This document shows positions 1 through 64,000 of a DNA stretch of 64,000 nucleotides, piece after piece. Position 1 is the first letter of the stretch. Every line of letters starts with the position of its first letter. The stretch is from Verrucomicrobium spinosum DSM 4136 = JCM 18804. GTDB lineage: Bacteria > Verrucomicrobiota > Verrucomicrobiia > Verrucomicrobiales > Verrucomicrobiaceae. The notes under the pieces were generated by a model. That model was not told the origin of the DNA and made no database searches. It saw nothing but the letters and a program-made list of their open reading frames with translations. The DNA lies in the NCBI RefSeq assembly GCF_000172155.1, contig NZ_ABIZ01000001.1, positions 1,488,001-1,552,000 on the forward strand, written 5' to 3'. A program made the translations under genes and the position numbers.

Positions 1-533
1 TCTTCCATGCCATAGGCAACACGACGGGGGACGTAGCCAGGAAGCTTCTGATAGGCGGACTTTCGATAGACGCAGCCACAGCCCTCAAACTCTGCCACTC
101 TAATAGGGCAGTCAGATGGGGGGGTGCCCTTCGCCGGAGAAGTCGCGGCTGCCAGCATGGTCGCCTCTGGGTGGAACCGGAAAACCCATTCGACTCTTGA
201 AAAGAACGACGGATCGGCGGGGAAGGAATCGTCATCGAAGGAGACAACAATCTCATGAAGAGCGGCATTGATGAGAAGGTGACGTGCGCCGCCGGGACCC
301 AGCCTCTCAGGTGAGGAAAAAATCCGCACCTCCGGCCAAAACCGCTCAATAGACTCAAGGATGCCTGGATCGGCACCGTCTACATGAACACAAACGTCGT
401 CCGGAGCTGGGGTGCACGCGTGGATGACTGACAGTGTATGCAGCAACCCTTCGCGCCTAGTGCTGGCGGGAATGACTACGGATACTTGAATTTTGGTGCA
501 AGCTCCGCAGGTCAACAACGAAGGATCATCCAT
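1..533 (-). CDS. Family 2 glycosyltransferase, cut by the left window edge
   Basis: Translating the minus strand from the ATG at 533 gives an open frame to base 1 (177 codons visible); the gene continues outside the window. After a short leader it reads KIQVSVVIPAS, the usual first beta strand of GT2 enzymes, then VSFDDDSFPAD at residues 98-107, where the Asp cluster at 100-102 is the nucleotide-sugar/metal site. GT2 enzymes transfer a sugar from a nucleotide donor to a lipid-linked or saccharide acceptor at the cytoplasmic face of the membrane. The ATG lies 3 bp after the stop of the polymerase-like gene at 537, so it is in the same operon. The acceptor sugar cannot be told. Confidence 0.85.
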   Translation of the reverse strand, partial: MDDPSLLTCGACTKIQVSVVIPASTRREGLLHTLSVIHACTPAPDDVCVHVDGADPGILESIERFWPEVRIFSSPERLGPGGARHLLINAALHEIVVSFDDDSFPADPSFFSRVEWVFRFHPEATMLAAATSPAKGTPPSDCPIRVAEFEGCGCVYRKSAYQKLPGYVPRRVAYGME

Positions 534-536
534 GCG

Positions 537-1925
537 CTATGGGCGGTGCTTTTCAGCCCGTGGCTGCCTGGCATAGACAGGTTGCAAGGTAACTGCAAGT
601 GCCAGACCCAAAGTGCCAAAAACAAGGAATCCAGCGGTGTGGTTGAACACGATCTGTGCAAAAAGGTGAATAACCTGAATTAGAGCCGCAGCCAACGCCA
701 AGCCTTTGCCCATTCCAGGCTGGCACCGGCGGAACAGCTTCCAAGCGAGGGCTATCAAATAGAACCGCAATCCATACCAGATGCCAAAGCCAAGTGGTCC
801 AACCTCCGCCATGATCTGCGCCGGTTCGGATTCAAACAGCGCCTGCTTTTTGGGAGGAGGAATGCTCAAAGCGTTGCGAAGGGCAAAAGAGGCAGGGTTG
901 GTAACGCCGATGCCAAGGCCAATGCCTTCACTTTGTTCCATCCCTGCACTCAAGTCCAAGATTGGACTGAGAAGCCGATCCTTAACGGTATCGCTAGAGG
1001 CGGCCCTTTGGTAGAAGGCATTCGCGGCTTGTTTGAAAAGGAAAATTGAACTGAACAAGGCGAGTGTCAGGGCCAGCCCAATTTTGAGCGTCGCGAACTT
1101 GATGGAACTCAGTCGCAATGCTGCGGTTCCCACAACAAATCCCGAAGTGATGATAATCTGGCCAAATACTGCAGAGCGGGAGCCTGACATGTAACCCGCG
1201 GCGAGCAGCAACGGGAGGCAGATAAACGAATTGATGGATTGGAATCGAGCTCCCGGCGAAGTGATGACCACCAGACAATATGCGGTGAAGCAGTGAAGAA
1301 AAGTCGTGAGACCGGTCAAATAAGAGAAGGTGCCGGTAATTCTAGTAAACTTCAGTTCACCAACAACAGCAGCAGTCGCGCTTGGAGCGGTTGCCTCATG
1401 GGCATAGACGTTTAAGAAAGAGTCTGCCGGGGCAAAGAATTGAAAGATCCCGAGCACGCAAACTGGGATGGCCAGCAGGGAATACCAGGAGAGATTGTGA
1501 AGAAGTTGGCGCTGGTTGGCAAACAGGTGAGGGACGATAAAAAGAAGGGGTAAATAGAAGAAGTAGGTTTTAAGCCCAAACAGAGCAACAATTGGAGAAT
1601 CCAGATTCGGGTTGAGGGCGGAGAGACCGACGATCGCGAAAGCTGTTAGAACAGGGACAGCTGGTGCCGCGGATTTTAAAGCGCGAGTTTGGGGGTCAGA
1701 AAACAGGAAGAACTTCGCGTAGGCTCCTGCCAGAAACACGTCCTTCAAGAAGTACACCAAGTCTTGAGCCTGCGGCAATGCCCATTTTCGGATGGCACCC
1801 TCGAAAATGACGGCAATGAACGCCATTTTTACAGCTGTCCTCCAATGGACGAATGAAAGGAGGAAGATGATGACGGCACCTATGGCGCCGATGAGATAGA
1901 TCGTTTCTTTAGGAAGTCCGCCCAT
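537..1925 (-). CDS. Wzy/WaaL-like O-antigen polymerase or ligase membrane protein
   Basis: 462 residues with about 10-12 hydrophobic segments spread over the whole length and a larger soluble loop before the last third, the layout of O-antigen polymerases and ligases. This group joins lipid-linked oligosaccharide units, or links a finished chain to its anchor, on the outer face of the inner membrane. These proteins have little sequence conservation, so polymerase and ligase cannot be separated here. It lies inside a run of glycosyltransferases on the same strand. A Wzy-like protein near a Wzm/Wzt exporter is not the textbook pairing, so a ligase role, or service to a second glycan, is possible. 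Confidence 0.75.
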   Translation of the reverse strand: MGGLPKETIYLIGAIGAVIIFLLSFVHWRTAVKMAFIAVIFEGAIRKWALPQAQDLVYFLKDVFLAGAYAKFFLFSDPQTRALKSAAPAVPVLTAFAIVGLSALNPNLDSPIVALFGLKTYFFYLPLLFIVPHLFANQRQLLHNLSWYSLLAIPVCVLGIFQFFAPADSFLNVYAHEATAPSATAAVVGELKFTRITGTFSYLTGLTTFLHCFTAYCLVVITSPGARFQSINSFICLPLLLAAGYMSGSRSAVFGQIIITSGFVVGTAALRLSSIKFATLKIGLALTLALFSSIFLFKQAANAFYQRAASSDTVKDRLLSPILDLSAGMEQSEGIGLGIGVTNPASFALRNALSIPPPKKQALFESEPAQIMAEVGPLGFGIWYGLRFYLIALAWKLFRRCQPGMGKGLALAAALIQVIHLFAQIVFNHTAGFLVFGTLGLALAVTLQPVYARQPRAEKHRP

Positions 1926-1968
1926 GGGGATCGTGGGGAGTGAGATTATGTAACCGGGCTAAGCCGTG

Positions 1969-3129
1969 TCAGGAAGCCGGCGTGGCGTTGTTCAAACAGT
2001 TTTGCAAAGCTGTCTCCAGCGCGATGGCGTTGTTCAGCCCATATTTGGCAGATCGCACGCCCTCGAAACGAGACTTTGGAACTTGGAGGGAAAGGATCTT
2101 CTCTACTCCTTCTGCGATAACGTGCGGCCGTAGATCCGAGCAGCAGTACCCCAGTTCGCCATTGCTGACCACTTCTGCGAGCGTGCTGTCCATAGGTGCA
2201 TGCGCGAAAATAGGCCGCTGACTCTGGACATATGTTGAGAGTTTTGTCGGTAAGCTCGTGCGCCGAAACTCTGACGACTTCGCATCAAACGGATACATGG
2301 CGTACACAAAAGAGGTGCCTCCAAGCAGTCTGACCGCATCGATCTCGTTCAGATGATCGTAGTCTGTGACAGAATCTGAGCCCAGAATCTCTTGAGCCAG
2401 GCATACCTGATCAGGCTGACTGCCCACGAGATAAAACTGAAGAGATTGACGCCGGGTTTCTCTATAAGCACGGAGGCCGAGCAAAAAGCAGGAGTACTCT
2501 TTGTTGGAATAGACGTTTCCAATGTGCCCGACTGAGATCGCATCGCCGGATACGGAGTTTGCGATTTCCGGAAGGGCTGTGATGACTCGGTGGCAGACAA
2601 AGGAATCAACGTGATGCAACTGAGCATACCGACGTTTCATTCCATCACTGATCACGTCGATGGAGCTTGCCCTTCGAAGCAATCTTAACCAGGGTTTTCG
2701 CATCAATCCTGCCATCCACCAATAGCGTCGTGACCGACCGGCGATGGCCCCGACCTGATCATCGTGAACGGAGACGTGAAGAGGGATGCCCAGTTCTTCG
2801 GCCACGATGTTTCCCACCGGTATCCCCTCGTTCATGGCCACCGTCCAGATCACCGCCGGCTGTTCCCTGGTGATGCTGGTGACGATGCGCCCAAGCTCGG
2901 GCTGCCCCCAGCCTGTCCACATCTTAAGCGACGCAGACAAATCTTTGAGGAGCGGCTGCCCAATGACGGATGGGGCAATACAGTGCGAGTTAGGGAAGTT
3001 GGAGGGGGTGTCGCCGAGATAGAGCCAGCGAACTTTCAATTTGCTGAATGCGGCAATCAACGTCCGGAGAACTACGGCACCGCCACCGGAATCTGGGTGG
3101 AAAGGGGTAAATAGAACTACTTCATTCAC
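1969..3129 (-). CDS. GT-B fold glycosyltransferase
   Basis: 386 residues. The N-terminus (VVLFTPFHPDSGGGAVVLRT) has the Gly-rich first loop of GT-B glycosyltransferases. A second nucleotide-sugar domain begins near residue 200 (ISVGHIGNVYSNKEYSCFLL). The C-terminal half has the look of GT4-type enzymes, but the usual E-x7-E motif is not clear, so the family is uncertain. The role is presumably sugar transfer in the surface-glycan pathway of the surrounding genes. The gene starts 15 bp after the stop of the GT2 gene at 3145 and ends 43 bp before the polymerase-like gene. Confidence 0.75.
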   Translation of the reverse strand: MNEVVLFTPFHPDSGGGAVVLRTLIAAFSKLKVRWLYLGDTPSNFPNSHCIAPSVIGQPLLKDLSASLKMWTGWGQPELGRIVTSITREQPAVIWTVAMNEGIPVGNIVAEELGIPLHVSVHDDQVGAIAGRSRRYWWMAGLMRKPWLRLLRRASSIDVISDGMKRRYAQLHHVDSFVCHRVITALPEIANSVSGDAISVGHIGNVYSNKEYSCFLLGLRAYRETRRQSLQFYLVGSQPDQVCLAQEILGSDSVTDYDHLNEIDAVRLLGGTSFVYAMYPFDAKSSEFRRTSLPTKLSTYVQSQRPIFAHAPMDSTLAEVVSNGELGYCCSDLRPHVIAEGVEKILSLQVPKSRFEGVRSAKYGLNNAIALETALQNCLNNATPAS

Positions 3130-3144
3130 GCAAGAATGGGGTAA

Positions 3145-4164
3145 TCAGGTGGTGGGGGCGGTGGAGCGGGCTGGCCGGTGGGTCGTCCGGACAGATTCAA
3201 CCCAGCAATGAAAAACCACGGCGAACCTTCGCCAAGCGTCTTGATCGCCTGACAGGACAAGCAAGACACTTCGAATGGCCCCGCATGCGCTCCTGTTGCC
3301 CCAGAGCAGAGCATGGGTGACGTGACCCCAATAGTGATGCAGCTTTGCCTTGCGGCGCATGATGCAAAAGCCATTGTAAATCATGTGCTGAAATTCGACC
3401 GTCTGAGTCGATGTCCGGTTCAGGAGACTTTCGTCATGACGGGGTGCGATCCAGTGATCGACTTGAATGGACGGGTCGTACACAAGACGGCCCCCCGTCT
3501 TTTTGATGTCAAAGGCCAAACTCAGCTCCCAGCCCACTTGAGCTCCGCTGCCACGTAGCGAATGATCCAGTCCTATCCGCCGCAGAAGGACTCCGTCGTA
3601 GGCACAATTGCAGCCCTTGAGAACATCAACCTCTCGAGGGGGCCCGGTGCCCCGGTGGTGATTGCCTGAGAGGTGCCCCGTCCATGCGAAGACTCCAACT
3701 CGACGAGTGAGGGGTTCGATCTGCCGCCCGGCCGGATCATCTTGCAGAAAGTCCTTGCCTCCCACGCCAGAGGGGCGGGGTTGGCTTTCAAAGTGACAGA
3801 GGACTTTTTCGATCCAGTTTGGATGAAGAGTTACGTCATCATCCAGCAATGCAACCACATTGGACTTGGTGATATTGATCGCAGCTTGCATGTTGGCGAT
3901 CACACCCTTTTCCCTGGTGACGGACTGACGAATCGGGCACGGAAAGGGTGCAGCCGAACGCAAATAGGCGGCCGTCGTGGAGTCCCACTCGTGGGTTGCC
4001 ACAACAATTTCATCTGGAACATGCGTTTGTTGCTTGATCGAGTCGAGACAGCGTTCGAGAAAGTCGATGCGATCAAGTGTAGGAACGACAATCGTGATGG
4101 TCAGGCCACGTGAATTCTCGTTCTGAGGTGGGCCGGGCTTGGAGGATGAAAAATCAAATGCCAA
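3145..4164 (-). CDS. Family 2 glycosyltransferase
   Basis: 339 residues. The GT-A fold begins near residue 21 with LTITIVVPTLDRIDFLERCL, typical of GT2. VVALLDDDVTLHPNW carries the donor/metal-binding Asp triplet at 108-110. The downstream sequence DVLKGCNCAYDGVLLRRIG matches the acceptor region of many rhamnosyl- or galactosyl-transferring GT2 enzymes, but the sugar cannot be assigned. The first ~20 residues are polar and Pro-rich, so the true start may be a little downstream. The start codon overlaps the end of the next upstream gene (4154-4164), a sign of translational coupling. Confidence 0.85.
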   Translation of the reverse strand: MAFDFSSSKPGPPQNENSRGLTITIVVPTLDRIDFLERCLDSIKQQTHVPDEIVVATHEWDSTTAAYLRSAAPFPCPIRQSVTREKGVIANMQAAINITKSNVVALLDDDVTLHPNWIEKVLCHFESQPRPSGVGGKDFLQDDPAGRQIEPLTRRVGVFAWTGHLSGNHHRGTGPPREVDVLKGCNCAYDGVLLRRIGLDHSLRGSGAQVGWELSLAFDIKKTGGRLVYDPSIQVDHWIAPRHDESLLNRTSTQTVEFQHMIYNGFCIMRRKAKLHHYWGHVTHALLWGNRSACGAIRSVLLVLSGDQDAWRRFAVVFHCWVESVRTTHRPARSTAPTT

Positions 4165-5371
4165 GGAGTTTCAGGTAGAGATCGTTGATGTTTTTCCGGT
4201 ACTTTGCGGCAGTGTACTGACAAGCATGCCGACGTGCGACCATCCCCAGTTGGGCTGTGCGGTCCCGGTCATCAGCCATGGCCAGAATTCGTTCTGCGAG
4301 GAGATTGCCGTCCATGGCAGAAACCTGCCAGGACTTGTCTGGGACAGGCGCGCCGCAGTTTGCGGTTGTTACCACAGGAAGGCCGCATGCCATGGCTTCC
4401 AGTGCAACGAAACCAAAAGAGTCCACCACGGAAGGGAGAATAAACACGTCATGTTGGCGATATATTTCCCTGAGTTGCACTTTGTCCACTGGCGGGATCC
4501 AGGTGATCCTGTCTTGATAGCGGGAGAGCAATGGACGCATGGCTGGATCCAGACTGCCGACCAAGGTCAGAGAGATCTTTTTATGACAGAGGTCGTAAGC
4601 CTGTAGGAGGAAGGGGAGACCTTTGCGGAGGTTGAGTGTGCCCACGAAGAGTGCCTTGAGCGGAGATTTCGCATCCGCAGCAGAAGGATCGCCGCCCGAC
4701 CAGAATTCGGTATCTACCCATAACGGACATTGGAAGAGTCTCTCAGGACTGAAGCCTGCGTTGGTAAAACTCAATTTGTGAAGATCTGAATAGACCAGCA
4801 GCCAGTCCGCCAGAGCATATTCCTCAAGTTTGCGTGCTGCCATGCCCGGGGTGTCGATGGGCAGGGGCTGAGGTAGCCCCGCCGCGTCTGATGCCTGCGC
4901 CATCAGCTGTGTGAGCAGCGTAGGATGGACCTGGGGGCAGTCGTGCACAGTAACTGCGCCATGTTGCCTGGCGACGCGCAGGCCGTAAAGATCACAGGTT
5001 TCAGTGCCGACAAATATGCGGGATGGGTTCCGTTCCATTTGACTTGCTGACCATTTGTCAAATTGGTCACTGGCAGCAAGCCAGTCATCCCGCCGGTGTG
5101 GGAGAAATTTGTCCCGAATGAATTTGCCGACCAAAGGCCAAGGATACTCGATGATGTTTGCTCCAGAGAGGCCATCAACACGGCGATTCAGCAGGTCCGA
5201 TCGCAACACCTTCTTGAGCAGTTTGCCCCAACGAGGTCCCTCCGAATACACTGAGCAATAAAATGCCTGAAGCCGGTTGAACTCGGCGGCGGCCAAGGCA
5301 AGCTGGTAAGCCTGATGCACTCCCATGTAGGCGACGGAAATGCCGGAGGCGGATGCTGAGGATGAGTTCAT
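4154..5371 (-). CDS. Family 4 glycosyltransferase
   Basis: 405 residues, GT-B fold. The C-terminal domain starts near 238 with LKALFVGTLNLRKGLPFLL, the usual donor-domain entry of GT4. The signature region FILPSVVDSFGFVALEAMACG (split by the catalytic spacing) lies at 310-329. The first acidic residue of E-x7-E is Asp317 and the second is Glu325, a variant also seen in other GT4 proteins. It is a retaining enzyme by family. It overlaps the upstream gene by 4 bp (5368-5371) and the downstream one by 11 bp, inside the polysaccharide operon. Confidence 0.85.
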   Translation of the reverse strand: MNSSSASASGISVAYMGVHQAYQLALAAAEFNRLQAFYCSVYSEGPRWGKLLKKVLRSDLLNRRVDGLSGANIIEYPWPLVGKFIRDKFLPHRRDDWLAASDQFDKWSASQMERNPSRIFVGTETCDLYGLRVARQHGAVTVHDCPQVHPTLLTQLMAQASDAAGLPQPLPIDTPGMAARKLEEYALADWLLVYSDLHKLSFTNAGFSPERLFQCPLWVDTEFWSGGDPSAADAKSPLKALFVGTLNLRKGLPFLLQAYDLCHKKISLTLVGSLDPAMRPLLSRYQDRITWIPPVDKVQLREIYRQHDVFILPSVVDSFGFVALEAMACGLPVVTTANCGAPVPDKSWQVSAMDGNLLAERILAMADDRDRTAQLGMVARRHACQYTAAKYRKNINDLYLKLLGI

Positions 5372-6543
5372 CCCTCTTTGAAGATTGAAAGGTGCTGAAG
5401 AGCTGACTGAAGGGCGGTGAGATCCTGCTCAAAGCCCCAGTTGCGAATGATGGCGGCACTTTGCCGGCCGGAGGCCTCACGAAGCGCGGGATCGGCAATC
5501 AGCTTGCTCAGAAGACCAGCCAAGGCGTCAACACTTCCCGCTGGGAAGACAAAGCCATTCACGCCATTTTTGACGAGGTCATCAGCAGCGCCTACCCGGT
5601 CGCTAACAATCACCGGTTTTGATGCATTCATGACTTCGTTAACGACGAGTCCCCAAGGCTCAAACACTGAAGGGAGGACAAAGATGTCGCAGAGGTCGTA
5701 GAAGGCTGGAAGTTCAGTTTGATTCCGGAAGCCGAGAAATCTGACCGTGTCGGGCGGCAGGCCTGCGGCTTGAGTTTCCAACGTGTGGCGCATTTCACCA
5801 TCCCCGACCATCAGCAAAATAGGTGGCGACGAAGAGGTCTGTGCTGATACGAGTTGGGAGACTGCCCGAATCAGTGTCTCCGGCGATTTGTCAGGATGAA
5901 GTTTGCCAACATAGAGAACAACCGGCCGGTTTGGAGGCAAGTTCAGGGCGTCACGGAAATCTTGCCGGCGAGCCGACGAGTCCATAGCGCGTTGCCGAAA
6001 AAACTGATTGTCGACCGCATAGGGCATGGTCGTGATGCGATCCTCTGGAACCCCATAGTGAAGGTAGAACGCCTTGTTTGCACTTCCCACCGCCAGAAAG
6101 TGGCTCACGGTGCGGAACAGCCGGCTGAACACCCATCGATGCAGTATTCGCTTCAGTGAAGACCCTTTGAATGCGGCGAGTTGCGAGTCTCCCCGCATGA
6201 GAACGGGGATCCGGAGGTGGCGGGCTGCCAACCATGCGGCGCGGGCATAGGCGCTCCCCCAGCCGTGTATCCAAGTTGCTTGCGGTTTTCGATCCTGGAA
6301 CGCCTGGTTGAAATACTGTAGTGTGGAACGGAACCCCAGATTTGAAGGAAGGGAAGTGTAGGGGTATCCTGCCAGCAAGGGCACATCCCACACGATTTCC
6401 TGGTTGAAACCGTGGTCGAAATATCCCTCCACAGCTCCCAGGGTCCGATACACAACCTCAATATCCACGCCGCCATCTATCAAGTGCCGTACTAGCGGCA
6501 CCTGATATTGGACTGGATGAGTCAGACAATAGAGCAGTGACAT
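5368..6543 (-). CDS. Family 4 glycosyltransferase
   Basis: 391 residues with a two-domain GT-B fold. The donor-binding domain opens at about 208 (VVLYVGKLHPDKSPETLI). The E-x7-E motif is complete in FEPWGLVVNEVM (Glu295 and Glu303). VGDGEM near 246 is the usual strand-loop of GT4 proteins. Substrate specificity is not readable. The stop overlaps the start of the next gene by 4 bp, so the two are probably co-translated. A G-rich spacer of 28 bp separates it from the next upstream gene. Confidence 0.87.
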   Translation of the reverse strand: MSLLYCLTHPVQYQVPLVRHLIDGGVDIEVVYRTLGAVEGYFDHGFNQEIVWDVPLLAGYPYTSLPSNLGFRSTLQYFNQAFQDRKPQATWIHGWGSAYARAAWLAARHLRIPVLMRGDSQLAAFKGSSLKRILHRWVFSRLFRTVSHFLAVGSANKAFYLHYGVPEDRITTMPYAVDNQFFRQRAMDSSARRQDFRDALNLPPNRPVVLYVGKLHPDKSPETLIRAVSQLVSAQTSSSPPILLMVGDGEMRHTLETQAAGLPPDTVRFLGFRNQTELPAFYDLCDIFVLPSVFEPWGLVVNEVMNASKPVIVSDRVGAADDLVKNGVNGFVFPAGSVDALAGLLSKLIADPALREASGRQSAAIIRNWGFEQDLTALQSALQHLSIFKEG

Positions 6544-6571
6544 CTGAAGAGGTCGGAGCGCCGTGCTCCGA

Positions 6572-7744
6572 TTATGCTTGGCAGCTCTTGTATGGGGGGA
6601 GGCCTTGGCAATGTGAGCTCCAAAATGCCAAGTAACGTTCAGCCATCTTCGCCGGAGTGAATTGGTTTGCCCAGACGATTGGCCCTTCTGCGGCCTTGCG
6701 TAAAACTTCCGGGCGATTGAGGCAACAGTCGAGCATGGCGTCCGCGAGAGCTACAGTGTTTGCTTTGGGCACCACCCAGCCTCCTCCTCCTCCCAGCACT
6801 TCCTGGCTGCTGCCCACATCGCTGGCGATCACAGGGCGTCCGCGGGAGAGCATTTCCAGCATGACCAGGCCGAAGCCTTCATAGGTGGATGGCATGAGAC
6901 CGACATCGATGCCGGCCGCCAGGGTGTCGAGTTGCTCCGGATGATAGCGTCCATGAAACAACACCTTGCCACTGATGCCAAGGCTGTACGCAAGCTCCTG
7001 GGTGGCGGGTTTCATGGGACCGTCTCCAAAAAAGTGAAGTTCGGCCTTGCCGCCGCGAGACAGGCAGTCTGCGAGGGCGGCCACGGAAAAGAGTGAGCCT
7101 TTCATGGTGGCCAGCCTTCCAAACTGCCCCAAACGCAGGACTTCTTTGTCCAGATCAAGTTTGGAGACTTTGAGGGCAGGCAGCGAAGATGGCCGGACGA
7201 TCTCCACAGGCCTTGTCATCTGGTAGTACTCCTTTGCCGACTGCAGCTGCCTTTCTCCGTGTACCGAGAGCGCTGTCACCTGATTGCAGACCTTAAACCA
7301 AAGTGGTTCGTAGTTGGGACAAGCAGGGCTGGCTTCGCTTGGATCGTGGACGAAAAATGGGATGGACGGCCCGGGACGCTGCTGAAGGGCAAGACAGGTG
7401 AGAATGTCATTGGTTGGAGACCAAATGAGGGCGGGATGACGGATTCTGGCATGGTGGCGGAGCAGCGCCACGACCTGGCGGTGAGGAAGTTGAAAACGGC
7501 GCAGAAATCCAAACCATGGTCTGTAAACACGAATGGAGCGGGCTTGCAACGCGGGTGTCCAAGGAGATCGACCGGGTGTATAGCGGGCAGTGTAGAACGA
7601 GACCTGCCAGCCTTGCGCCACGAGTTCGTGCGCGAGAATCACGGCGAGCATTTCGGTTCCGTGTGCAGATTCGAGTGAGTCAATCAAGAACAGCGCATGC
7701 GGCCGTGTGCCCGTAGATTGACCTGCGGTAGATGAATTAATCAT
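6572..7744 (-). CDS. Family 4 glycosyltransferase
   Basis: 390 residues from the ATG at 7744 (MINSSTAGQS). The frame stays open upstream to 8041, but that extension lies wholly inside the neighbouring gene at 7831-8769 and does not look like protein, so I chose the inner start. The GT4 signature YEGFGLVMLEMLSRGRP has Glu289 and Glu297 as the E-x7-E pair. The acceptor domain begins PHALFLIDSLESAHGTEM, a common GT4 entry. The gene lies 86 bp after the previous gene on the same strand and is likely part of the glycan operon. Confidence 0.87.
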   Translation of the reverse strand: MINSSTAGQSTGTRPHALFLIDSLESAHGTEMLAVILAHELVAQGWQVSFYTARYTPGRSPWTPALQARSIRVYRPWFGFLRRFQLPHRQVVALLRHHARIRHPALIWSPTNDILTCLALQQRPGPSIPFFVHDPSEASPACPNYEPLWFKVCNQVTALSVHGERQLQSAKEYYQMTRPVEIVRPSSLPALKVSKLDLDKEVLRLGQFGRLATMKGSLFSVAALADCLSRGGKAELHFFGDGPMKPATQELAYSLGISGKVLFHGRYHPEQLDTLAAGIDVGLMPSTYEGFGLVMLEMLSRGRPVIASDVGSSQEVLGGGGGWVVPKANTVALADAMLDCCLNRPEVLRKAAEGPIVWANQFTPAKMAERYLAFWSSHCQGLPPYKSCQA

Positions 7745-7830
7745 GGTCTGGGTGGACACTGCGAACCATGCGCCCGGACAAAAATGCCAAATCAGCGAAG
7801 ATAGATGGTGTCCACCATCATGAGATGCGG

Positions 7831-8769
7831 TCAGGAGGCGCTGTGATAGAACCGGCTCAACAGGGTGGCCAGCTTCAAGTTCAGACAGCGTAGGAAATAC
7901 TGAGATCTCGACCAGGGAGAAATCAGTCCGTTTGCGAAGCGCCAATAGTTGCGGTGGCTCTGAGGAACACCCTGACCGAAGCGCAACAAATGCAAAAGAT
8001 AGTTGCGGCACCAAGGTTTGGGATTGTCCACGGCATGCCACATGACGTTCATTCCGGCAGAGAAACCCATGCCTTCCTGACCTAGGGCGATGATCGGTTG
8101 CCGATTAACCATGCTAGCAACGTTCATCGTGTCTTGATCGGTGCCGAAAAATGCGTCTCGACGGGTTCCCGGCTTAAAGGAGGAGAGGGCGACCCCGATC
8201 TTCGGAAGGCAGGCTGTGGCGTGACTCCAGTCTTCCAGGAAGGAAAGTTGCGGACGCATCACTGCTGCAAATCCGCTATTGTAGGAGCGGTTGGGCAGAT
8301 TCACGACCTGTTGACCGACCACCCTTTCTGCAAAATCCCGCCACTTTACTCGCAAGAGGTGATTCTCAGACATGCTTCCAAAGCAACTGTCCTCGCACAG
8401 GGCAACTCCCCGGCTGGCCCAATCTTCGAAGAAACTCCAAGGGGCATCCACAACGATGTCCGGGTCAAAGTAGACTATGCCCTCGCAATTAGGATCCCTG
8501 TCTTGCAAAATGGAGAGCATGAAGTCAGCTTTTGTCGACGCAAGAAAATCAGGTGTCGAGAGGGTAATGAAATGCAAGGCAACCCCTCCGGCCTGAAATC
8601 CCCCTGCCGGATTGATCTCAAACTGGCGTACCCAAGCGGGAGGATCGCCGCGGATGCCGAACCAAATTCGGCCTGAAAATCCGTTCAACACCAGGGAATT
8701 GATGAGCGCGGCGGCACCAAGGTCGTAGTGTCCTTCAAAAAGGCTGCATACGGACAGGGTGCTTTTCAT
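7831..8769 (-). CDS. GT-A type glycosyltransferase-like protein
   Basis: 312 residues. EGIVYFDPDIVVDAPW at 96-111 has the D-x-D metal motif (Asp102, Asp104) of GT-A enzymes, in the context seen in GT8-like and related transferases. The N-terminus (LSVCSLFEGHYDLGAAALIN) resembles GT8-like proteins, where an SLFEGHY/H-x-x-G loop leads the nucleotide fold. No closer family is recognisable. The position between two clear glycosyltransferases supports a sugar-transfer role. It sits 161 bp downstream of the next gene in the operon direction. Confidence 0.7.
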   Translation of the reverse strand: MKSTLSVCSLFEGHYDLGAAALINSLVLNGFSGRIWFGIRGDPPAWVRQFEINPAGGFQAGGVALHFITLSTPDFLASTKADFMLSILQDRDPNCEGIVYFDPDIVVDAPWSFFEDWASRGVALCEDSCFGSMSENHLLRVKWRDFAERVVGQQVVNLPNRSYNSGFAAVMRPQLSFLEDWSHATACLPKIGVALSSFKPGTRRDAFFGTDQDTMNVASMVNRQPIIALGQEGMGFSAGMNVMWHAVDNPKPWCRNYLLHLLRFGQGVPQSHRNYWRFANGLISPWSRSQYFLRCLNLKLATLLSRFYHSAS

Positions 8770-8930
8770 GGGCTGAGTGTCGAGTCCAGAATCAAGATGT
8801 CTTGGGACTGGCGGGTGCTCCTGTCGAGTGGCGGTTTCAGAATGGGTGCTAATTCAAGCTTGGATTCAATGAGATTCAACACCTGCTTGATGAAGAAGCA
8901 TTTTCCAGATGGGCAAGGGCCAGTGGTGAA

Positions 8931-9839
8931 TCAAGTTGCTCGAAAGCGATTCCAAATGCTGCGGAACCGGAACACCATCTTTGCTCCCGTGAACCTGGAA
9001 ACCATTCTCAGCAAGCGGGATGAGGATACCACCGAATCTCGACCAAGGGCGTTTGCAAGCTTGATGGCTTCATCCGTTTCAGAGAATTGACGCTGAGCGT
9101 GGCACTTGTACGCCAATTCCATGAACATGCTTGCGAGGACGTCGTGGTGGGCAGGTGGGATTGCCCCCATATAGCTCTTGTACACCTTCAACCAGTCTGA
9201 GTTGAGTTGTTCCGGTTGGGTTTCGGTGAACGTGATCCCTCCGTGTCGGCAGTAGACATTCAAGGGGGAGGGAATGGTCCGAAACCTGGCACCTGCGAGA
9301 AACAGGCGGATGTGGATCTCATGATCCTCTGCCCCTCGAAGGTCCTCACGGAAGCCTCCAATGCTCCGTAGCAGAGCGGCAGGATAAAGACCAGAACCCA
9401 TTTGGAACTGACAGGCAAGGTATGTTCCAAGGTCTGAGCACCCATTCAGCTGCATCCAATGAAACTCCTGCCCATACTTGCCGCTTTGCGAATCAAACAT
9501 CTTCAGACCGCAAAGGACAATTTCATTCCCTGACGGATTGAGTTTGGAAACGGTCGAGAGGTAGGCGGGATCGAGCCTGTCATCAGCATCGTGGAAGTGG
9601 ATCCATGGGCAACTTGCGGCTTCCAGCAGGCGGTTTCTTGCGAAGGCGGCACCCCTGTTGACTTTGCCCTCGATGACGTTGGCTCCCAGTGCCTCGGCAA
9701 CGGCGATCGTTTCGTCTGTGCTGGCGTCGTCATACACAAGGATCTCGTCAAACGGCTTCTCCTGAGCCCGGGCATCGGAAATGATGTCCGGAAGAAAGTT
9801 GGCGGCCTGGTAAGCCGGGATGAGCAGCGAGACCTTCAT
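8931..9839 (-). CDS. Family 2 glycosyltransferase
   Basis: 302 residues from the ATG at 9839 (MKVSLLIPAYQ). An in-frame start at 9878 would add 13 residues that lie inside the upstream gene. The inner start makes the typical ATGA overlap with that gene's stop, so it is preferred. VYDDASTDET at 36-45 and FHDADDRLDP at 82-91 are the two Asp-containing donor motifs of GT2. NRGAAFARNRLLEAA is the usual helix between them. The acceptor is unknown. It directly follows the fucosyltransferase-like gene and is probably co-translated with it. Confidence 0.88.
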   Translation of the reverse strand: MKVSLLIPAYQAANFLPDIISDARAQEKPFDEILVYDDASTDETIAVAEALGANVIEGKVNRGAAFARNRLLEAASCPWIHFHDADDRLDPAYLSTVSKLNPSGNEIVLCGLKMFDSQSGKYGQEFHWMQLNGCSDLGTYLACQFQMGSGLYPAALLRSIGGFREDLRGAEDHEIHIRLFLAGARFRTIPSPLNVYCRHGGITFTETQPEQLNSDWLKVYKSYMGAIPPAHHDVLASMFMELAYKCHAQRQFSETDEAIKLANALGRDSVVSSSRLLRMVSRFTGAKMVFRFRSIWNRFRAT

Positions 9840-10822
9840 TGAGCCGGCAACAGCGAACTTCCGTCCAACTGGATCCAATGGGGAGGCAGGACGTCCGCTG
9901 TAAAGTGGTTCGAAAAATTTAACCAGCGGTCTGCAGGGGGGCTGAAGACAAAGGAATTTTCATTGGTTCCCAGCCACGCAGCCCACCAACTGAGAGAACT
10001 GGAGGCGATGATGTGATGATCGCAGGACTTCATCAGTCGAAAATCCTCCGATACGTCTTCAGCGCGATTGTGATCGACATGTATGACAGATGAAGAGCAA
10101 GGAATTTGCTCTCTGACCCAATCCCAATCATCACTGAACACAAAGAAGGTGGGCGCTTGGAGTCTGGCCCGCATCTCGGACATCGCTGCCAGGCAGTACT
10201 CGAGGGAAGTGCAATGATAGCTGGAAGATTTCGTCTTGTCTCCCCGGCGGACGTGGAGAGAGACGGAGCTGCTGCGCTGAATTCTCTCCAGCACTGCTTT
10301 TGTGGCTCCAGCCGGAGGCGATTTCAGGGTGAGTTCTCGAAGAAGAATGTCCCTGATTTCCCCGAAGTAACGCTCATCCTGCCAGTAACCGACGAGGCAG
10401 ACATTGTCCGGGCATTCCAACACGTCCGGATCAAAATGGAAGTGCCGCTCCGACACCACTTTTCCGATAAGAAGAGGTTGTTTCGGTGTTTCTTCCTTGA
10501 AGGAGTGCAATCGCGGTTGGTATGGGCTGCCCAGCCCCAAATTGCCCAGAAGCCGAAGGGTGGCGCCCCGCAGTTTTCCTGGAAGGCGGGCCCGGATAGC
10601 CCTGGCAAGGCCTTCCAAAGGACACAAATGACTGATCTCGGCGTCCGTCGCGATCGGCGAAGTGATCAGGAATCGATCGAGTTGGAATGATCTGAATGGA
10701 TGGAGACGGTAGTGATAGTCGTCCAGCTTCAACGTGGTGCCAAGGTGGTAGGACAGCCTCCGGCCTGCCGCATACTGAAACATCTGGTTGCCGAGACCTT
10801 CGCTGATGTGGGATATCACCAT
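9836..10822 (-). CDS. Family 11 alpha-1,2-fucosyltransferase-like protein
   Basis: 328 residues. The N-terminus ISEGLGNQMFQYAAGRRLS is the signature of GT11. VSLHVRRGDK at 187-196 holds the H-x-R-R-x-D motif that binds GDP-fucose (Arg192, Arg193, Asp195). FVFSDDWDWVREQIP and SSSLSWWAAWLG are also standard GT11 blocks. The family adds L-fucose or a related sugar in alpha-1,2 linkage, which suggests a fucose-containing glycan, though some members use other donors. No GDP-fucose synthesis genes are visible here. Confidence 0.9.
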   Translation of the reverse strand: MVISHISEGLGNQMFQYAAGRRLSYHLGTTLKLDDYHYRLHPFRSFQLDRFLITSPIATDAEISHLCPLEGLARAIRARLPGKLRGATLRLLGNLGLGSPYQPRLHSFKEETPKQPLLIGKVVSERHFHFDPDVLECPDNVCLVGYWQDERYFGEIRDILLRELTLKSPPAGATKAVLERIQRSSSVSLHVRRGDKTKSSSYHCTSLEYCLAAMSEMRARLQAPTFFVFSDDWDWVREQIPCSSSVIHVDHNRAEDVSEDFRLMKSCDHHIIASSSLSWWAAWLGTNENSFVFSPPADRWLNFSNHFTADVLPPHWIQLDGSSLLPAQ

Positions 10823-11019
10823 CGACTGAGTTCTAAAGGGAGCCGTGCTGAGCCGCGCTATTTGCCGGCATTCGGCGGTACCTGCATCGCCCAGCAGGCT
10901 CCTCGATTGTTCACTGCTGCGACGCTTCCTTCAATATCGCCTATAAATGCCACTCCGCCGTGATTTGGGAATCGGCACACGGACCCAATGCCGCATGATC
11001 ATGCCTGCACGCAACTGCA

Positions 11020-11826
11020 CTATTTGCCGGTGCAGTCGATAGGGCTCATGAACAACCAAGGCGTCTCGTGTTGGCGTCCTTCAGACACTACCTTGGCGCG
11101 ATAGCGACGGGGGATGAATTGGTCTATTCCCGCTCTGGTGGGGCATTCGTGCCAATCTCTGCTCTCGGGCAGAACCTTCGTGATGTGGTGAGAGGCTGCA
11201 AATCTCTTGAGAAGGCGGTCGCTCACGCCGGGGGCCTCAAATTCATGCAGTTCCACCAGCACCATTGCACGGCTCATCCAGACGGCTACGCCTGGGTCTA
11301 AAAGTACGTCCTCAGCACCCTCGACGTCACAGATTAATGCTACGCGTTCACTGTTAAAGTGCATTTGGGCCAAGTCGGCCAGATTGCACCGCCCCTCTAT
11401 TTGGACCAAGTGATCCACTCCGTTTAGCTGCGAAAGATTGCGGCAGAGAGACCGGCCTTCTTCAGCTATTTCAAAGGCGATTTGCCTTGCATTTGTAAGG
11501 CGCGCCATGCCCACCACATAGTACCCTTCAGCTGCTCCTATGTGAACTACGCAGCTCGGATTCCACGCTGCGATGGCGTTCACGCTCTGGTGCAACTCTC
11601 TTTCGTAGATGCCGAGAAGTTTCGGGGGATATGCGCCCGCAGAGGCCCCTTTTACGTAGCGCATTCCCGTAAATGGCCCGGAGGCCACTGTATAATTGGT
11701 GATGGCGACAATCCCTTCGACCAAACGTCTCGTCAGCTTCAATGGAGCCGGGATGAATCTGGAGACCATTTTTCGGGCCGTGCGAAAAAGTGGGAACTGT
11801 CTGACGTGAGTAGGTGCTGGCTGCAT
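11020..11826 (-). CDS. Putative SAM-dependent methyltransferase (FkbM-like)
   Basis: 268 residues from the ATG at 11826. A longer in-frame start at 11916 would overlap the upstream gene by 65 bp and adds a disordered leader, so the inner start is preferred. The core CVVHIGAAEGYYVVGMARL is a Rossmann-type motif I loop. A following acidic strand (IAFEIAEEGRSLCRNLSQLN) and VALICDVEGAEDVLLDP resemble FkbM-type methyltransferases. A plausible role is O-methylation of the glycan, for example at its end. Neither substrate nor activity is proven by the sequence. It follows two further methyltransferase-like genes. Confidence 0.65.
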   Translation of the reverse strand: MQPAPTHVRQFPLFRTARKMVSRFIPAPLKLTRRLVEGIVAITNYTVASGPFTGMRYVKGASAGAYPPKLLGIYERELHQSVNAIAAWNPSCVVHIGAAEGYYVVGMARLTNARQIAFEIAEEGRSLCRNLSQLNGVDHLVQIEGRCNLADLAQMHFNSERVALICDVEGAEDVLLDPGVAVWMSRAMVLVELHEFEAPGVSDRLLKRFAASHHITKVLPESRDWHECPTRAGIDQFIPRRYRAKVVSEGRQHETPWLFMSPIDCTGK

Positions 11827-11851
11827 GGGGGTATCCGCCGTTGAGACGTTC

Positions 11852-12613
11852 CTATCGGGGTTTTTTGAACCAGAAACACCCACATCCATAGTCCTGATGA
11901 TCAGACTCGGCTTCACTCGGGTTTGGAATCATGCCAACGTCAATGGCATTGTCTGGAACAAGGCTGAACTCTTTAAGCTCAAGATCTTTGAATGCGTTGA
12001 TCACCTGGCGGTAGGAGTAGATGCGGTGGGCATTGAATACGATCATTGGTTTGCCAATAGGAACCGCGAAAAGGAGATCTCCTCCGGGAGCGAGAACCCG
12101 AATCAGTTCCTGCATGGCCCGTTGATCGCCCACGGGGTCCAACTGATCACCATAGCGACCCAACCCGATGTGCTCCACCACATGCATGCAGGACAGTGAA
12201 AGGATTGAGTTGGACTCAAAATGCAGGTTGGTGAGGTCACACTTTCCAGTGGTGAGGTTGGACAGTCTTAGATTTGCTGGGCGGTAGTCGTAGAATTCCA
12301 CTGGGACGAATCCGGAAACGATCGCTGCGAAGTGGAGAGTTGAAGATAGATCAATATGAAGGGCTGGGGCAGTTGAATGAATGATGCGTGCCGCCCATGC
12401 AGGAAAATAGACGTAATGGGTGTCAAATCCGGTTGTGGCAGTTCTGTCGTCCATCAACGCCCAACTTTTCTCCCAAGGCATTGGGGTGGAGACTCCTGCC
12501 GCCTGTGACATGGATTCGAATTGACGGAATTCTGTTTTGAATTGCCTTTCCAGCTGGAGTTGCCTGAGCTTCCTCGCTGCAAAGTTGAGAGATCGGCCGA
12601 GCAGGGATGTCAT
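11852..12613 (-). CDS. DUF268-like protein, probable methyltransferase fold
   Basis: 253 residues from the ATG at 12613 (MTSLLGRS); an in-frame start at 12661 would overlap the upstream gene. The central part contains MHVVEHIGLGRYGDQLDPVG and then ELIRVLAPGGDLLFAVPIGK, the hallmark of the DUF268 family, which has the shape of a class I methyltransferase with a post-motif-I block. Biochemical function is not established for the family. Its place in the operon between two SAM-enzyme-like genes and next to the exporter suggests modification of the sugar chain. Confidence 0.72.
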   Translation of the reverse strand: MTSLLGRSLNFAARKLRQLQLERQFKTEFRQFESMSQAAGVSTPMPWEKSWALMDDRTATTGFDTHYVYFPAWAARIIHSTAPALHIDLSSTLHFAAIVSGFVPVEFYDYRPANLRLSNLTTGKCDLTNLHFESNSILSLSCMHVVEHIGLGRYGDQLDPVGDQRAMQELIRVLAPGGDLLFAVPIGKPMIVFNAHRIYSYRQVINAFKDLELKEFSLVPDNAIDVGMIPNPSEAESDHQDYGCGCFWFKKPR

Positions 12614-12641
12614 TTTCCTTTGTTGCAAGTGTCGGAATTGT

Positions 12642-13316
12642 TCAATTGCCCAGCCGGGCAAGCACCCTTCGAGCGAAGTTTGTCAGCCGAGGGAAAACTC
12701 CACTTTGAGTCGAGGAAAACGGATATCGTTCGGCAAAATTACTGTGCCAGTCCTCATCCAAGACGGGCTTAAGCATCTTGGGGACGCAAACCACCACATC
12801 ATCCAGTATGGTCGTGACATGATTTGGGAAATTCTTCCATAGCAGATTGAAGAGATCGTCGATGCCGATCCAGTGTTCGGATTTGTGTGGCGGAGGCGGC
12901 GGACCGAGGAAACACCGTGCATCGTCGATCAATATTATCGGGTTTACGCAAGATTTCAACGCCTCCACTTCTGCTACAATGGGGCACTCGTCGATATCGG
13001 CACCGGTCCCTGGCCCGCAGTAATGACCGTCAAGCCAGAAGACGGTAGCTCCGGCTAACCTTTTGGCGATGGTCGGGAGGACCTCAGCGCTATTCCCAAT
13101 CACAAATTCGATGTTGATTAGGTGGGCGAGTCGCCGAGAAGTTGTCCGACTGATCTCCGGATTGACTTCAATGGTTATCACCTTCTGAAAGTGAGAGGCT
13201 GCCCATTCGGTAGTCCCGCCCATAAAAGTACCAGTTTCAACAAAGCAATCCGCAGGAAGTCGCTCAAGTAGCTTGAGGATGAGCTCTTTTGGAGCCCCCA
13301 TTCTTATGTGTCCCAT
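12642..13316 (-). CDS. Class I methyltransferase-like protein
   Basis: 224 residues. CFVETGTFMGGTTEWAASHF near 24-43 is a motif I-type SAM-binding loop. The acidic strand VITIEVNPEIS follows about 25 residues later, as in macrocin/TylF- and FkbM-like enzymes. VFWLDGHYCGPGTGAD and IILIDDARCFLGP supply further Asp/His residues that could bind metal, as TylF-type methyltransferases need. Function is inferred from fold only. The gene ends 28 bp before the DUF268-like gene and starts 3 bp after the stop of the exporter ATPase gene, so it is tightly linked to export. Confidence 0.68.
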   Translation of the reverse strand: MGHIRMGAPKELILKLLERLPADCFVETGTFMGGTTEWAASHFQKVITIEVNPEISRTTSRRLAHLINIEFVIGNSAEVLPTIAKRLAGATVFWLDGHYCGPGTGADIDECPIVAEVEALKSCVNPIILIDDARCFLGPPPPPHKSEHWIGIDDLFNLLWKNFPNHVTTILDDVVVCVPKMLKPVLDEDWHSNFAERYPFSSTQSGVFPRLTNFARRVLARLGN

Positions 13317-13319
13317 ATG

Positions 13320-14588
13320 CTAAAGTTTGATAAAGGGTAATACAGGGGCCAAAACGCCTGGTCGTGCTTCCACCCAGTAGGGAGACTCGCTCAAGCCACC
13401 TCTCACTTGGAGCGAAACAGAAGGGGCGTTAGCCATCGGTTGACTGATCCATTTGGACCAGTGGATACTCACAATAAGTTCAAATCGATACGAGCCCTCG
13501 TTTAACATATTCTGTGGAATCCAACTGATAAAACGGTTCGGTCCACGAGACAGAACTGGCCAACATTGTTCAGCGGTATCAGTTTGCAGTGACCACCAAA
13601 GAAGTTGGCCGTTGTCAGCGTAGATTGCATAGCCCAATGTCAAAAGGGGGGTCGGCTCCTCAATGACGCCTTCAATAAGTACCCCAAACTTGGAGTGGCC
13701 TGGTATGTCTTGCTTCAGCGACTGCAACTCTTCGTCCACAAGCGCAAATCTAGTGACGCTAAATGAAGCGTCCGCAAGGGCAGCGGTTGCAATACCTTTC
13801 CATTCAGAAACAACAGATTCTGTTGAGCTAAGGTAGGCCGCTATCACGTCGTTGGTCGGCCCGTCGAGTTTTTTCGAGCCCGCCTCCAGTAGGATGCAAC
13901 GGCGGCAAAGCGTGGAAATGACGTTCAGCTGATGGCTGACGAACAATACTGTTCTTCCGCTCTGGGCAACATCCTGCATTTTCCCCAAGCAGCGTTTTTG
14001 GAATTCTGCGTCACCGACCGCAAGCACCTCGTCAACTATCAAGACTTCGGGTTCCAGGTGGGCCGCCACAGCGAATGCGAGTCGAACATGCATTCCGCTG
14101 CTATAGTGTTTGACTGGTGTGTCGAGAAATCGTTCTATTTCGGCAAATGCGACTATTTCATCGAATTTGCTTCTAATTTCGGAGATGGTCATCCCCAATA
14201 TGGCCCCGTTGAGGTAGATGTTCTCTCGGCCAGTGAGTTCAGGATGAAAGCCAGTTCCCACCTCAAGGAGACTGGAGACTCGCCCGCGAAGGGTCACACG
14301 TCCCCTCGTAGGTTCGGTGATCCGAGAAAGAATCTTGAGAAGCGTGGACTTGCCAGCTCCATTTCGCCCAATGATGCCAAGAACTTCACCTTGTTTGACT
14401 TCGAATGAAACATCTTTAAGTGCCCAAAAATCTTCAGATCGTGCAATTTCCTGCTTTGCCGGGCGGAATAGGGCGCCAACCTTGTTGGTGATTACATCTC
14501 TGAGGGCGGTATAGCGAGCTGTTGTTGTCGCGTGGCGCAGGGCATACTTCTTTCCGAGGTTTTCGATGCTGATGATGTAATCCGACAT
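13320..14588 (-). CDS. wzt: Wzt-type ABC transporter ATPase with C-terminal glycan domain
   Basis: 422 residues from the ATG at 14588 (MSDYIISIENLGKKY), the usual Wzt start; an in-frame start at 14696 would add 36 residues with no likeness to the family. Walker A is GRNGAGKST at 75-83, the signature is YSSGMHVRL (162-170), Walker B is VLIVDEVLAVGD and the switch His is in SHQ at 219. Residues ~250-422 form an extra C-terminal domain like that of Wzt proteins that read the chemical cap on a finished O-chain. With the permease at 14766 it would export an undecaprenyl-linked polysaccharide across the inner membrane using ATP. Confidence 0.93.
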   Translation of the reverse strand: MSDYIISIENLGKKYALRHATTTARYTALRDVITNKVGALFRPAKQEIARSEDFWALKDVSFEVKQGEVLGIIGRNGAGKSTLLKILSRITEPTRGRVTLRGRVSSLLEVGTGFHPELTGRENIYLNGAILGMTISEIRSKFDEIVAFAEIERFLDTPVKHYSSGMHVRLAFAVAAHLEPEVLIVDEVLAVGDAEFQKRCLGKMQDVAQSGRTVLFVSHQLNVISTLCRRCILLEAGSKKLDGPTNDVIAAYLSSTESVVSEWKGIATAALADASFSVTRFALVDEELQSLKQDIPGHSKFGVLIEGVIEEPTPLLTLGYAIYADNGQLLWWSLQTDTAEQCWPVLSRGPNRFISWIPQNMLNEGSYRFELIVSIHWSKWISQPMANAPSVSLQVRGGLSESPYWVEARPGVLAPVLPFIKL

Positions 14589-14765
14589 TAGATTGCTGGG
14601 CGGTTGTCGGGTGACTGCGTCACCACGTAGGCGGTCAACTATCAACTCATGATCGGTTCGATGAAAGTGCGGACGTATCGGTGAGGCAAGCGGCATTCAT
14701 GCTCAACTGGCACCTTTTCAGCATGAATGTTGAAAACGGTTGGAGGTGGAACGATTGAACTGCTA

Positions 14766-15617
14766 CTATATGATATCTGCGAAGCGTCGTTCCATTCTTC
14801 GGAAGTAACGGACTCCTACGATGAGAAGGAGCCCAGAAGTTGCAAGGGAGCAAAAGAAGCCCGTGGTGGATAAGCCGGATTCATCCCCGAAGCACCAACG
14901 GAAGCCGTCAATAACGCCTACCATGGGGTTCAATGAGTAGAGCAGGCGCCATTGTTCCGGGATGAGCGAAGTGCGAAAGCCTACGGGAGAGATGAACAGA
15001 CCAAATTGGACGATGAAGGGGATGATGTAGCGAAAATCTCGGTACTTGACATTTAGCGCTGTTATCAGGAGGCCAGGCCCAAGCGCGGCCAAGATGGCAA
15101 GGACGACAAATGCGGGCAGGGCGAAGACCTGCCAGCCCGGGATGTGCTGGTACCACACCATAAGCCCAGCGAGGATGGCGAAGGAAATGACGAAGTCCAC
15201 CAGGCTTACTACAACCGCGCTGGCCGGCAAGATGAGGCGGGGGAAATAGACCTTGGAAATGAGATTCGAGTTTGAAACAAGACTCTGGCTGGACTCGGTC
15301 AGAGCGTTCGCGAAGAATTGCCATGGAAGCATGGCCGCTCCTACCAGAATTGCGTAAGGCAACGGGCCGGAATCGAGTTTGGCGACTTTTCCAAAGATGA
15401 CGGTAAAGATGAGCATGGTGAGCAGTGGTCGAAGAAGCGCCCAAGCGATGCCAATCACCGTTTGCTTGTATCGCACCAGGATGTCCCGCCAGGCAAGAAA
15501 CGCAAAAAGCTCGCGATAGCGCCAGAGGTCACGCCAGTAGTGGGCCTCCGTACGGCCGGCTTCAATTACCAAAATGGTTTTGGGGTCTGGCGGCATTGAT
15601 GAAGCTGGTGAGTGCAA
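14766..15617 (-). CDS. wzm: Wzm-type ABC transporter permease for polysaccharide export
   Basis: 283 residues with six hydrophobic segments and the ABC-2 layout. The N-terminal amphipathic stretch (YRELFAFLAWRDILVRYKQT) and the end of the last segments (YSLNPMVGVIDGFRW) are diagnostic of Wzm/TagG/RfbA-type permeases. It forms the membrane channel with the ATPase encoded downstream. The 177 bp between its stop and the chosen Wzt start hold no other gene. The frame could also begin 7 codons later (MPPDPKT). Confidence 0.92.
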   Translation of the reverse strand: MHSPASSMPPDPKTILVIEAGRTEAHYWRDLWRYRELFAFLAWRDILVRYKQTVIGIAWALLRPLLTMLIFTVIFGKVAKLDSGPLPYAILVGAAMLPWQFFANALTESSQSLVSNSNLISKVYFPRLILPASAVVVSLVDFVISFAILAGLMVWYQHIPGWQVFALPAFVVLAILAALGPGLLITALNVKYRDFRYIIPFIVQFGLFISPVGFRTSLIPEQWRLLYSLNPMVGVIDGFRWCFGDESGLSTTGFFCSLATSGLLLIVGVRYFRRMERRFADII

Positions 15618-15674
15618 AGGTTGAGTTCTGCGTGGGTTGTACTCGATTGATCTGGATGCTCTGTTTTCGAATCG

Positions 15675-17240
15675 TCACTGTTTCGGGATGGCCTTGTAGA
15701 TGATGCATCCCGCTCCCCATGCGCTGTTAGAGAGGGGGATTCCCATCATCCGACTGGGAGCATCATCGATGGTAGAATGTACCATTTTGAAATCCCCCCG
15801 ATTGATCGCGGCCTGCAGTTTTTCAGGCAGCGGTTGGTGAAGGCCCGGCGTTCCTGTCCCGTGCGCTGTGAGCACCATGTAGTCGAGATTCTCAGGATCG
15901 ATTTGTTCTGCAACCAGATTGTCGTACACCTGGCATTGGTCGCCGATGGACCACCAGTGGGCCCATGCCAGCACCCTTGAGCCCGGAGGGATGAGGCTTC
16001 TTACAAGCGCGGATTGTGCGGTCCAGTGCTGGGTTTTTGGCAAACTGGCAGTGATCAGCAGATAACGCACGTTCTTTACGGCAAGGAGAGCGATCACTGA
16101 AATGCTACACAGCATGCATGCAGTGGACGCAATCCCGGCGGGTAAAAATTGAGAAGCGCGGCGCGGGTTCGCAAATCCGCGATTTGCAGCAGCGATCAAC
16201 CAAGGCGTCCAGAACCAGTAGTAGTAACCTTGATGCGGGTAACGGGTGAAAAAGAAGGCCCACACCAATAAGGGTGCAACCCAAAACTGACACCACGAGA
16301 GGAACTCTTCGATCCCCCGACTTCTGATCAATTGCCAAACCCCCAACAGCGCCAGCAAGGCAGTTGCCGCTACAGACGTAGGATAGTAGATAAGAAGCTG
16401 CTGAACACTATCGGCTCCAGGGGAGGACACGAGGCCGAATGTGACCGCGATGTTTTGTGTCAGAGCTCCAGGATGTTCCCCCGTTGCCCAAAGGGCTGTC
16501 GCGGCCCATGCCGCAGCTCCACAAAGTAGGAGGGTGGAAGTCTGGAGCGCCTTGCGTGACGCCGGCATCCTGGAAAAAAGAATCCATCCCGCGCGGATTG
16601 TTCCAAGAACCATGATACAGGGCACGCTGACCACGCTACAACACGCCAGAAGAAGATTGCTGATCCACAAGTTTCGGGTGGAGGTCTGCGAGGAAGAAGC
16701 CGCAGCCAGTCCTGCGTAGCCGAAGAGCATGGCAAGTTCGTCTGGACGGCCCGCAGCCCCGGCAAAGATCAATCCGGTGGCGATCCACCAGCGCCACTTT
16801 TTAACGTTGCCGTCCAATTTGCCAAAAAAGATGCCCAAGGTGAAGACGAGGGCCAGATGAATGACTGCGTCATAAGCGACACAGGTTCTCCAACTAAATC
16901 CAAAGAGTTTGGCAAACAGGCCAAATCCCAGGGGATATCCTGGGGGGTAGGTGAAGAAAATTTCCTCGATACCCGGCTGAATTGCGGGTCCGAAAAAGCC
17001 CGTCTCTTCCTTTGCAGCCCAAGGACCTCCCAGGAGCCAAGACAGACCAGTGCACTTGAAAAACACTTCGTCCGTGGCTGGGGCTCGCCCGAAGAAGATC
17101 AAAAATGCCAGCCATGATGCCGCCACAAAAAGGAAGATCGTGAAACCGAGACCTCGTTGTGAATCCAGATGACTGGGCATTATGTGCGTGGAGCGGTCTT
17201 TCAATTCTGCTTCCAGACTGAGTGGTGTTCGGGCGGACAT
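15675..17240 (-). CDS. ArnT-like (GT39/GT83-type) membrane glycosyltransferase
   Basis: 521 residues with many hydrophobic segments. After the first membrane helix comes a periplasmic acidic loop (GRAPATDEVFFK) that in this group holds the catalytic Asp/Glu. TYPPGYPLGF is a frequent motif of the PMT/ArnT clan. These enzymes take a sugar from a polyprenyl-phosphate carrier on the periplasmic side and add it to lipid A, protein or a glycan. A second in-frame Met (MPSHLDSQRG, residue 21) may be the true start. It lies 57 bp downstream of the exporter permease. Confidence 0.75.
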   Translation of the reverse strand: MSARTPLSLEAELKDRSTHIMPSHLDSQRGLGFTIFLFVAASWLAFLIFFGRAPATDEVFFKCTGLSWLLGGPWAAKEETGFFGPAIQPGIEEIFFTYPPGYPLGFGLFAKLFGFSWRTCVAYDAVIHLALVFTLGIFFGKLDGNVKKWRWWIATGLIFAGAAGRPDELAMLFGYAGLAAASSSQTSTRNLWISNLLLACCSVVSVPCIMVLGTIRAGWILFSRMPASRKALQTSTLLLCGAAAWAATALWATGEHPGALTQNIAVTFGLVSSPGADSVQQLLIYYPTSVAATALLALLGVWQLIRSRGIEEFLSWCQFWVAPLLVWAFFFTRYPHQGYYYWFWTPWLIAAANRGFANPRRASQFLPAGIASTACMLCSISVIALLAVKNVRYLLITASLPKTQHWTAQSALVRSLIPPGSRVLAWAHWWSIGDQCQVYDNLVAEQIDPENLDYMVLTAHGTGTPGLHQPLPEKLQAAINRGDFKMVHSTIDDAPSRMMGIPLSNSAWGAGCIIYKAIPKQ

Positions 17241-17261
17241 TCTGTTGAGGCCAAGTGTCGC

Positions 17262-17897
17262 CTAGTAGTTCAACAGGTAATACAGGCTTTTCGCCAGTTC
17301 AGTTTGAAAGGCGATGAATCCATCCTCGTGCCTCCACCAATCCGTCTCTGAGTAGCGAGGGTGGGGAATGGCCCGAACATGTACAGTTGCGCCGGTTCCC
17401 TCCAGAGCCCGTTGAAAAATCCAACGGGCGCGTCGGGTGTGGAATGGGTCTGTGGGGATCAATATGTCCTTTGCTTGATGCGCGATGACCCAATCACGAA
17501 GGGCGAGGGCCTCGTCCCGTGTGCTTGTGACATTTTGACCAAGGGGCCGAATGGCTGTGGATGGGACCCCTTTTTTTGTGAGAACAGTGGTGTTGATTTC
17601 GGCCTCGCTGGGCTGCTGCAAGAGATTCTGTGATGGGCTCTTCTCTGGCTGTGTCACCAGAACAACCGTAGACTGCCCCGCAAGATACATGTCTGCGGCG
17701 GTAAAGGGGCGCCAGTCCCTTCCTCCGCCCAAAACGACTATGGCATCTGCTTTTAGGACAGGATCATCCACCACCCAGGTACGGGCGGCGGTTCTAAGCA
17801 GGGATTCTCGGAAAATCCACGCCACACCGAGCAGCACCGCGACGACGAGGATGAGCTTGACCAGCCGGAAGGCGAGACGGGCGAGGAATGTGATCAC
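17262..17897 (-). CDS. YdcF/SanA-like DUF218 membrane-anchored protein
   Basis: 211 residues with one N-terminal membrane helix (about 8-30) and a DUF218 domain. ADAIVVLGGGRDWRP near 50-64 is the first DUF218 block, and TSTRDEALALRDW with ILIPTDPFHTRRA match the later conserved ones. In other bacteria, members (SanA, YdcF, ElyC) affect envelope permeability and undecaprenyl-phosphate metabolism, but no precise reaction is established. Its position between a membrane glycosyltransferase and a carbamoyltransferase supports an envelope-glycan role. Confidence 0.8.
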   Translation of the reverse strand: MITFLARLAFRLVKLILVVAVLLGVAWIFRESLLRTAARTWVVDDPVLKADAIVVLGGGRDWRPFTAADMYLAGQSTVVLVTQPEKSPSQNLLQQPSEAEINTTVLTKKGVPSTAIRPLGQNVTSTRDEALALRDWVIAHQAKDILIPTDPFHTRRARWIFQRALEGTGATVHVRAIPHPRYSETDWWRHEDGFIAFQTELAKSLYYLLNY

Positions 17898-17924
17898 TAG
17901 GGAGGTGTGAAAGAGAAATGAAGG

Positions 17925-19802
17925 CTACCTCACCACCAAATACCCGCCCAGCACCAACACATCCATCTTGGTTCGAAGAAAGCACTCCAGGGCCTCGCGC
18001 GGATGGCAGACGACGGGTTCGTTCTCGTTGAAGGAGGTGTTCAGCACCATGGGCACGCCAGTGAGGGCGTGGAAGCGGCTGATGAGCTGGTGGTAGATGG
18101 GGTTGGTGTCGGCGGAGACGGTCTGGAGGCGGCCGCTGCCGTCCACATGGGTGACGGCGGGGATCTGGGGGCGCTTCTCCTCACGGAGCTGGAAGACCTG
18201 CATCATGAAAGGCACGTCGTCGTCGGTCTCGAACCAGGCGGGCACTTCCTCCCGAAGGACGCTGGGGGCGAAGGGCCGGAAGGATTCGCGACGCTTGATC
18301 TTGGCGTTGAGGATGTCCTTCATGTCGGCGCGGCGCGGATCGCCAAGGATGGAACGGTTGCCCAGGGCGCGCGGTCCCCATTCAAGGCGGCCCTGGAACC
18401 AGCCAATGACCTTGCCTTCGCTGATCGCGCGGGCGACGGCGTCGCAGAGGGGGGCTGCGTCAGGGTGCAGGGAGATGTGGCAGCCTGCTTCATCCAGGCG
18501 GGCTTTCTCTGACTCCAGCAGCGTGGTGAAGTCGGCCTCCGTGTACTCTGGGCCCCAGTAGGCGTGGCGGCAGTGGTGACGGGGCAGGGGGGCTAATGTT
18601 GAATTAGGAATGATGAATGAGGAATTTTTAGCTGCGGAATTCGGAATGGCCGGACTTGGGTCGGCGGAACTGGGGGCGATCTGGGCTGCCAATTTTGAAT
18701 TTTGAATTTTGAATTTTGAATTCGGAAATGTCTGCGCGACGACCATGGCGGAGCCGATGGCCCCGCCGGCATCGCCAGCGGCGCTCTGGATGTAGAGTTT
18801 CTTGAAAGGGCTGCGCTGGTAAACCTTGCCGTTGGCTACGGAGTTCATGGCACAGCCGCCGCTAAGGGTGAGGGCATCACAGCGATAACGGGGGTGCAAC
18901 TGCTCCAGGAGGGCGAAGAGGGCCTCCTCAAACATGGCCTGGATGGAGCGGGCGATGTTGCGATGCCGCTGCTCCAGCGGTTCGTCCTTTTTCCGAGCAG
19001 GGCCGAGGAGGGCTTCCAGTTCCGGGGTGAAGAGGGTGCCGACCTCTGGGGAGCCGTTGTCCCAGGAGTAGGGTACGGCCTCCCGATGGTGGCGGAAGTA
19101 GCGCAGGTCGAGCTGGAAGGTCCCATCGGGCTGCACGCGGACGATCTGGCGCATCTGGTCCAGGAAATGGGGCTGGCCGTAGGGGGCGAGGCCCATCACC
19201 TTGTACTCATCCCCATAGTGCGGGAAGCCCAGCCACTGGGTGAGGGCGGAGTAGAAGATGCCCAGGGAATGGGGAAAGTACACGCGCCCATCCACAGAGA
19301 GGTCCTGGCCGCGGCCCATGCCCCAGGCGGCGGAGGCGAAGTCGCCCATGCCGTCCACGGAAACATTGACCGCTTCCTCGAAGGGGCTGCAGAGGTAGGA
19401 AGAGGCGAGGTGGGCCAGGTGGTGCTCCACGTGGTGCACCTGCGCCTCTGGGTGCAGAGGCTGACCGGGGAAGGCGGTGTTGAGCGTGTCACGCAGGCTG
19501 GTGGTCTTGCCCAGTTTGGCGAGCCTGGCCAGGATCAGCTTTGGGGAGGGGAGGTGCCGCAAGACATGGAGGAGTCGCCGTCCATGGTTGACCTTGGGGT
19601 CAAGGTTGATGGCGATATGGCGGAGGTCGCCATAGGAGATGCCGGCCACCTCCAGGCAGTACTTGATGGACTCGGTGGGGAGGCCCGCCCAGTGCTTGAT
19701 GCGGCGGAAGCGCTCCTCTTCGACGGCAGCAATGACCTGCCCGTCCTGGAGGATGGCGGCGGAGGAGTCGCCGTGGTAGGCATTGAGGCCGAGAACGAAC
19801 AT
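17925..19802 (-). CDS. NodU/CmcH-type carbamoyltransferase with low-complexity insert
   Basis: 625 residues. The N-terminus MFVLGLNAYHGDSSAAIL, the His-rich motif VHHVEHHLAHLASSY (His123, 124, 127, 128 and 131) and LTLSGGCAMNSVANGK are classic for the NodU family, which transfers a carbamoyl group from carbamoyl phosphate through a carbamoyl-adenylate to a sugar hydroxyl. The C-terminal domain (GWFQGRLEWGPRALGNRSIL) is complete. About 45 residues at 359-405 are an insert absent from the usual family plan; it begins with NSKFKIQNSKL, encoded by heptanucleotide repeats at 18691-18723. The frame is not broken. A role in glycan decoration is likely. Confidence 0.92.
   Translation of the reverse strand: MFVLGLNAYHGDSSAAILQDGQVIAAVEEERFRRIKHWAGLPTESIKYCLEVAGISYGDLRHIAINLDPKVNHGRRLLHVLRHLPSPKLILARLAKLGKTTSLRDTLNTAFPGQPLHPEAQVHHVEHHLAHLASSYLCSPFEEAVNVSVDGMGDFASAAWGMGRGQDLSVDGRVYFPHSLGIFYSALTQWLGFPHYGDEYKVMGLAPYGQPHFLDQMRQIVRVQPDGTFQLDLRYFRHHREAVPYSWDNGSPEVGTLFTPELEALLGPARKKDEPLEQRHRNIARSIQAMFEEALFALLEQLHPRYRCDALTLSGGCAMNSVANGKVYQRSPFKKLYIQSAAGDAGGAIGSAMVVAQTFPNSKFKIQNSKLAAQIAPSSADPSPAIPNSAAKNSSFIIPNSTLAPLPRHHCRHAYWGPEYTEADFTTLLESEKARLDEAGCHISLHPDAAPLCDAVARAISEGKVIGWFQGRLEWGPRALGNRSILGDPRRADMKDILNAKIKRRESFRPFAPSVLREEVPAWFETDDDVPFMMQVFQLREEKRPQIPAVTHVDGSGRLQTVSADTNPIYHQLISRFHALTGVPMVLNTSFNENEPVVCHPREALECFLRTKMDVLVLGGYLVVR
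18691..18723. repeat. Heptanucleotide tandem repeat (TTTTGAA) inside the carbamoyltransferase gene
   Basis: About four and a half copies of a 7-bp unit lie in the coding region and are read on the minus strand as NSKFKIQNSK. Since 7 is not a multiple of 3, gain or loss of one unit would shift the frame, so this tract could act as an on/off site. The flanking ~100 bp, which encode the rest of the insert, show further GAATT-rich degenerate copies (18598-18650). Confidence 0.85.
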
Positions 19803-20069
19803 CTCTGAAACTTTTTTTTAGGAATTATTAAAAGGGCGACCGTCTTTCTCTGAGCACGCTACCGCCCTCAGTCAGTCGACCCGGAAAGTGCAGATTAGGG
19901 TATTAAACTCTGCGTAAATGAACAGTCAGAGGGGAGCGCGGACTCTAGCACCCCGCGACTCAGGAATGAAAGACAAATATGGCTGCTTTGCGCTCAAGAT
20001 TGTGTCGCTTCCGCCACAGAACGAATGTCATGGGGACTAGGATCATCTTATCAGGAACGAAAGATCTTG

Positions 20070-21221
20070 CTAGGAAGCCCTGACGTAGGCCTCTCCACGA
20101 TATTGGAACCGATGGGAAAAGCGAAGCAGGGGTTGCTCCAGCCACCGGAAGGAGAGGGCTGCCAGCGCCAGCGTGGCCACCAATGCGAGCGAGGTCACCC
20201 AAGCATCACTGAGGCTGACTAATTGTGGATTTCGACCCAAGATGAACCCATGGAGGAGTCCATTGACTGGTTGATGCAAAAGGTAGATGGCATATGACCG
20301 TACTCCAAACCAAACCAAGATTGGGTGGGCCAAGGCCCGTCCATGTGGAGAGTTTTGTCGGAGGAGAGTGAGCAAAATTCCCAGGCCATAGCCTAGGGCG
20401 AGTAGAAAGTGAGGTTGTGTGGTGAACCCGCCCCGGATCTTGATGAAGCAGCCTACTGCAAGGAGGGAGACCCACATGGCGGCTAGCAACCCAAAGTGCC
20501 TCGCAGCGACGGTCAGAAATTTTTGGTGCTGAAAACCAATCGCAAGGAGGGAGCCCATGAGTAGCGAGTCAAGGCGCCATGGAGTGTTCACGAATGCGTG
20601 AAAACCGGGACTGAGCCATCGAAGCGCAGGGGCGAACACGATCCCTGCCACCACAAGCGAGATGAATATTCGGCGCGGAAGGAGCACTGCCGCAAATGGC
20701 GCCAGGAGGTAAAACTGCTCTTCCACCGCTAGTGACCATGTAACGGCGATCCAATGGGGCCCCCAGCCCCCCTTGATTCCCATAAAGATGTTCTGGGTAA
20801 AGGTGGCGTACGCGCCCAAGGGAAGGGGGTTCTCAAAGAGTAAGCTAAAGCGAGGATCCTTAGGGAGCGGGGTGAGCGTGACGACCCCGACGAAGCTAGC
20901 AAATAGCAAATAATACAACGGGAGAATCCGGAATGCCCGCCGGATGTAAAAGGTGGCAAAAACGTTGGGCGAGTTTTTGGCCAAGAGAAGGATGTTTGTG
21001 ATAAGAAATCCAGAGAGAACAAAAAATAGGTCTACGCCGCTCCAAGTGAACCCCAAGACCTTGGAGGCTACGCGAGCGAGTCGGTCAGAATCGGGTATCA
21101 CTGAGCAACTGACGTAGTGCCAGACCAGCACCATGAGAATGGCGATGCCCCGGATCCCATCCAACTGTGGGATGCGCCGCAAATCAGGCATGAAAGAACT
21201 GAGCTGTGGGGAAGAGTTCAC
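20070..21221 (-). CDS. OafA/YrhL-type acyltransferase 3 family membrane protein
   Basis: 383 residues with about ten membrane segments. The N-terminal block RRIPQLDGIRGIAILMVLVW with HY at its end, then SGVDLFFVLSGFLITNILL and RAFRILPLYYLLF, are the three standard motifs of the acyltransferase 3 family. Such proteins O-acetylate surface sugars, moving acetyl groups across the membrane. The start may be the second Met (MPDLRRIPQ, residue 11). The 267 bp to the carbamoyltransferase gene hold no further gene; an A/T-rich patch at 19808-19832 could belong to a promoter for that gene, but I cannot assign boxes. Confidence 0.88.
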   Translation of the reverse strand: MNSSPQLSSFMPDLRRIPQLDGIRGIAILMVLVWHYVSCSVIPDSDRLARVASKVLGFTWSGVDLFFVLSGFLITNILLLAKNSPNVFATFYIRRAFRILPLYYLLFASFVGVVTLTPLPKDPRFSLLFENPLPLGAYATFTQNIFMGIKGGWGPHWIAVTWSLAVEEQFYLLAPFAAVLLPRRIFISLVVAGIVFAPALRWLSPGFHAFVNTPWRLDSLLMGSLLAIGFQHQKFLTVAARHFGLLAAMWVSLLAVGCFIKIRGGFTTQPHFLLALGYGLGILLTLLRQNSPHGRALAHPILVWFGVRSYAIYLLHQPVNGLLHGFILGRNPQLVSLSDAWVTSLALVATLALAALSFRWLEQPLLRFSHRFQYRGEAYVRAS

Positions 21222-21346
21222 CGGTCAGGACTGGTCTGAGATCGGTGAAGCCATGCTGTGGAGTTCGTATTCTGACAAGGAGCAATGATCTAAAAATCGC
21301 CCTGCCGACGGTGATCAAAAACGGAAATGCTGGATGGCCCAGAATT

Positions 21347-21664
21347 TCACGGCCGCACGACGACGCGGCCATTGATATAGTCCAGACAGCGCTCCCGCAG
21401 CCCATGCTGGGAGGTCTTGGGGAAGTGCACGGTGATCCGCCCCATGCGGTAGCGCCGGTAGTCTGGCACCACCTCATCTGGGAGCCACAGGACCTGACAC
21501 CAGGCGCGGCCTCGCATGGGGCCGCTGGCACACCGCACGTACTCGAAGGTCATCACCCGCTTGGGATGATGGGGCGCTTGCTCCGCATGGACGCGGGCAA
21601 GGTGCTCGCTGAAAGCTTCAGTGTAGATGACGCCGCAAGGCAGTCTGGCTAACGTGCAGGGCAT
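21347..21664 (-). CDS. Small hypothetical protein, possibly a remnant
   Basis: 105 residues, no recognised domain. The sequence is rich in Arg and Val, with two tryptophans in AWCQVLWLPDEVVPDYRRYR, and looks protein-like from about residue 35 on. The N-terminal third may be an extension into repeat DNA. A plus-strand frame covers the same bases (21206-21652) but looks less protein-like. It lies beside the acyltransferase gene and the dispersed-repeat module, so it could be the end of a gene damaged by repeat insertion. Low certainty. Confidence 0.35.
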   Translation of the reverse strand: MPCTLARLPCGVIYTEAFSEHLARVHAEQAPHHPKRVMTFEYVRCASGPMRGRAWCQVLWLPDEVVPDYRRYRMGRITVHFPKTSQHGLRERCLDYINGRVVVRP

Positions 21665-21730
21665 TGGTCGCTGGGCTTATAGCACGATGGAGACCAGGGC
21701 GCGAGTGCTTTGGCGGGAGGAAATGCTGGG

Positions 21731-21810
21731 CCCGGAGCAGTGCGTCAGTGGGCTGTGCGTCAGTGGGCAAGGTGTTGGGAGTGAATTTGTACGGAGTGCA
21801 GGCTTCAGCC
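21731..21810. repeat. Single copy related to the 150-bp tandem unit
   Basis: This stretch has the same order of elements as the array at 59643-61500: GTGCGTCAGT blocks, AAGGTGTTGG, a TGTACGGAGT core and a GCTTCAGCC end. It differs at many bases. It shows that the tandem unit also occurs singly, next to a palindromic repeat module. Confidence 0.7.
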
Positions 21811-22032
21811 CAATGCCATCAGGGAAAAGCTGGTGAGGTCGATGATTTGCCTTTGGCGAACGAGCTGAGGGCTGAAAGCCCGGCATGATAGCAGCCTTGG
21901 GCAACGCCCAAGGTAGGCGCTCGTTTTAGATCTTGAGGGCTGTAGGCCCGACGTCATTCAGGGATGCTCGTCATAGGCAGACTTGATGACACCGGGCCTA
22001 CAGCCCTCATGGGTAGTTTGGCCATCTATCCC

Positions 22033-22047
22033 TGGGGCGCTGCCCCA
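22033..22047. repeat. Left target-site duplication of the IS4-family element
   Basis: TGGGGCGCTGCCCCA is repeated exactly at 23395-23409, directly outside both ends of the element. The intact copy of this region near 58772 has one such block, which supports a 15-bp duplication. The target itself is a near-perfect palindrome. Confidence 0.85.
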
Positions 22048-23394
22048 TAAGCGCTAACTTAACATAGACATGGTAGGATTTTTTGGCTAGCGTGCGGCAT
22101 GCCCTCCTTGCCCGATGAGAACTGGGATTACCTTTTGAGTCTGCTTCCGGAGAATTGGGAGTCATTGGCCAAGACGACCGGGGCCGTCCAGCGCCTGCGT
22201 GGCGCGGAGTCTTTGAGCAGTCTGTTGCGTGTTTTACTGCTGCATGCAGGTCACGGCTGTTCTTTGCGCACTGCTTCTGTGGTAGGCAAGGCAGCAGGCT
22301 GGATCAGCATGTCTGATGTGGCCCTGCACAAGAGGTTTGCTCTGTGCGAGGGGTGGCTGCAGCAGCTTTGCGCAGGGCTTTTTGCCCAAAGTCGGTTGCA
22401 ACTGCCGGCGGCTTACCGCGGCTTGAAGCTGCGCTTGGTGGATGGCACGACCATCAAGGAGCCCGGCGCCACGGGCAGTCAATGGCGCATCCACTACAGC
22501 TTGCGAGTGCCTGATTGGCATTGTGACTTTTTCCGTCTCAATCCAGTCAGGGGCTCTGGCAATGGCGAATCGCTCAAGCATTTTGAAGTTGCCCCTGGAG
22601 ACTGCTTCTTGGCAGACCGCGGCTTTAGCCACCTGTTGGGGATCGAGCATGTCTATCGGGGCGGGGCGCATGTGATCATGCGGCTTAACGAACAAAACAC
22701 CCCATTGGAAGATGAGCAGGGACGTCCAGTTGTCCTGCTGCCCTGGCTCCGCAAGCTCAAGCAGCCGGGAGCGGCGGCGGGCCTGGATCTTTGGGTGCGC
22801 CCACGTAAGGAGGACTCCTTGGAAAAGCGTGTGCCAGTGCGTCTGTGCGCCGTGCGCAAAAGCGTGGAAGCTGCCGCTTTGGCACAACGCAAAGTGCAGC
22901 GACGCGCTCAACAAGATCAGACCAAACTGCGCGCAGCCACCTTGGAGCACACGGCTTGGATCGTGGTGCTGACCACCGTGCCAAGGGACACGCTGAGCGA
23001 TGTAGAGGTGCTTCAATGGTATCGGGTGCGCTGGCAAATTGAACTGGCTTTCAAGAGGCTCAAATCACTGGGAGATGTCGGACACCTGCCCAAAAGTGAT
23101 GAGCGATCCAGTCGAGCGTGGGTCTACGCCAAACTGCTCATTGCTTTACTCAGTGAAAAGATGCAGCGCCACGCGGCGGCCCTTTCCCCCTGGGGAGGAC
23201 GTTGGCTGGAGAATGAAACGCCCCCGCAGCCACTGGCGGGAGACTGAGTGGCTCATTGAGTTGATCCAGGCGGCTACTTGGCCGCCGCTGCGAATCGCTG
23301 ACTGTCTGAGTTCCTGGAATCAGATCGCTCAAGACTCGCCGAACGAAAGCGAAAAAGAATGCCGCGTGTTCAAAGCCTCTTAAGTTAGCGCTTA
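22048..23394 (+). mobile_element. IS4-family insertion sequence, 1347 bp, complete ends
   Basis: The element begins TAAGCGCTAACTTAA and ends with its exact complement (15-bp inverted repeats). It is flanked by a 15-bp direct repeat and encodes one transposase. Length and gene content fit the IS4 family. It interrupts repeat module A in the middle of a TGGGGCGCTGCCCCA palindrome. The transposase stop codon lies in the right inverted repeat. The transposase carries a frameshift (next entry), so this copy may be inactive. Confidence 0.9.
22099..23383 (+). pseudogene. IS4-family transposase, frameshifted near the C-terminus
   Basis: The first frame runs 22099-23247 (382 residues) with catalytic Asp115 (LVDGTTIK), Asp173 (FLADRGFSH) and the Y-x2-R-x3-E-x6-K signature at Tyr308, Arg311, Glu315 and Lys322. 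It then ends in an unrelated PPQPLAGD tail. The +1 frame from 23219 continues with RPRSHWRETEWLIELIQ up to 23383, the C-terminal helix region expected in this family. Taking out one base of the five-C run at 23221-23225 restores one frame of about 427 residues. A single-base insertion, a read error or programmed frameshifting could explain it. All catalytic residues precede the shift. Confidence 0.85.
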
Positions 23395-23409
23395 TGGGGC
23401 GCTGCCCCA
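23395..23409. repeat. Right target-site duplication of the IS4-family element
   Basis: Second copy of TGGGGCGCTGCCCCA, directly after the right inverted repeat. The sequence that follows (GGCTGGTATGA) continues repeat module A as in the intact copy at 58788. Confidence 0.85.
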
Positions 23410-23552
23410 GGCTGGTATGACTCCGGACCGTTGGTCCTCAGTTTCATCATGCAACGGCGTTGATCGCGTTGCCCAACCTTTTCCCTGATGGCATTGGGCT
23501 TCAGCCTGCGGATGCTGGTGATTGGTGCTTGGTTCTGGGGGTGGGGAAACGA

Positions 23553-23581
23553 AAATGGCCGTCGGGGTGCGACGGCCATTT
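23553..23581 (-). terminator. Rho-independent terminator of the superoxide dismutase gene
   Basis: A perfect 12-bp stem (AAATGGCCGTCG with its complement) encloses a 5-base loop at 23565-23569. On the minus strand the stem is followed by a T-rich run (TTTTCGTTTCC). It lies 32 bp beyond the stop codon of the gene at 23613. Confidence 0.85.
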
Positions 23582-23612
23582 GAGAGGGAGGGCAGAGATT
23601 TGGGCGCGGCGA

Positions 23613-24218
<606 letters not shown>

Positions 24219-24451
24219 GGTGTGGTTCCGTTCAGTGTTTTAGGTTTGAACTCGGGAAAAGTGCTAGCAGGGATACGCCACGCGGCAAGGGAAGGTTTGG
24301 GGATTGGTGCGGTGACAGGGGAAATACGAAGAGCATCGCGGAGCAGTTGTCCAATGGACCTGTGAAAAGTGGTCATGTGTGTGTTTCCCCGTTTGAACCG
24401 GATGTCTTCGGACGTTAGTAGGGGCTTCATTCACATTTCGTACACCTTTGC

Positions 24452-25537
24452 ATGACCCTGCCTGAACCGAGCGCGACCGGTGATATTCTGAAGGCCTTCT
24501 TGAGCATTCTCTTTGAGGGGGCTCCCTACATCCTGGTCGGCACTTTGCTGTCGGGGTTTATTGATGCCTTCCTCCCTGCGAAGCTCCTGGAGCGTGTGCT
24601 CCCGAAGAATCGTGTCCTCTCCACCTTTGCGGCGGGCTTTCTGGGGCTGGTGTTCCCAGTGTGTGAGTGTGCGGTGGTCCCGGTGGTGCGAAGGCTGGTG
24701 CAGAAGGGGTTGCCGATCTCCTGCGGCATCACCTACCTGTTGAGTGCCCCTATCATCAACCCCATCGTCATCGCGAGTACGCTCACGGCCTTCAAGGAGT
24801 TCCAGAAGATAGACGGGGTGTTTGGCATCGGGAATGCAACCATGACGCTGTCCCGCATCACCCTGGGCTACGCGGTGGCCGTCATTGTGGGGCTGGTGCT
24901 GATCCGGAAGAAGCCGGCGGATGTGCTCACAGACGCAGTGGTCCGGGGCATTGGCAAGGGGGCGGCGGCCAATGGCGCGCCCCAGACCTTCGATGCGAAA
25001 CTGACGCATGCCATGCGCACGGCCATGCGGGACTTCCTGGACACGGCGATGTACTTCACCATCGGGGTGATCATCACCGCCGCCTTCAACACGCAGGTGG
25101 ACCAGAGCAAGATCACGGCGGTGGCGGGGAATGAGCTCTTTGCAGTGCCCTCGCTCATGGGCCTGGCTTTTGCCCTGGCGCTGTGCAGCACGTCGGACGC
25201 GTTTATCGCCGCGCCCATGGACAGCTTCTCCAATGCGGCCAAGCTGGCGTTCCTGGTCTTCGGCCCCATGTTGGATGTGAAGCTGGTCTTCATGTACTCC
25301 TCGGTTTTCCGCCGGAAGTTCCTGGTCGGGCTGTGTGCGGCCATCTTCCTGCTCGTGGCTCTGCTTTGCGAGCCGTGGGCGAAGTGGGTGGGCAAGCTTT
25401 CCAACAAGCCGGTGCCCACTGCTGTCTCAAGTATGGGTGCAGGTGGGCCCGCGGGTGCTCCTGCTGCGGCCCCGGCCTCACCTCCAGCACCCGCGTCCGC
25501 CGTATCTCCCTCATCTTCAACTGAAGCCAAACCATGA
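24452..25537 (+). CDS. ArsP/YcgR-like permease (DUF318 family)
   Basis: 361 residues with 8-10 membrane segments. [18 protein letters not shown] at 65-82 contains the Cys-Glu-Cys (71-73) and Arg residues typical of the ArsP_1/DUF318 permease family, and [15 protein letters not shown] is the next conserved block. The family moves organic arsenicals or metal species, and many members act with a TIGR03943-type partner. That partner overlaps the stop here by 4 bp (25534). The last ~50 residues are an Ala/Pro-rich tail. Substrate is unknown; the partner's His-rich domain points to a transition metal. Confidence 0.88.
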
Positions 25538-26928
25538 CGAAACGCACTGCCATTCATGTGACCAGCGTTCTGCTCCTGATGTTGTGGGGCGCAGTAATGC
25601 TCTACTTCTATACCAGCGGCCGACTGGTGAACTACCTGCCTGCAGACGGGATTTTCCGGCCCATGGTCTTGGTGGCCGGTATCGGTCTCATGATCCTGGC
25701 GCTGTTCAATCTGGTTACGACCACGGCGAAGGAAGCGGATTGCTGCTCGGATGACGCAGACGCAGGCGGATGTTGTGGTCACGACCACGACCACGACCAT
25801 GACCATGATCATGATCACGATCACGGACACAAGCATGATCACGCCCATGGCCACCAGCATGGGCATGTGCACGGGCCCGGGTGCAGCCATGAGCATGGGC
25901 ATGGGCACAGTCATGGTCTTGAGGCTGCCTATGAAAAAGCTGCGGCACCTGTGCAATCGCAGGTGCATGTGCATGGTCTTGGCTGCGGCCATGGGCATCA
26001 CGAGAATGAGGTGGCGCATGGGCGCACTCATGCTCATTCCCATGAACCAGGGGTGAAGCAAGGGTGCTGCGGTCATGACCATCACGACCATGGACACAGT
26101 CATGGCCATGATCATCATCACGACCATACGCATGATCATGACCACGACCATACGCATGCCCATGGCATTCTGGAGGAAAGCGGTGTGGTCGGCCGGTTGG
26201 TCGCCATTTTCCTGTTGGCGGTCCCGGTGAGCTACGCGGCGATCAACACGCCGGACCAGTTCAGCTCCCGGGCGGTGGTTAACAAGGGATTGTACAACCA
26301 GAACTATGGTCAGGGCGGGCTGGCCGACCAGTTCTCACTGAAAAAAGAGGCGGGTAATCGTGGGACGGGGAGTCCGACGATGGCAGGGACCTCTTCTGCG
26401 GACTCGCCTCCCGGCCCCCAGGCGGCCGCTGGACAGCCGGGGGATGTGATGCCGCCCGTGAATCCGCAGGAGCTGGACCGGCAGGCCAAGAGTGCCGGTG
26501 CCGAGGCCAAAAACTACGGCCACTTCACCCTGGCGGATCTGGAGGCCCAAGTGCCGCGCAGCAAGGAGGGCAACTTCATGCTGGAGGTGCCGGAGATCTT
26601 CTACACCGCTGGCGACAAGGAGGTGCAGTCCGTGCTCAACGGCCAGTCTGTGGAAACGATCGCGCAGGTGATGCCGGAGAAGGTGAACAATGATGCGGGG
26701 ACCCGGGTGCGCATTTTCCGCCTGCAGGTGCAGTGTTGCGCGGCTGACGCCCGGCCATACTCGATCCCAGTGGAGTTCGGGAAGGCCCCGCCCGCCTTCA
26801 AAGACATGGGCTGGGTGAAGGTGATCGGAAAGGTCACCTACCGGCAGGAGGGAAATCAGACGGTGCCCATGGTGGAGGCGGTGAGCATGGTGGAGACGGC
26901 CGAGCCGGACTCCAAGATGATCTATTGA
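25534..26928 (+). CDS. TIGR03943/YcgQ-like permease partner with long His-rich domain
   Basis: 464 residues. Two N-terminal membrane helices (about 9-26 and 42-62) are followed at 70-212 by a region made mostly of His-Asp and His-Gly pairs with Cys pairs (DCCSDD, GGCCGH, QGCCGH). A third helix lies near 220-236, and then a soluble C-terminal domain ends with [20 protein letters not shown], the conserved block of the family. In Bacillus the homologous pair is YcgR/YcgQ. The His/Cys region should bind Zn, Ni, Co or Cu and might buffer metal at the permease. It is far longer than in usual family members. Likely co-translated with the permease. Confidence 0.88.
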
Positions 26929-27114
26929 GATTGATTTGATCTGAAAAGGGAGCAGCCGGGGCGGTGAGGCGCGATCTGAAGGAGTCAGATCCCGCCTGGT
27001 TCTGGTAAAATGGATGTCAGCGCCCTAACGGGGCTGGCCATGGAATGAGAGGTGCTCTGTGGGAGGACGGCAGTGGCCGTGTGGAGGTACATGGAGCACG
27101 ATATTTACTAATGC

Positions 27115-28431
27115 ATGAGTGTAATCCTGTTTGAAATCGCGATCATCTTTGTCCTGGTGGTTGCCAACGGAGTGTTTGCCATGGCGGAGATCGCCCTGGT
27201 CTCCTCCAAGCGGAATCGTCTGCGCTCGCTGGCAGAGGCTGGCCACGCCCGTGCCGGGGTGGCCCTGGAGCTGGCGGAGAATCCGAGCCGGTTCCTGGCC
27301 ACGGTGCAGATTGGCATCACGCTGGTGGGGATCCTGACCGGGGTCTATGGAGGGGCCACGTTGTCAGAGCATCTTGTGGTGGTGTTGAGAGAGGTTCCAG
27401 GGTTGCAGCACTATGCGCAGCCGGTCAGCTTTGTGCTGGTGGTGGTGGCCATCACCTACCTTTCGCTCGTGGTGGGGGAGCTTATTCCCAAGCGGCTGGG
27501 GCTGAACCATCCCGAGGGGTATGCGGTGATGCTGGCGCGGCCAATGAGGCGGCTGTCCCGTATTACGGGACCAGCGGTGGATTTCCTGAGCGCTTCTACG
27601 GACGGTATGCTGCGTCTCTTTGGCATCAAGATCACGGAGGAGCAGACCATCTCTGATGAGGAGGTGAAGTCCCTCATGCGGGAGGGGATGCGGGCGGGGG
27701 TCTTCGTGCCCACGGAGTCCAGCATGGTGGAGAACGTTCTCGAACTCGACCACCTGCAGGCGCGGGAACTGATGACGCCGCGCGCGAAGATCATCTGGGT
27801 AAATGCGGATGAGCCCCATGATCTGCTCTGGCACAAGATTGTGGTGAGCGGGCACTCGTACTTCCCAGTGTATGAAGGGCGGCGGGATCATGTGGTGGGA
27901 GTGGTGTCCGTGAAGGCTATTTATGCGAACCTGGCGGCCGGCGTGCCGGTGCGGGTGCGGGATGTCATGACGCCCATGCTGATGACGCCGGACACCACGC
28001 CGGCGTCCAAGCTGCTGGACACCTTCAAGACGTCCGGCAAGCACCTCGCGCTGGTGGTGGATGAGTTCGGCAGCGTCATCGGGCTGGTCACGGTGCATGA
28101 CATCATGGAGGCCATTGTGGGCGATTTCCCCTCCCAGGACGTACGGCTTAAGCCTCGCGCCCTGCGCCGGGACGATGGCTCCTGGCTCATCGATGCGATG
28201 ATGGACTGTGAGACGTTCGAGGAAAGTGTACAGGGCTTCACCCTGCCTCCGGCGGCGGAGCGTGACTATCAGACCTTTGCAGGGTACCTCATGCGCCGCA
28301 TGGGTGGCGTGCCCCAGGAGGCGGACTGGTTCGAGGAACAGGGCTACCGTGTGGAGGTCATCGACATGGACGGCCACCGGGTGGACAAGGTGCTCTTGAT
28401 GCCGGTGAGGGGCGAGGGAGGGGGAAGTTGA
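27115..28431 (+). CDS. CNNM/CorC-HlyC family protein (DUF21, CBS pair, CorC_HlyC)
   Basis: 438 residues. The N-terminal DUF21 membrane domain (residues 1-180, with ANGVFAMAEIALVSSKRNRL) is followed by two CBS motifs (about 200-325: ELMTPRAKIIWVN and VRDVMTPMLMTPD) and a CorC_HlyC domain (345-430). Members are linked to magnesium/cobalt efflux or sodium-driven magnesium transport. The order and length are normal. The start used is the second of two nearby ATGs (27111 is out of frame). A hairpin GTGCCG-CAAG-CGGCAC at 28435-28450 just after the stop might end transcription, though no T run follows. Confidence 0.92.
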   Translation: MSVILFEIAIIFVLVVANGVFAMAEIALVSSKRNRLRSLAEAGHARAGVALELAENPSRFLATVQIGITLVGILTGVYGGATLSEHLVVVLREVPGLQHYAQPVSFVLVVVAITYLSLVVGELIPKRLGLNHPEGYAVMLARPMRRLSRITGPAVDFLSASTDGMLRLFGIKITEEQTISDEEVKSLMREGMRAGVFVPTESSMVENVLELDHLQARELMTPRAKIIWVNADEPHDLLWHKIVVSGHSYFPVYEGRRDHVVGVVSVKAIYANLAAGVPVRVRDVMTPMLMTPDTTPASKLLDTFKTSGKHLALVVDEFGSVIGLVTVHDIMEAIVGDFPSQDVRLKPRALRRDDGSWLIDAMMDCETFEESVQGFTLPPAAERDYQTFAGYLMRRMGGVPQEADWFEEQGYRVEVIDMDGHRVDKVLLMPVRGEGGGS

Positions 28432-28450
28432 GATGTGCCGCAAGCGGCAC

Positions 28451-28553
28451 GTTGAGGCGCTGTGCTGGTTGAGACGCTGTGCTGGTTGAGACGCTGCGCT
28501 GGTTGAGACGCTGCGCTGGTTGATGCGCTGCGCTGGTTGAGGTGCGTTGCTGG
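28451..28553. repeat. 17-bp tandem repeat (minisatellite)
   Basis: Five near-identical copies of GTTGAGACGCTGTGCTG stand head to tail from 28451 to 28535, followed by a degenerate sixth. Differences are single bases (ACGCTG to GCGCTG, TGTGC to TGCGC). It is noncoding, starting 20 bp after the end of the CorC-like gene. Confidence 0.9.
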
Positions 28554-28678
28554 GTTGGGGCGATGGTGGTGGGAGGATAGTTTCCTGAGCCGCCTAAAGG
28601 CGAATGCCATCAGGGAAAAATTGGATGGAGCGATCAACACCGTAGCATGATGAAACTGAGGGCCAAGGGCCCGGGGTC

Positions 28679-30566
28679 GTGCGCTGTGAAGTTGTTACAA
28701 CCCTCCGGAGTGGAAGACTTCGGCCAGATGGTGCCGATGACCGTCTGAGAACTCAACATAACTGCGTCGCCGTGAGGCGGGGTGGGGAGCAATCGAGAGA
28801 ACCATTCAGACCATAATACAAGTGAACACGATTCGGCCTCAATCCTTCGGCGAGCCTGCGACGTCAGGGCGAAGCCATGCTGTTGCCATGAGCGACGGGA
28901 TCCACGCACGGCGAGCCTCGGAGGCTGTGTGTGGGAACGACGGGGTGTTTGGTGATGGTATGTCTGGCAAGGGTAGTGCAGTGAACACAGGAGACCTGTC
29001 AGGACAGGAGGGCGCAAGCCCTCTGACAGGAGTCAGAGCTGCCATAGTAGCGTTGAACCCGGGTAATTCCGGTGGAGCCAAGGGCGGCAGGAAAGCAGAT
29101 GCTTCGAAGGAAAGACCGTGTGAAGAAAGCTGCCCGTCAGTTTCGGCAACGGATAAACAAGGGCAAGAGGACCTGTGGATCAAACACAGGGCCAAACACG
29201 GGGTCTGGAGTGAGAAGATACTGGAGGCCCTGGCAAACGGGGTCAAAGGAAAGGTGTGGTTCAGCCTCATGGACAAGGTCCATGGGGAGCGAACCCTCCG
29301 GATGGCCTGGGAGCAGGTGCAGTCCAACGCAGGGGCCTGTGGTCCCGCCTTGCGGGAGCATCAGTGTGGGACACTTCGCCAAAGACAGCCAGAAGCGGCT
29401 GCTCGCCGTGAAGGAGCACCTCCAAGAAGGTTCCTACGTTCCCAGTGCTGTTAAACGGGTGTGGATCCCCAAAGCTGGAGGCGATGGCAAGCGGCCGCTG
29501 GGCATTCCCACGGTGCGCGACCGCGTGGTGCAGACAGCGCTCAAGATGGTGATTGAACCAATCTTTGAGCATGAGTTTGCGCCGCACAGTTATGGGTTCC
29601 GACCTGGACGTGGTTGTAAAGACGCGTTGCGTCGCGTGGATGGACTGCTCAAGGGCGGTTTGGTCCATGTGGTGGACGTGGACATTAAAGGGTACTTCGA
29701 CAGCATCCCGCACGGGCGGCTGCTGGCGCTGGTCAAGGAGCGCATCTGCGATGGGAAGGTGCTTGGCCTGGTGGAGTCGATGCTCAAGCAGGGAGTGATG
29801 GAACAGATGGGAGAGGTGGAAGGGACCGAGGGGGATGCAGGCACGCCGCAAGGCGGGGTCATCAGTCCGCTTCTGGCCAACATCTACCTCAACCCGCTGG
29901 ACTGGCTCATGAGTCAGAAAGGGCTGGAAATGGTGCGATACGCTGATGACATGGTCATCCTGTGTGAGAGCGCCACGAAGGTCCAGGAGGCCTATGAGAT
30001 CCTGCGTGAGTGGTGTCACCGGGCTTGAGCTGCATCCTCAGAAAACAAAGATCGTGGACATGGGGCAACCCAAGGCGAGCTTTGAGTTCCTTGGCTACAG
30101 GTTCTTTCGCAGCGAGCACGACGGGAAGATCAAACGGTACATCCGGCCCCGGAGTGTGAAGAAGGTCAAAAGGCAGATCAAGCCAATGACCAAGCGAGCC
30201 AACGGAAAGAGCCTCAACGCCATCATTGCTCGGGTGAACCCTGTGATGAGAGGTGTATACGGTTATTTTGCGCAGGCCGAAGAGGCTTCACTTGAGGCGC
30301 TGGATGGCTGGATGAGAGGCCGGTTGCGAAGCATTTTGCGACATAGATGCAATCGACCAGGTCGAGCCCGCGGGAAAGATCACCAGAGATGGCCCAACCA
30401 CTACTTTGAAGAACTTGGGCTCTACAGCCTGAAGAGAGCCCAAGAAGAAGCTTACGCCAGTCTCCGTAGAGGAGCCAACTGCTGACGGAAAGCCGGATGC
30501 GGGAGATCCGCCAGTCCGGTTTGGAGGGAGGGGCGGCGCAAACCAATGCGTCGTTCCTACCCCTAT
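28679..30566 (+). mobile_element. Group II intron (probably class C), 1888 bp
   Basis: The intron begins GTGCG, the group II consensus, and ends CCTACCCCTAT. Boundaries come from the uninterrupted copy: there, ...CCGGAGTC is followed at once by ATACCAG, and here ...CCGGGGTC is followed by the intron and then ATACCAG at 30567. Near the 3' end, 30491-30521 matches domain V (AGCCGGATGCGG, GAGA loop, TCCGCCAGTCCGGTT). Insertion directly behind a hairpin (GGGCC-AAG-GGCCC, 28661-28673) is what class C introns do. The RNA core looks intact but the encoded protein is broken. Confidence 0.88.
29101..30485 (+). pseudogene. Group II intron reverse transcriptase/maturase, broken by two frameshifts
   Basis: Three frames are needed to read the protein. 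Frame one holds the N-terminus (EDLWIKHRAKHGVWSEKILE ... WEQVQSNAGACG). Near 29344 the frame changes to FAKDSQKRLLAVKEHLQEGS and runs through the RT core with the active site MVRYADDMVIL. At about 30020 it changes again to GLELHPQKTKIVDMGQP and the maturase domain up to 30485. At the first break a 14-bp palindrome (CCCGCCTTGCGGGA, 29344-29357) stands where GVDG codons are expected. The exact start is unclear; 29101 is approximate. Without a helper protein this copy should not move. Confidence 0.85.
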
Positions 30567-30732
30567 ATACCAGACGCCATGATGGTGTGGATCAGTGTCT
30601 TTCTCGTGGCACCAGGCACGTTGCCTGTTGAGCCCGCCGTCATGGCGTCTGCCATCACTCCGGGCTTTCAGCCCTCAGCTCGTTCGCAAAAGGGAAATCA
30701 TCGGCCTGGTTACCTTTTCCCTGTTGGCATTG

Positions 30733-30761
30733 GCCTAAAGGCGGTACTCCAACCCTGCTGC
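30733..30761 (-). repeat. Hairpin repeat GCAGCAGGGTTGGAGTACCG with CCGCC-TTTA-GGC stem
   Basis: On the minus strand this reads GCAGCAGGGTTGGAGTACCG followed by a stem that merges with the CCAATGCC end of module C. Other members stand at 54462-54488, 57858-57888, 58239-58269 and 58394-58424, with compensating base changes in the stem. Confidence 0.8.
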
Positions 30762-30834
30762 GGATCTTGATCGGGGTTTGGGAGCGGATGGGCGCTGTTC
30801 GGGCGCTTTGCCCATAACCCTTAACGTCCACCCC

Positions 30835-31221
30835 CTAACCCTTTACTCGCTTTGCCGCCTGCTTCTTCGTGGGCGCCTTCTTCGCCGCAACCTTTTTCGC
30901 TGGCTGCTGCTTCTTTGCCGTCTTGGTCGTTCCTGCGCCCTTTGCCCCCTCTGCCGTCGCAGCCGCTGCCGCCAGCGCTGCGGCCTTTTTCCGGGCCCGG
31001 GCCTTGCGCATGCGTTCGCGATTGTACACCCGGTACTCCTCCGGATGGTTCTCCCGCCACTTTTTCACCGCGGCGCGGTTGCTTTTGATGCCTTCCTCGG
31101 TCTTGCGGTGGGTCTGGCGGGCTTCCAGCTTGCGCTCCCGGAACTCCGCGTCCTCGGCATAACGACGCCGCTGGGCGGCGTTGATGGCGGCGCGTTGTTT
31201 CTCGGGGTCGGCGTAGGGCAT
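30835..31221 (-). CDS. Small basic protein with histone H1-like Lys/Ala-rich tail
   Basis: 128 residues from the ATG at 31221 (MPYADPEKQRAAINAAQRRR); upstream in-frame starts run into heptanucleotide repeat DNA and are rejected. The N-terminal ~80 residues are strongly charged and helical (RRRYAEDAEFRERKLEARQT). The tail consists of AlgP/H1-like PAKKVAAKKAPTKKQAAKR repeats. Such tails bind DNA without sequence preference. It may be a nucleoid-associated protein or regulator; no known family is recognised for the N-terminal part. The gene stands alone. Confidence 0.7.
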   Translation of the reverse strand: MPYADPEKQRAAINAAQRRRYAEDAEFRERKLEARQTHRKTEEGIKSNRAAVKKWRENHPEEYRVYNRERMRKARARKKAAALAAAAATAEGAKGAGTTKTAKKQQPAKKVAAKKAPTKKQAAKRVKG

Positions 31222-31273
31222 GGCGCAGCATATTGACCGTGAACGGGTCTGCAAGGAAAACGGAAGGCGGTTC

Positions 31274-31318
31274 CTGGTGTCTGGTGCCTGGTGTTTGAAG
31301 TTTGAAGTTTGAAGTTTG
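31274..31318. repeat. Composite heptanucleotide repeat (CTGGTGT then TTGAAGT)
   Basis: Three copies of CTGGTGY are followed without a gap by three and a half copies of TTGAAGT, so two different 7-bp units keep one register. It is noncoding, 53 bp upstream of the basic-protein gene. The rest of 31222-31898 (about 680 bp) holds no gene that I can support. It must contain the promoter of the cassette region on the plus strand, but I could not assign boxes with confidence. Confidence 0.85.
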
Positions 31319-31898
31319 CCCGGCCAGCGCCCATCCCGCACCTCCCGAAGTCCCCATGGGGCGGGTGTTGTTTCACTAAACCCGCCAAAATTTCACATAA
31401 AACTTCAACTTCCTGCTTCTCATTCTGAAAAAATGTGTAGAATGGCGGGGTGTGAATTCGTTCGCACCGCCCAGTAGCACGAATGTATCCGAACTGACAA
31501 AGGTTTCTCATAACTGACACACCTTGTTCATTCAGAGAGCGTTCCAGATACCGGGTGATCCCAGCAGAAATCTCGCGGTTTAAAAGCGTAAAACAGCGTC
31601 TTCACGAATACCTGAAGGCGCTCCCGGGAAAAGTCCTAGCATGGACTTGGGGCAATGCCTGAAGGGTGAATTTGCCAAAGCCTGGTGGCCAGCCTCCCTG
31701 ATGGTGAAAATGTGTCGCACCAATGTTGTAAGACACGTGTGTTTGTGTGGAGTAAAAAATCGATGTTTATTCCTCATGGCAAACGGCTTTGGTGGGTGGA
31801 AAATCCCTTATAATGAGTGTTTTAGGCGGCTTGATGCGTGTGTCGATACTGTAACAAGCTGTTAGTTCTAAGGTTGAGATTTTAGGTAATTACAAAGC

Positions 31899-34349
31899 AT
31901 GCCCCCACGCTTTGTAGTTGTTCTTACCCTCTTGAGCCTGCTGCCTGCATCGCTGTATTCAGACACGATTGTGGCCAAAGGCAGCGGCAACTGGCATGAT
32001 CCTCTCATCTGGGATCCTGAGTTCAGACCCCTTACGGGCACGAACGGAAGTGACAGTGTTCTGATCGGCACGGATGAGAACGGTGTGGCGCGGATCGTGA
32101 CCTGGGTGGCCGGGACCAGCGGGGGAGTGGGCAACACCAATTCCACGAATGGGGCGAGCGCTGACTTCGGTGTCGATAACGGCAATACCATCACCGTGGA
32201 TGGTGGGATCCTCGCCCACACCAAGGGCACGAACTGGGTGCGCATCGGCAACTGGGGTGAAGGCACTCTGGATATCAAGGACGGCAAGGTGTTTTTCCCC
32301 GTGGGCGAGGTCCACGTGGGGACGCACGGGACTGCGGCAAATGGGATCATCCGCATCGGTGACGGCACAGGGGCGGCGGGTTCCGCAGTGATGAACTTGT
32401 GGGCCACGGCGGATGGCAACTGGAGCGGGCAGACCACCGCGCTGAACCTGGGCAAGCAGCAGAGCGCAACCTTCTATGGCAGCGCGGGATTCATCACCAT
32501 TGAATCCGATGGCTTGCTGGAAGGTGGCGCTCATACCACGACGTGGGACGACACCAAAAAAGTTTGGAATTACAACCAGAGCGTCACCCGCATCGGCTTC
32601 TACCCCTCCGCAGTGGAGAGCGTGTTGTTGATCAAGGCCGGAGGGCGGTTCAACGCCCGTGGCACGGTGGAGATGGGGTCAGCCGGAGCGTTGAACGGGA
32701 TGACGTCCAAGGGGCTGCTGCATCTGGACGGGGAGGGGGCGCTGATGACGATGGACTTTGGCGAATTGAACATCGGGCGGGATGGCGTGGGACGCATGAT
32801 CATCGAGAACTCCGCCCAGTTCATCAAGAGTACCAACGCCCTGGACACCACCAGCGGGGTGATTCCGAAGGGATTTGGAAACAACCTTGGCAGGGCCGCC
32901 ACCGGGGCCGGCACGCTTACCATCCGTACCAATGGCAAGTTCATCCGCGATACGGGCGGGAACGTGGGGGATTTCTACATCGGCGCGAACGGGCAGGGGA
33001 CCATTTATATTGAAACCGGTGGGGAGTTTATCAACCGCTCCACGAACTGGGACTGGATCGCCGTGGCCGCAGGCAGCGTGGGGAAGGTGTATGTGAGCTC
33101 GGGCGGCCTGTACAGCGTGACCACCGGGGCCAACATCGTGGTGGGCCGGGATGCGGCCAATGCCACGCTGGCGGCGGCATCGGGGTTAATTGAAATAGAC
33201 GGCGGATCCCTGGTCAGTGGCGGGGATGTGCACATCGGGCAGGACGGGAGCGGCACCCTCCGTCTGATCTCCGGCCGGGCGGAGATGAACAAGCTCTCCA
33301 TGGGCCGCGGTGCGGGCACCAGCCTGGTGGAGGTGCAGAGCGGGGAGATGCTCATCAAGGGGAACCTTTTCGTCGCGGGGGACACGGGCGACTACTCCAC
33401 GAACACGAGTCTCGGCACGGCCACCTTCAACCAGAGCGGCGGCACCGTCACCGCCACGAACGCCCTCTCCATCGGTTTGGGCACGAACCACACCGGCACC
33501 GTAAACCTCACTGGCGGCGAGATGTACCACAAGGTGAGCGACGTCACCGTGGGGGAGAAGGGCACCGGGTACTTCTACGTCGGAGCCAATGCGAAGTTCT
33601 ATGACGAGGCCACGGCAAGCGATGCCTATCTGTTCGTCGGCCGGTTGAATGGTTCCCAGGGCACCATGATCGTGGACGGCTATGTGGAGAAGCAGAATGC
33701 CAGCGTCCGCGTGGGCCATGGCAATGATGCCGCCGGCACGGAGAACAACACCACCGGGCGTGGCTTGCTGGGGGGCTCTGGCACCATCAAGTCCCCCGGC
33801 GGCGTGTACATTGGCAGCTATGGCACCCTCACTGGCGGCACCATGACCTCTGTGGGTGCGCTCAGCATCCAGGGGAATCTGAACCTCGTCACCAATACCG
33901 GGGCCGCCTCGCAGAGCACGCTCTTTGTGAACTTCGACAGCTCCAGCCCCCTGGGCGCAGACCGCATCATCGTCACCGGTGAGATCTATGTGGACGGTGC
34001 CCGCATTGATGGCACCTGGGGCGGCGGCGAGACCGGGCTGGAAAGCCGCTACTGGCTCGTCCTCAGTGATACCGGCCTGGGCCTCTCTGACTTCTTCACG
34101 AACATGGTGTGGGACTCCGACCACTACCTGGCCTCTGACTACTCGAACATGGGCGCGGACGGCTTCGTCAACATCGGCGGCATGGACTACGCCATGTTCT
34201 ACCAGGCGGACTTTGACACCGGCGCCCTCACGGGAGGGAATGACCTCATGCTCTCCGCCATGGGGGCGGTGCCTGAGCCGGGTATTTCCTCGCTCGCCGT
34301 CCTGGGTCTCACCTGCCTCCTCATGCGCCGCCGCCGCACCCGCCGGTAA
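31899..34349 (+). CDS. PEP-CTERM surface protein with beta-helix repeats, passenger of cassette 1
   Basis: 816 residues. A signal peptide (residues 1-22, VVLTLLSLLPASLYS) is followed by many imperfect Gly/Thr-rich strands such as VRIGNWGEGTLDIKDG, LNIGRDGVGRMIIENS and VHIGQDGSGTLRLISG, which suggest a parallel beta-helix as in autotransporter passengers. The C-terminus has the PEP-CTERM signal: VPEPG, a hydrophobic helix (ISSLAVLGLTCLLM) and the RRRRTRR tail. By family knowledge PEP-CTERM proteins are cut by an exosortase and reach the surface or matrix. It lies 39 bp upstream of cassette gene A1. Function beyond structure is unknown. Confidence 0.88.
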   Translation: MPPRFVVVLTLLSLLPASLYSDTIVAKGSGNWHDPLIWDPEFRPLTGTNGSDSVLIGTDENGVARIVTWVAGTSGGVGNTNSTNGASADFGVDNGNTITVDGGILAHTKGTNWVRIGNWGEGTLDIKDGKVFFPVGEVHVGTHGTAANGIIRIGDGTGAAGSAVMNLWATADGNWSGQTTALNLGKQQSATFYGSAGFITIESDGLLEGGAHTTTWDDTKKVWNYNQSVTRIGFYPSAVESVLLIKAGGRFNARGTVEMGSAGALNGMTSKGLLHLDGEGALMTMDFGELNIGRDGVGRMIIENSAQFIKSTNALDTTSGVIPKGFGNNLGRAATGAGTLTIRTNGKFIRDTGGNVGDFYIGANGQGTIYIETGGEFINRSTNWDWIAVAAGSVGKVYVSSGGLYSVTTGANIVVGRDAANATLAAASGLIEIDGGSLVSGGDVHIGQDGSGTLRLISGRAEMNKLSMGRGAGTSLVEVQSGEMLIKGNLFVAGDTGDYSTNTSLGTATFNQSGGTVTATNALSIGLGTNHTGTVNLTGGEMYHKVSDVTVGEKGTGYFYVGANAKFYDEATASDAYLFVGRLNGSQGTMIVDGYVEKQNASVRVGHGNDAAGTENNTTGRGLLGGSGTIKSPGGVYIGSYGTLTGGTMTSVGALSIQGNLNLVTNTGAASQSTLFVNFDSSSPLGADRIIVTGEIYVDGARIDGTWGGGETGLESRYWLVLSDTGLGLSDFFTNMVWDSDHYLASDYSNMGADGFVNIGGMDYAMFYQADFDTGALTGGNDLMLSAMGAVPEPGISSLAVLGLTCLLMRRRRTRR

Positions 34350-34388
34350 TACGCCGCGGAGTCTTTGAAATAACTTTGCCCTTGCCTG

Positions 34389-37300
34389 ATGAAGACCCCC
34401 TTCTCACATCCGGATCGCAAACGCCCGCACCCGCCGCGTGGCATTGCCCTCATCATGGTGCTGGTGGCCGTGGCCGTGGTGGCCATGCTCGTGCTCGCCT
34501 TCCTGGCGGAGGTGCGCACAGAGCACCGCTCCGCCTCCGCCTACTCGAACATCACGGAGGCGCGCACCCTCTCTGAGCTGCCGGTGAACATGGCCATCGG
34601 CCAGATCCGCCGCGCCACAGAGCAGAACGGCCTGGAGAAGACCTGGGCCTCCCAGCCCGGCATGATCCGCGTGTTCGGCACCGAGTCGGATGTGCAGAAC
34701 CACAGCGTGCGCGCCAAGACTGTGGCGCTGTACAAGCTCTACTCAGACGACGCCATGGTCGTCACCCCGCCCAATGCCACCGGCACCGCCAACGGCATGG
34801 CGCTGAATACGGTGAAGTCCGCCATCAACACGGATGTCGGCGATCTCGCCACCTGGCAGACCGTGCCCGGCCTGTATGTGGACATGAATGAGCCCGCCGC
34901 CGTCATGGCCCCTGGGGCGGACCGCGTGCAGACCGTCTTCCCCATCAGCGATCCCCGCGCCGTCTTCGCCCGCAACGGCGGGCTGCCCGTGGATGGCTAC
35001 AAGGTGGATGGCAACGCCGTGCCCGGCACCGTGGCCCCCACAAGTGTGGATGATGTGAGCACCCGCCTGCCCATGCCGGTGAAGTGGATGTATGTGCTGG
35101 CAGATGGCCACGTGCTCGTGCCCACGGGCGGGAACAAGGAGGACGGCCTCACCTTTGGCGGCAACGGCGCGGTCGCTCCCACCAGGCAGAACCCCATCGT
35201 CGGGCGCGTCGCTTTCTGGACGGATGATGAGAGCACCAAGATCAATGTGAACACCGCCACCGAGGGCTCAGCATGGGATGTGCCCCGCTTCTTCAATGGC
35301 ACCACGGCCCGGTTTGCCCGCTACCAGCCGGCGCAGAATGAATACTCCCGCTACCCCGGGCATCCTGCGCAGACGGCGCTCAGCCCCGTGTTCCAGGCGT
35401 TTGGCCAGCAGCTCGTGGTCAGCCCCGCGCTGAGTGACACGCAGCTCGCCACCGTGCTGCAGCGCTACCACCAGATCAGCCCGCGCGTGCCCTGGGGCGG
35501 CAGCTATGGCGGGACGAAGATGCCCTCCGTCGTGCTCGTGCCGGACAAGGACGACCGCCTCTACACCACGCTGGATGAGCTCGTTTTCAACCGGAACCGC
35601 GGCATGCAGGATCCCGCGCTCACGCAGCAGGACATGGCCACCGCGCGGTTTTTCCTCACACCCCACAGCCGCGCCCCGGAGCTGAATCTCTTCAACCAGC
35701 CGCGTGTCATGCTCTGGCCCATCTCTGCCGAGCCGACTGAGCGCAACGCGAAGGACAAGCTCCTTGCCTTCGTCGGCACCGGCGGTGGCAAGCCGTGGTA
35801 CTTCACCCGGCTGAAGAACTTCAAGACCGTGGATGATGCCGGCACGGGGCAGAAGATCCGCGGGGATCTGGACCTGGACAGCTCCTCCGTCACCGGTGCC
35901 CTGGCGCGGAACCGCCAGCTCTATGAGAACCACCTCGTCCCTCTCACCGGCGGCACCGGCGGCGGCGGGCAGGCGCGGGACATCCCCGGCTTCGGAGGGA
36001 ACTTTGCGGCCAAGTACACCGTGCCCCGTCGCAACCAGATCCTCACAGAGATGGTGGACTTCATGCGCTGGTCTGTGAACAGCTACAGCACCGGGCTGGC
36101 CCCCACCTACACCTACCTGCCGCCGCGCGTGGGCGACCGCCGGGGCGAGTCCTCCGCCGTGCCGCTGGTTCCAGGAAATGATACCAAGGGCTTCGGCCGC
36201 TTCAACACCCTCTCAGAGGTCGCCCTCGTCTTCATGGCGACGAACAAGAACCCAGACACGGGCGCGACGACGCGCATGCAGGCCTTCCTGGCGCTGGAGC
36301 CGTTCAACCCCACGTCCGGCGCGCCGGGTGCGACGTCGAACATGCGCTACCGCATCACCGGGCTCAATACCCTGGGGGTGAACGGGCGCTCCATGGCCTT
36401 CCCCGCCGTGGACACCATCCGCTGCAACACCGCTGCCGGCTATCTGGACTCCGCCGGGGCCACGGCGTTCTCCGGCTTTGCCTCCCAGTTCAAGAAGGCC
36501 AATCTCAGCTCCACCGCGGCCGACCAGTTCGCCACCGCCACGCGCCAGATGGCGCGGAACAACGAGGACAACAACTTCCCCTTCTACAGCGGCTTCGTCA
36601 CCACCGGCACGGCCACGGAGTTCAACTTTGACGGCGGCAGCTTCACCATTGAGATCCTGAGTGGTTTCCCGAAACCCGAGGAGGCCGAGGTCATCCAGAC
36701 CCTGCACATCACCTTCCCGCCCGCCACGCTCAAGGTGCCCCGCCTGGTGAATGAGGACTTCAACAACCTCACCAAGCGCACCCAGGGTGACGCGAACAGC
36801 TTTGTGAAGACGCTCATCCAGGATGGCGACATCACCCGCAGTGTGGAGATCGATGTGAACGGCCCGACCAGAGGGGACCTGCGCATTCTCTCCGCCATGC
36901 GGGACGTGCCCGCCACCTGGTACACCCCGCACCCGCGCTATGCGGACAAGGAGGTGGAGCGCCTGCACTTCCTGCGCCAGGGCAACCAGATGGTGTACGG
37001 CCAGTTCGGCCCCGGGGACTCTGCGAGCGGTCCGCTGGGCCTCTCCCGCTCGGATCTGCGCGCGGCCACTGTGAACACCGCCGGCACCCTGGTGAAGGGC
37101 GTCTGGTATGGGCGCGACTCCATCCCTGCGGTCATGCGCGGGCAGGACGGCGTGTCCAACTCCCTCGGCCGCCCCGGGGACTTCGACAACGGCGCCGGCC
37201 GCGTGGAGGACGGCCCCTACATCAACAAGGCGGATGAGAACAACGTGGTGACCAACAGCCAGGCGGAGGACGGTGACCTCGGTTACTTCAGCCGGCACGG

Positions 37301-38321
37301 TTTCGGCGTGGAGAACGGGCTGAGTTTCAGCCCGAACCGCCAGATCACCTCTGCCGTGGCCTTCGGCTCGCTGTCCTCCGGCATCTATGGCAGCCAGGCC
37401 ACCCCGTCCCATCCGCACCAGCCCTGGCAGACCCTCCTCTTCTGCCCCAATCCCGCCTCCCGGTCCACCCCCGCGGGTCAGGAGCCAACTGAGCTGGATC
37501 ACGAGGGCTTCAAGGGCCCGCGGGACCACCTCTGGCTGGACCTCTTCTGGATGCCCGTGGTGGAGCCCTACGCCATCAGCGAGTCCTTTGCCACCGCCGG
37601 CAAGGTCAACATGAACACCCAGATGCTGCCCTTCCGCCACATCGAGCGCCACACCGGGCTCCATGCCGTGCTCAAGCCCGTGCAGCTCAGCGCTATTTCA
37701 CCGAACTCCGTGGGCGGCACCACCCCCAACGGGTACAACAGCGCCGGCGGCACGAACTACAAGGAGGGCGCCATGCACCGCTACGAGCTCTACTATGATG
37801 TGAACCGCGCCGAGACGTTGAAGGGCTTCACGAAGCGGTTCGACACCGGCGACATCTTCCGCTCCGCCTCGGAGATCTGCGAGATTTTCCTCGTACCCCA
37901 GCGGCGCAGCGGCGTGACCTACAACACGGACGCCGCCCCGCCCCCCACCACCTATGAGGACATGGTGAGCTGGTGGAACGGCGCTCTGAATGCGGCAGAT
38001 GCCTTTGAGCCCACCGGGGACAACAGCCGCGAGGCCCCGTACAACCAGCTCTACCCGCGCCTCACCACCCGGTCGAACACCTTCACCGTCCACTTCCGCG
38101 TGGAGACGCTGCAAAAGGCCCGCAGCACCCGGGTGGACCGCTGGGTGGAGGGGGCAGACCTCCCCACCTCCAGCCACCGCGGCTCCGCCACGCTGGAGCG
38201 TTACCTCGATCCCCAGGACCCGGAGCTGGCCGAGCTCACGAACAGCACCCCCAGCCACAGCCAGAGCTGGGACCGCTACTACCGCTTCCGCATCATCGAA
38301 CGCAAGACCTTTGCCCCATGA
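34389..38321 (+). CDS. Verru_Chthon cassette protein A (first copy), giant GspK-like protein
   Basis: 1310 residues. After a basic leader comes a prepilin-like segment RGIALIMVLVAVAVVAMLVL without Glu at +5, as in GspK, then an extracytoplasmic part. Blocks shared with the second copy include TWASQPGMIRV, GRVAFWTDDESTKINVNTAT, DVPRF, HSRAPELNLFNQPR, GKVNMNTQMLPF, DIFRSASEICEIFLVP and the final RKTFAP. The KINVNTA-like motifs recall the type II secretion protein K domain, but GspK has only about 320 residues. By homology with family naming it is cassette protein A; its role is unknown. The stop overlaps the next start (ATGA). Confidence 0.9.
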   Translation: MKTPFSHPDRKRPHPPRGIALIMVLVAVAVVAMLVLAFLAEVRTEHRSASAYSNITEARTLSELPVNMAIGQIRRATEQNGLEKTWASQPGMIRVFGTESDVQNHSVRAKTVALYKLYSDDAMVVTPPNATGTANGMALNTVKSAINTDVGDLATWQTVPGLYVDMNEPAAVMAPGADRVQTVFPISDPRAVFARNGGLPVDGYKVDGNAVPGTVAPTSVDDVSTRLPMPVKWMYVLADGHVLVPTGGNKEDGLTFGGNGAVAPTRQNPIVGRVAFWTDDESTKINVNTATEGSAWDVPRFFNGTTARFARYQPAQNEYSRYPGHPAQTALSPVFQAFGQQLVVSPALSDTQLATVLQRYHQISPRVPWGGSYGGTKMPSVVLVPDKDDRLYTTLDELVFNRNRGMQDPALTQQDMATARFFLTPHSRAPELNLFNQPRVMLWPISAEPTERNAKDKLLAFVGTGGGKPWYFTRLKNFKTVDDAGTGQKIRGDLDLDSSSVTGALARNRQLYENHLVPLTGGTGGGGQARDIPGFGGNFAAKYTVPRRNQILTEMVDFMRWSVNSYSTGLAPTYTYLPPRVGDRRGESSAVPLVPGNDTKGFGRFNTLSEVALVFMATNKNPDTGATTRMQAFLALEPFNPTSGAPGATSNMRYRITGLNTLGVNGRSMAFPAVDTIRCNTAAGYLDSAGATAFSGFASQFKKANLSSTAADQFATATRQMARNNEDNNFPFYSGFVTTGTATEFNFDGGSFTIEILSGFPKPEEAEVIQTLHITFPPATLKVPRLVNEDFNNLTKRTQGDANSFVKTLIQDGDITRSVEIDVNGPTRGDLRILSAMRDVPATWYTPHPRYADKEVERLHFLRQGNQMVYGQFGPGDSASGPLGLSRSDLRAATVNTAGTLVKGVWYGRDSIPAVMRGQDGVSNSLGRPGDFDNGAGRVEDGPYINKADENNVVTNSQAEDGDLGYFSRHGFGVENGLSFSPNRQITSAVAFGSLSSGIYGSQATPSHPHQPWQTLLFCPNPASRSTPAGQEPTELDHEGFKGPRDHLWLDLFWMPVVEPYAISESFATAGKVNMNTQMLPFRHIERHTGLHAVLKPVQLSAISPNSVGGTTPNGYNSAGGTNYKEGAMHRYELYYDVNRAETLKGFTKRFDTGDIFRSASEICEIFLVPQRRSGVTYNTDAAPPPTTYEDMVSWWNGALNAADAFEPTGDNSREAPYNQLYPRLTTRSNTFTVHFRVETLQKARSTRVDRWVEGADLPTSSHRGSATLERYLDPQDPELAELTNSTPSHSQSWDRYYRFRIIERKTFAP

Positions 38322-38875
38322 CCCCCCGCCCCCCTGCCGCCATCGTCACTGCATCCACCCGCCCCGCGCGGGGCTTCTCCCTGCCGGAGGTGGCCCTCGC
38401 CATGGGCATCGCCGCCACCGCCCTGCTCACGCTCATCTCCCTGCTGCCCTTTGGCCTGGACACCCTGCGTGACTCCAGCAACAAGCAGGCAGAGGCCCGC
38501 ATCCTGCAGACCGTGATGGACCGCTACCAGACCGGCGTCTGGCTGGATGAGTCCGCCACCGGCGGCAGCCGCAGCGTGCAGATGCAGGACTGCACCCTCT
38601 TCTTCGACCAGACCGGGGCCGAAGTGGCCTCTGCCACCGGGGTGGACTGCAACTACGCCGTGCAGGTGAAGGTGGGCACAGAGCCCTCCCTCCAGGGTGA
38701 CAACGAGGCCAACCCCTACCTGCGCCAGCTCCGCGTGCGCGTGACGGACCGCCTGAGCAACTACACGCAGTCCCTCGCGGATGGTTCTGGGAAATACCGG
38801 GAGCGCAGCGTGTGGATCGCCCTGCTTGAACAAACCGGCCCGCTGACGGGGGCTGCCGCCGTCTCCTCCCTGTGA
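38318..38875 (+). CDS. Verru_Chthon cassette protein B (first copy), GspI/PilV-like pseudopilin
   Basis: 185 residues. ARGFSLPEVALAMGIAATAL at about 22-41 is a class III prepilin signal: Gly at -1, Phe at +1, Glu at +5 and a hydrophobic helix, so prepilin peptidase should cut and methylate it. The soluble part holds a conserved TLRDSSNKQAEARILQTV stretch, shared with the second copy as TLREASNTTACARIVQAV. By size and order it resembles GspI. The gene overlaps A1 by 4 bp and the following gene by 4 bp, so translation is probably coupled. Confidence 0.9.
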   Translation: MTPRPPAAIVTASTRPARGFSLPEVALAMGIAATALLTLISLLPFGLDTLRDSSNKQAEARILQTVMDRYQTGVWLDESATGGSRSVQMQDCTLFFDQTGAEVASATGVDCNYAVQVKVGTEPSLQGDNEANPYLRQLRVRVTDRLSNYTQSLADGSGKYRERSVWIALLEQTGPLTGAAAVSSL

Positions 38876-39954
38876 ACGCCCGATTGCAAAAGCCCTCCCC
38901 ATCGTGTTCCTCCGCCTTCACCCTGGTGGAGGTGCTGGTGTCCGTGTCCGTCCTGGCGGTGATGATGACCATCATGGCGGACCTCATGGTGCGCACGCAG
39001 GACACCATCAGCCGTGCCAGCGCCCATGCCACGGAGTTTCAGGAAGCACGCCGCGTGCTGGACGGCATCAGCAGCGCCCTCTCCCAGTCCACCATGGACG
39101 CCGTCTGGGCCTACCGCCGCTCCGCGCAGGACGCCTCCTCCCCCACGGGCTATGAGCGCACCTCAGACCACCACTTCATTCTGGGGCCGTCCAGTGAGCT
39201 CCTCACCCGCGGTGCGGAGGCCGGGCAGGCCGTCTTCTTCCAGGCCCCGCTGGGCCGTACGGAGGACGCCGACCGCCGCCGCCTGCATGATCTGGTGAAC
39301 TGCTGCGGCTTCTACATCCAGTATGACACTGACCTGCCCAACCGGCCCGACTTCCTCCAGAAAGGCCCGCCTGCGGTGGTCAACCCGGAGCGCTACCGCT
39401 TCCGCCTCATGCAATACGTGCAGCCGGCGGAGGGCAGCATCCTCTACGGTGACACCACCAGGTTCGGCCTGAACAAGCTCACCAGCCGCACCCAGGCCCT
39501 GCGCTGGTACCAGCAGGATATAGGAGTTAACTCCCGTCCGCTGGCGGACAACATCCTGGCCCTGGTGCTCACCCCCCATGCCACGCAGACAGACGGCGGC
39601 CGCACCACCGTGGTGCCGGACCCCCAGTACCGCTATGACAGCCGCGACTTCCAGTGGAACGGCCTGAACGCCACCAACAAATCCCGCCGCCACCAGCTCC
39701 CTGTGATGGTCGGCATCACCCTCCTCGCCGCAGATGAGACCAGCTATGAGGCGCTCGTGCACAAGCTGGGCGAGAAACCCGCCGGGGAGGCCGTGCGCGC
39801 CGTGCTGGCGGGCAAGTTCGTCCGGTACGCCCAGCTCAAGGACGACATCGCCGCCGTGCAGCAGGGGCTGAGCGCCCTGCCGCTCCATCACAAGGCGCTC
39901 AGCAGCAGCGTCACCCTGCGTGGCTCCAAATGGATCTCTCAAGATGAGCTGTAA
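38872..39954 (+). CDS. Verru_Chthon cassette protein C (first copy), GspJ-like pseudopilin
   Basis: 360 residues with a GTG start overlapping the stop of B1. The prepilin signal SSAFTLVEVLVSVSVLAVMM has Ala rather than Gly at -1 and Glu at +5. Blocks shared with the second copy: RVLDGISSALSQSTMDAVWAY, AVFFQAPLG, CGFYIQYDTDLPNRPDF with FRLMQYVQP, and RRHQLPVMVGITLLAADE. Length exceeds GspJ (about 200). It would sit at the tip of a pseudopilus if the GspJ analogy holds. It overlaps the next gene by 11 bp, as in the second cassette. Confidence 0.9.
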   Translation: MNARLQKPSPSCSSAFTLVEVLVSVSVLAVMMTIMADLMVRTQDTISRASAHATEFQEARRVLDGISSALSQSTMDAVWAYRRSAQDASSPTGYERTSDHHFILGPSSELLTRGAEAGQAVFFQAPLGRTEDADRRRLHDLVNCCGFYIQYDTDLPNRPDFLQKGPPAVVNPERYRFRLMQYVQPAEGSILYGDTTRFGLNKLTSRTQALRWYQQDIGVNSRPLADNILALVLTPHATQTDGGRTTVVPDPQYRYDSRDFQWNGLNATNKSRRHQLPVMVGITLLAADETSYEALVHKLGEKPAGEAVRAVLAGKFVRYAQLKDDIAAVQQGLSALPLHHKALSSSVTLRGSKWISQDEL

Positions 39955-40582
39955 CCCACCCCGTCCACCGGTGAAGCGCCCCCTCCATTCCACTGCCGCC
40001 GGGTTCACCCTGGTGGAGATGCTCGTCGTCGTGGCCCTGCTCAGCCTGCTGGTCACCATGGCCGCCATGTCTGTGCCCGCCGCCCTGGGCAGCCAGCGTC
40101 TCTCCGGCGCCGCCCGCCAGCTTTCCGCCGATCTCAACCAGGCCAGCCTCCTGGCGCGGAAGGAGGACAAGCTCGTGGAGATGCGCTTCTATGAACTGCT
40201 GCCCACCACCCGCCAGGGCACTCTGGGCTACCGCGCCTACCAGATCGGGCTCGTCACCGGCTGGGCCTCTGATGGCAAGCCCCAGGTCACCTTCTCCAGC
40301 GAGCTCCAGCGCCTGCCGGATGACGTGCTCCTCATGCCGGATGCCAGGTACAACACCCTCCAGAGCCAGGCCGTCCACACAGATGGCACCGCCGGCGGGG
40401 AGCAGAACGTGAGCTACGTGAGTTATTTCCTCCACGTCAACGGCAGCACCACCCTCCCGCCCGGCCAGCCCGCCGTGATCACCCTCGTGCGTGAGTCCCC
40501 CCAAGGTGTGCCCTCCGGTCTGCCGGATGATTTCCGCTCCGTGGTGATCGATCCCGGGACGCATCAGACGCGAGTCTTTTAA
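39944..40582 (+). CDS. Verru_Chthon cassette protein D (first copy), GspH/FimT-like pseudopilin
   Basis: 212 residues from the ATG at 39944 inside the end of C1; an upstream GTG at 39920 in the same frame is possible. The prepilin signal AAGFTLVEMLVVVALLSLLV has Gly at -1 and Glu at +5. The following RLSGAARQLSADLNQASLLARKEDKLVEMRFY matches the GspH/FimT N-terminal layout (split here for length). It ends in FRSVVIDPGTHQTRVF, compared with YRTLVLNAHTGAVVLY in the second copy. A 94-bp spacer leads to the next surface-protein gene, with no clear terminator. Confidence 0.9.
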   Translation: MSCNPPRPPVKRPLHSTAAGFTLVEMLVVVALLSLLVTMAAMSVPAALGSQRLSGAARQLSADLNQASLLARKEDKLVEMRFYELLPTTRQGTLGYRAYQIGLVTGWASDGKPQVTFSSELQRLPDDVLLMPDARYNTLQSQAVHTDGTAGGEQNVSYVSYFLHVNGSTTLPPGQPAVITLVRESPQGVPSGLPDDFRSVVIDPGTHQTRVF

Positions 40583-40676
40583 GCTGAATGAATTTTTCCG
40601 GGGAAACGGGGAATCACGTGCCGCGCACTGCCTCCGCTCCCCCCCTACGCAGCCCTGCCCTCCTCTCACTCCCGCC

Positions 40677-43600
40677 ATGCCCTCCTCCCGTCGCCAGCCA
40701 GTGGTCTCCCACGTATCTCCCCTCCGTCGTGGAGGCGCGCCTCCCTGCTGCCCAGGGGGGTATGACCGCCGGTGGGCCGCGGGCAGGGGCGGGGTATGGT
40801 GCCTCATTGCGGCGGCTCTCTTCAGCGTAGTGGGCAGATCTCCCGCCGCCACGGGAGCCTGGGATGGCAGCCAGGATGCTGCATGGTCCAGTGCTGCCAA
40901 CTGGGACACGAATGCCGTGCCGGGTGCGGGTGACAGCGCGGTCTTCAACAGTGCGGGCCATGCCAATACGGTCATCAGTCTCGGGGCAGGGGTCACCTTG
41001 CAGACCCTCACCTTTGACACCGTGCACGGCTCCTCCTATGTGCTTGGCACAGGTGCCGCCGGCAGCCAGAGCCTGACCCTGGGCAACGGGGGCAGCGTCA
41101 TGATGAGTGCGGCTCTGCTTAACAATCAGCTCATCAATGGGGCCCTCATCCTCGGGACAGATGCCACCGCGCAGGGCTACACGATCACCAACAATCACAC
41201 CACCGCGCAGCTCAATTTTGCAGGTCCGGTCACGGGCGGATCAGGCGGTGTGGCGGGAGTGAAGACCCTCACGCTGACGGGCAGTGGCGGCGGCACGATC
41301 TCGGGAGTTATTTCCAATGGCGGATCCTCCGCCCTCGCAGTGACCAAGACCGGCTCCGGCACCTGGGTGCTGGCGGGCGCGAACACCCACACGGGGGCCA
41401 CCACGGTCACCGCGGGTGTGTTGCGGCTGGCCCATGCCAATGCCGTGCAAAACAGCACCCTCACCAACAACGTGGCCAACGGCGTGAGGTTTGGCACCGG
41501 GGTCTTGAAGTTCAATGTGGGCGGACTGGCCGGGAACTCCGCCCTCGCGCTCACAGACGTGGGCGGCTCCGCGGTGACGCTGACCGTGGGCGGCAATGAT
41601 GAAAACACCACCTACAGCGGCGTGATGAGCGGGACGGGTGGCCTGATCAAGACCGGCTCCGGCAACCTGACCCTCTCGGCCATCAACACCTTCAGCGGGA
41701 ATACCGTGGTCAATGAAGGGACGCTTACCCTGAGTGCGGGCGGCAGAAACGGCGCGGTGACGGGAACACTGACGGTGAATGCGGGTGCCCTGGTGGAACT
41801 GAGGGCGGTGAACGCTCTTGGCTACAACGACGGCGTCCGGGTGAACACCGTTTACCTCAATGGCGGCACGATCAACCACGCCGTCACGGGTGATCAGGGC
41901 TATCGCACCAACTTCGTGCTCACCGGTGGCTTCATGACTTCCACTTCCGGGGCTGCCTTTCACTTCACCAACAACTTTGGCATCTTCAGCATGGCCAGCA
42001 GCACCACCTCTGTGGTCAGCGCCAATGTCAACGCGCGGGACCAGGGGCCCGTGATCTTCAATACGGCGCTCGGCACCACTGCCAGCGGGGTGGATTTGCT
42101 CGTCTCCGGGAACGTCACCGGAGCTGCGGGCATCGCCAAACTGGGTGCCGGCACGTTGCATCTCACAGGCACAAACACGTACACTGGCGCTACGATCATC
42201 CGTGGGGGATTGCTCAGAATAGGTGATGGCACGACCGGCTCGCTCAATGGCACGACTGGCACGGCACTCACCTTTGCCAGCACCGGAGCAATAGAGTTCA
42301 AGGAAGCAGCGGACAGATCTCAGGGAATGGGCGCGCTCAATTTCACTGGAGGGGACGGCTCGGTGACCTCCACCTATGCTGGAAGCGGGAACACGACGCT
42401 GACCTTTGCTTCTTTCACCCGGGCGGCGGGAGCCACGGCAAACTTCGTCGTCTCCGGCGGCCTCAATGGCACCACGAACAAGATCGTGGTGACCACGGGT
42501 CTCACCCCAGGTAGTTTCATTGACCAAGGGACCTTCTTCGGCGGCAGCCGCTATGCCTTCTACGCCGCGGAAGGTTATATCCGGGAACTGCAATACGGTG
42601 CTGATGCCGGGGCCTTCACCTTCGCAGGCGGCACCAGCCTGACCGGCACTCATGTGCAAACCACTGACGCCGTCACCGCCCAGAGCACGGCCACCTTCAC
42701 CACGCTGAACCTCAACGGGAACACGAACTTCACCCTGGCCACAGGCTCCATCGTGACAGTGAACGGCATCCTGAAATCCGGCAACGTCGCGGGCGGGGCC
42801 ACGATCTCCGGCGGGACGGGCATTCAGGCAGCGAGCGGGGCGGAGCTCGTCATCCGCGCAGATCAGGCCGGTGACTCGCTGGCCATCACGACGAACATCC
42901 TTGCCAACGGTGCCAGCTCCCTGACCAAAAGCGGGCTTGGGACCGTGGCGATTACAGGAGCCAACACCTACACCGGCGCCACCACCGTGAATGCCGGCGT
43001 CCTGCGGGCCACGACCAATGCCACCGCGCTGGGCGCTGGTGCCCTGGCCCTTGCGGGCGGGGAGTTGCAGCTTGCCAACAATACGGCGCTGAATTTTGGC
43101 CGGAACACGACCGTCACTGGCGATGCCCGCCTCACCTCTGACCGCCTCGCGCTCGGGGCGGGCGTCACGCACACGCTGGGCACCCTCTCCATAGGTGGGC
43201 AGCGGCTGGTCATTGCGGGTGGGGCCAATGTGAACAGCGGCACTGCCGGCATCACCTTTGGTGCGGTCACCTTCACAGATGCGCCCACCTTCCATGTTGT
43301 GAACCCTACTGCCGGCGGCACCACCCTGCTCACTCTCGGTGCGGTGACCAATGCCGGCTTCAGCGCCACCATCACCGGGAACGGCAACGTGGCGCAATCC
43401 GCCGTCATGGATGGTGCAGGCGGCCTCATCCTCGGTGTGGCCGGCGGGGCCACCTATTCGGGCACCACGACACTGAATCGTGCCAACACGTACACCGGGG
43501 AGACCGTGGTGAACTCAGGCACGCTGGAGATCTCCACCAGTGGCGGCACCAGCGCCCTCCGCGGGGTCATCACCGTGAATGCAGGCGGCGTGCTCAAGCT

Positions 43601-46600
43601 CTCCGCGAATGATTCGCTGGGCTACAATACCGACCTCGCCGTCAAGACCATCAATCTTGTGGGCGGCACCGTCACCAATGGCTTTGCCAACCAGGGCTAC
43701 ATCACCAACTTTGTTCTCACTGGCGGTACCATGGCCTCCACGAACAACGGCTCATACCACTTTAGCTCAGGGTACGGCATCACCACCCTCGGGAGCACCA
43801 GCACCTCGCTGATCAGCAGCCGCATCGTCGTCCGCGGTGGATCGCTGAACTTCAACATCGCCGCAGGAGCTGTGGCCAGCGGAGTGGACCTGCTGGTTTC
43901 CAATGTCATCAGTGAAGCCAACAGCGGTTCAGGAATCACAAAATCCGGGGCCGGCCTGATGCATTTGACGGCCGCCAACACCTACGCCGGCATCCTCACC
44001 CTCAATGGAGGCACCCTCCGTGCGGCCACGGCGGGCATCAATGGGACCAGCACCACCAACGGCATCACCTTCAACGGGGGCACGCTCCAGGCCGATACGG
44101 GCGGGATCAGCACCGCCAAGATCATCAACCTCACGGGGGCTGGCACCTTTGATACGAATGGCAACGACTCCACCCTGTCCGGCAACGTTGTCGGGCTGGG
44201 CTCCTTCACCAAGACCGGGGCAGGGGTTCTCACCCTGAGCGGCGCGGGGAATACCTTCGGCGGCGGCCTGACCGTCACCGGCGGCACTCTGCTGGTGGAC
44301 AACGCGAACCAAGGCGTGCTGGGCACCGGCACCGTCACCATGGGGGCGGGGGCCACGCTGGATCTCAACGGGAACAGCCAGACCACCGGCCTGCTCAAGA
44401 CCTATGACGATGCCTCAGCGATCAGCATCCGCTCCAACAAAGCCTCTGTCGCCACAGGGCTGACGATCAGCGGCACCGGGAGTGAGACCTTTGGCGGCAG
44501 CATCAGCAACGGGCTCTCCTCCTCCTTCAGCCTTACGAAGGAGGGGCTGGGCACGCAGACCCTCTCAGGAAACAACACCTACACCGGGGCCACGCAGATC
44601 AATGCGGGCCTGCTCCGCATCACCGGGCGCCTGGGGAATACAGCGGTCCAGGTCGGCACCTCCGGGGCGTTGGGCGGCTTTGGCTCCATCGCCGGGCTCG
44701 TTTCGCTCAGCGGCCCGGGTGCCGCCATCAATCTCCAGGACGGGGTGACAGGCACCCTGACCCTCTCGGCAGGGCTGACGCTGACGGGCGGGAGTGCCCT
44801 CTTCTTTGAGCTGGGAAACAACGCGTCCGACCAGATTGCCCTCACCGGCGGCACTTACACTTTTGTCAATGGCATCGCCATGATCAATCTGCTGAACCTC
44901 ACCGGCTATGGTGCGGGTTCCTACAACCTCATCACCGGAGCCTCCGGCATCAGCCTGGCCAACTTCGAACTCGCCGCCCCGTCCCTGGCGGGCTACAACC
45001 TTTCCCTGGGGGTCACCGGCGGGAACACCCTGACGCTGAATGTCTTCATCAGCAACTCGCCCACCGTGGCCTATTGGAAGGGGGATGTGAACGGCCTCTG
45101 GAATGCCAACAGCGGCGGCAACTCCAACTTCACCACGGACGCGGGAGGCGCTGCAGACCCCGGACAACTGGTGGACGGCACCACAGCCCTGACCTTCTCC
45201 GCCACGGGTGCGGCGAATGAGAGCAACACCACCCTGGGCGCGGACACCGCCATCAAAAGTCTCACCATCAGCACGCCCAACGCCGTGGGTATCGGCGGGG
45301 CCAATGTGCTGACGATTGCCGATGCCGCGGGCATCACCATCCATGCCGGTGCGGGTGCCCTGACCCTCTCTGCCAGCGAGGTGGCCCTGGGCCTCAGCCA
45401 GACCTGGACGAACAACTCCGGCAATGCAGCGGTGATTTCCTCGATCATCAGCGGTGCCCGCACGCTCACCCTCGCGGGCACAGGGGTGTTCACCTTCTCA
45501 GGCCCCAGCACCTACTCCGGCGGCACGATCCTCTCTGACGGCACGACGCTGAACATCAACCATGGCGGCTCTGGGGCCGGAAACTCCGCCATTGGCACCG
45601 GCACGCTCACGATCAACGGAGGAACGCTCGACAACACCAGCGGCGGCTCCGTGACAGTCGGAACCAACAACGCCCAGATCTGGAATGGCAATGTGGTCTT
45701 CGCAGGCTCCAATGACCTGAACCTGGGCACCGGCGCGGTGATGCTGACGGGCAACCGCATGGTGACGACCCAGGGCTCCGCCACACTGACCTTGGGCGGC
45801 GGGCTGAGCGGCACCGGGTTTGGGTTCACCAAGAACGGGACCGGCACCCTCGTCCTCGGCGGACAGAGCACGTACACGGGCATCACCACCGTCAACGAGG
45901 GCATGCTCCGTGTGACCGGCACGATCAATGCGCTGAACACTGCCAACACAGGGCAGATCACCGTGGGGGACGTCGCGAACGTGAATGCCATTCTCTCCAT
46001 CGAGGGGGGCACCGTGAACGCCACCAAATCAGCCACCCCCAGCGTCAGCATCGGCCAGGCTGCGGGGAGCCGGGGGTTCATGAAATTGTCTTCCGGGGTG
46101 CTCAATGTCACCGGCCAGCTCCACCTGGGCCGCGGGCAGGGGAGCTATGCTGCCCTCACCATGACCGGCGGCACCCTGACCGCCGGCAACTGGTTCGTCA
46201 CGGGGGCCAACAACGACCGCGCGGTGATGAACCACACCGGGGGGGATGTCTTTATGAACGCCAACGGCATGACCATCGCCGCAGGCGGCGCCGGGGCCAT
46301 CGGGGTTTACAACATCGGCGGCACCGCCACCTACTCCGCGCTCAGCGGCTCGGGCAGGATCTATGTGGGTGAGAACGGCATGGGTATCATGAACCTGACG
46401 GGAACCGCCTCTGTGAATATCGCCTCCAACGGGGTGCAGATGGGCCAGAACGCAGGCTCCAGCGGCGTCCTCAACCTGCTGGGTGGCACACTCACCACCT
46501 CCCGTGTCAGCAAAGGGGCGGGCACCGCCGTCTTCAACTTCAATGGCGGCCTTCTGCGGGCCTATGCGGCCAGCACCGCCTTCATGACCGGCCTGACCAG

Positions 46601-47963
46601 TGCCAACGTCCATGCAGGTGGAGCCCGGATTGACTCCAACGGCTTTGACATCACCATCAGCCAGGCGCTCCTCGCGCCTGAGGGCAGCGGCGTCAGTGCC
46701 ATTGCCGTCACCAGTGGGGGCGCAGGCTATGTGGACACGCCTGTGGTAGTGCTCAGCGGGGGCTCCGGCACGGGTGCCACCGCGGTGGCCACGGTGGTGA
46801 ATGGCGTGGTGACGGGCTTCGTCATCACCAATCCCGGCACCGGCTATGTGGAGGGGGATGTCCTCACCGTCTCCCTGCATGGCGGCGGTGCCACCACGGC
46901 CGCCTCAGCGGGCACGGTCACCTTTGCCGCCAATACGAGCGGCGGCCTGACCAAGACGGGCGCAGGCACGCTCACGCTTTCAGGAGCCAACACCTACACT
47001 GGCGGCACCACCGTCAACGAGGGCGTCCTCGCCTTGGGTGCCTCCGGCGTGCTGGCTGACACCGGTGCGGTGACCGTGAATGGCTCCACGGCGGCGCTTA
47101 GCCTGGGGGAAAACAACGAGACCGTGGCGGCCGTGACCCTTGCTGACGGCAAGATCGAAGGCACCACCGGAGAGCTCAGCGCCTCGTCCTATGACATGAG
47201 GAATGGTCTCGTGGATGCCATCCTGGCCGGCAATGCGGCACTTGCCAAGACCACCACCGGCACGGTGCGTGTCTCCACAGCCAATACCTACACCGGTGGC
47301 ACCACCATCAGTGCGGGCTCTTACATCATTGAGAACACGACCGGCAGCGGCACGGGCACGGGCGATCTCACGGTATTGAGCGGGGCCCGCTTCGGCGGGG
47401 CAGGCCGGGTTCAAACGGCCGCCAACAGAAACATCACCGTGGCCTCCGGAGCCACCCTCCAGATTGGCAAGGTGGGCGCCTACGGCGATTCCGCGGGACA
47501 GAGCCTGACCCTGAGCAACAGCGGCACCGGCATCATCAGCCTGCAGGGCACGATGGAGTTCGACATTGTGGACAACTACGGGGGCGACTTCAACCTCGAT
47601 GCCCCGCTGCTCACGAACGATGTGCTCGTGCTGGAGAGCGACTCTGCCATCGTGCTCAGCGGTACGCTGAAGGTTTCAGACCTCACGGAGAGTGCGGAGT
47701 TCTGGTCAGAGATGGACAAGTGGCAGCTCATTGACTGGTCGAACGTGGTGGTGGATGGCAACCCCAACGCCGGCAAGTTCACCGGTGGCTTCGGCGGCAT
47801 GATCCTGCCGAACCTGGGCGAGGACTACAGGTGGCAGATCTCCACGGACCTGAACGGCCTCTACATCCAGATCGTCGTCGTCCCTGAGCCGGGCCGGGTG
47901 GTGCTCCTGGTGCTGGCCTTCGCAGGTGTACTCCTGCGCCGCCGCCGTCGCTGTGCCCAGTGA
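40677..47963 (+). CDS. Giant autotransporter-like beta-strand repeat PEP-CTERM protein, passenger of cassette 2
   Basis: 2428 residues. An unusually long Arg-rich leader precedes a signal helix (CLIAAALFSVVGRSPAA, about 41-57). About 12 copies of the autotransporter-associated beta strand repeat follow, of the form LTKTGAGTLTLSGANTYTGG plus TTVNEGVLAL. Between 500 and 700 the repeats give way to unique segments. The C-terminus reads VVPEPGRVVLLVLAFAGVLL then RRRRRCAQ, a PEP-CTERM signal. There is no outer-membrane autotransporter barrel, so export must use other machinery. The role may be adhesion or matrix formation. It lies 34 bp upstream of cassette gene A2. Confidence 0.92.
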   Translation: MPSSRRQPVVSHVSPLRRGGAPPCCPGGYDRRWAAGRGGVWCLIAAALFSVVGRSPAATGAWDGSQDAAWSSAANWDTNAVPGAGDSAVFNSAGHANTVISLGAGVTLQTLTFDTVHGSSYVLGTGAAGSQSLTLGNGGSVMMSAALLNNQLINGALILGTDATAQGYTITNNHTTAQLNFAGPVTGGSGGVAGVKTLTLTGSGGGTISGVISNGGSSALAVTKTGSGTWVLAGANTHTGATTVTAGVLRLAHANAVQNSTLTNNVANGVRFGTGVLKFNVGGLAGNSALALTDVGGSAVTLTVGGNDENTTYSGVMSGTGGLIKTGSGNLTLSAINTFSGNTVVNEGTLTLSAGGRNGAVTGTLTVNAGALVELRAVNALGYNDGVRVNTVYLNGGTINHAVTGDQGYRTNFVLTGGFMTSTSGAAFHFTNNFGIFSMASSTTSVVSANVNARDQGPVIFNTALGTTASGVDLLVSGNVTGAAGIAKLGAGTLHLTGTNTYTGATIIRGGLLRIGDGTTGSLNGTTGTALTFASTGAIEFKEAADRSQGMGALNFTGGDGSVTSTYAGSGNTTLTFASFTRAAGATANFVVSGGLNGTTNKIVVTTGLTPGSFIDQGTFFGGSRYAFYAAEGYIRELQYGADAGAFTFAGGTSLTGTHVQTTDAVTAQSTATFTTLNLNGNTNFTLATGSIVTVNGILKSGNVAGGATISGGTGIQAASGAELVIRADQAGDSLAITTNILANGASSLTKSGLGTVAITGANTYTGATTVNAGVLRATTNATALGAGALALAGGELQLANNTALNFGRNTTVTGDARLTSDRLALGAGVTHTLGTLSIGGQRLVIAGGANVNSGTAGITFGAVTFTDAPTFHVVNPTAGGTTLLTLGAVTNAGFSATITGNGNVAQSAVMDGAGGLILGVAGGATYSGTTTLNRANTYTGETVVNSGTLEISTSGGTSALRGVITVNAGGVLKLSANDSLGYNTDLAVKTINLVGGTVTNGFANQGYITNFVLTGGTMASTNNGSYHFSSGYGITTLGSTSTSLISSRIVVRGGSLNFNIAAGAVASGVDLLVSNVISEANSGSGITKSGAGLMHLTAANTYAGILTLNGGTLRAATAGINGTSTTNGITFNGGTLQADTGGISTAKIINLTGAGTFDTNGNDSTLSGNVVGLGSFTKTGAGVLTLSGAGNTFGGGLTVTGGTLLVDNANQGVLGTGTVTMGAGATLDLNGNSQTTGLLKTYDDASAISIRSNKASVATGLTISGTGSETFGGSISNGLSSSFSLTKEGLGTQTLSGNNTYTGATQINAGLLRITGRLGNTAVQVGTSGALGGFGSIAGLVSLSGPGAAINLQDGVTGTLTLSAGLTLTGGSALFFELGNNASDQIALTGGTYTFVNGIAMINLLNLTGYGAGSYNLITGASGISLANFELAAPSLAGYNLSLGVTGGNTLTLNVFISNSPTVAYWKGDVNGLWNANSGGNSNFTTDAGGAADPGQLVDGTTALTFSATGAANESNTTLGADTAIKSLTISTPNAVGIGGANVLTIADAAGITIHAGAGALTLSASEVALGLSQTWTNNSGNAAVISSIISGARTLTLAGTGVFTFSGPSTYSGGTILSDGTTLNINHGGSGAGNSAIGTGTLTINGGTLDNTSGGSVTVGTNNAQIWNGNVVFAGSNDLNLGTGAVMLTGNRMVTTQGSATLTLGGGLSGTGFGFTKNGTGTLVLGGQSTYTGITTVNEGMLRVTGTINALNTANTGQITVGDVANVNAILSIEGGTVNATKSATPSVSIGQAAGSRGFMKLSSGVLNVTGQLHLGRGQGSYAALTMTGGTLTAGNWFVTGANNDRAVMNHTGGDVFMNANGMTIAAGGAGAIGVYNIGGTATYSALSGSGRIYVGENGMGIMNLTGTASVNIASNGVQMGQNAGSSGVLNLLGGTLTTSRVSKGAGTAVFNFNGGLLRAYAASTAFMTGLTSANVHAGGARIDSNGFDITISQALLAPEGSGVSAIAVTSGGAGYVDTPVVVLSGGSGTGATAVATVVNGVVTGFVITNPGTGYVEGDVLTVSLHGGGATTAASAGTVTFAANTSGGLTKTGAGTLTLSGANTYTGGTTVNEGVLALGASGVLADTGAVTVNGSTAALSLGENNETVAAVTLADGKIEGTTGELSASSYDMRNGLVDAILAGNAALAKTTTGTVRVSTANTYTGGTTISAGSYIIENTTGSGTGTGDLTVLSGARFGGAGRVQTAANRNITVASGATLQIGKVGAYGDSAGQSLTLSNSGTGIISLQGTMEFDIVDNYGGDFNLDAPLLTNDVLVLESDSAIVLSGTLKVSDLTESAEFWSEMDKWQLIDWSNVVVDGNPNAGKFTGGFGGMILPNLGEDYRWQISTDLNGLYIQIVVVPEPGRVVLLVLAFAGVLLRRRRRCAQ

Positions 47964-47997
47964 TCCGACCGAAGCAACTTCAGCCGAAATGACTGAC

Positions 47998-50900
47998 ATG
48001 AAAAAAAGCCTCATCATCCGGAAGTGGCAGCAACGTCAGGCTGGGATGGCGCTGGTGATGGTGCTCTCCATTGTGGCCTTGCTGATGGGCCTCGTCCTGG
48101 CCCTGCTCTCCATGGGCTCGTCTGAGGCGCGGTCCGCCTCCGCCTTTAGCCAGAGCTCGCAGGTGCGCAGCCTTACGGACATGCCGGTGAGCATCGTCAT
48201 GGGCCAGGTGCGGGAGGCGACTTCTGGTCTGGATATGGCGGCCACGTGGGCCTCCCAGCCGGGCATGATCCGCGTCTATGGCACGGCGGCTGGCACTGTC
48301 GCAGGCAGGTCCAGGATGATCTCGGCGTGGAGACTCTACTCCTCAGACAAGATGTCGGAATCGGGCGAAAACTTCAACGCCTTGAATGAGGCTGCCACCC
48401 TCGCTCAGTGGAAGGAGAAGCCCGCCCAGTTCACGGATCTCAATGAGCCCGTGGCGCGGTTGGATGCCCGCGGCAGCATCCATCGTGTCTATCCTGTGCT
48501 GGATGCCGGTGCGCTCCAGGCCATCGATGGGGCTACCACAGGGAAGGTGGCGGGATTCGGCCTTTCCTCCTCGGTGGCCGTGCCGGGGGCGACGGCAGCG
48601 CAGCCCCTGCCCATGCCGGTACGCTGGCTCTATGTGCTGGAAGACGGGCGCCTGGTGGTGCCGCAGGGCGGGGAGGGGGGGCAGGCCACGTTCCAGAACG
48701 ACGTGGTCACAGGAAATAATCCCATCGTGGGGCGCATCGCCTTCTGGACGGATGACGAGAGCTGCAAGGTGAACATCAACACCGCGGGCGAGGGCACCGG
48801 CTGGGATGTCCCTCGGGTGGCAGGCTGGTCAGACAGGAACTTTGCCTACTTCGTGCCGGCGCAGAATGAGTTCCAGCGGTACCCCGGGCACCCAGCCATG
48901 ACGAGCATGAGCACGGTGCTGCAGGCGTTTGACTCCAGGTACGCGTACAGACTGCCTCAGATTCAGAGTGATGGCACGCTCGGCAACAAGGCGGAGCACA
49001 AGGCCTGGCTCGGGAGCATCTACGATCTGCTGCCCCGTGTGCAACTGGGTGCCTCAGGCGAGGGCTCCATGGGGGGCTCAGAGGTGGTCACCGCGGCCAA
49101 CGGCATCCCGTTGAAGCGCGAGCGTCTCTTTGCTTCGGTGGATGAGTTCTTCTACGGCTCCGGCTATGACCCGGCCACGCAACAACGCCTGCCCAACCTC
49201 TCCGGCGGTGCCGTGGATGCTGCGGACCTTGACACGGGGCGCTTCTTCCTCACCGCCCACAGCCGGGCTCCTGAGGTTAACCTCTATAACCGCCCTCGCA
49301 TCTCCCTCTGGCCTCTCCAGTCGGAGACGGCCAAGCGCACGGCCAAGGACAGGCTGCTGGCCTTCTGCGCCACCTCGGCAGGGCAGTTGGGCGCCTTCCA
49401 GCGGGCCTCCACCTGGGAGAATGACACGAACAAACAGGGCTCCTCCCAGAGCCCGACGGCGGACTTCCAGCTTCCGGGAAATCAGAGGCTCTTCAGCTAC
49501 TTGCAGAAGCTCACCAAGACAGGCATCCCCGGCTTCGGTTCCCCGAGCTTTGATGACAAGTATGGTTCCTTGAACCGCAACCAGATCCTGCTCTCCATGT
49601 TCGACCTGGTGCGCTGGGGCGTGAATGCCAGCAACCCCTATGAGACGCCCAAGTACCACTACATTCCTCCCCGGTCCTACACCGGTCTGAATCCGGAGTT
49701 CCTGGCTGAGGCGTCTGCGGTGCCGGTCGTGGCCGAGGGCACGGCGTATGAGTCCTTTGGCACGAAGTTGAAGGCCTTTGGCCGCTTTCCCACCGTCATT
49801 GAGGCCTCTCTCATCTTCATGGCCACTGAGGTGGACACCCTGCCGGACGGCAGCATCAAGGACACCGCCCCTGCGGACAACCGGTCAGACAAGACCCGGC
49901 GCATGCGGGCCTTTCTGGTGCTCCAGCCCTTCACCCCTGTCATTGGCATGCCGCCCTATTCCCCCAGCGTGCGCTACCGGATCAGAGGGATGGAGGCCTG
50001 GAAGGTCAACGGCCAGCCTCTGGGTTTTGGCTCCTCACTCGTGAGCCGCGTGTGGACTCCCGCCGGAGCCACGGGGGAGGGCGGGCACTCCACCGCCTAC
50101 ACCTCCTTTCATTCCCAGTTCTTCAAGGCGCGAGGGAATAACGTCAAGACGGTCGCCGTAGGGGGCGTGGGCACCGATGAAACGGCATCCTTCCCGTTCG
50201 TCAGTGTGGAGGTGGATGTGTCTGCGCAGGGCGCCTTTCAGTTCACCGGCGGCCCCATCAGCATAGAGGCCCATGTCGGCGAGGGCACGGTCGGGCAGCT
50301 GGATGACGCCACCCTCATTCAAACGGCCACCATGAACTTCACGACGCCAAGCACTGCCTGGCCCGTGCCGAGCGTGCGGGTGGGCGCTGGCATGCCTTCC
50401 AATGCCAACTGGACCGTGGCCAAGGAGTGCATGGACCTGCAGGCCCGCTTCAACAAAAACAATGTGAAGGACTACCTAATCCTGCTGGGGGACACCGTCC
50501 GCTCGGTGATCGTCAATGCCCAGAACACCAACACCAAAGGCGATCTCCGCCTGCTCTCCGCCATGCGGGACATCCCTGCGGACTGCTACAGGGTGCACCC
50601 GGACTACAACAGCCCGACCAAGGAGGAGGCGCAATGCCTCCGCTCTGCCGGTACGCCATCCGCCGGCTACGGTCGCAGTTATCTCTCCACCAACACCTAC
50701 AACACCGCGGGGAAACAACACATCTGGCAGATCTCCGGCTACACCATCGGGGCGGGCAAGACGGTGACGAAGTCCTACGGCCTGCTGAAGGATGTGCCCT
50801 ACTGGCAGGACTGCCAGCCTGCTGTGCCCTACCAGCTCGACGGCGCCTACAACGCCGCCAACCGCCCGGGCGACTGGGACACGGGCATGGGCCGGATCGA

Positions 50901-52029
50901 AGACGGTCCCTATATCAACAAACCCGATGACGGAGGGGTCACGGGTGACATGGCCGGCACGCAGACGGGATACTTCGACCGCGAAGGCAGCACCCAGGCG
51001 GCTGATGGCAGACATTATTCCCCGAACCGCCAGATCGCCTCCGCCGTGGCCTTTGGCTCCCTGCCCACGGGCATCCACCCCGTGCCCGCCAACAGCAATC
51101 GCGTGGGGCCGTGGCAGACGCTCCTCTTCTGCCCCAATCCTCCCTCCCGGGTTCGAGCCTCCACCCTGGAGCCGTTGCAGACAGACCACTGGGGCTTCCG
51201 CCCGCCGCGGGATCATTTGCTCCTCGACTTCTTCTGGATGCCGGTGGTCGAGCCCTACGCCATCAGTGAGCCGTTCTCCACAGCGGGCAAGATCAATCTG
51301 AACACCCAGATCATGCCCTTCACCTTCATCAAGCGGGAGACCGGCATCCACGCGGCCCTGCGCAGCGTGCGGCTCAGCGCCCTGCCGTATGAGCTGGCCT
51401 GGGCCAGGAATGCCCCCACCTCCGGAGCCACCTCTGACGAGTCCCAGGAGAACTACAAGTCCTGGCAGGACTGGCTGAAGTTTGAGACCGTCTATGAGGT
51501 GAATGCGGAGGAGACCATGAAAGGCTTCCGCCAGCGGTTCGACCAGGGGGACATCTTCCGCAGCGCCTCGGAGATCTGTGATGTTTTCCTCGTACCCAAG
51601 CCCATGGCGGGCCGCACCTACTACCCCCGCACGGGTGGCCTGCCCAGCTCCTCGCCCACGTATGAGAGCATGGTCACCTGGTGGAATGGCAGCGCCGCCA
51701 CGCAGAAGGACGGCTTTGAGCTGACGGGGGACAACGTCCGCGAGTCCCCCTACAACCAGCTCTACCCACGCCTCACCACCAAGTCGAACATCTTCACCGT
51801 GCACTACCGGGTGCAGGTGCTGAAAAAAGCCCGCTCCACCGCCCCGGCCGAGTGGGACGATGCGCGGGATGCCATCACCTCTGAGCAGCGGGGCTCGACC
51901 CTCATCGAGCGCTACATCGACCCCAATGATCCGGACCTGCCGAACTTCCTCGACAACCCGCTGCAGAACGGATCCCTGGATGACCACTACCGCTTCCGTG
52001 TCATCACGAAGAAAACCTTCGCCCCATGA
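47998..52029 (+). CDS. Verru_Chthon cassette protein A (second copy), giant GspK-like protein
   Basis: 1343 residues from the ATG at 47998 (MKKSLIIRKW); the frame is open to 47926, inside the preceding gene. The prepilin-like segment QAGMALVMVLSIVALLMGLV again lacks Glu at +5. The same blocks as in A1 appear in the same order: ATWASQPGMIRVYGT, GRIAFWTDDESCKVNINTAG, HSRAPEVNLYNRPRI, GKINLNTQIMPF, DIFRSASEICDVFLVPK and the last KKTFAP. Divergence between the copies is large outside these blocks, so they are not a recent duplication. It overlaps B2 by 4 bp (ATGA). Confidence 0.9.
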   Translation: MKKSLIIRKWQQRQAGMALVMVLSIVALLMGLVLALLSMGSSEARSASAFSQSSQVRSLTDMPVSIVMGQVREATSGLDMAATWASQPGMIRVYGTAAGTVAGRSRMISAWRLYSSDKMSESGENFNALNEAATLAQWKEKPAQFTDLNEPVARLDARGSIHRVYPVLDAGALQAIDGATTGKVAGFGLSSSVAVPGATAAQPLPMPVRWLYVLEDGRLVVPQGGEGGQATFQNDVVTGNNPIVGRIAFWTDDESCKVNINTAGEGTGWDVPRVAGWSDRNFAYFVPAQNEFQRYPGHPAMTSMSTVLQAFDSRYAYRLPQIQSDGTLGNKAEHKAWLGSIYDLLPRVQLGASGEGSMGGSEVVTAANGIPLKRERLFASVDEFFYGSGYDPATQQRLPNLSGGAVDAADLDTGRFFLTAHSRAPEVNLYNRPRISLWPLQSETAKRTAKDRLLAFCATSAGQLGAFQRASTWENDTNKQGSSQSPTADFQLPGNQRLFSYLQKLTKTGIPGFGSPSFDDKYGSLNRNQILLSMFDLVRWGVNASNPYETPKYHYIPPRSYTGLNPEFLAEASAVPVVAEGTAYESFGTKLKAFGRFPTVIEASLIFMATEVDTLPDGSIKDTAPADNRSDKTRRMRAFLVLQPFTPVIGMPPYSPSVRYRIRGMEAWKVNGQPLGFGSSLVSRVWTPAGATGEGGHSTAYTSFHSQFFKARGNNVKTVAVGGVGTDETASFPFVSVEVDVSAQGAFQFTGGPISIEAHVGEGTVGQLDDATLIQTATMNFTTPSTAWPVPSVRVGAGMPSNANWTVAKECMDLQARFNKNNVKDYLILLGDTVRSVIVNAQNTNTKGDLRLLSAMRDIPADCYRVHPDYNSPTKEEAQCLRSAGTPSAGYGRSYLSTNTYNTAGKQHIWQISGYTIGAGKTVTKSYGLLKDVPYWQDCQPAVPYQLDGAYNAANRPGDWDTGMGRIEDGPYINKPDDGGVTGDMAGTQTGYFDREGSTQAADGRHYSPNRQIASAVAFGSLPTGIHPVPANSNRVGPWQTLLFCPNPPSRVRASTLEPLQTDHWGFRPPRDHLLLDFFWMPVVEPYAISEPFSTAGKINLNTQIMPFTFIKRETGIHAALRSVRLSALPYELAWARNAPTSGATSDESQENYKSWQDWLKFETVYEVNAEETMKGFRQRFDQGDIFRSASEICDVFLVPKPMAGRTYYPRTGGLPSSSPTYESMVTWWNGSAATQKDGFELTGDNVRESPYNQLYPRLTTKSNIFTVHYRVQVLKKARSTAPAEWDDARDAITSEQRGSTLIERYIDPNDPDLPNFLDNPLQNGSLDDHYRFRVITKKTFAP

Positions 52030-52541
52030 AAATCGTCCTTAGACCCTCGAACCCGGACCTGCGCAGTGCCTTCTCCCTGGTGGAGACCACCATCGCGGTC
52101 GGCATCGCCGCCACGGTGCTGGTGGCTCTGATCGGGCTCATCCCCGTGTCCCTCGATACCTTGCGGGAGGCCTCCAACACGACTGCCTGCGCACGCATCG
52201 TGCAGGCAGTCTCCTCGGACTACCGCATGCGCGACTGGGGAGACATCCTCCAGCAGCAACAACAGGGGGCCTCCCGGGACTACTGCTTTGACGCCCAGGG
52301 CACCCGGGTGAGCACGGGTGACCCCTCCACCGTCTTTACTGCGCGAGTCACCGTGGCCAATGCCCTGCCCCTTCCGGGCATGATGGCCACGAATTCACGC
52401 TTGAAGGCGGTGCAGATCCTCGTGACGGGCAACGCCGACGCCGCACTCGCATTTCAAAATCCCAAGTCCTGCAAGCGGGCGCAGACCCTCCTGGCCCAGA
52501 CGGGCAAGACCGCCAGCCCCGCAGCCGTGGCTTCGAACTAG
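52026..52541 (+). CDS. Verru_Chthon cassette protein B (second copy), GspI/PilV-like pseudopilin
   Basis: 171 residues. The prepilin signal SAFSLVETTIAVGIAATVLV starts at residue 14, with Ala at -1 and Glu at +5. The conserved LTLREAS-like stretch follows (SLDTLREASNTTACARIVQ). The C-terminus QTLLAQTGKTASPAAV is similar in length and position to the end of B1 (LLEQTGPLTGAAAV). Same predicted fate as B1: inner-membrane insertion, prepilin-peptidase processing and assembly in a pseudopilus tip. A 15-bp gap leads to C2. Confidence 0.88.
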   Translation: MKIVLRPSNPDLRSAFSLVETTIAVGIAATVLVALIGLIPVSLDTLREASNTTACARIVQAVSSDYRMRDWGDILQQQQQGASRDYCFDAQGTRVSTGDPSTVFTARVTVANALPLPGMMATNSRLKAVQILVTGNADAALAFQNPKSCKRAQTLLAQTGKTASPAAVASN

Positions 52542-52556
52542 CCGCCACCCCTCTTC

Positions 52557-53687
52557 ATGGACACCGCAGCTTCCGGCTCCCTTCGCAGATTGGCCCCGTC
52601 CGCTTTCACGCTGGTGGAGCTCCTCGTCTCTGTAGGGGTGCTTGCGATTTTGATGATGGTGCTCACGCAGGTCCTTTCAGACACCCAGAAGACCTGGGGG
52701 CGGGCCAAGGCGCGTGTGGAGGAGTTCCGCGAAGCGCGCGCGGCCTTTGAGGCCATCGCCGCCCGCCTGTCTCAGGCCACGCTCAATTCCTACTGGGGCT
52801 ACAAGCTGGACGCAGGCGGCGACCCCGTGCTCTACCAGCGCCAGTCAGAGCTGCACTATGTGAGCGGTCCCGCAACCACGCTGCTGGGCAGTACCGTGCC
52901 TGCGGCAGGTCACGCCCTGTTTTTCCAGGCTCCGTTGGGGGAGAATCTTGATCCCGGCACGGGCAACCCCTCATCCACTGAGCCCTATGGACTGGAGAGC
53001 ATGCTCAATGCCTGGGGCTGGTATGTGACCTATGAGAGTGACATGGAGCGTCGGCCCGCTTTCCTCGATGACAAGGAGCCCCATCCCGAGCGCAAGCGCT
53101 TCCGCCTCATGGAGTTTCGTCAGCCAACGGAAAAGCTGCCCCTCTATCAACTGGTCACGCCAGCCTCAGGCGGTGCCGCCACCCCCAAGGTGCCGTGGAT
53201 CGAGGCGCAGACCTCGCAAGCGGGGCTCTATGACTGGTTCCGTGTGTACCTGGCGGCGGACTCCCAGCCGGTGGCGGAGAACATTCTCGCCATCTTCGTG
53301 CAGCCTGTGTGGCCTCTGCCCGGCCAGGACACCGGGGCGGACACTACGGCCGCACCGAACTATTTGTACGACACCCGTCGGTACCAATGGCCGGAGTCAT
53401 CCGGCCTCGCGGAGCGCAGCCGCCATCAGCTCCCACCCATGGTGCGGCTGACGCTGGTGGCCCTGGATGAACGCGACTGGGCCCGCCTCGACAGCACGGG
53501 CACGGATGCCCTCGCCGTGCAGTTGCGCTCTCTGGCCAATACAAAAGTGTTCACCACCTCCTCCCAGTATGAAGCGGATGTGAAGCGGCTTGAGACGGAG
53601 CTGGTCAGCCTGAAGCTGGGCTTCCGCGTCTTTTCCACGGCCGTGCAGATCCCGGCAGCCAAACTGATGTCCACCCGTGAGAACTAG
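52557..53687 (+). CDS. Verru_Chthon cassette protein C (second copy), GspJ-like pseudopilin
   Basis: 376 residues. The prepilin signal PSAFTLVELLVSVGVLAILM has Ala at -1 and Glu at +5. Shared blocks with C1: EEFREARAAFEAIAARLSQ with TLNSYWGYK, HALFFQAPLGE, WGWYVTYESDMERRPAF, RFRLMEFRQP and SRHQLPPMVRLTLVALDE. Near the end a helix-forming stretch (YEADVKRLETELVSLKLGFR) precedes the stop. It overlaps D2 by 11 bp. Confidence 0.9.
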   Translation: MDTAASGSLRRLAPSAFTLVELLVSVGVLAILMMVLTQVLSDTQKTWGRAKARVEEFREARAAFEAIAARLSQATLNSYWGYKLDAGGDPVLYQRQSELHYVSGPATTLLGSTVPAAGHALFFQAPLGENLDPGTGNPSSTEPYGLESMLNAWGWYVTYESDMERRPAFLDDKEPHPERKRFRLMEFRQPTEKLPLYQLVTPASGGAATPKVPWIEAQTSQAGLYDWFRVYLAADSQPVAENILAIFVQPVWPLPGQDTGADTTAAPNYLYDTRRYQWPESSGLAERSRHQLPPMVRLTLVALDERDWARLDSTGTDALAVQLRSLANTKVFTTSSQYEADVKRLETELVSLKLGFRVFSTAVQIPAAKLMSTREN

Positions 53688-54312
53688 CCGCCTCCCGTTC
53701 CAATCCTCCTCCTCCTCCTCCCGCGCCGCCTTCACCCTGGTGGAGATGATGGTGGTCATCGCCATGGTGGCGCTGCTGGTGGCCATGTCCACGTTCTTCG
53801 TCGGCGGCGCCCTGGCCGCCCAGCAGCTCGCTTCTTCCTCGAACCGGTTCACCCACGAGCTCGCCTTCGCCGCCCAGCTGGCCGCCCGGGAGAACCGCCT
53901 GGTGGGCGTGCGTTTCCTGAAGCGTCCCCAGGACGCGGGTGCTCCGGGCGTCACCTATTTCCAGGGCTGGCAGCTCATGGTGCCAGACCGCATCTCCGGC
54001 AAATGGAAGCCTGCAGGGGAGGTCCAACTGCTGGAGAAATCCGCCGTCATGATGGAGGGGGCCACCTGGTCCACCCTCCTGGCCCGCCCCTCTCTGGTAC
54101 CTGCCTCGACCGTGGACGACCCCGACACCACGCCCCCTCTTTTCGCCTTCAAACCCGAGGGCGGCACCACCCTCCCGCGCGGAGCCACCGACCCCAAGTG
54201 GTGCATCACCCTGGCCCTGGCCAAAGACGTAGAGCAGACCCCAGGAGCCCTCCCCGCCAACTACCGCACCCTGGTCCTGAATGCCCACACCGGCGCAGTG
54301 GTGCTTTACTGA
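53677..54312 (+). CDS. Verru_Chthon cassette protein D (second copy), GspH/FimT-like pseudopilin
   Basis: 211 residues from a GTG start in the end of C2. The prepilin signal RAAFTLVEMMVVIAMVALLV has Ala at -1 and Glu at +5. RFTHELAFAAQLAARENRLV and VRFLKRP follow as in GspH/FimT proteins. The C-terminus NYRTLVLNAHTGAVVLY aligns with D1. It is the last gene of the cassette region; the 176 bp to the IS1634-family element contain heptanucleotide repeats and no gene. Confidence 0.9.
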   Translation: MRTSRLPFQSSSSSSRAAFTLVEMMVVIAMVALLVAMSTFFVGGALAAQQLASSSNRFTHELAFAAQLAARENRLVGVRFLKRPQDAGAPGVTYFQGWQLMVPDRISGKWKPAGEVQLLEKSAVMMEGATWSTLLARPSLVPASTVDDPDTTPPLFAFKPEGGTTLPRGATDPKWCITLALAKDVEQTPGALPANYRTLVLNAHTGAVVLY

Positions 54313-54370
54313 GGAAGTGAAAAGTAGTAAGTAAAAAGTGAAAAGTGGAGGAGGTCGGTGAGTGGTTGGC

Positions 54371-54426
54371 GGTTAGTGGTAAGTGGTAAGTGGTAAGTGG
54401 TAAATGGTAAATGGTAAATGGTGAGC
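54371..54426. repeat. Heptanucleotide tandem repeat (GGTAAGT/GGTAAAT)
   Basis: Eight consecutive 7-bp units: GGTTAGT, three GGTAAGT, three GGTAAAT and GGTGAGC. It is noncoding, 58 bp after the end of the second cassette. Degenerate GAAAAGT/AGTAAGT units in 54315-54350 continue the same pattern. Confidence 0.9.
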
Positions 54427-54461
54427 AGGGTAATTAGATATGCTCTCATCACGCGAGATCC

Positions 54462-54488
54462 GCAGCAGGGTTGGAGTTCCGCCTTTAG
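54462..54488 (+). repeat. Hairpin repeat split by the IS1634-family element
   Basis: GCAGCAGGGTTGGAGTTCCG followed by CCTTTAG stops where the element begins; the rest of the stem (TTAGGCGGTCAC) resumes at 56571. The intact relatives read CCGCCTTTAGGCGG. The last four bases (TTAG, 54485-54488) are the duplicated target. Confidence 0.85.
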
Positions 54489-56570
54489 CCCGACTTGGCG
54501 GATTGCCGGGGTTGATGATCCTCCAGCCCTTGATTTTGCGACATTGGGTTCAAAAAGTCTTCACTACATCTTCCGCCATTTCGCGACCTTCCGGGGTCTG
54601 CTTCAACCAGTGATTTTGGGCGGGGCCTGTTCAGGCAGCGTGATCTTGAGCTGGTCCAGCAGCAGTTGCAGATCCTTTGAAGGCTGCGTGTGGCGGCTCA
54701 TCACCACCTCCCTTCCATCAGTTGTGGGCAGATGCACATCGAGCATCTGCACCGTCGCGAACTTCTCCAGCACACTTCGCGGTGTCAGCCCGCTGGCCGT
54801 CAGCCTCAAGCGCGCCTTGAGCGTCACCTGCAGGCAGTACGCCAGGAACGACACGAAGAGGTGCGCTTCAATGCGATGGTCCAACTGGTGGTGCACCGGC
54901 CGGATCCCCAGATCGTGTTTGAGCTCCTTGAACGCCTGCTCCACCTCCACCAGTTGCAGGTAATACTCCCAGAGCTTCGCGGGATCGGTCTCCGTCAAAT
55001 TGGTGCGCAGCAGGTAACGCCCCTCCCGCCGCCATCCTTCACGCAACAGCTTGCGGTCCAGCTCCCAGCTCAGAGTCGCCCGCTGCCGGCCCTTGCCCTT
55101 GCTCTTGCTCTTGCTCTGGTCTTTGCCTGTTGCTGGCTGCAACTGCACGCTGACCTTGACAAAGCGCGCATCCCGCCCCGCCTCCTTTTTGGCGGCACCC
55201 AACGCTTCGTACATCGCATCACGGTGCAGGGGGCGCTTGCGCTTGCGCAACCCTTCCAGGGCATCCAGATACTTGCGCAGCCGGCGCCGACGCATCGAGC
55301 GTTCCTTGGCCACACGGTCCTGGCTTTGGGCCAGTACATAAGTCTCCCCTTCATGCGGCAGCAGTTTGACGCGCACCTGGGGGCGGGCCTGCTGCCAGGG
55401 TTGCCGGGCCAGTGACTCCTCCAGCTTGCTCAAGCGTCCTTTGGGCGTGCCCACCAGATAGCTCACCGGCGGAGTGCTCTGCCGCATCTGTTCAAGGGTC
55501 TCTTCAGTCGGGATGCCCCGGTCCATGACCCAGATGCGTTGGGCCTTGCCGTACTGGTCTTCGATCCTGGCCAGGAAGCTCTTGAGGGTGCTCTTGTCGG
55601 TGGTGTTGCCCGGCAGCACCTCATAGGCCAGCGGGAAGCCTTCGGGGGTGACGATGAGGGCAATGACCACCTGCACGCAGTCGCTGCGCTTGTCGCGGCT
55701 GTAACCAAAGCGGCGCAGACCGGTGGGGTTGTCCGGCGGGTTGCTTTCAAAGTAGGTGCTGGTCAGATCATACAGCAGCACCTCATAACGGGCTCCAAAC
55801 AGGTCGCGCCAGCGCTCGGTGAGATGATCAAACAAGGCACGCTTGTGGGCCAGGATCTTGTCATGGCATTCGTAGAGACGGTGGATCTCGGCCAGGGCGA
55901 AGTCCGCGCCCAGCAGGTCGGCAATGGCCGTCTGGTCAAACCAGTGGCGGTGCAGCCGCCATTCGCTGCCCGGTTCGATGAGCCGGTAGAGCACCAGGGT
56001 CTGGAGCACCAGATCCCAGCGGGTGCCCTCACGACTGGGCGGCAGACGTGGTCGCCAGAAGTCAGCCAGGAGCAACTGCTCCCAGAGCAGGCAGGCCAGC
56101 CAGCAGGCCCCCCATTGCCGGGGCCGTTCCAGCCGCATGGCCGCAAGGCGCAGACGCACAATGGGCAACTCATCAACACCGACCTGCTCGGGAGCATGAT
56201 CTTCGGCAAAGAGGGCCACCTGTTGAGGAGCGCTCTGGTCTTTGCCGAAGAGTTCAACCGTCTTGCGCCAGGAGGCTTCCTGACGACCATTGAGTTCACC
56301 CAGATAAAGGACGTGCCGCTGGACCACCTGCCGGGAACTGATCCGCCGGTTTTCGACGATGCTCCAGTAGAGGTGCTCTTTGCCATCCTTGAGCCGTTTG
56401 GTGGAACGCAGGAACATGATGGCCCAAGAAGTTAGCCAGCAAAACGCGCGTGCAACCACCAAGGTCTGCACTACAAGCCGTTTTTGAAACGGACCCTCGC
56501 AAAATCAAGGGTTGCAGCTCGATGGCAGGCCCAAAAATGCCAAAATCGGCCGCGAATCCGCCAAGTTGGG
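54489..56570 (-). mobile_element. IS1634-family insertion sequence, 2082 bp
   Basis: The ends are CCCGACTTGGCGGATT at 54489 and the complement of CCCAACTTGGCGGATT ending at 56570, inverted repeats with one mismatch in 16. A second inner inverted block, CCCTTGATTTTGCGA, stands at 54527-54541 and 56497-56511. TTAG flanks both sides. One large transposase fills the element. It is inserted in the CCGCCTTTAGGCGG palindrome of a dispersed hairpin repeat. Confidence 0.88.
54603..56417 (-). CDS. IS1634-family DDE transposase
   Basis: 604 residues from the ATG at 56417 (MFLRSTKRLKDGKEHLYWSI), the usual start of this family; the frame is open to 56471. The catalytic region includes YDLTSTYFES (first Asp), RIWVMDRGIPTEETL (second Asp) and the late EQAFKELKHDLGIRPVHHQ block that carries the Glu. 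Residues near 440-460 are a Lys/Ser-rich low-complexity insert (QSKSKSKGKGRQR). The frame is unbroken, so the element may be active. Confidence 0.9.
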   Translation of the reverse strand: MFLRSTKRLKDGKEHLYWSIVENRRISSRQVVQRHVLYLGELNGRQEASWRKTVELFGKDQSAPQQVALFAEDHAPEQVGVDELPIVRLRLAAMRLERPRQWGACWLACLLWEQLLLADFWRPRLPPSREGTRWDLVLQTLVLYRLIEPGSEWRLHRHWFDQTAIADLLGADFALAEIHRLYECHDKILAHKRALFDHLTERWRDLFGARYEVLLYDLTSTYFESNPPDNPTGLRRFGYSRDKRSDCVQVVIALIVTPEGFPLAYEVLPGNTTDKSTLKSFLARIEDQYGKAQRIWVMDRGIPTEETLEQMRQSTPPVSYLVGTPKGRLSKLEESLARQPWQQARPQVRVKLLPHEGETYVLAQSQDRVAKERSMRRRRLRKYLDALEGLRKRKRPLHRDAMYEALGAAKKEAGRDARFVKVSVQLQPATGKDQSKSKSKGKGRQRATLSWELDRKLLREGWRREGRYLLRTNLTETDPAKLWEYYLQLVEVEQAFKELKHDLGIRPVHHQLDHRIEAHLFVSFLAYCLQVTLKARLRLTASGLTPRSVLEKFATVQMLDVHLPTTDGREVVMSRHTQPSKDLQLLLDQLKITLPEQAPPKITG

Positions 56571-56700
56571 TTAGGCGGTCACGAGACAAGCGTCTCATCA
56601 CATCTCCCCACCCACCCATCCCCCATCGTTCAAGGAAACAAAAAACGGGAAGCCGTCAACCCGCCTCCCGTCTTCCAAGTCACCCTCCACTGAACGCGCC

Positions 56701-56742
56701 GCCAACTGCCAACTGCCAACTGCCAACTGCCCACTGGCTAGT
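56701..56742. repeat. Heptanucleotide tandem repeat (GCCAACT) touching the transpeptidase stop
   Basis: Four exact GCCAACT units, then GCCCACT and GGCTAGT. The last unit contains the TAG stop codon (complement of 56738-56740) of the L,D-transpeptidase, so the repeat runs right up to the gene end. The stretch 56575-56700 has no gene. Confidence 0.9.
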
Positions 56743-57751
56743 GTCCCAGCACTTCCGTGCTCGGTGCCGCGTTGCGCACGGCGGCGTGGTCGGTCACGAT
56801 GACGGTCGTGCCGGGGGCGATGGTGTCGTACAGCTTGGTGGCGAACTCCGGGTTCACGGTCAGGCGCTTGCCGAGGTCGTCCACATCCAGCTTCGGGCCG
56901 CTGCTGGTCACACGCATCCACGGGCGGGCGGAGCGGCCGGGGGCCCAGAAGCTGGGCTTGTCGGTCGTACCTTCCAGCAGGGTGAAGACGTGGTTGCCCA
57001 GTTCCTTGCGCGTGCCAAAGAGGCCGCCGTCGCTGATCTGCACGGCCGCGCGGCCGATCGGGTTGCCATTGCGAAAGACGTACAGCGCCTTGTCTGCCGC
57101 GCTCACCACGATCGTGATGGGGCCGGTGGGGCTGCGCTCCGGCAGCCAGGTGTAGTCGCTCGTGCCCTGGGGTTTCAGCATCTCAGGGTTGAAGTCCTTC
57201 GGCGCCAGCATCAGGCCGGGGTTGGCCGCCAGGTGCGGCGTGGGCGTCTTACCATCGCCGATCACCACCGTGCCGCCCTTTTCCGTGAGCTTGAAGAGCA
57301 ACAGGGAAAAATCATACGGCAGGCGGATGCAGCCGTGGCTGGCGGGATGACCGGGGAGGTTCCCAGAGTGCATGGCGATCCCGTCCCACGTGAGGCGCTG
57401 CATGTTTGGCATGGGCGCGTTGTTGTACTTCTTGGAGCGGTGCGACTGCTTCTTCTCCAGGATGGTGAAGACCCCGCCCGGCGTGGCGTGCCCCTTGGCC
57501 CCCGTGCTCACTGTGGAGCGGCCAATGAGGATGCCGTTGCGGTACACATGCAGGATCTGGTTGGGCACACTCACCAGCACCATGATGGGACCGCTGGGGG
57601 AGATCTCCGGGTGCCACCAGTATTCACCCGGCTGCAGGGGCCCATCCGGGGTGCCCGTGGGCGTGCCCTTGGTGTGAAAGGAGGGCATTTCCAGGGCGGA
57701 CGTGGTGCCCACGAGGGCCATCAGGAGGCTGAAGAGGATCAGGATGCGCAT
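56738..57751 (-). CDS. L,D-transpeptidase (YkuD) with a second, degenerate catalytic module
   Basis: 337 residues from the ATG at 57751; an upstream start at 57802 lies in heptanucleotide repeat DNA. A signal peptide covers about 1-20. The first YkuD module (about 53-165) has the full motif HPASHGCIRLP with Ser138, His139, Gly140, Cys141 and Arg143, plus His128 (AMHSG). It cross-links peptidoglycan or attaches proteins to it in the periplasm. A second module (about 207-322) repeats the opening pattern (GPITIVVSAADKALYVFRNG against GPIMVLVSVPNQILHVYRNG) but has no Cys motif and is probably structural. Confidence 0.9.
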   Translation of the reverse strand: MRILILFSLLMALVGTTSALEMPSFHTKGTPTGTPDGPLQPGEYWWHPEISPSGPIMVLVSVPNQILHVYRNGILIGRSTVSTGAKGHATPGGVFTILEKKQSHRSKKYNNAPMPNMQRLTWDGIAMHSGNLPGHPASHGCIRLPYDFSLLLFKLTEKGGTVVIGDGKTPTPHLAANPGLMLAPKDFNPEMLKPQGTSDYTWLPERSPTGPITIVVSAADKALYVFRNGNPIGRAAVQISDGGLFGTRKELGNHVFTLLEGTTDKPSFWAPGRSARPWMRVTSSGPKLDVDDLGKRLTVNPEFATKLYDTIAPGTTVIVTDHAAVRNAAPSTEVLGH

Positions 57752-57763
57752 GGGGAGGGGAGT

Positions 57764-57798
57764 GAGTGGTAACTGGTAAGCGGTGAGAGGTAAGCGGT
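57764..57798. repeat. Degenerate heptanucleotide repeat upstream of the transpeptidase
   Basis: AGTGGTA, ACTGGTA, AGCGGTG, AGAGGTA, AGCGGTG in one 7-bp register. It resembles the GGTAAGT tract at 54371. It lies in the 5' region of the transpeptidase gene, so copy number might touch expression. Confidence 0.7.
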
Positions 57799-57857
57799 GC
57801 ACTGATCGGGTGAGGGAGTAAACAGCGTGAAAGACTTTTTTCGACTGTAAAACGTTC

Positions 57858-57888
57858 GCGGCAGGGTTGGAGTACCGCCTTTAGGCGG
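57858..57888 (+). repeat. Hairpin repeat with CCGCC-TTTA-GGCGG stem
   Basis: GCGGCAGGGTTGGAGTACCG with the stem CCGCCTTTAGGCGG. Member of the same family as 30733-30761 and 54462-54488. Confidence 0.85.
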
Positions 57889-58088
57889 AATCAGTCGCAC
57901 GTCTCCCGACGTCTCTCCACGCCTCGACCGCCCCATTTACCCGGTGCGCAAGGTTTGTCCATTGGATCATGCGGGAAGGTTGTAATTAATCCGTAGGATC
58001 AATCAGGTCCCCACCCCGCCCTGCCGCCGCCACCGCCGCGTTGGATATGATCAGCCGGAGGCTGTGAGTCCGCTACGCGGGGGACAGA

Positions 58089-58123
58089 AGACTTCAAGAC
58101 ACAGACGCAAGACGCAAGACGTG
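58089..58123. repeat. Heptanucleotide repeat (GACGCAA)
   Basis: Two exact GACGCAA units preceded by GACTTCA and AGACACA and followed by GACGTGA, all in one 7-bp register. A loosely related ACCACAGAGGTCACAGAG stretch stands at 58170-58190. The whole stretch 57803-59117 holds no gene that I can support; it is filled with repeats. Confidence 0.7.
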
Positions 58124-58238
58124 AGGTCAGGGGTGACCTGACGTGAAAAGGGGCGGAGGGATCGGGTTAACCACAGAGGTCACAGAGTTTCACGGAGTAG
58201 AGCCGCAAAAAGCCGCGTTCTTATCACATACCAGATTC

Positions 58239-58269
58239 GCAGCAGGGTTGGAGTACCGACTTTAGTCGG
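58239..58269 (+). repeat. Hairpin repeat with CCGAC-TTTA-GTCGG stem
   Basis: GCAGCAGGGTTGGAGTACCG with the stem CCGACTTTAGTCGG. Compared with the CCGCC/GGCGG members, both sides of one base pair have changed together, so the hairpin is kept. Confidence 0.85.
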
Positions 58270-58289
58270 CTCAGAGAAGCTTGGTGAGC

Positions 58290-58330
58290 GCACGCATCTT
58301 GCGTGCTGTTCCCGGCATCTTGCCGGGAAC
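58290..58330. repeat. Two neighbouring hairpins with TCT loops
   Basis: GCACGCA-TCT-TGCGTGC at 58290-58306 and GTTCCCGGCA-TCT-TGCCGGGAAC at 58308-58330 are perfect stems of 7 and 10 bp, one base apart, with the same CATCTTG centre. They lie in noncoding repeat DNA, and no T run follows, so they are probably not terminators. Confidence 0.85.
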
Positions 58331-58393
58331 GTCTGTGGCGGTCTCTTCATGATACCGGGGTCAACTCATAGGGCGCTTGGTAGTTTCCATGAC

Positions 58394-58424
58394 CCGCCTA
58401 GAGGCGGAACTCCAACCCTGCTGC
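58394..58424 (-). repeat. Hairpin repeat with CCGCC-TCTA-GGCGG stem
   Basis: On the minus strand: GCAGCAGGGTTGGAGTTCCG with CCGCCTCTAGGCGG. Opposite orientation to the member at 58239. Confidence 0.85.
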
Positions 58425-58552
58425 GAACGATCAGGTGGGGGAAAGACAGACCATCTCGCTGCTCATGTTCCTTCTCCGTAAACAGCGGCCAATCACTTCC
58501 AAATTCCCCTCCGCATCCGCGCCGAAGTTGGAGTACCGTCCCGCATGCGGGA

Positions 58553-58923
58553 CCAATGCCATCAGGGAAAAGTGGAGAGGTCGAGCATCTCCCTTTTGTG
58601 AAAGTATTGAGGGCCGAAGGTCCGGCATCATTGCAGCCTTGGGCAACGCCCAAGGTAGGCGCTCGTTTTAGATGTTGAGGGCTGTAGGCCCGACGTTATT
58701 CAGGGATGCTCGTCATAGGCAGACTTGATGACACCGGGCCTACAGCCCTCAAGGGTAGTTTGGCCATCTATCCCTGGGGCGTTGCTCCAGGCTGGTATGA
58801 ACCCGGACCTTCGGCCCTTCTGAAAAGGGCTCACCAGTTACAGTCGTGGCGGTTGCACTATCGCGGCTCCGAGGCGCGCCAGGGCAAAACAGCAAGACGA
58901 TGCGTTTTCCCTGATGGCATTGG
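58553..58923. repeat. Dispersed repeat module, copy B, intact
   Basis: 371 bp between CCAATGCCATCAGGGAAAA (58553-58571) and its exact complement (58905-58923). The stretch 58635-58790 is almost identical to 21888-22045 of copy A, including the 16-bp inverted pair (58677-58692 and 58735-58750). This uninterrupted copy gives the pre-insertion reference for the IS4-family element. Just outside the left end is GTCCCGCATGCGGGAC, the counterpart of the other stems. Confidence 0.82.
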
Positions 58924-59117
58924 CCTTTAGGCGGTCACTCTCCAAACGACCCAAGACATCCTCATCCTCGACGAACTCCTGTATGTCCGCGGGAATGCCG
59001 TCGGCACGTCTCTGTCGGCGGCAGGAGGCCCTCGCTGAGGATCAAAGCCTCTCCGGTGGCGTGGAAATCCTGAAAATTCCTGCACGTAAACCGCCACCCC
59101 GCACCGTAGAAGGAAAC

Positions 59118-59639
59118 ATGAAACCGGCCGTTCTTCCCGTCGTCGTGTCTCTTGCGGTATTTCAGCTGGCTCCGATCGCCGTTGGCTCGCCACCAGATCC
59201 TCCGCCGCATGCCAAGGCCGTCCAGGCCGCTCTGGAGAAGGTGGACAAGGAGATCAAGCCCGAGCACTACGACCTCGTGGAGGTGGACCTGGATGAAGAC
59301 GGGCGGAAAGACGCCCTGGCGCTGATGAACGGCCAGAGCTCCTACAGCGGCAGCGGCGGCAGCACCCTCTTCCTCCTGCGCGCGTGCAAGGAGGATGGGA
59401 AATACACCAAGGTGGGCTCCGTGAGCGTGGTCCACGCCCCCATCTACCTGCGCACCACCCGCCATCATGGCCTGCGGGACCTGCTCGTCACCGTGCGCGG
59501 CGGCGGCGCGGAGCCCGGCGTGGCCGTGCTCGCCTTCGACGGCAAGGGCTACCCCAGAAGCCCCGGCGAAGCGACAGCCAAGGTGGAGGGGAAGGACAAG
59601 GTGCTCTTCGCTGAGAAGTCAGGGGCGGATGGGAGTTGA
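59118..59639 (+). CDS. Small exported hypothetical protein with acidic EF-hand-like loop
   Basis: 173 residues from the ATG at 59118, which has a good ribosome site (AGAAGGAAAC). The frame is open to 58914, but that part is repeat DNA. A signal peptide covers about 1-23 (VLPVVVSLAVFQLAPIAVGS). VEVDLDEDGRKDALALMNGQ near 55-74 looks like a calcium-binding DxDxDG loop as in FG-GAP/VCBS-type repeats, followed by a Gly/Ser-rich strand. The rest is short beta strands. Family unknown. The tandem repeat array begins 4 bp after its stop codon. Confidence 0.72.
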   Translation: MKPAVLPVVVSLAVFQLAPIAVGSPPDPPPHAKAVQAALEKVDKEIKPEHYDLVEVDLDEDGRKDALALMNGQSSYSGSGGSTLFLLRACKEDGKYTKVGSVSVVHAPIYLRTTRHHGLRDLLVTVRGGGAEPGVAVLAFDGKGYPRSPGEATAKVEGKDKVLFAEKSGADGS

Positions 59640-59642
59640 AAC

Positions 59643-61500
59643 GCGGTCAGGGTGCCTGCGGCCCAGTGCGTCAGTACGTCAGAGGGCAGTGCCTCAAGGC
59701 GTTGGGGCTGAAACTGTACGGAGCACAAGCTTCAGCCTGCGGAGGCCTGGGGCGCGGCCCGGAGGGGGCACTCGTAGCTGCGTTTGTAAAAACGCGGTCA
59801 GGGTGCCTGCGGCCCAGTGCGTCAGTACGTCAGTGGGCAGTGCGTCAAAGTGTTGGGCCTGGAACTGTACGGAGCACAAGCTTCAGCCTGCGGAGCCTAG
59901 AGTCGCGGTCAGGAGGAGCACTCGTGGCTGCGTTTGTAAAAACGCGGTCAGGGTGCCTGCGGCCCAGTGCGTCAGTACGTCAGAGGGCAGTGCGTCAAAG
60001 TGTTGGGCCTGGAACTGTACGGAGCACAAGCTTCAGCCTGCGGAGCCCTGGGGGCGCGGCCGGGAGGGGGCGCTCGTGGCTGCGTTTGTAAAAACGCGGT
60101 CAGGTAGCCTTCGGCCCAGTGCGTCAGTACGTCAGAGGGCAGTGCGTCAAAGTGTTGGGCCTGGAACTGTACGGAGTACAAGCTTCAGCCTGCGGAGCCC
60201 TGGGGGCGCGGTCAGGAGGAGCACTCGTAGCTGCGTTTGTAAAAACGCGGTCAGGGTGCCTGCGGCCCAGTGCGTCAGTACGTCAGAGGGCAGTGCGTCA
60301 AGGTGTTGGGCCTGGAACTGTACGGAGTACAAGCTTCAGCCTGCGGAGCCCTGGGGGCGCGGTCAGGAGGAGCACTCGTGGCTGCGTTTGTAAAAACGCG
60401 GTCAGGGTGCCTGCGGCCCAGTGCGTCAGTACGTCAGTGGGCAGTGCGTCAAGGTGTTGGGGCTAGAACTGTACGGAGTACAAGCTTCAGCCTGCGGGCC
60501 CATGGTGCGCGGCCGGAGGCGGCACTCGTAGCTGCGTTTGTAAAAACGCGGTCAGGGTGCCTGCGGCCCAGTGCGTCAGTACGTCAGTGGGCAGTGCGTC
60601 AAGGTGTTGGGGCTAGAACTGTACGGAGTACAAGCTTCAGCCTGCGGGCCCATGGTGCGCGGCCGGGAGGGGGCACTCGTAGCGGTCAGGGTGCCTGCGG
60701 CCCAGTGCGTCAGTACGTCAGAGGGCAGTGCCTCAAGGCGTTGGGGCTGAAACTGTACGGAGCACAAGCTTCAGCCTGCGGAGGCCTGGGGCGCGGCCCG
60801 GAGGGGGCACTCGTAGCTGCGTTTGTAAAAACGCGGTCAGGGTGCCTGCGGCCCAGTGCGTCGGTACGTCAGTGGGCAGTGCGTCAAGGTGTTGGGGCTA
60901 GAACTGTACGGAGTACAAGCTTCAGCCTGCGGGCCCATGGTGCGCGGCCGGAGGCGGCACTCGTAGCTGCGTTTGTAAAAACGCGGTCAGGGTGCCTGCG
61001 GCCCAGTGCGTCAGTACGTCAGAGGGCAGTGCGTCAAGGTGTTGGGCCTGGAACTGTACGGAGTACAAGCTTCAGCCTGCGGGCCCATGGTGCGCGGCCG
61101 GAGGCGGCACTCGTAGCTGCGTTTGTAAAAACGCGGTCAGGGTGCCTGCGGCCCAGTGCGTCAGTACGTCAGAGGGCAGTGCGTCAAGGTGTTGGGCCTG
61201 GAACTGTACGGAGTACAAGCTTCAGCCTGCGGAGCCCTGGGGGCGCGGTCAGGAGGAGCACTCGTAGCTGCGTTTGTAAAAACGCGGTCAGGGTGCCTGC
61301 GGCCCAGTGCGTCAGTACGTCAGAGGGCAGTGCGTCAAGGTGTTGGGCCTGGAACTGTACGGAGCACAAGCTTCAGCCTGCGGAGCCTAGGGGCGTGGCC
61401 GGAGGGAGCACTCGTGACTGCGTTTGTAAAAACGCGGTCAGGATGCCTGCGTCCCAGTGCGTCTGCCTGCGTCCCAGTGAGCCGTGCCTCAAGGATCAGG
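59643..61500. repeat. Tandem array of about 13 units of 150-152 bp
   Basis: Units begin (GCGGTCAGG) at 59643, 59794, 59944, 60096, 60247, 60398, 60548, 60682, 60833, 60983, 61133, 61284 and 61434. Unit 7 is 134 bp because it lacks the CTGCGTTTGTAAAAAC end; the last is degenerate. Each full unit contains GTGCGTCAGTACGTCAG, a TGTACGGAGYACAAGCTTCAG core and the hairpin GCGTTT-GTAA-AAACGC. Two GGCTAGAACTG and several GGCCTGGAACTG variants allow sub-families. There is no coding constraint: period lengths vary by one base and frames shift between units. Confidence 0.93.
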
Positions 61501-61746
61501 GGGCTCGATGCTCCTGAATACCCCCCCACAATAGCTCCCCATTGAAACTCATCCCAGATTGGGATGTGTACCCCAGTCCTGGGTAACTGCCACGGCAGGG
61601 GGTGCAGGTGGCAAGGCCGTTGGTGTTTCCTGAAACCGAGCCGTCAACTCCTGAATCCCCCAATCACCGTGCCGCCTTGCCCCTGACCCCGCAAATCCAG
61701 CAGAGCCCGTCGCTCCCACAGCAGTTGACGGGACCGGGCTGCGATT

Positions 61747-62154
61747 TCACTCCAGCTGCGACCAGCCGCTCTTCTCCTTGCCGAGTTGAAGCACGCCATA
61801 GAGGATTGCGACACCAACAAGGCCGCCCAGTGCGGAACCAATGCCAAGGCCAATGGAAAGGTTGATGCCGAACGCAATCGCAGCCGTCACAACAAATCCC
61901 CAGAAGCCCCATCTTTTCCATTTAAACAGTGCGATGGCGCAGGCGAAATTCAACAAGCTCCCGGCAATCAAAACCGGAAAGGCCCAGTCTGGCATGTTCG
62001 GAACGCCCTGTCGCACGCTCTCAGACGCAACGAGGTAAACGAGCGCCGTGCCCGAATTGGCCAGAAGCATCAACACGAGATACGCCGTGAGGCATCCGTG
62101 ACGCTGTTTCGGTGATGTTGGTTGATTCGATGTCGCTGGGTTGGATGGATTCAT
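61747..62154 (-). CDS. Small multi-pass membrane protein, hypothetical
   Basis: 135 residues from the ATG at 62154 (MNPSNPATSNQ); the frame is open to 62292, but the extension looks noncoding. After a polar Pro/Ser/Thr-rich N-terminus, about four hydrophobic segments follow: LTAYLVLMLLANSGTALVYL, a segment around VLIAGSLLNFACAIALF, FWGFVVTAAIAFGINLSI and LGGLVGVAILYGVLQL. Small membrane proteins of this type are common and of unknown function. It stands alone. The 247 bp between it and the tandem array, and 62155-62587 on the other side, hold nothing I can assign. Confidence 0.7.
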   Translation of the reverse strand: MNPSNPATSNQPTSPKQRHGCLTAYLVLMLLANSGTALVYLVASESVRQGVPNMPDWAFPVLIAGSLLNFACAIALFKWKRWGFWGFVVTAAIAFGINLSIGLGIGSALGGLVGVAILYGVLQLGKEKSGWSQLE

Positions 62155-62587
62155 TGTCTTGGCTTTCTTCTTCTTTGTCTGAAAACGGATGGTGCCAACC
62201 AACCTGCGTCCAAACTGGATGTCGGCAAATGGAGGCGGGCCAGGCAACTGCCGTGTCAGCAAGGGTAAAACGCCCTGTGGATTTTCTGCCACAGGAGACC
62301 CGTCTTGTCATGTTTTTTCCGTTTGTTCGCCAAGCCCATGTCTCGCGCGGCAGCACGTCGTCTGACGCCAAGGGCGTCACACAAAATAGCCCAGGGTCAG
62401 GCGAGGCACGAGCCGCCACCCTGGGTACAAACACCAGTGCCAATGAACTCCGAAGCGAGTTCTACAGACCACAGCAGTATCCCTGAGGCGTCTCTCAGAT
62501 GCAGGCTCGTCGTTTCCTCATCTTCAGGTGGTCTGGACGGTTTGCAGAACTCCCTTGGGGCTCCTGAAAATCTTGCGCGGCGGTTGT

Positions 62588-62896
62588 TCAGAAGGTGACC
62601 CCGTCCACGGGAATAAGTCGAAAGTCTGCGAAAAGAGGACGAACCGCCTCGTTAGCCGCACCCACCTGCACGACCAACTCGACAAGACTATCACCCTCGT
62701 AGTGGACAACCACCATGCTGGTATCTTGGCGCGACTCCCATACGGAACTGCCGGCGGTGAGGCTGAGGCAGTGCCAATCGGATGCTGGGAACTGCTGCCA
62801 GATGGCTGCTGTGAGAGCTGGACTGCTTCTGAACGCAACCCAACCACCAACGGGTGCAAAATGCTGCCACTCTCGATCAGGTGCCTTCGAGTCCAT
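62588..62896 (-). CDS. Hypothetical protein
   Basis: 102 residues from the ATG at 62896 (MDSKAPDREWQHF); a longer start at 62929 would overlap the upstream gene by 53 bp. The sequence alternates strands, with VWESRQDTSMVVVHYEGDSL and LVELVVQVGAANEAVRPLFA as the most protein-like parts. No family is recognised. It overlaps the preceding gene by 20 bp and looks like the third gene of a small operon. Confidence 0.6.
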   Translation of the reverse strand: MDSKAPDREWQHFAPVGGWVAFRSSPALTAAIWQQFPASDWHCLSLTAGSSVWESRQDTSMVVVHYEGDSLVELVVQVGAANEAVRPLFADFRLIPVDGVTF

Positions 62897-63194
62897 ATTG
62901 AAGGTTGAGATTGAGCAGACGGTGGCCAAACACAGATGACTCTCTCAGATCGAGAACAATCACGATGAAGACGTTCTTGTCGTTGGTGTTGACGAGAACG
63001 TGCTGAAAGCGCCCTGTTGCGTCGGTCCAGGCATGGCTGACACTGCCCACAGAGCAATCATGCCCAGCAAAGTGAGCGGTAGGAATGGCATCGAAGTAGT
63101 CCCAAAACGGAACAGGCGGTTCAGCGTCCAGCGCGACCCGCTGCATCGAGCCCGCGAAAGTCGCGCGAAACTCAGATTCGGTGAGATGCTTCAT
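62877..63194 (-). CDS. Hypothetical protein
   Basis: 105 residues, MKHLTESEFRATF at the N-terminus, then GHDCSVGSVSHAWTDATGRF, VLVNTNDKNVFIVIVLDL and GHRLLNLNLQYGL, which suggest a compact alpha/beta protein with a buried beta sheet. It contains no membrane segment or signal. Its ATG overlaps the stop of the next upstream gene by 4 bp (63191-63194), so the two are translated together. Function unknown. Confidence 0.65.
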   Translation of the reverse strand: MKHLTESEFRATFAGSMQRVALDAEPPVPFWDYFDAIPTAHFAGHDCSVGSVSHAWTDATGRFQHVLVNTNDKNVFIVIVLDLRESSVFGHRLLNLNLQYGLEGT

Positions 63195-63577
63195 TCAAGG
63201 GGCGAGGCCTGAAGCTGTTGGTAGCTCCGATGCCAGCGTTCGAGGAAAGCCCATTCCTTTTCCGCGTGGGTGTCCTTGTAGAGACGGTTGGACCAGCGAG
63301 GTTGGGCGTATTGAATGAACCGAAAGCCATCATCCGTTAAGTCGGAGTTGCGGAGGGAAGTGGCGGTGGTGATCTCGGAGAGCGTCTCGGCGATGGTGCG
63401 GACGGTAAAGCCGTGGCGTTGAATGAAGTCGAGGAACTGGAAGAAGCGGCGATAAATGATCTCATCCGGGATGTGTCGGAAACCTGCGTGGGTGTGATTC
63501 TGCACGGCTTCCAAGTCCCATGCGATACTGCACACGGTAAAGTCCTTCCCGGGGCTGGGTGGCAGTTTCTTTTTCAT
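63191..63577 (-). CDS. Hypothetical protein
   Basis: 128 residues from the ATG at 63577 (MKKKLPPSPG); an in-frame start at 63592 is possible. The sequence is mostly helical with many aromatic residues (YRRFFQFLDFIQRHGFTVRT, EKEWAFLERWHRSYQQLQ). No known domain is recognised. First gene of the small operon with the two genes below it. Confidence 0.65.
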   Translation of the reverse strand: MKKKLPPSPGKDFTVCSIAWDLEAVQNHTHAGFRHIPDEIIYRRFFQFLDFIQRHGFTVRTIAETLSEITTATSLRNSDLTDDGFRFIQYAQPRWSNRLYKDTHAEKEWAFLERWHRSYQQLQASPLE

Positions 63578-63625
63578 GGGTGGACTGAACATCGCGAGGC
63601 AACGGTTCTCAGCAGCGCGCTGTTC

Positions 63626-64000
63626 CTACGCCTTCGGCTTCGCTTCATTGACAATCTTCTGAAACTCCGCAACGAACTTCTGAATGGAGTCGTTGTTCTT
63701 CGGGTTCGGCGTGGTGATGCGGGCCTTGATCGCGTAGTCCGATCGAATGGTGGCGTAGATCATCGACATGAGGAACCCCTGATCAGACCGGGCCGTGAAA
63801 GCCGCCTTAGACCACCCCGGTGTTGCTGAGTCATCGGCACTCTTGAACACCTTCACGTTCGAGTAGCCTCCGGATGCTTCCAGTTGTTTCACCGTCGCCA
63901 GCGTCTCATCAATGAGCATGGCCGCGGAAGTAATCTTCTTGGGGTCGATACGGCGAATGAAGACAGTAATCTCGATCTCGTTGGCGTGATACGGAATGGC
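63626..64000 (-). CDS. Hypothetical protein, cut by the right window edge
   Basis: The frame stays open from the stop at 63626 to base 64000, 124 codons, so the gene starts outside the window. An internal ATG at 63919 is not the start: residues before it (YHANEIEITVFIRRIDPKKI) read as continuous protein. The rest resembles a small alpha/beta protein (KVFKSADDSATPGWSKAAFT, MSMIYATIRSDYAIKARITT). No family is recognised. It lies 48 bp from the hypothetical operon and may belong to it. Confidence 0.7.
   Translation of the reverse strand, partial: AIPYHANEIEITVFIRRIDPKKITSAAMLIDETLATVKQLEASGGYSNVKVFKSADDSATPGWSKAAFTARSDQGFLMSMIYATIRSDYAIKARITTPNPKNNDSIQKFVAEFQKIVNEAKPKA

Follow-up and report, generated by a model that had tools for sequence, protein, structure and literature searches.

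Verru_Chthon cassettes A to D as probable extra tips for type II secretion, kept beside their candidate cargo

The window, i.e. the whole stretch of 64,000 nucleotides that was analyzed, contains two tandem units in which a passenger gene (P) is followed by four genes for Verru_Chthon cassette proteins A to D. Considered together, the predicted GspJ and GspK folds, genomic linkage, the copying of a block, and the retention of passengers make it most likely that A to D form additional GspHIJK-like tips, which are stored with their cargo and serve a shared type II secretion system (T2SS). The identity of A to D as tip proteins is well supported. Cargo specificity and the use of a shared T2SS we infer, because many passengers occur without a cassette and many cassettes elsewhere occur without a passenger. 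Taken as a whole, an alternative T2SS tip kept with its cargo is the best explanation of the cassette, to which we assign a probability slightly above even.

The first-pass annotation had described two P-A-B-C-D units on one strand with overlapping or touching genes, and the ORF coordinates agreed with this description. All ten genes lie on the plus strand, with four nucleotide overlaps at A-B and B-C in unit 1, and overlaps of four nucleotides at A-B and 11 nucleotides at C-D in unit 2. The gene starts are approximate because the genes were called with a home-made finder. The true start of D1 may lie further in, near 39971, and the A2 frame is open from 47926, with the first ATG at 47989 (counted on the translation). 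The features are as follows:

31899..34349, plus strand: P1, passenger 1, 816 aa; N-terminal signal-like stretch, C-terminal PEP-CTERM
34389..38321, plus strand: A1, Verru_Chthon cassette protein A, 1310 aa; TIGR02600 1610 bits; predicted GspK-like giant minor pseudopilin, by homologue fold
38318..38875, plus strand: B1, cassette protein B; TIGR02598 208 bits; prepilin Glu+5; putatively GspI-like, by elimination only
38872..39954, plus strand: C1, cassette protein C, predicted GspJ-like minor pseudopilin; TIGR02599 444 bits; fold via paralogue C2
39920..40582, plus strand: D1, cassette protein D, GspH-like; TIGR02596 163 bits; GspH 40.1 bits (cut-off 80)
40677..47963, plus strand: P2, passenger 2, 2428 aa; PATR beta-strand repeats, PEP-CTERM
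40845..54313, plus strand: block homologous to a P-A-B-C-D unit elsewhere in the genome, about 74% at the nucleotide level
47989..52029, plus strand: A2, cassette protein A; TIGR02600 1572 bits
52026..52541, plus strand: B2, cassette protein B; TIGR02598 165 bits
52557..53687, plus strand: C2, cassette protein C, GspJ fold in a predicted model; TIGR02599 457 bits
53677..54312, plus strand: D2, cassette protein D, GspH-like; TIGR02596 275 bits; GspH 45.8 bits (cut-off 80)
54603..56417, minus strand: IS1634-family transposase adjoining unit 2

The assignment of the cassette proteins to Verru_Chthon A to D, family names that the first-pass annotation had mentioned, was verified for all eight proteins of the window, which exceeded the curated NCBIfam cut-offs of TIGR02600 (A), TIGR02598 (B), TIGR02599 (C), and TIGR02596 (D). 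With regard to the proposed prepilin signals of B, C, and D, Glu+5 was present, among family members with at least 80 bits, in 69 of 69 B, 87 of 91 C, and 78 of 80 D proteins. For A, a KINVNT motif and the lack of Glu+5 had been noted. The motif is present, and 106 of 112 A proteins fit a pattern with an unbroken hydrophobic segment (six were unmatched); however, this pattern excludes Glu by construction, and therefore the missing Glu+5 of A is no free test. The four proteins are co-inherited, with Spearman coefficients of 0.40-0.66 versus at most 0.28 in permutations (66 non-redundant cassettes).

In the NCBIfam scan, none of the A to D proteins of the window passed a T2SS equivalog cut-off (130 bits for GspK, 64.85 for GspJ, 80 for GspH). 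The A proteins reached 30.4 and 21.5 bits with GspK, C2 reached 23.3 bits with GspJ, C1 was unlisted for GspJ, and B1 and B2 had no GspI match. Because of these scores, A to D were not classed as equivalogs of GspH-K. In the same genome, the core H, J, and K proteins were likewise below the equivalog cut-offs or unlisted, so that in this phylum such thresholds are strict. Among the Gsp families, D was closest to GspH by HMM, under the cut-off for both copies, and a core GspH of the genome weakly matched the D family (35.6 bits). Profile-profile comparison of A to D with the genome's own GspG-K, based on weak three-row profiles, revealed the shared N-terminal helix only and no relation of the heads. 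When the profiles were searched against PDB sequences, A had no match at E 1, B had weak mixed matches, C weakly matched pilin N-termini, and D matched pilin N-terminal helices.

Predicted structures were more informative for A and C. A 1061 aa homologue of A, modelled from a 64-row alignment (pLDDT 87.8, pTM 0.88), was aligned by VIA-align with the GspK chain 3ci0_K at Z 10.6 (257 of 280 residues, rmsd 3.8), versus 4.8 for the next row. The C2 model (pLDDT 87.7, pTM 0.82) matched eight T2SS entries with GspJ/EpsJ/XcpW-type chains, assigned by entry title and chain letter, at Z 9.6-10.4. It also matched two entries for TTHA1219, a type IV-like pilin of Thermus, at Z 10.4-11.1; the top row of 11.1 belonged to the latter and was tied with the GspJ rows, and the next row had 4.5. 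Between T4P and T2SS, C ties the Thermus pilin with GspJ, whereas for A, among the families listed, GspK alone stands out. These matches come from a second aligner; Foldseek alone gave none that was useful: no E was below 0.001 for either model, and the GspK chain had E 0.29 for the A homologue. The superposition on Gsp structures that had been proposed as a check thus gave a GspK fold for the A homologue and a GspJ fold for C2, in both cases for predicted models. Consequently, the earlier resemblance to GspK, J, H, and I stands for A and C at the level of predicted folds; for D, GspH is nearest below the cut-off, and B is putatively assigned to GspI by elimination only. On the basis of these models, A is predicted to be a GspK enlarged about fourfold; its length is 882-1700 aa versus 242 (cut by the locus end), 292, and 322 aa, as called, for the genome's own GspK proteins. 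The least conserved part of A is an inserted beta-sandwich, which lies at about residues 486-740 in the L141 homologue.

Both passengers end in a PEP-CTERM that exceeded the TIGR02595 cut-off, and the genome has four exosortase matches. The PEP-CTERM match of P1 was weak (17.4 bits, cut-off 16) and unlisted when P1 was scanned alone. P2 contains 12 PATR and 11 TIGR02601 stretches; family scans for these beta-strand repeats found none in P1. The description of the passengers as PEP-CTERM beta-repeat proteins therefore applies to both in its first part, and in its second part to P2 only. A C-terminal autotransporter barrel was not found, Pfam giving PATR alone in P2 and nothing in P1, and an identity as type V autotransporters was not supported in view of the missing barrel and the PEP-CTERM ends. 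The lack of a barrel in P2 counts in favour of the reading as T2SS cargo. In another genus, the orthologous cassette has next to it a homologue of P1 with 52% identity.

Genome-wide, 27 A genes were found, three of which are divergent and under the TIGR02600 cut-off (at 7440k, 756k, and 3402k), and several stand without B-C-D. A PEP-CTERM gene, defined by TIGR02595, lies within 800 nt of 19 of the 27 cassettes; 5000 circular shifts, which served as background, gave 2.3 such cassettes on average and never more than 8. The remaining 8/27 cassettes lack such a neighbour, and 46/63 PEP-CTERM genes lack a cassette. In other named genera, where a stricter PEP pattern was used, the neighbours are mixed, and a PEP-CTERM or beta-repeat neighbour was present at 10/59 loci. 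The supposed neighbourhood of cassettes and surface proteins thus held in this genome, but not in those genera. These three counts, together with the lone A genes, speak against a strict one-to-one pairing of cassette and passenger. The idea that the passenger is always at the A end was also rejected, several being at the D end.

T2SS/T4P core parts had been expected elsewhere, and the genome indeed encodes three T2SS-type core operons, each with its own minor pseudopilin-like genes. Secretin or T2SSE ATPase matches were not found within the cassettes. T4P-like loci are also present, their ATPase, PilC-like, and pilin-like genes being recognized by appearance. GspG was above the cut-off in 4/4 other whole genomes, which were chosen for having A.

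Between genera, the matching passenger of orthologous cassettes was top-ranked in seven of ten cases and second in two, and it was absent in one. No other neighbour remains with a cassette as often as the passenger does, and kept passengers usually find their best match among the passengers of this genome in the orthologous one. This linkage persists at 37-75% A identity, and few other neighbours are common to orthologous cassettes. One of the kept passengers is a cellulase, and GH5 cellulase genes adjoin cassettes in three genomes; GH5 cellulases are a usual cargo class of the T2SS. In genome G066, the passenger of one cassette (L195) best matches a protein that the genome of the window encodes at a locus without A (L048), which counts against the best explanation. 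At another locus of G066 (L193), a single open frame of 2038 aa comprises a PEP-CTERM tail followed by A, which retains its own ATG and a ribosome-site-like stretch. This apparent passenger-A fusion is either genuine or due to an error in the sequence; it was included among the 11/20 loci with a PEP-CTERM neighbour and was given no further weight.

The families of neighbouring genes in other genera were sampled for 107 of 191 near and 115 of 279 distant genes. PATR (5/107) and GH130 (4/107) occurred near cassettes, and neither was among the top 25 families of the 115 distant genes. A broad reading as sugar-use loci was dropped because LacI-type domains occurred in 5 near versus 6 distant genes.

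The block containing unit 2 has one P-A-B-C-D counterpart at another place in the genome and also matches two relatives. The homology has one unaligned break near 41.7-42.1 kb and ends at the D2 stop codon, and the alignment indicates that unit 2 is a P-A-B-C-D block duplicated whole. The adjoining IS1634-family transposase lies in a stretch that is absent from two close relatives; 20 spaced genome stretches were included in the IS comparison and in the database for passenger matches. The similarities of A proteins and of passengers were correlated with r 0.47-0.56, and with 0.19-0.43 without two recent duplications, a doubly counted shared passenger and one cut piece being left out. The correlation thus arises mainly from the two recent duplications.

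We infer the following course. In an alternative pseudopilus tip, A would be the giant GspK, with its inserted variable beta-sandwich presumably facing outward, and D, B, and C would take the places of GspH, GspI, and GspJ, respectively. This tip would be stored beside the gene for a large exported protein, in most cases a PEP-CTERM surface protein and occasionally a cellulase. The passenger would be exported by Sec and its PEP-CTERM tail trimmed by exosortase. The A to D tip might then bind the passenger, probably via A, and prime a pseudopilus of shared GspG, and the shared GspE/F/D machine would push the passenger out. Verrucomicrobiota would then supply a small number of T2SS machines, or a single one, with a library of plug-in GspHIJK tips, the inserted domain of each giant GspK recognizing one exported protein. 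Many of their PEP-CTERM proteins would cross the outer membrane by this route after trimming by exosortase, and in some lineages cellulases would leave the cell in the same way; this wider view is tentative, and we hold it to be somewhat less than evenly probable.

Other readings were weighed against this one. The cassettes could be interchangeable extra GspHIJK tips for a shared T2SS, used for capacity or under certain conditions, with a co-regulated neighbour and no private cargo. The A genes without B-C-D, the passengers without cassettes, and the mixed neighbours in other genera are in line with this reading, but we regard it as unlikely, because the passenger is the most often conserved neighbour and in most cases ranks first among the passengers of this genome, and because the inserted sandwich is the most variable part of A.

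Less probable still is that A to D cap type IV-like surface pili, where A would be a large adhesin displayed at the tip and the passengers would be separate surface adhesins of the same setting. The very large size of A with its variable sandwich, the T4P-like loci, and the Thermus pilin tied with GspJ as top row for C would fit such pili; however, A matches the T2SS GspK only, and GspG was above the cut-off in all four additional genomes. The lowest probability, and a very small one, was given to a joining of passenger and cassette by block duplication or insertion alone, without a common function. Although unit 2 is an extra copy adjoining an IS1634 element, and the passenger-A correlation is largely due to duplicates, such spread is difficult to reconcile with a linkage kept at the A identities given above with few other neighbours in common.

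If the reading as T2SS tips kept with their cargo is true, it provides an outer-membrane route for PEP-CTERM proteins and a function for four named families. In addition, 27 paralogous A genes, most of them beside candidate cargo, represent a natural experiment on cargo recognition by the T2SS. In a passage of a 2023 review, T2SS cargoes are described as lacking common features, and the recognition mechanism as unsettled (PMC10128026), while a passage of another paper calls the tip critical for substrate recognition (PMC6211770). The outer-membrane route for PEP-CTERM proteins is, in the relevant passage of a 2006 paper, proposed only (PMC1569441). In the open-access literature, neither the name Verru_Chthon nor the combination of PEP-CTERM with a pseudopilin or prepilin-type phrase and Verrucomicrobi- was found.

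Several known systems resemble the cassettes in part. According to an excerpt on MYXO-CTERM proteins, these reach the surface via the T2SS, and MYXO-CTERM/myxosortase and GlyGly-CTERM/rhombosortase share with the present case a C-terminal tag that is trimmed at the membrane before surface export by the T2SS (PMC11980579); the tag architecture also appears in part of PMC3237569. In contrast, the tags and proteases are different, and dedicated pseudopilins are unmentioned in those excerpts. For Verruconatronum alginivorum, a section of one report describes a verrucomicrobial pulG-like pseudopilin that has 67 homologues within a single genome, and the genes over-expressed on alginate include a pseudopilin, perhaps the same one (PMC13274419); in that section the pulG-like pseudopilin is described as a single gene, without a four-gene tip set. 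The GspH-I-J-K tip (E. coli GspK-I-J, 3CI0; Pseudomonas XcpUVWX) is similar in its four prepilins with a K or A protein lacking Glu+5, and, in predicted models, in the GspJ fold of C and the GspK scaffold of A. It differs in that the cassettes lie outside a core T2SS operon and have no secretin or T2SSE ATPase match, that A is far longer, that 27 A genes face three core operons, and that the GspH/J/K scores are below the cut-offs. The Verru_Chthon A to D families comprise the same four-gene set as in the window; their names carry no function, to which fold, cargo linkage, and the copying of units are added here.

Two five-gene units are encoded on the plus strand of the window, P1-A1-B1-C1-D1 and P2-A2-B2-C2-D2, in which a large predicted exported protein (the passenger P) precedes the Verru_Chthon cassette proteins A, B, C and D (TIGR02600, TIGR02598, TIGR02599 and TIGR02596). 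The first-pass annotation had described both same-strand units, and all 8 A-D proteins passed the curated cut-offs of their families. It had also described both passengers as PEP-CTERM beta-repeat proteins. The PEP-CTERM sorting tag was found above the TIGR02595 cut-off in both, weakly in P1, and beta-repeats were present in P2 (12 PATR stretches), but domain scans yielded no repeat family in P1. An autotransporter barrel was not found in a domain scan of P2. One further element was noted:

29072-30566, plus strand: group II intron remnant, directly upstream of unit 1

Its reverse transcriptase and maturase domains lie in different frames, and an RF00029 match (30488-30566) is located 3' of them.

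The prepilin signals proposed for B, C and D were recovered throughout the families, with glutamate at position +5 in 69/69 B, 87/91 C and 78/80 D members. C2 was folded with a 44-row alignment (pLDDT 87.7, pTM 0.82), and the likeness of C to GspJ was borne out by the predicted model, which matched eight T2SS minor pseudopilin entries (2ret_B, 3cfi_B, 3ci0_J, 9a1f_S, 5vtm_W, 6utu_H, 5bw0_C and 3nje_B; Z 9.6-10.4), taken as GspJ, EpsJ or XcpW from title and chain and in some cases by our own reading. TTHA1219, a type IV-like pilin of Thermus, was matched in two entries at Z 10.4-11.1, and the next row scored 4.5. D matched GspH with 40 and 46 bits, under the GspH cut-off, and the GspH of one T2SS-type core operon of the genome matched the D family weakly (35.6 bits, cut-off 70). 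B would be the GspI counterpart by elimination only.

An unbroken hydrophobic segment was found in 106 of 112 A members. A full-length A homologue of 1061 aa was folded with a 64-row alignment (pLDDT 87.8, pTM 0.88), and the predicted model matched GspK of the E. coli GspK-I-J complex with Z 10.6 over 257 of 280 residues, as the annotation had anticipated. Because this match is dispersed across model residues 29-1061 and the second-best row, a beta-sandwich region of GH2 enzymes (about 492-723), reached only 4.8, A looks like a GspK scaffold enlarged by insertions. The A genes of the V. spinosum genome encode 882-1700 aa (median 1327), in contrast to 242, 292 and 322 aa as called for GspK of its core operons, the shortest being cut by the locus end. 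Conservation was lowest in residues 486-740, the sandwich and the part downstream (mean 1.8 and 1.7 bits versus 2.2-2.7 elsewhere), and the four largest insertion sites all fall there. None of A-D passed the equivalog cut-offs for GspH, J or K; therefore, they resemble these proteins but are not classed as such equivalogs.

The genome (8.22 Mb, single contig) contains 63 PEP-CTERM genes by TIGR02595, and a count of 65 is printed for V. spinosum in the abstract of PMC1569441. The genome-wide count of cassettes gave 40 A matches, which corresponded to 27 A genes after gene calling (28 rows, including one 82-aa fragment from a gene that is interrupted); 24 were above the TIGR02600 cut-off and three divergent ones (7440k, 756k and 3402k, kb positions) below. 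A PEP-CTERM gene lay within 800 nt of the cassette for 19 of the 27, versus a chance expectation of 2.3 (maximum 8 in 5000 circular shifts). With PEP-CTERM genes of at least 800 codons alone, 17/27 were linked, and the 24 short ones showed no clear excess near cassettes (2 cassettes). Conversely, 17 of the 63 PEP-CTERM genes, and 15 of the 39 long ones, were located at a cassette. The cassette at 7534k, which has no PEP-CTERM gene, adjoins a gene whose 1670-aa product contains both a GH5 cellulase domain and a PATR repeat. Several A genes lack B-C-D, three of them in head-to-head orientation with a PEP-CTERM gene. For lone A genes at 6.68-6.70, 7.37-7.39 and 7.61-7.63 Mb, a separate B-C-D set lies at a distance of about 6 to 18 kb. 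The intervening DNA at 6.69 Mb carries two genes (740 and 424 aa), as though an insertion had broken up the cassette.

The four cassette genes are inherited jointly. The similarity matrices of the four proteins agreed across 66 non-redundant complete cassettes out of 88 (Spearman 0.40-0.66, at most 0.28 in the best of 500 permutations), and in the 17 complete cassettes of V. spinosum every A-D pair exceeded its 500 permutations. Gene order varies by lineage (ABCD, BCAD, BCDA, DBCA), the set itself being kept. V. spinosum is close to Verrucomicrobium sp. BvORR034 and BvORR106. At the DNA level, unit 2 is homologous (about 74% identity) to a unit about 90 kb away and to units in two relatives. 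This homology starts just within P2, is interrupted once (near 41.7-42.1 kb) and stops at the D2 stop codon. The relatives' copies have the distant unit as their orthologue (84-88%, flanks included), rather than unit 2. The two relatives that share unit 1 lack window positions 40583 to about 56600, a stretch containing an IS1634 element. Judged from these alignments, the P-A-B-C-D unit was copied whole.

Four other genomes offered 28 A loci whose match was extended, of which 20, mostly higher-scoring, were used; another 11 matches, weak or confined to the N-terminus, were set aside. A PEP-CTERM gene adjoined the cassette or was fused to A at 11 of the 20. Comparison with the 27 V. spinosum A genes gave 10 reciprocal best matches (37-75% identity). 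Among 461 V. spinosum proteins from the fetched loci (31 PEP-CTERM or beta-repeat), the passenger of the orthologous cassette was the best match in seven cases, one by a small margin (L209) and one in a different orientation (L204), and the second in two; one cassette had no passenger. The GH5 cellulase is among the conserved passengers, and at least two other neighbours of orthologous cassettes are conserved. The passenger has mostly stayed with its cassette. In one of these genomes, a single open frame of 2038 aa (L193:5458-11574, genome G066) holds passenger and A, in the order PEP-CTERM tail, basic cluster and A prepilin signal; cleavage by exosortase and prepilin peptidase may separate the two, or the fusion may be a sequence error.

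Several observations speak against strict one-to-one pairing. A preponderance of cassettes without a surface-protein neighbour, which the first-pass annotation had named as counting against its proposal, was absent in V. spinosum but was found in other genera: among the best 80 of 259 loci, a PEP-CTERM or beta-repeat neighbour was present at 8/13 in Verrucomicrobium sp. and 10/59 in other genera. In the latter, with duplicates dropped and within the same 80 loci, beta-repeat genes were enriched near cassettes (7/100 versus 2/475, p 1e-4), and PEP-CTERM alone was not clearly so (9/100 versus 20/475, p 0.07). A and passenger similarities were correlated in 13 V. spinosum pairs (r 0.47-0.56, p 0.0002), falling to 0.19-0.43 without two recent duplicates. 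Another G066 cassette (L195) is accompanied by two passengers, and the best match of one is a V. spinosum protein (48% over 1718 aa) at about 3072 kb (L048), a locus without A. This pair can serve as a natural test for dependence on a cassette.

T2SS-type operons with ATPase, GspF-like, several prepilin-like and secretin genes were found at three V. spinosum loci (L153, L154 and L155). In L153 and L154, GspG was above its cut-off, E, F, D and K matches were below theirs, and some minor pseudopilins were identified from position only; in L155, scanned for K and J only, K was below its cut-off and J gave no match. Because these machines carry their own tips, the cassettes would supply additional ones. 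The divergent A gene at about 3382-3411 kb (L153, L041) has a 1621-aa PEP-CTERM gene 15 nt upstream and lies about 6 kb from a core operon, the nearest among the 27. Four exosortase matches were found in the genome. Across 194 genomes drawn from the phylum, A was above its cut-off in five, including V. spinosum, and some A match, mostly to the N-terminal signal part, occurred in 105; the four other genomes with A all have GspG above cut-off and PEP-CTERM proteins.

A section of PMC6211770 calls the T2SS tip critical in recognising substrate, and one of PMC11980579 describes C-terminally tagged MYXO-CTERM proteins as reaching the surface via T2SS. Because of these precedents, and because P2 lacks a barrel of its own, we think that A-D form alternative tips for a core that they share, with the neighbouring passenger as the likely usual cargo of its tip. 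From linkage we infer cargo, and likewise one cargo for one tip. The Verru_Chthon families have been named before; their reading as cargo tips was not found in the literature searched. A printed parallel is Verruconatronum alginivorum, for which the portion of PMC13274419 consulted records a pulG-like pseudopilin with 67 homologues; over-expression on alginate is noted there for a pseudopilin.
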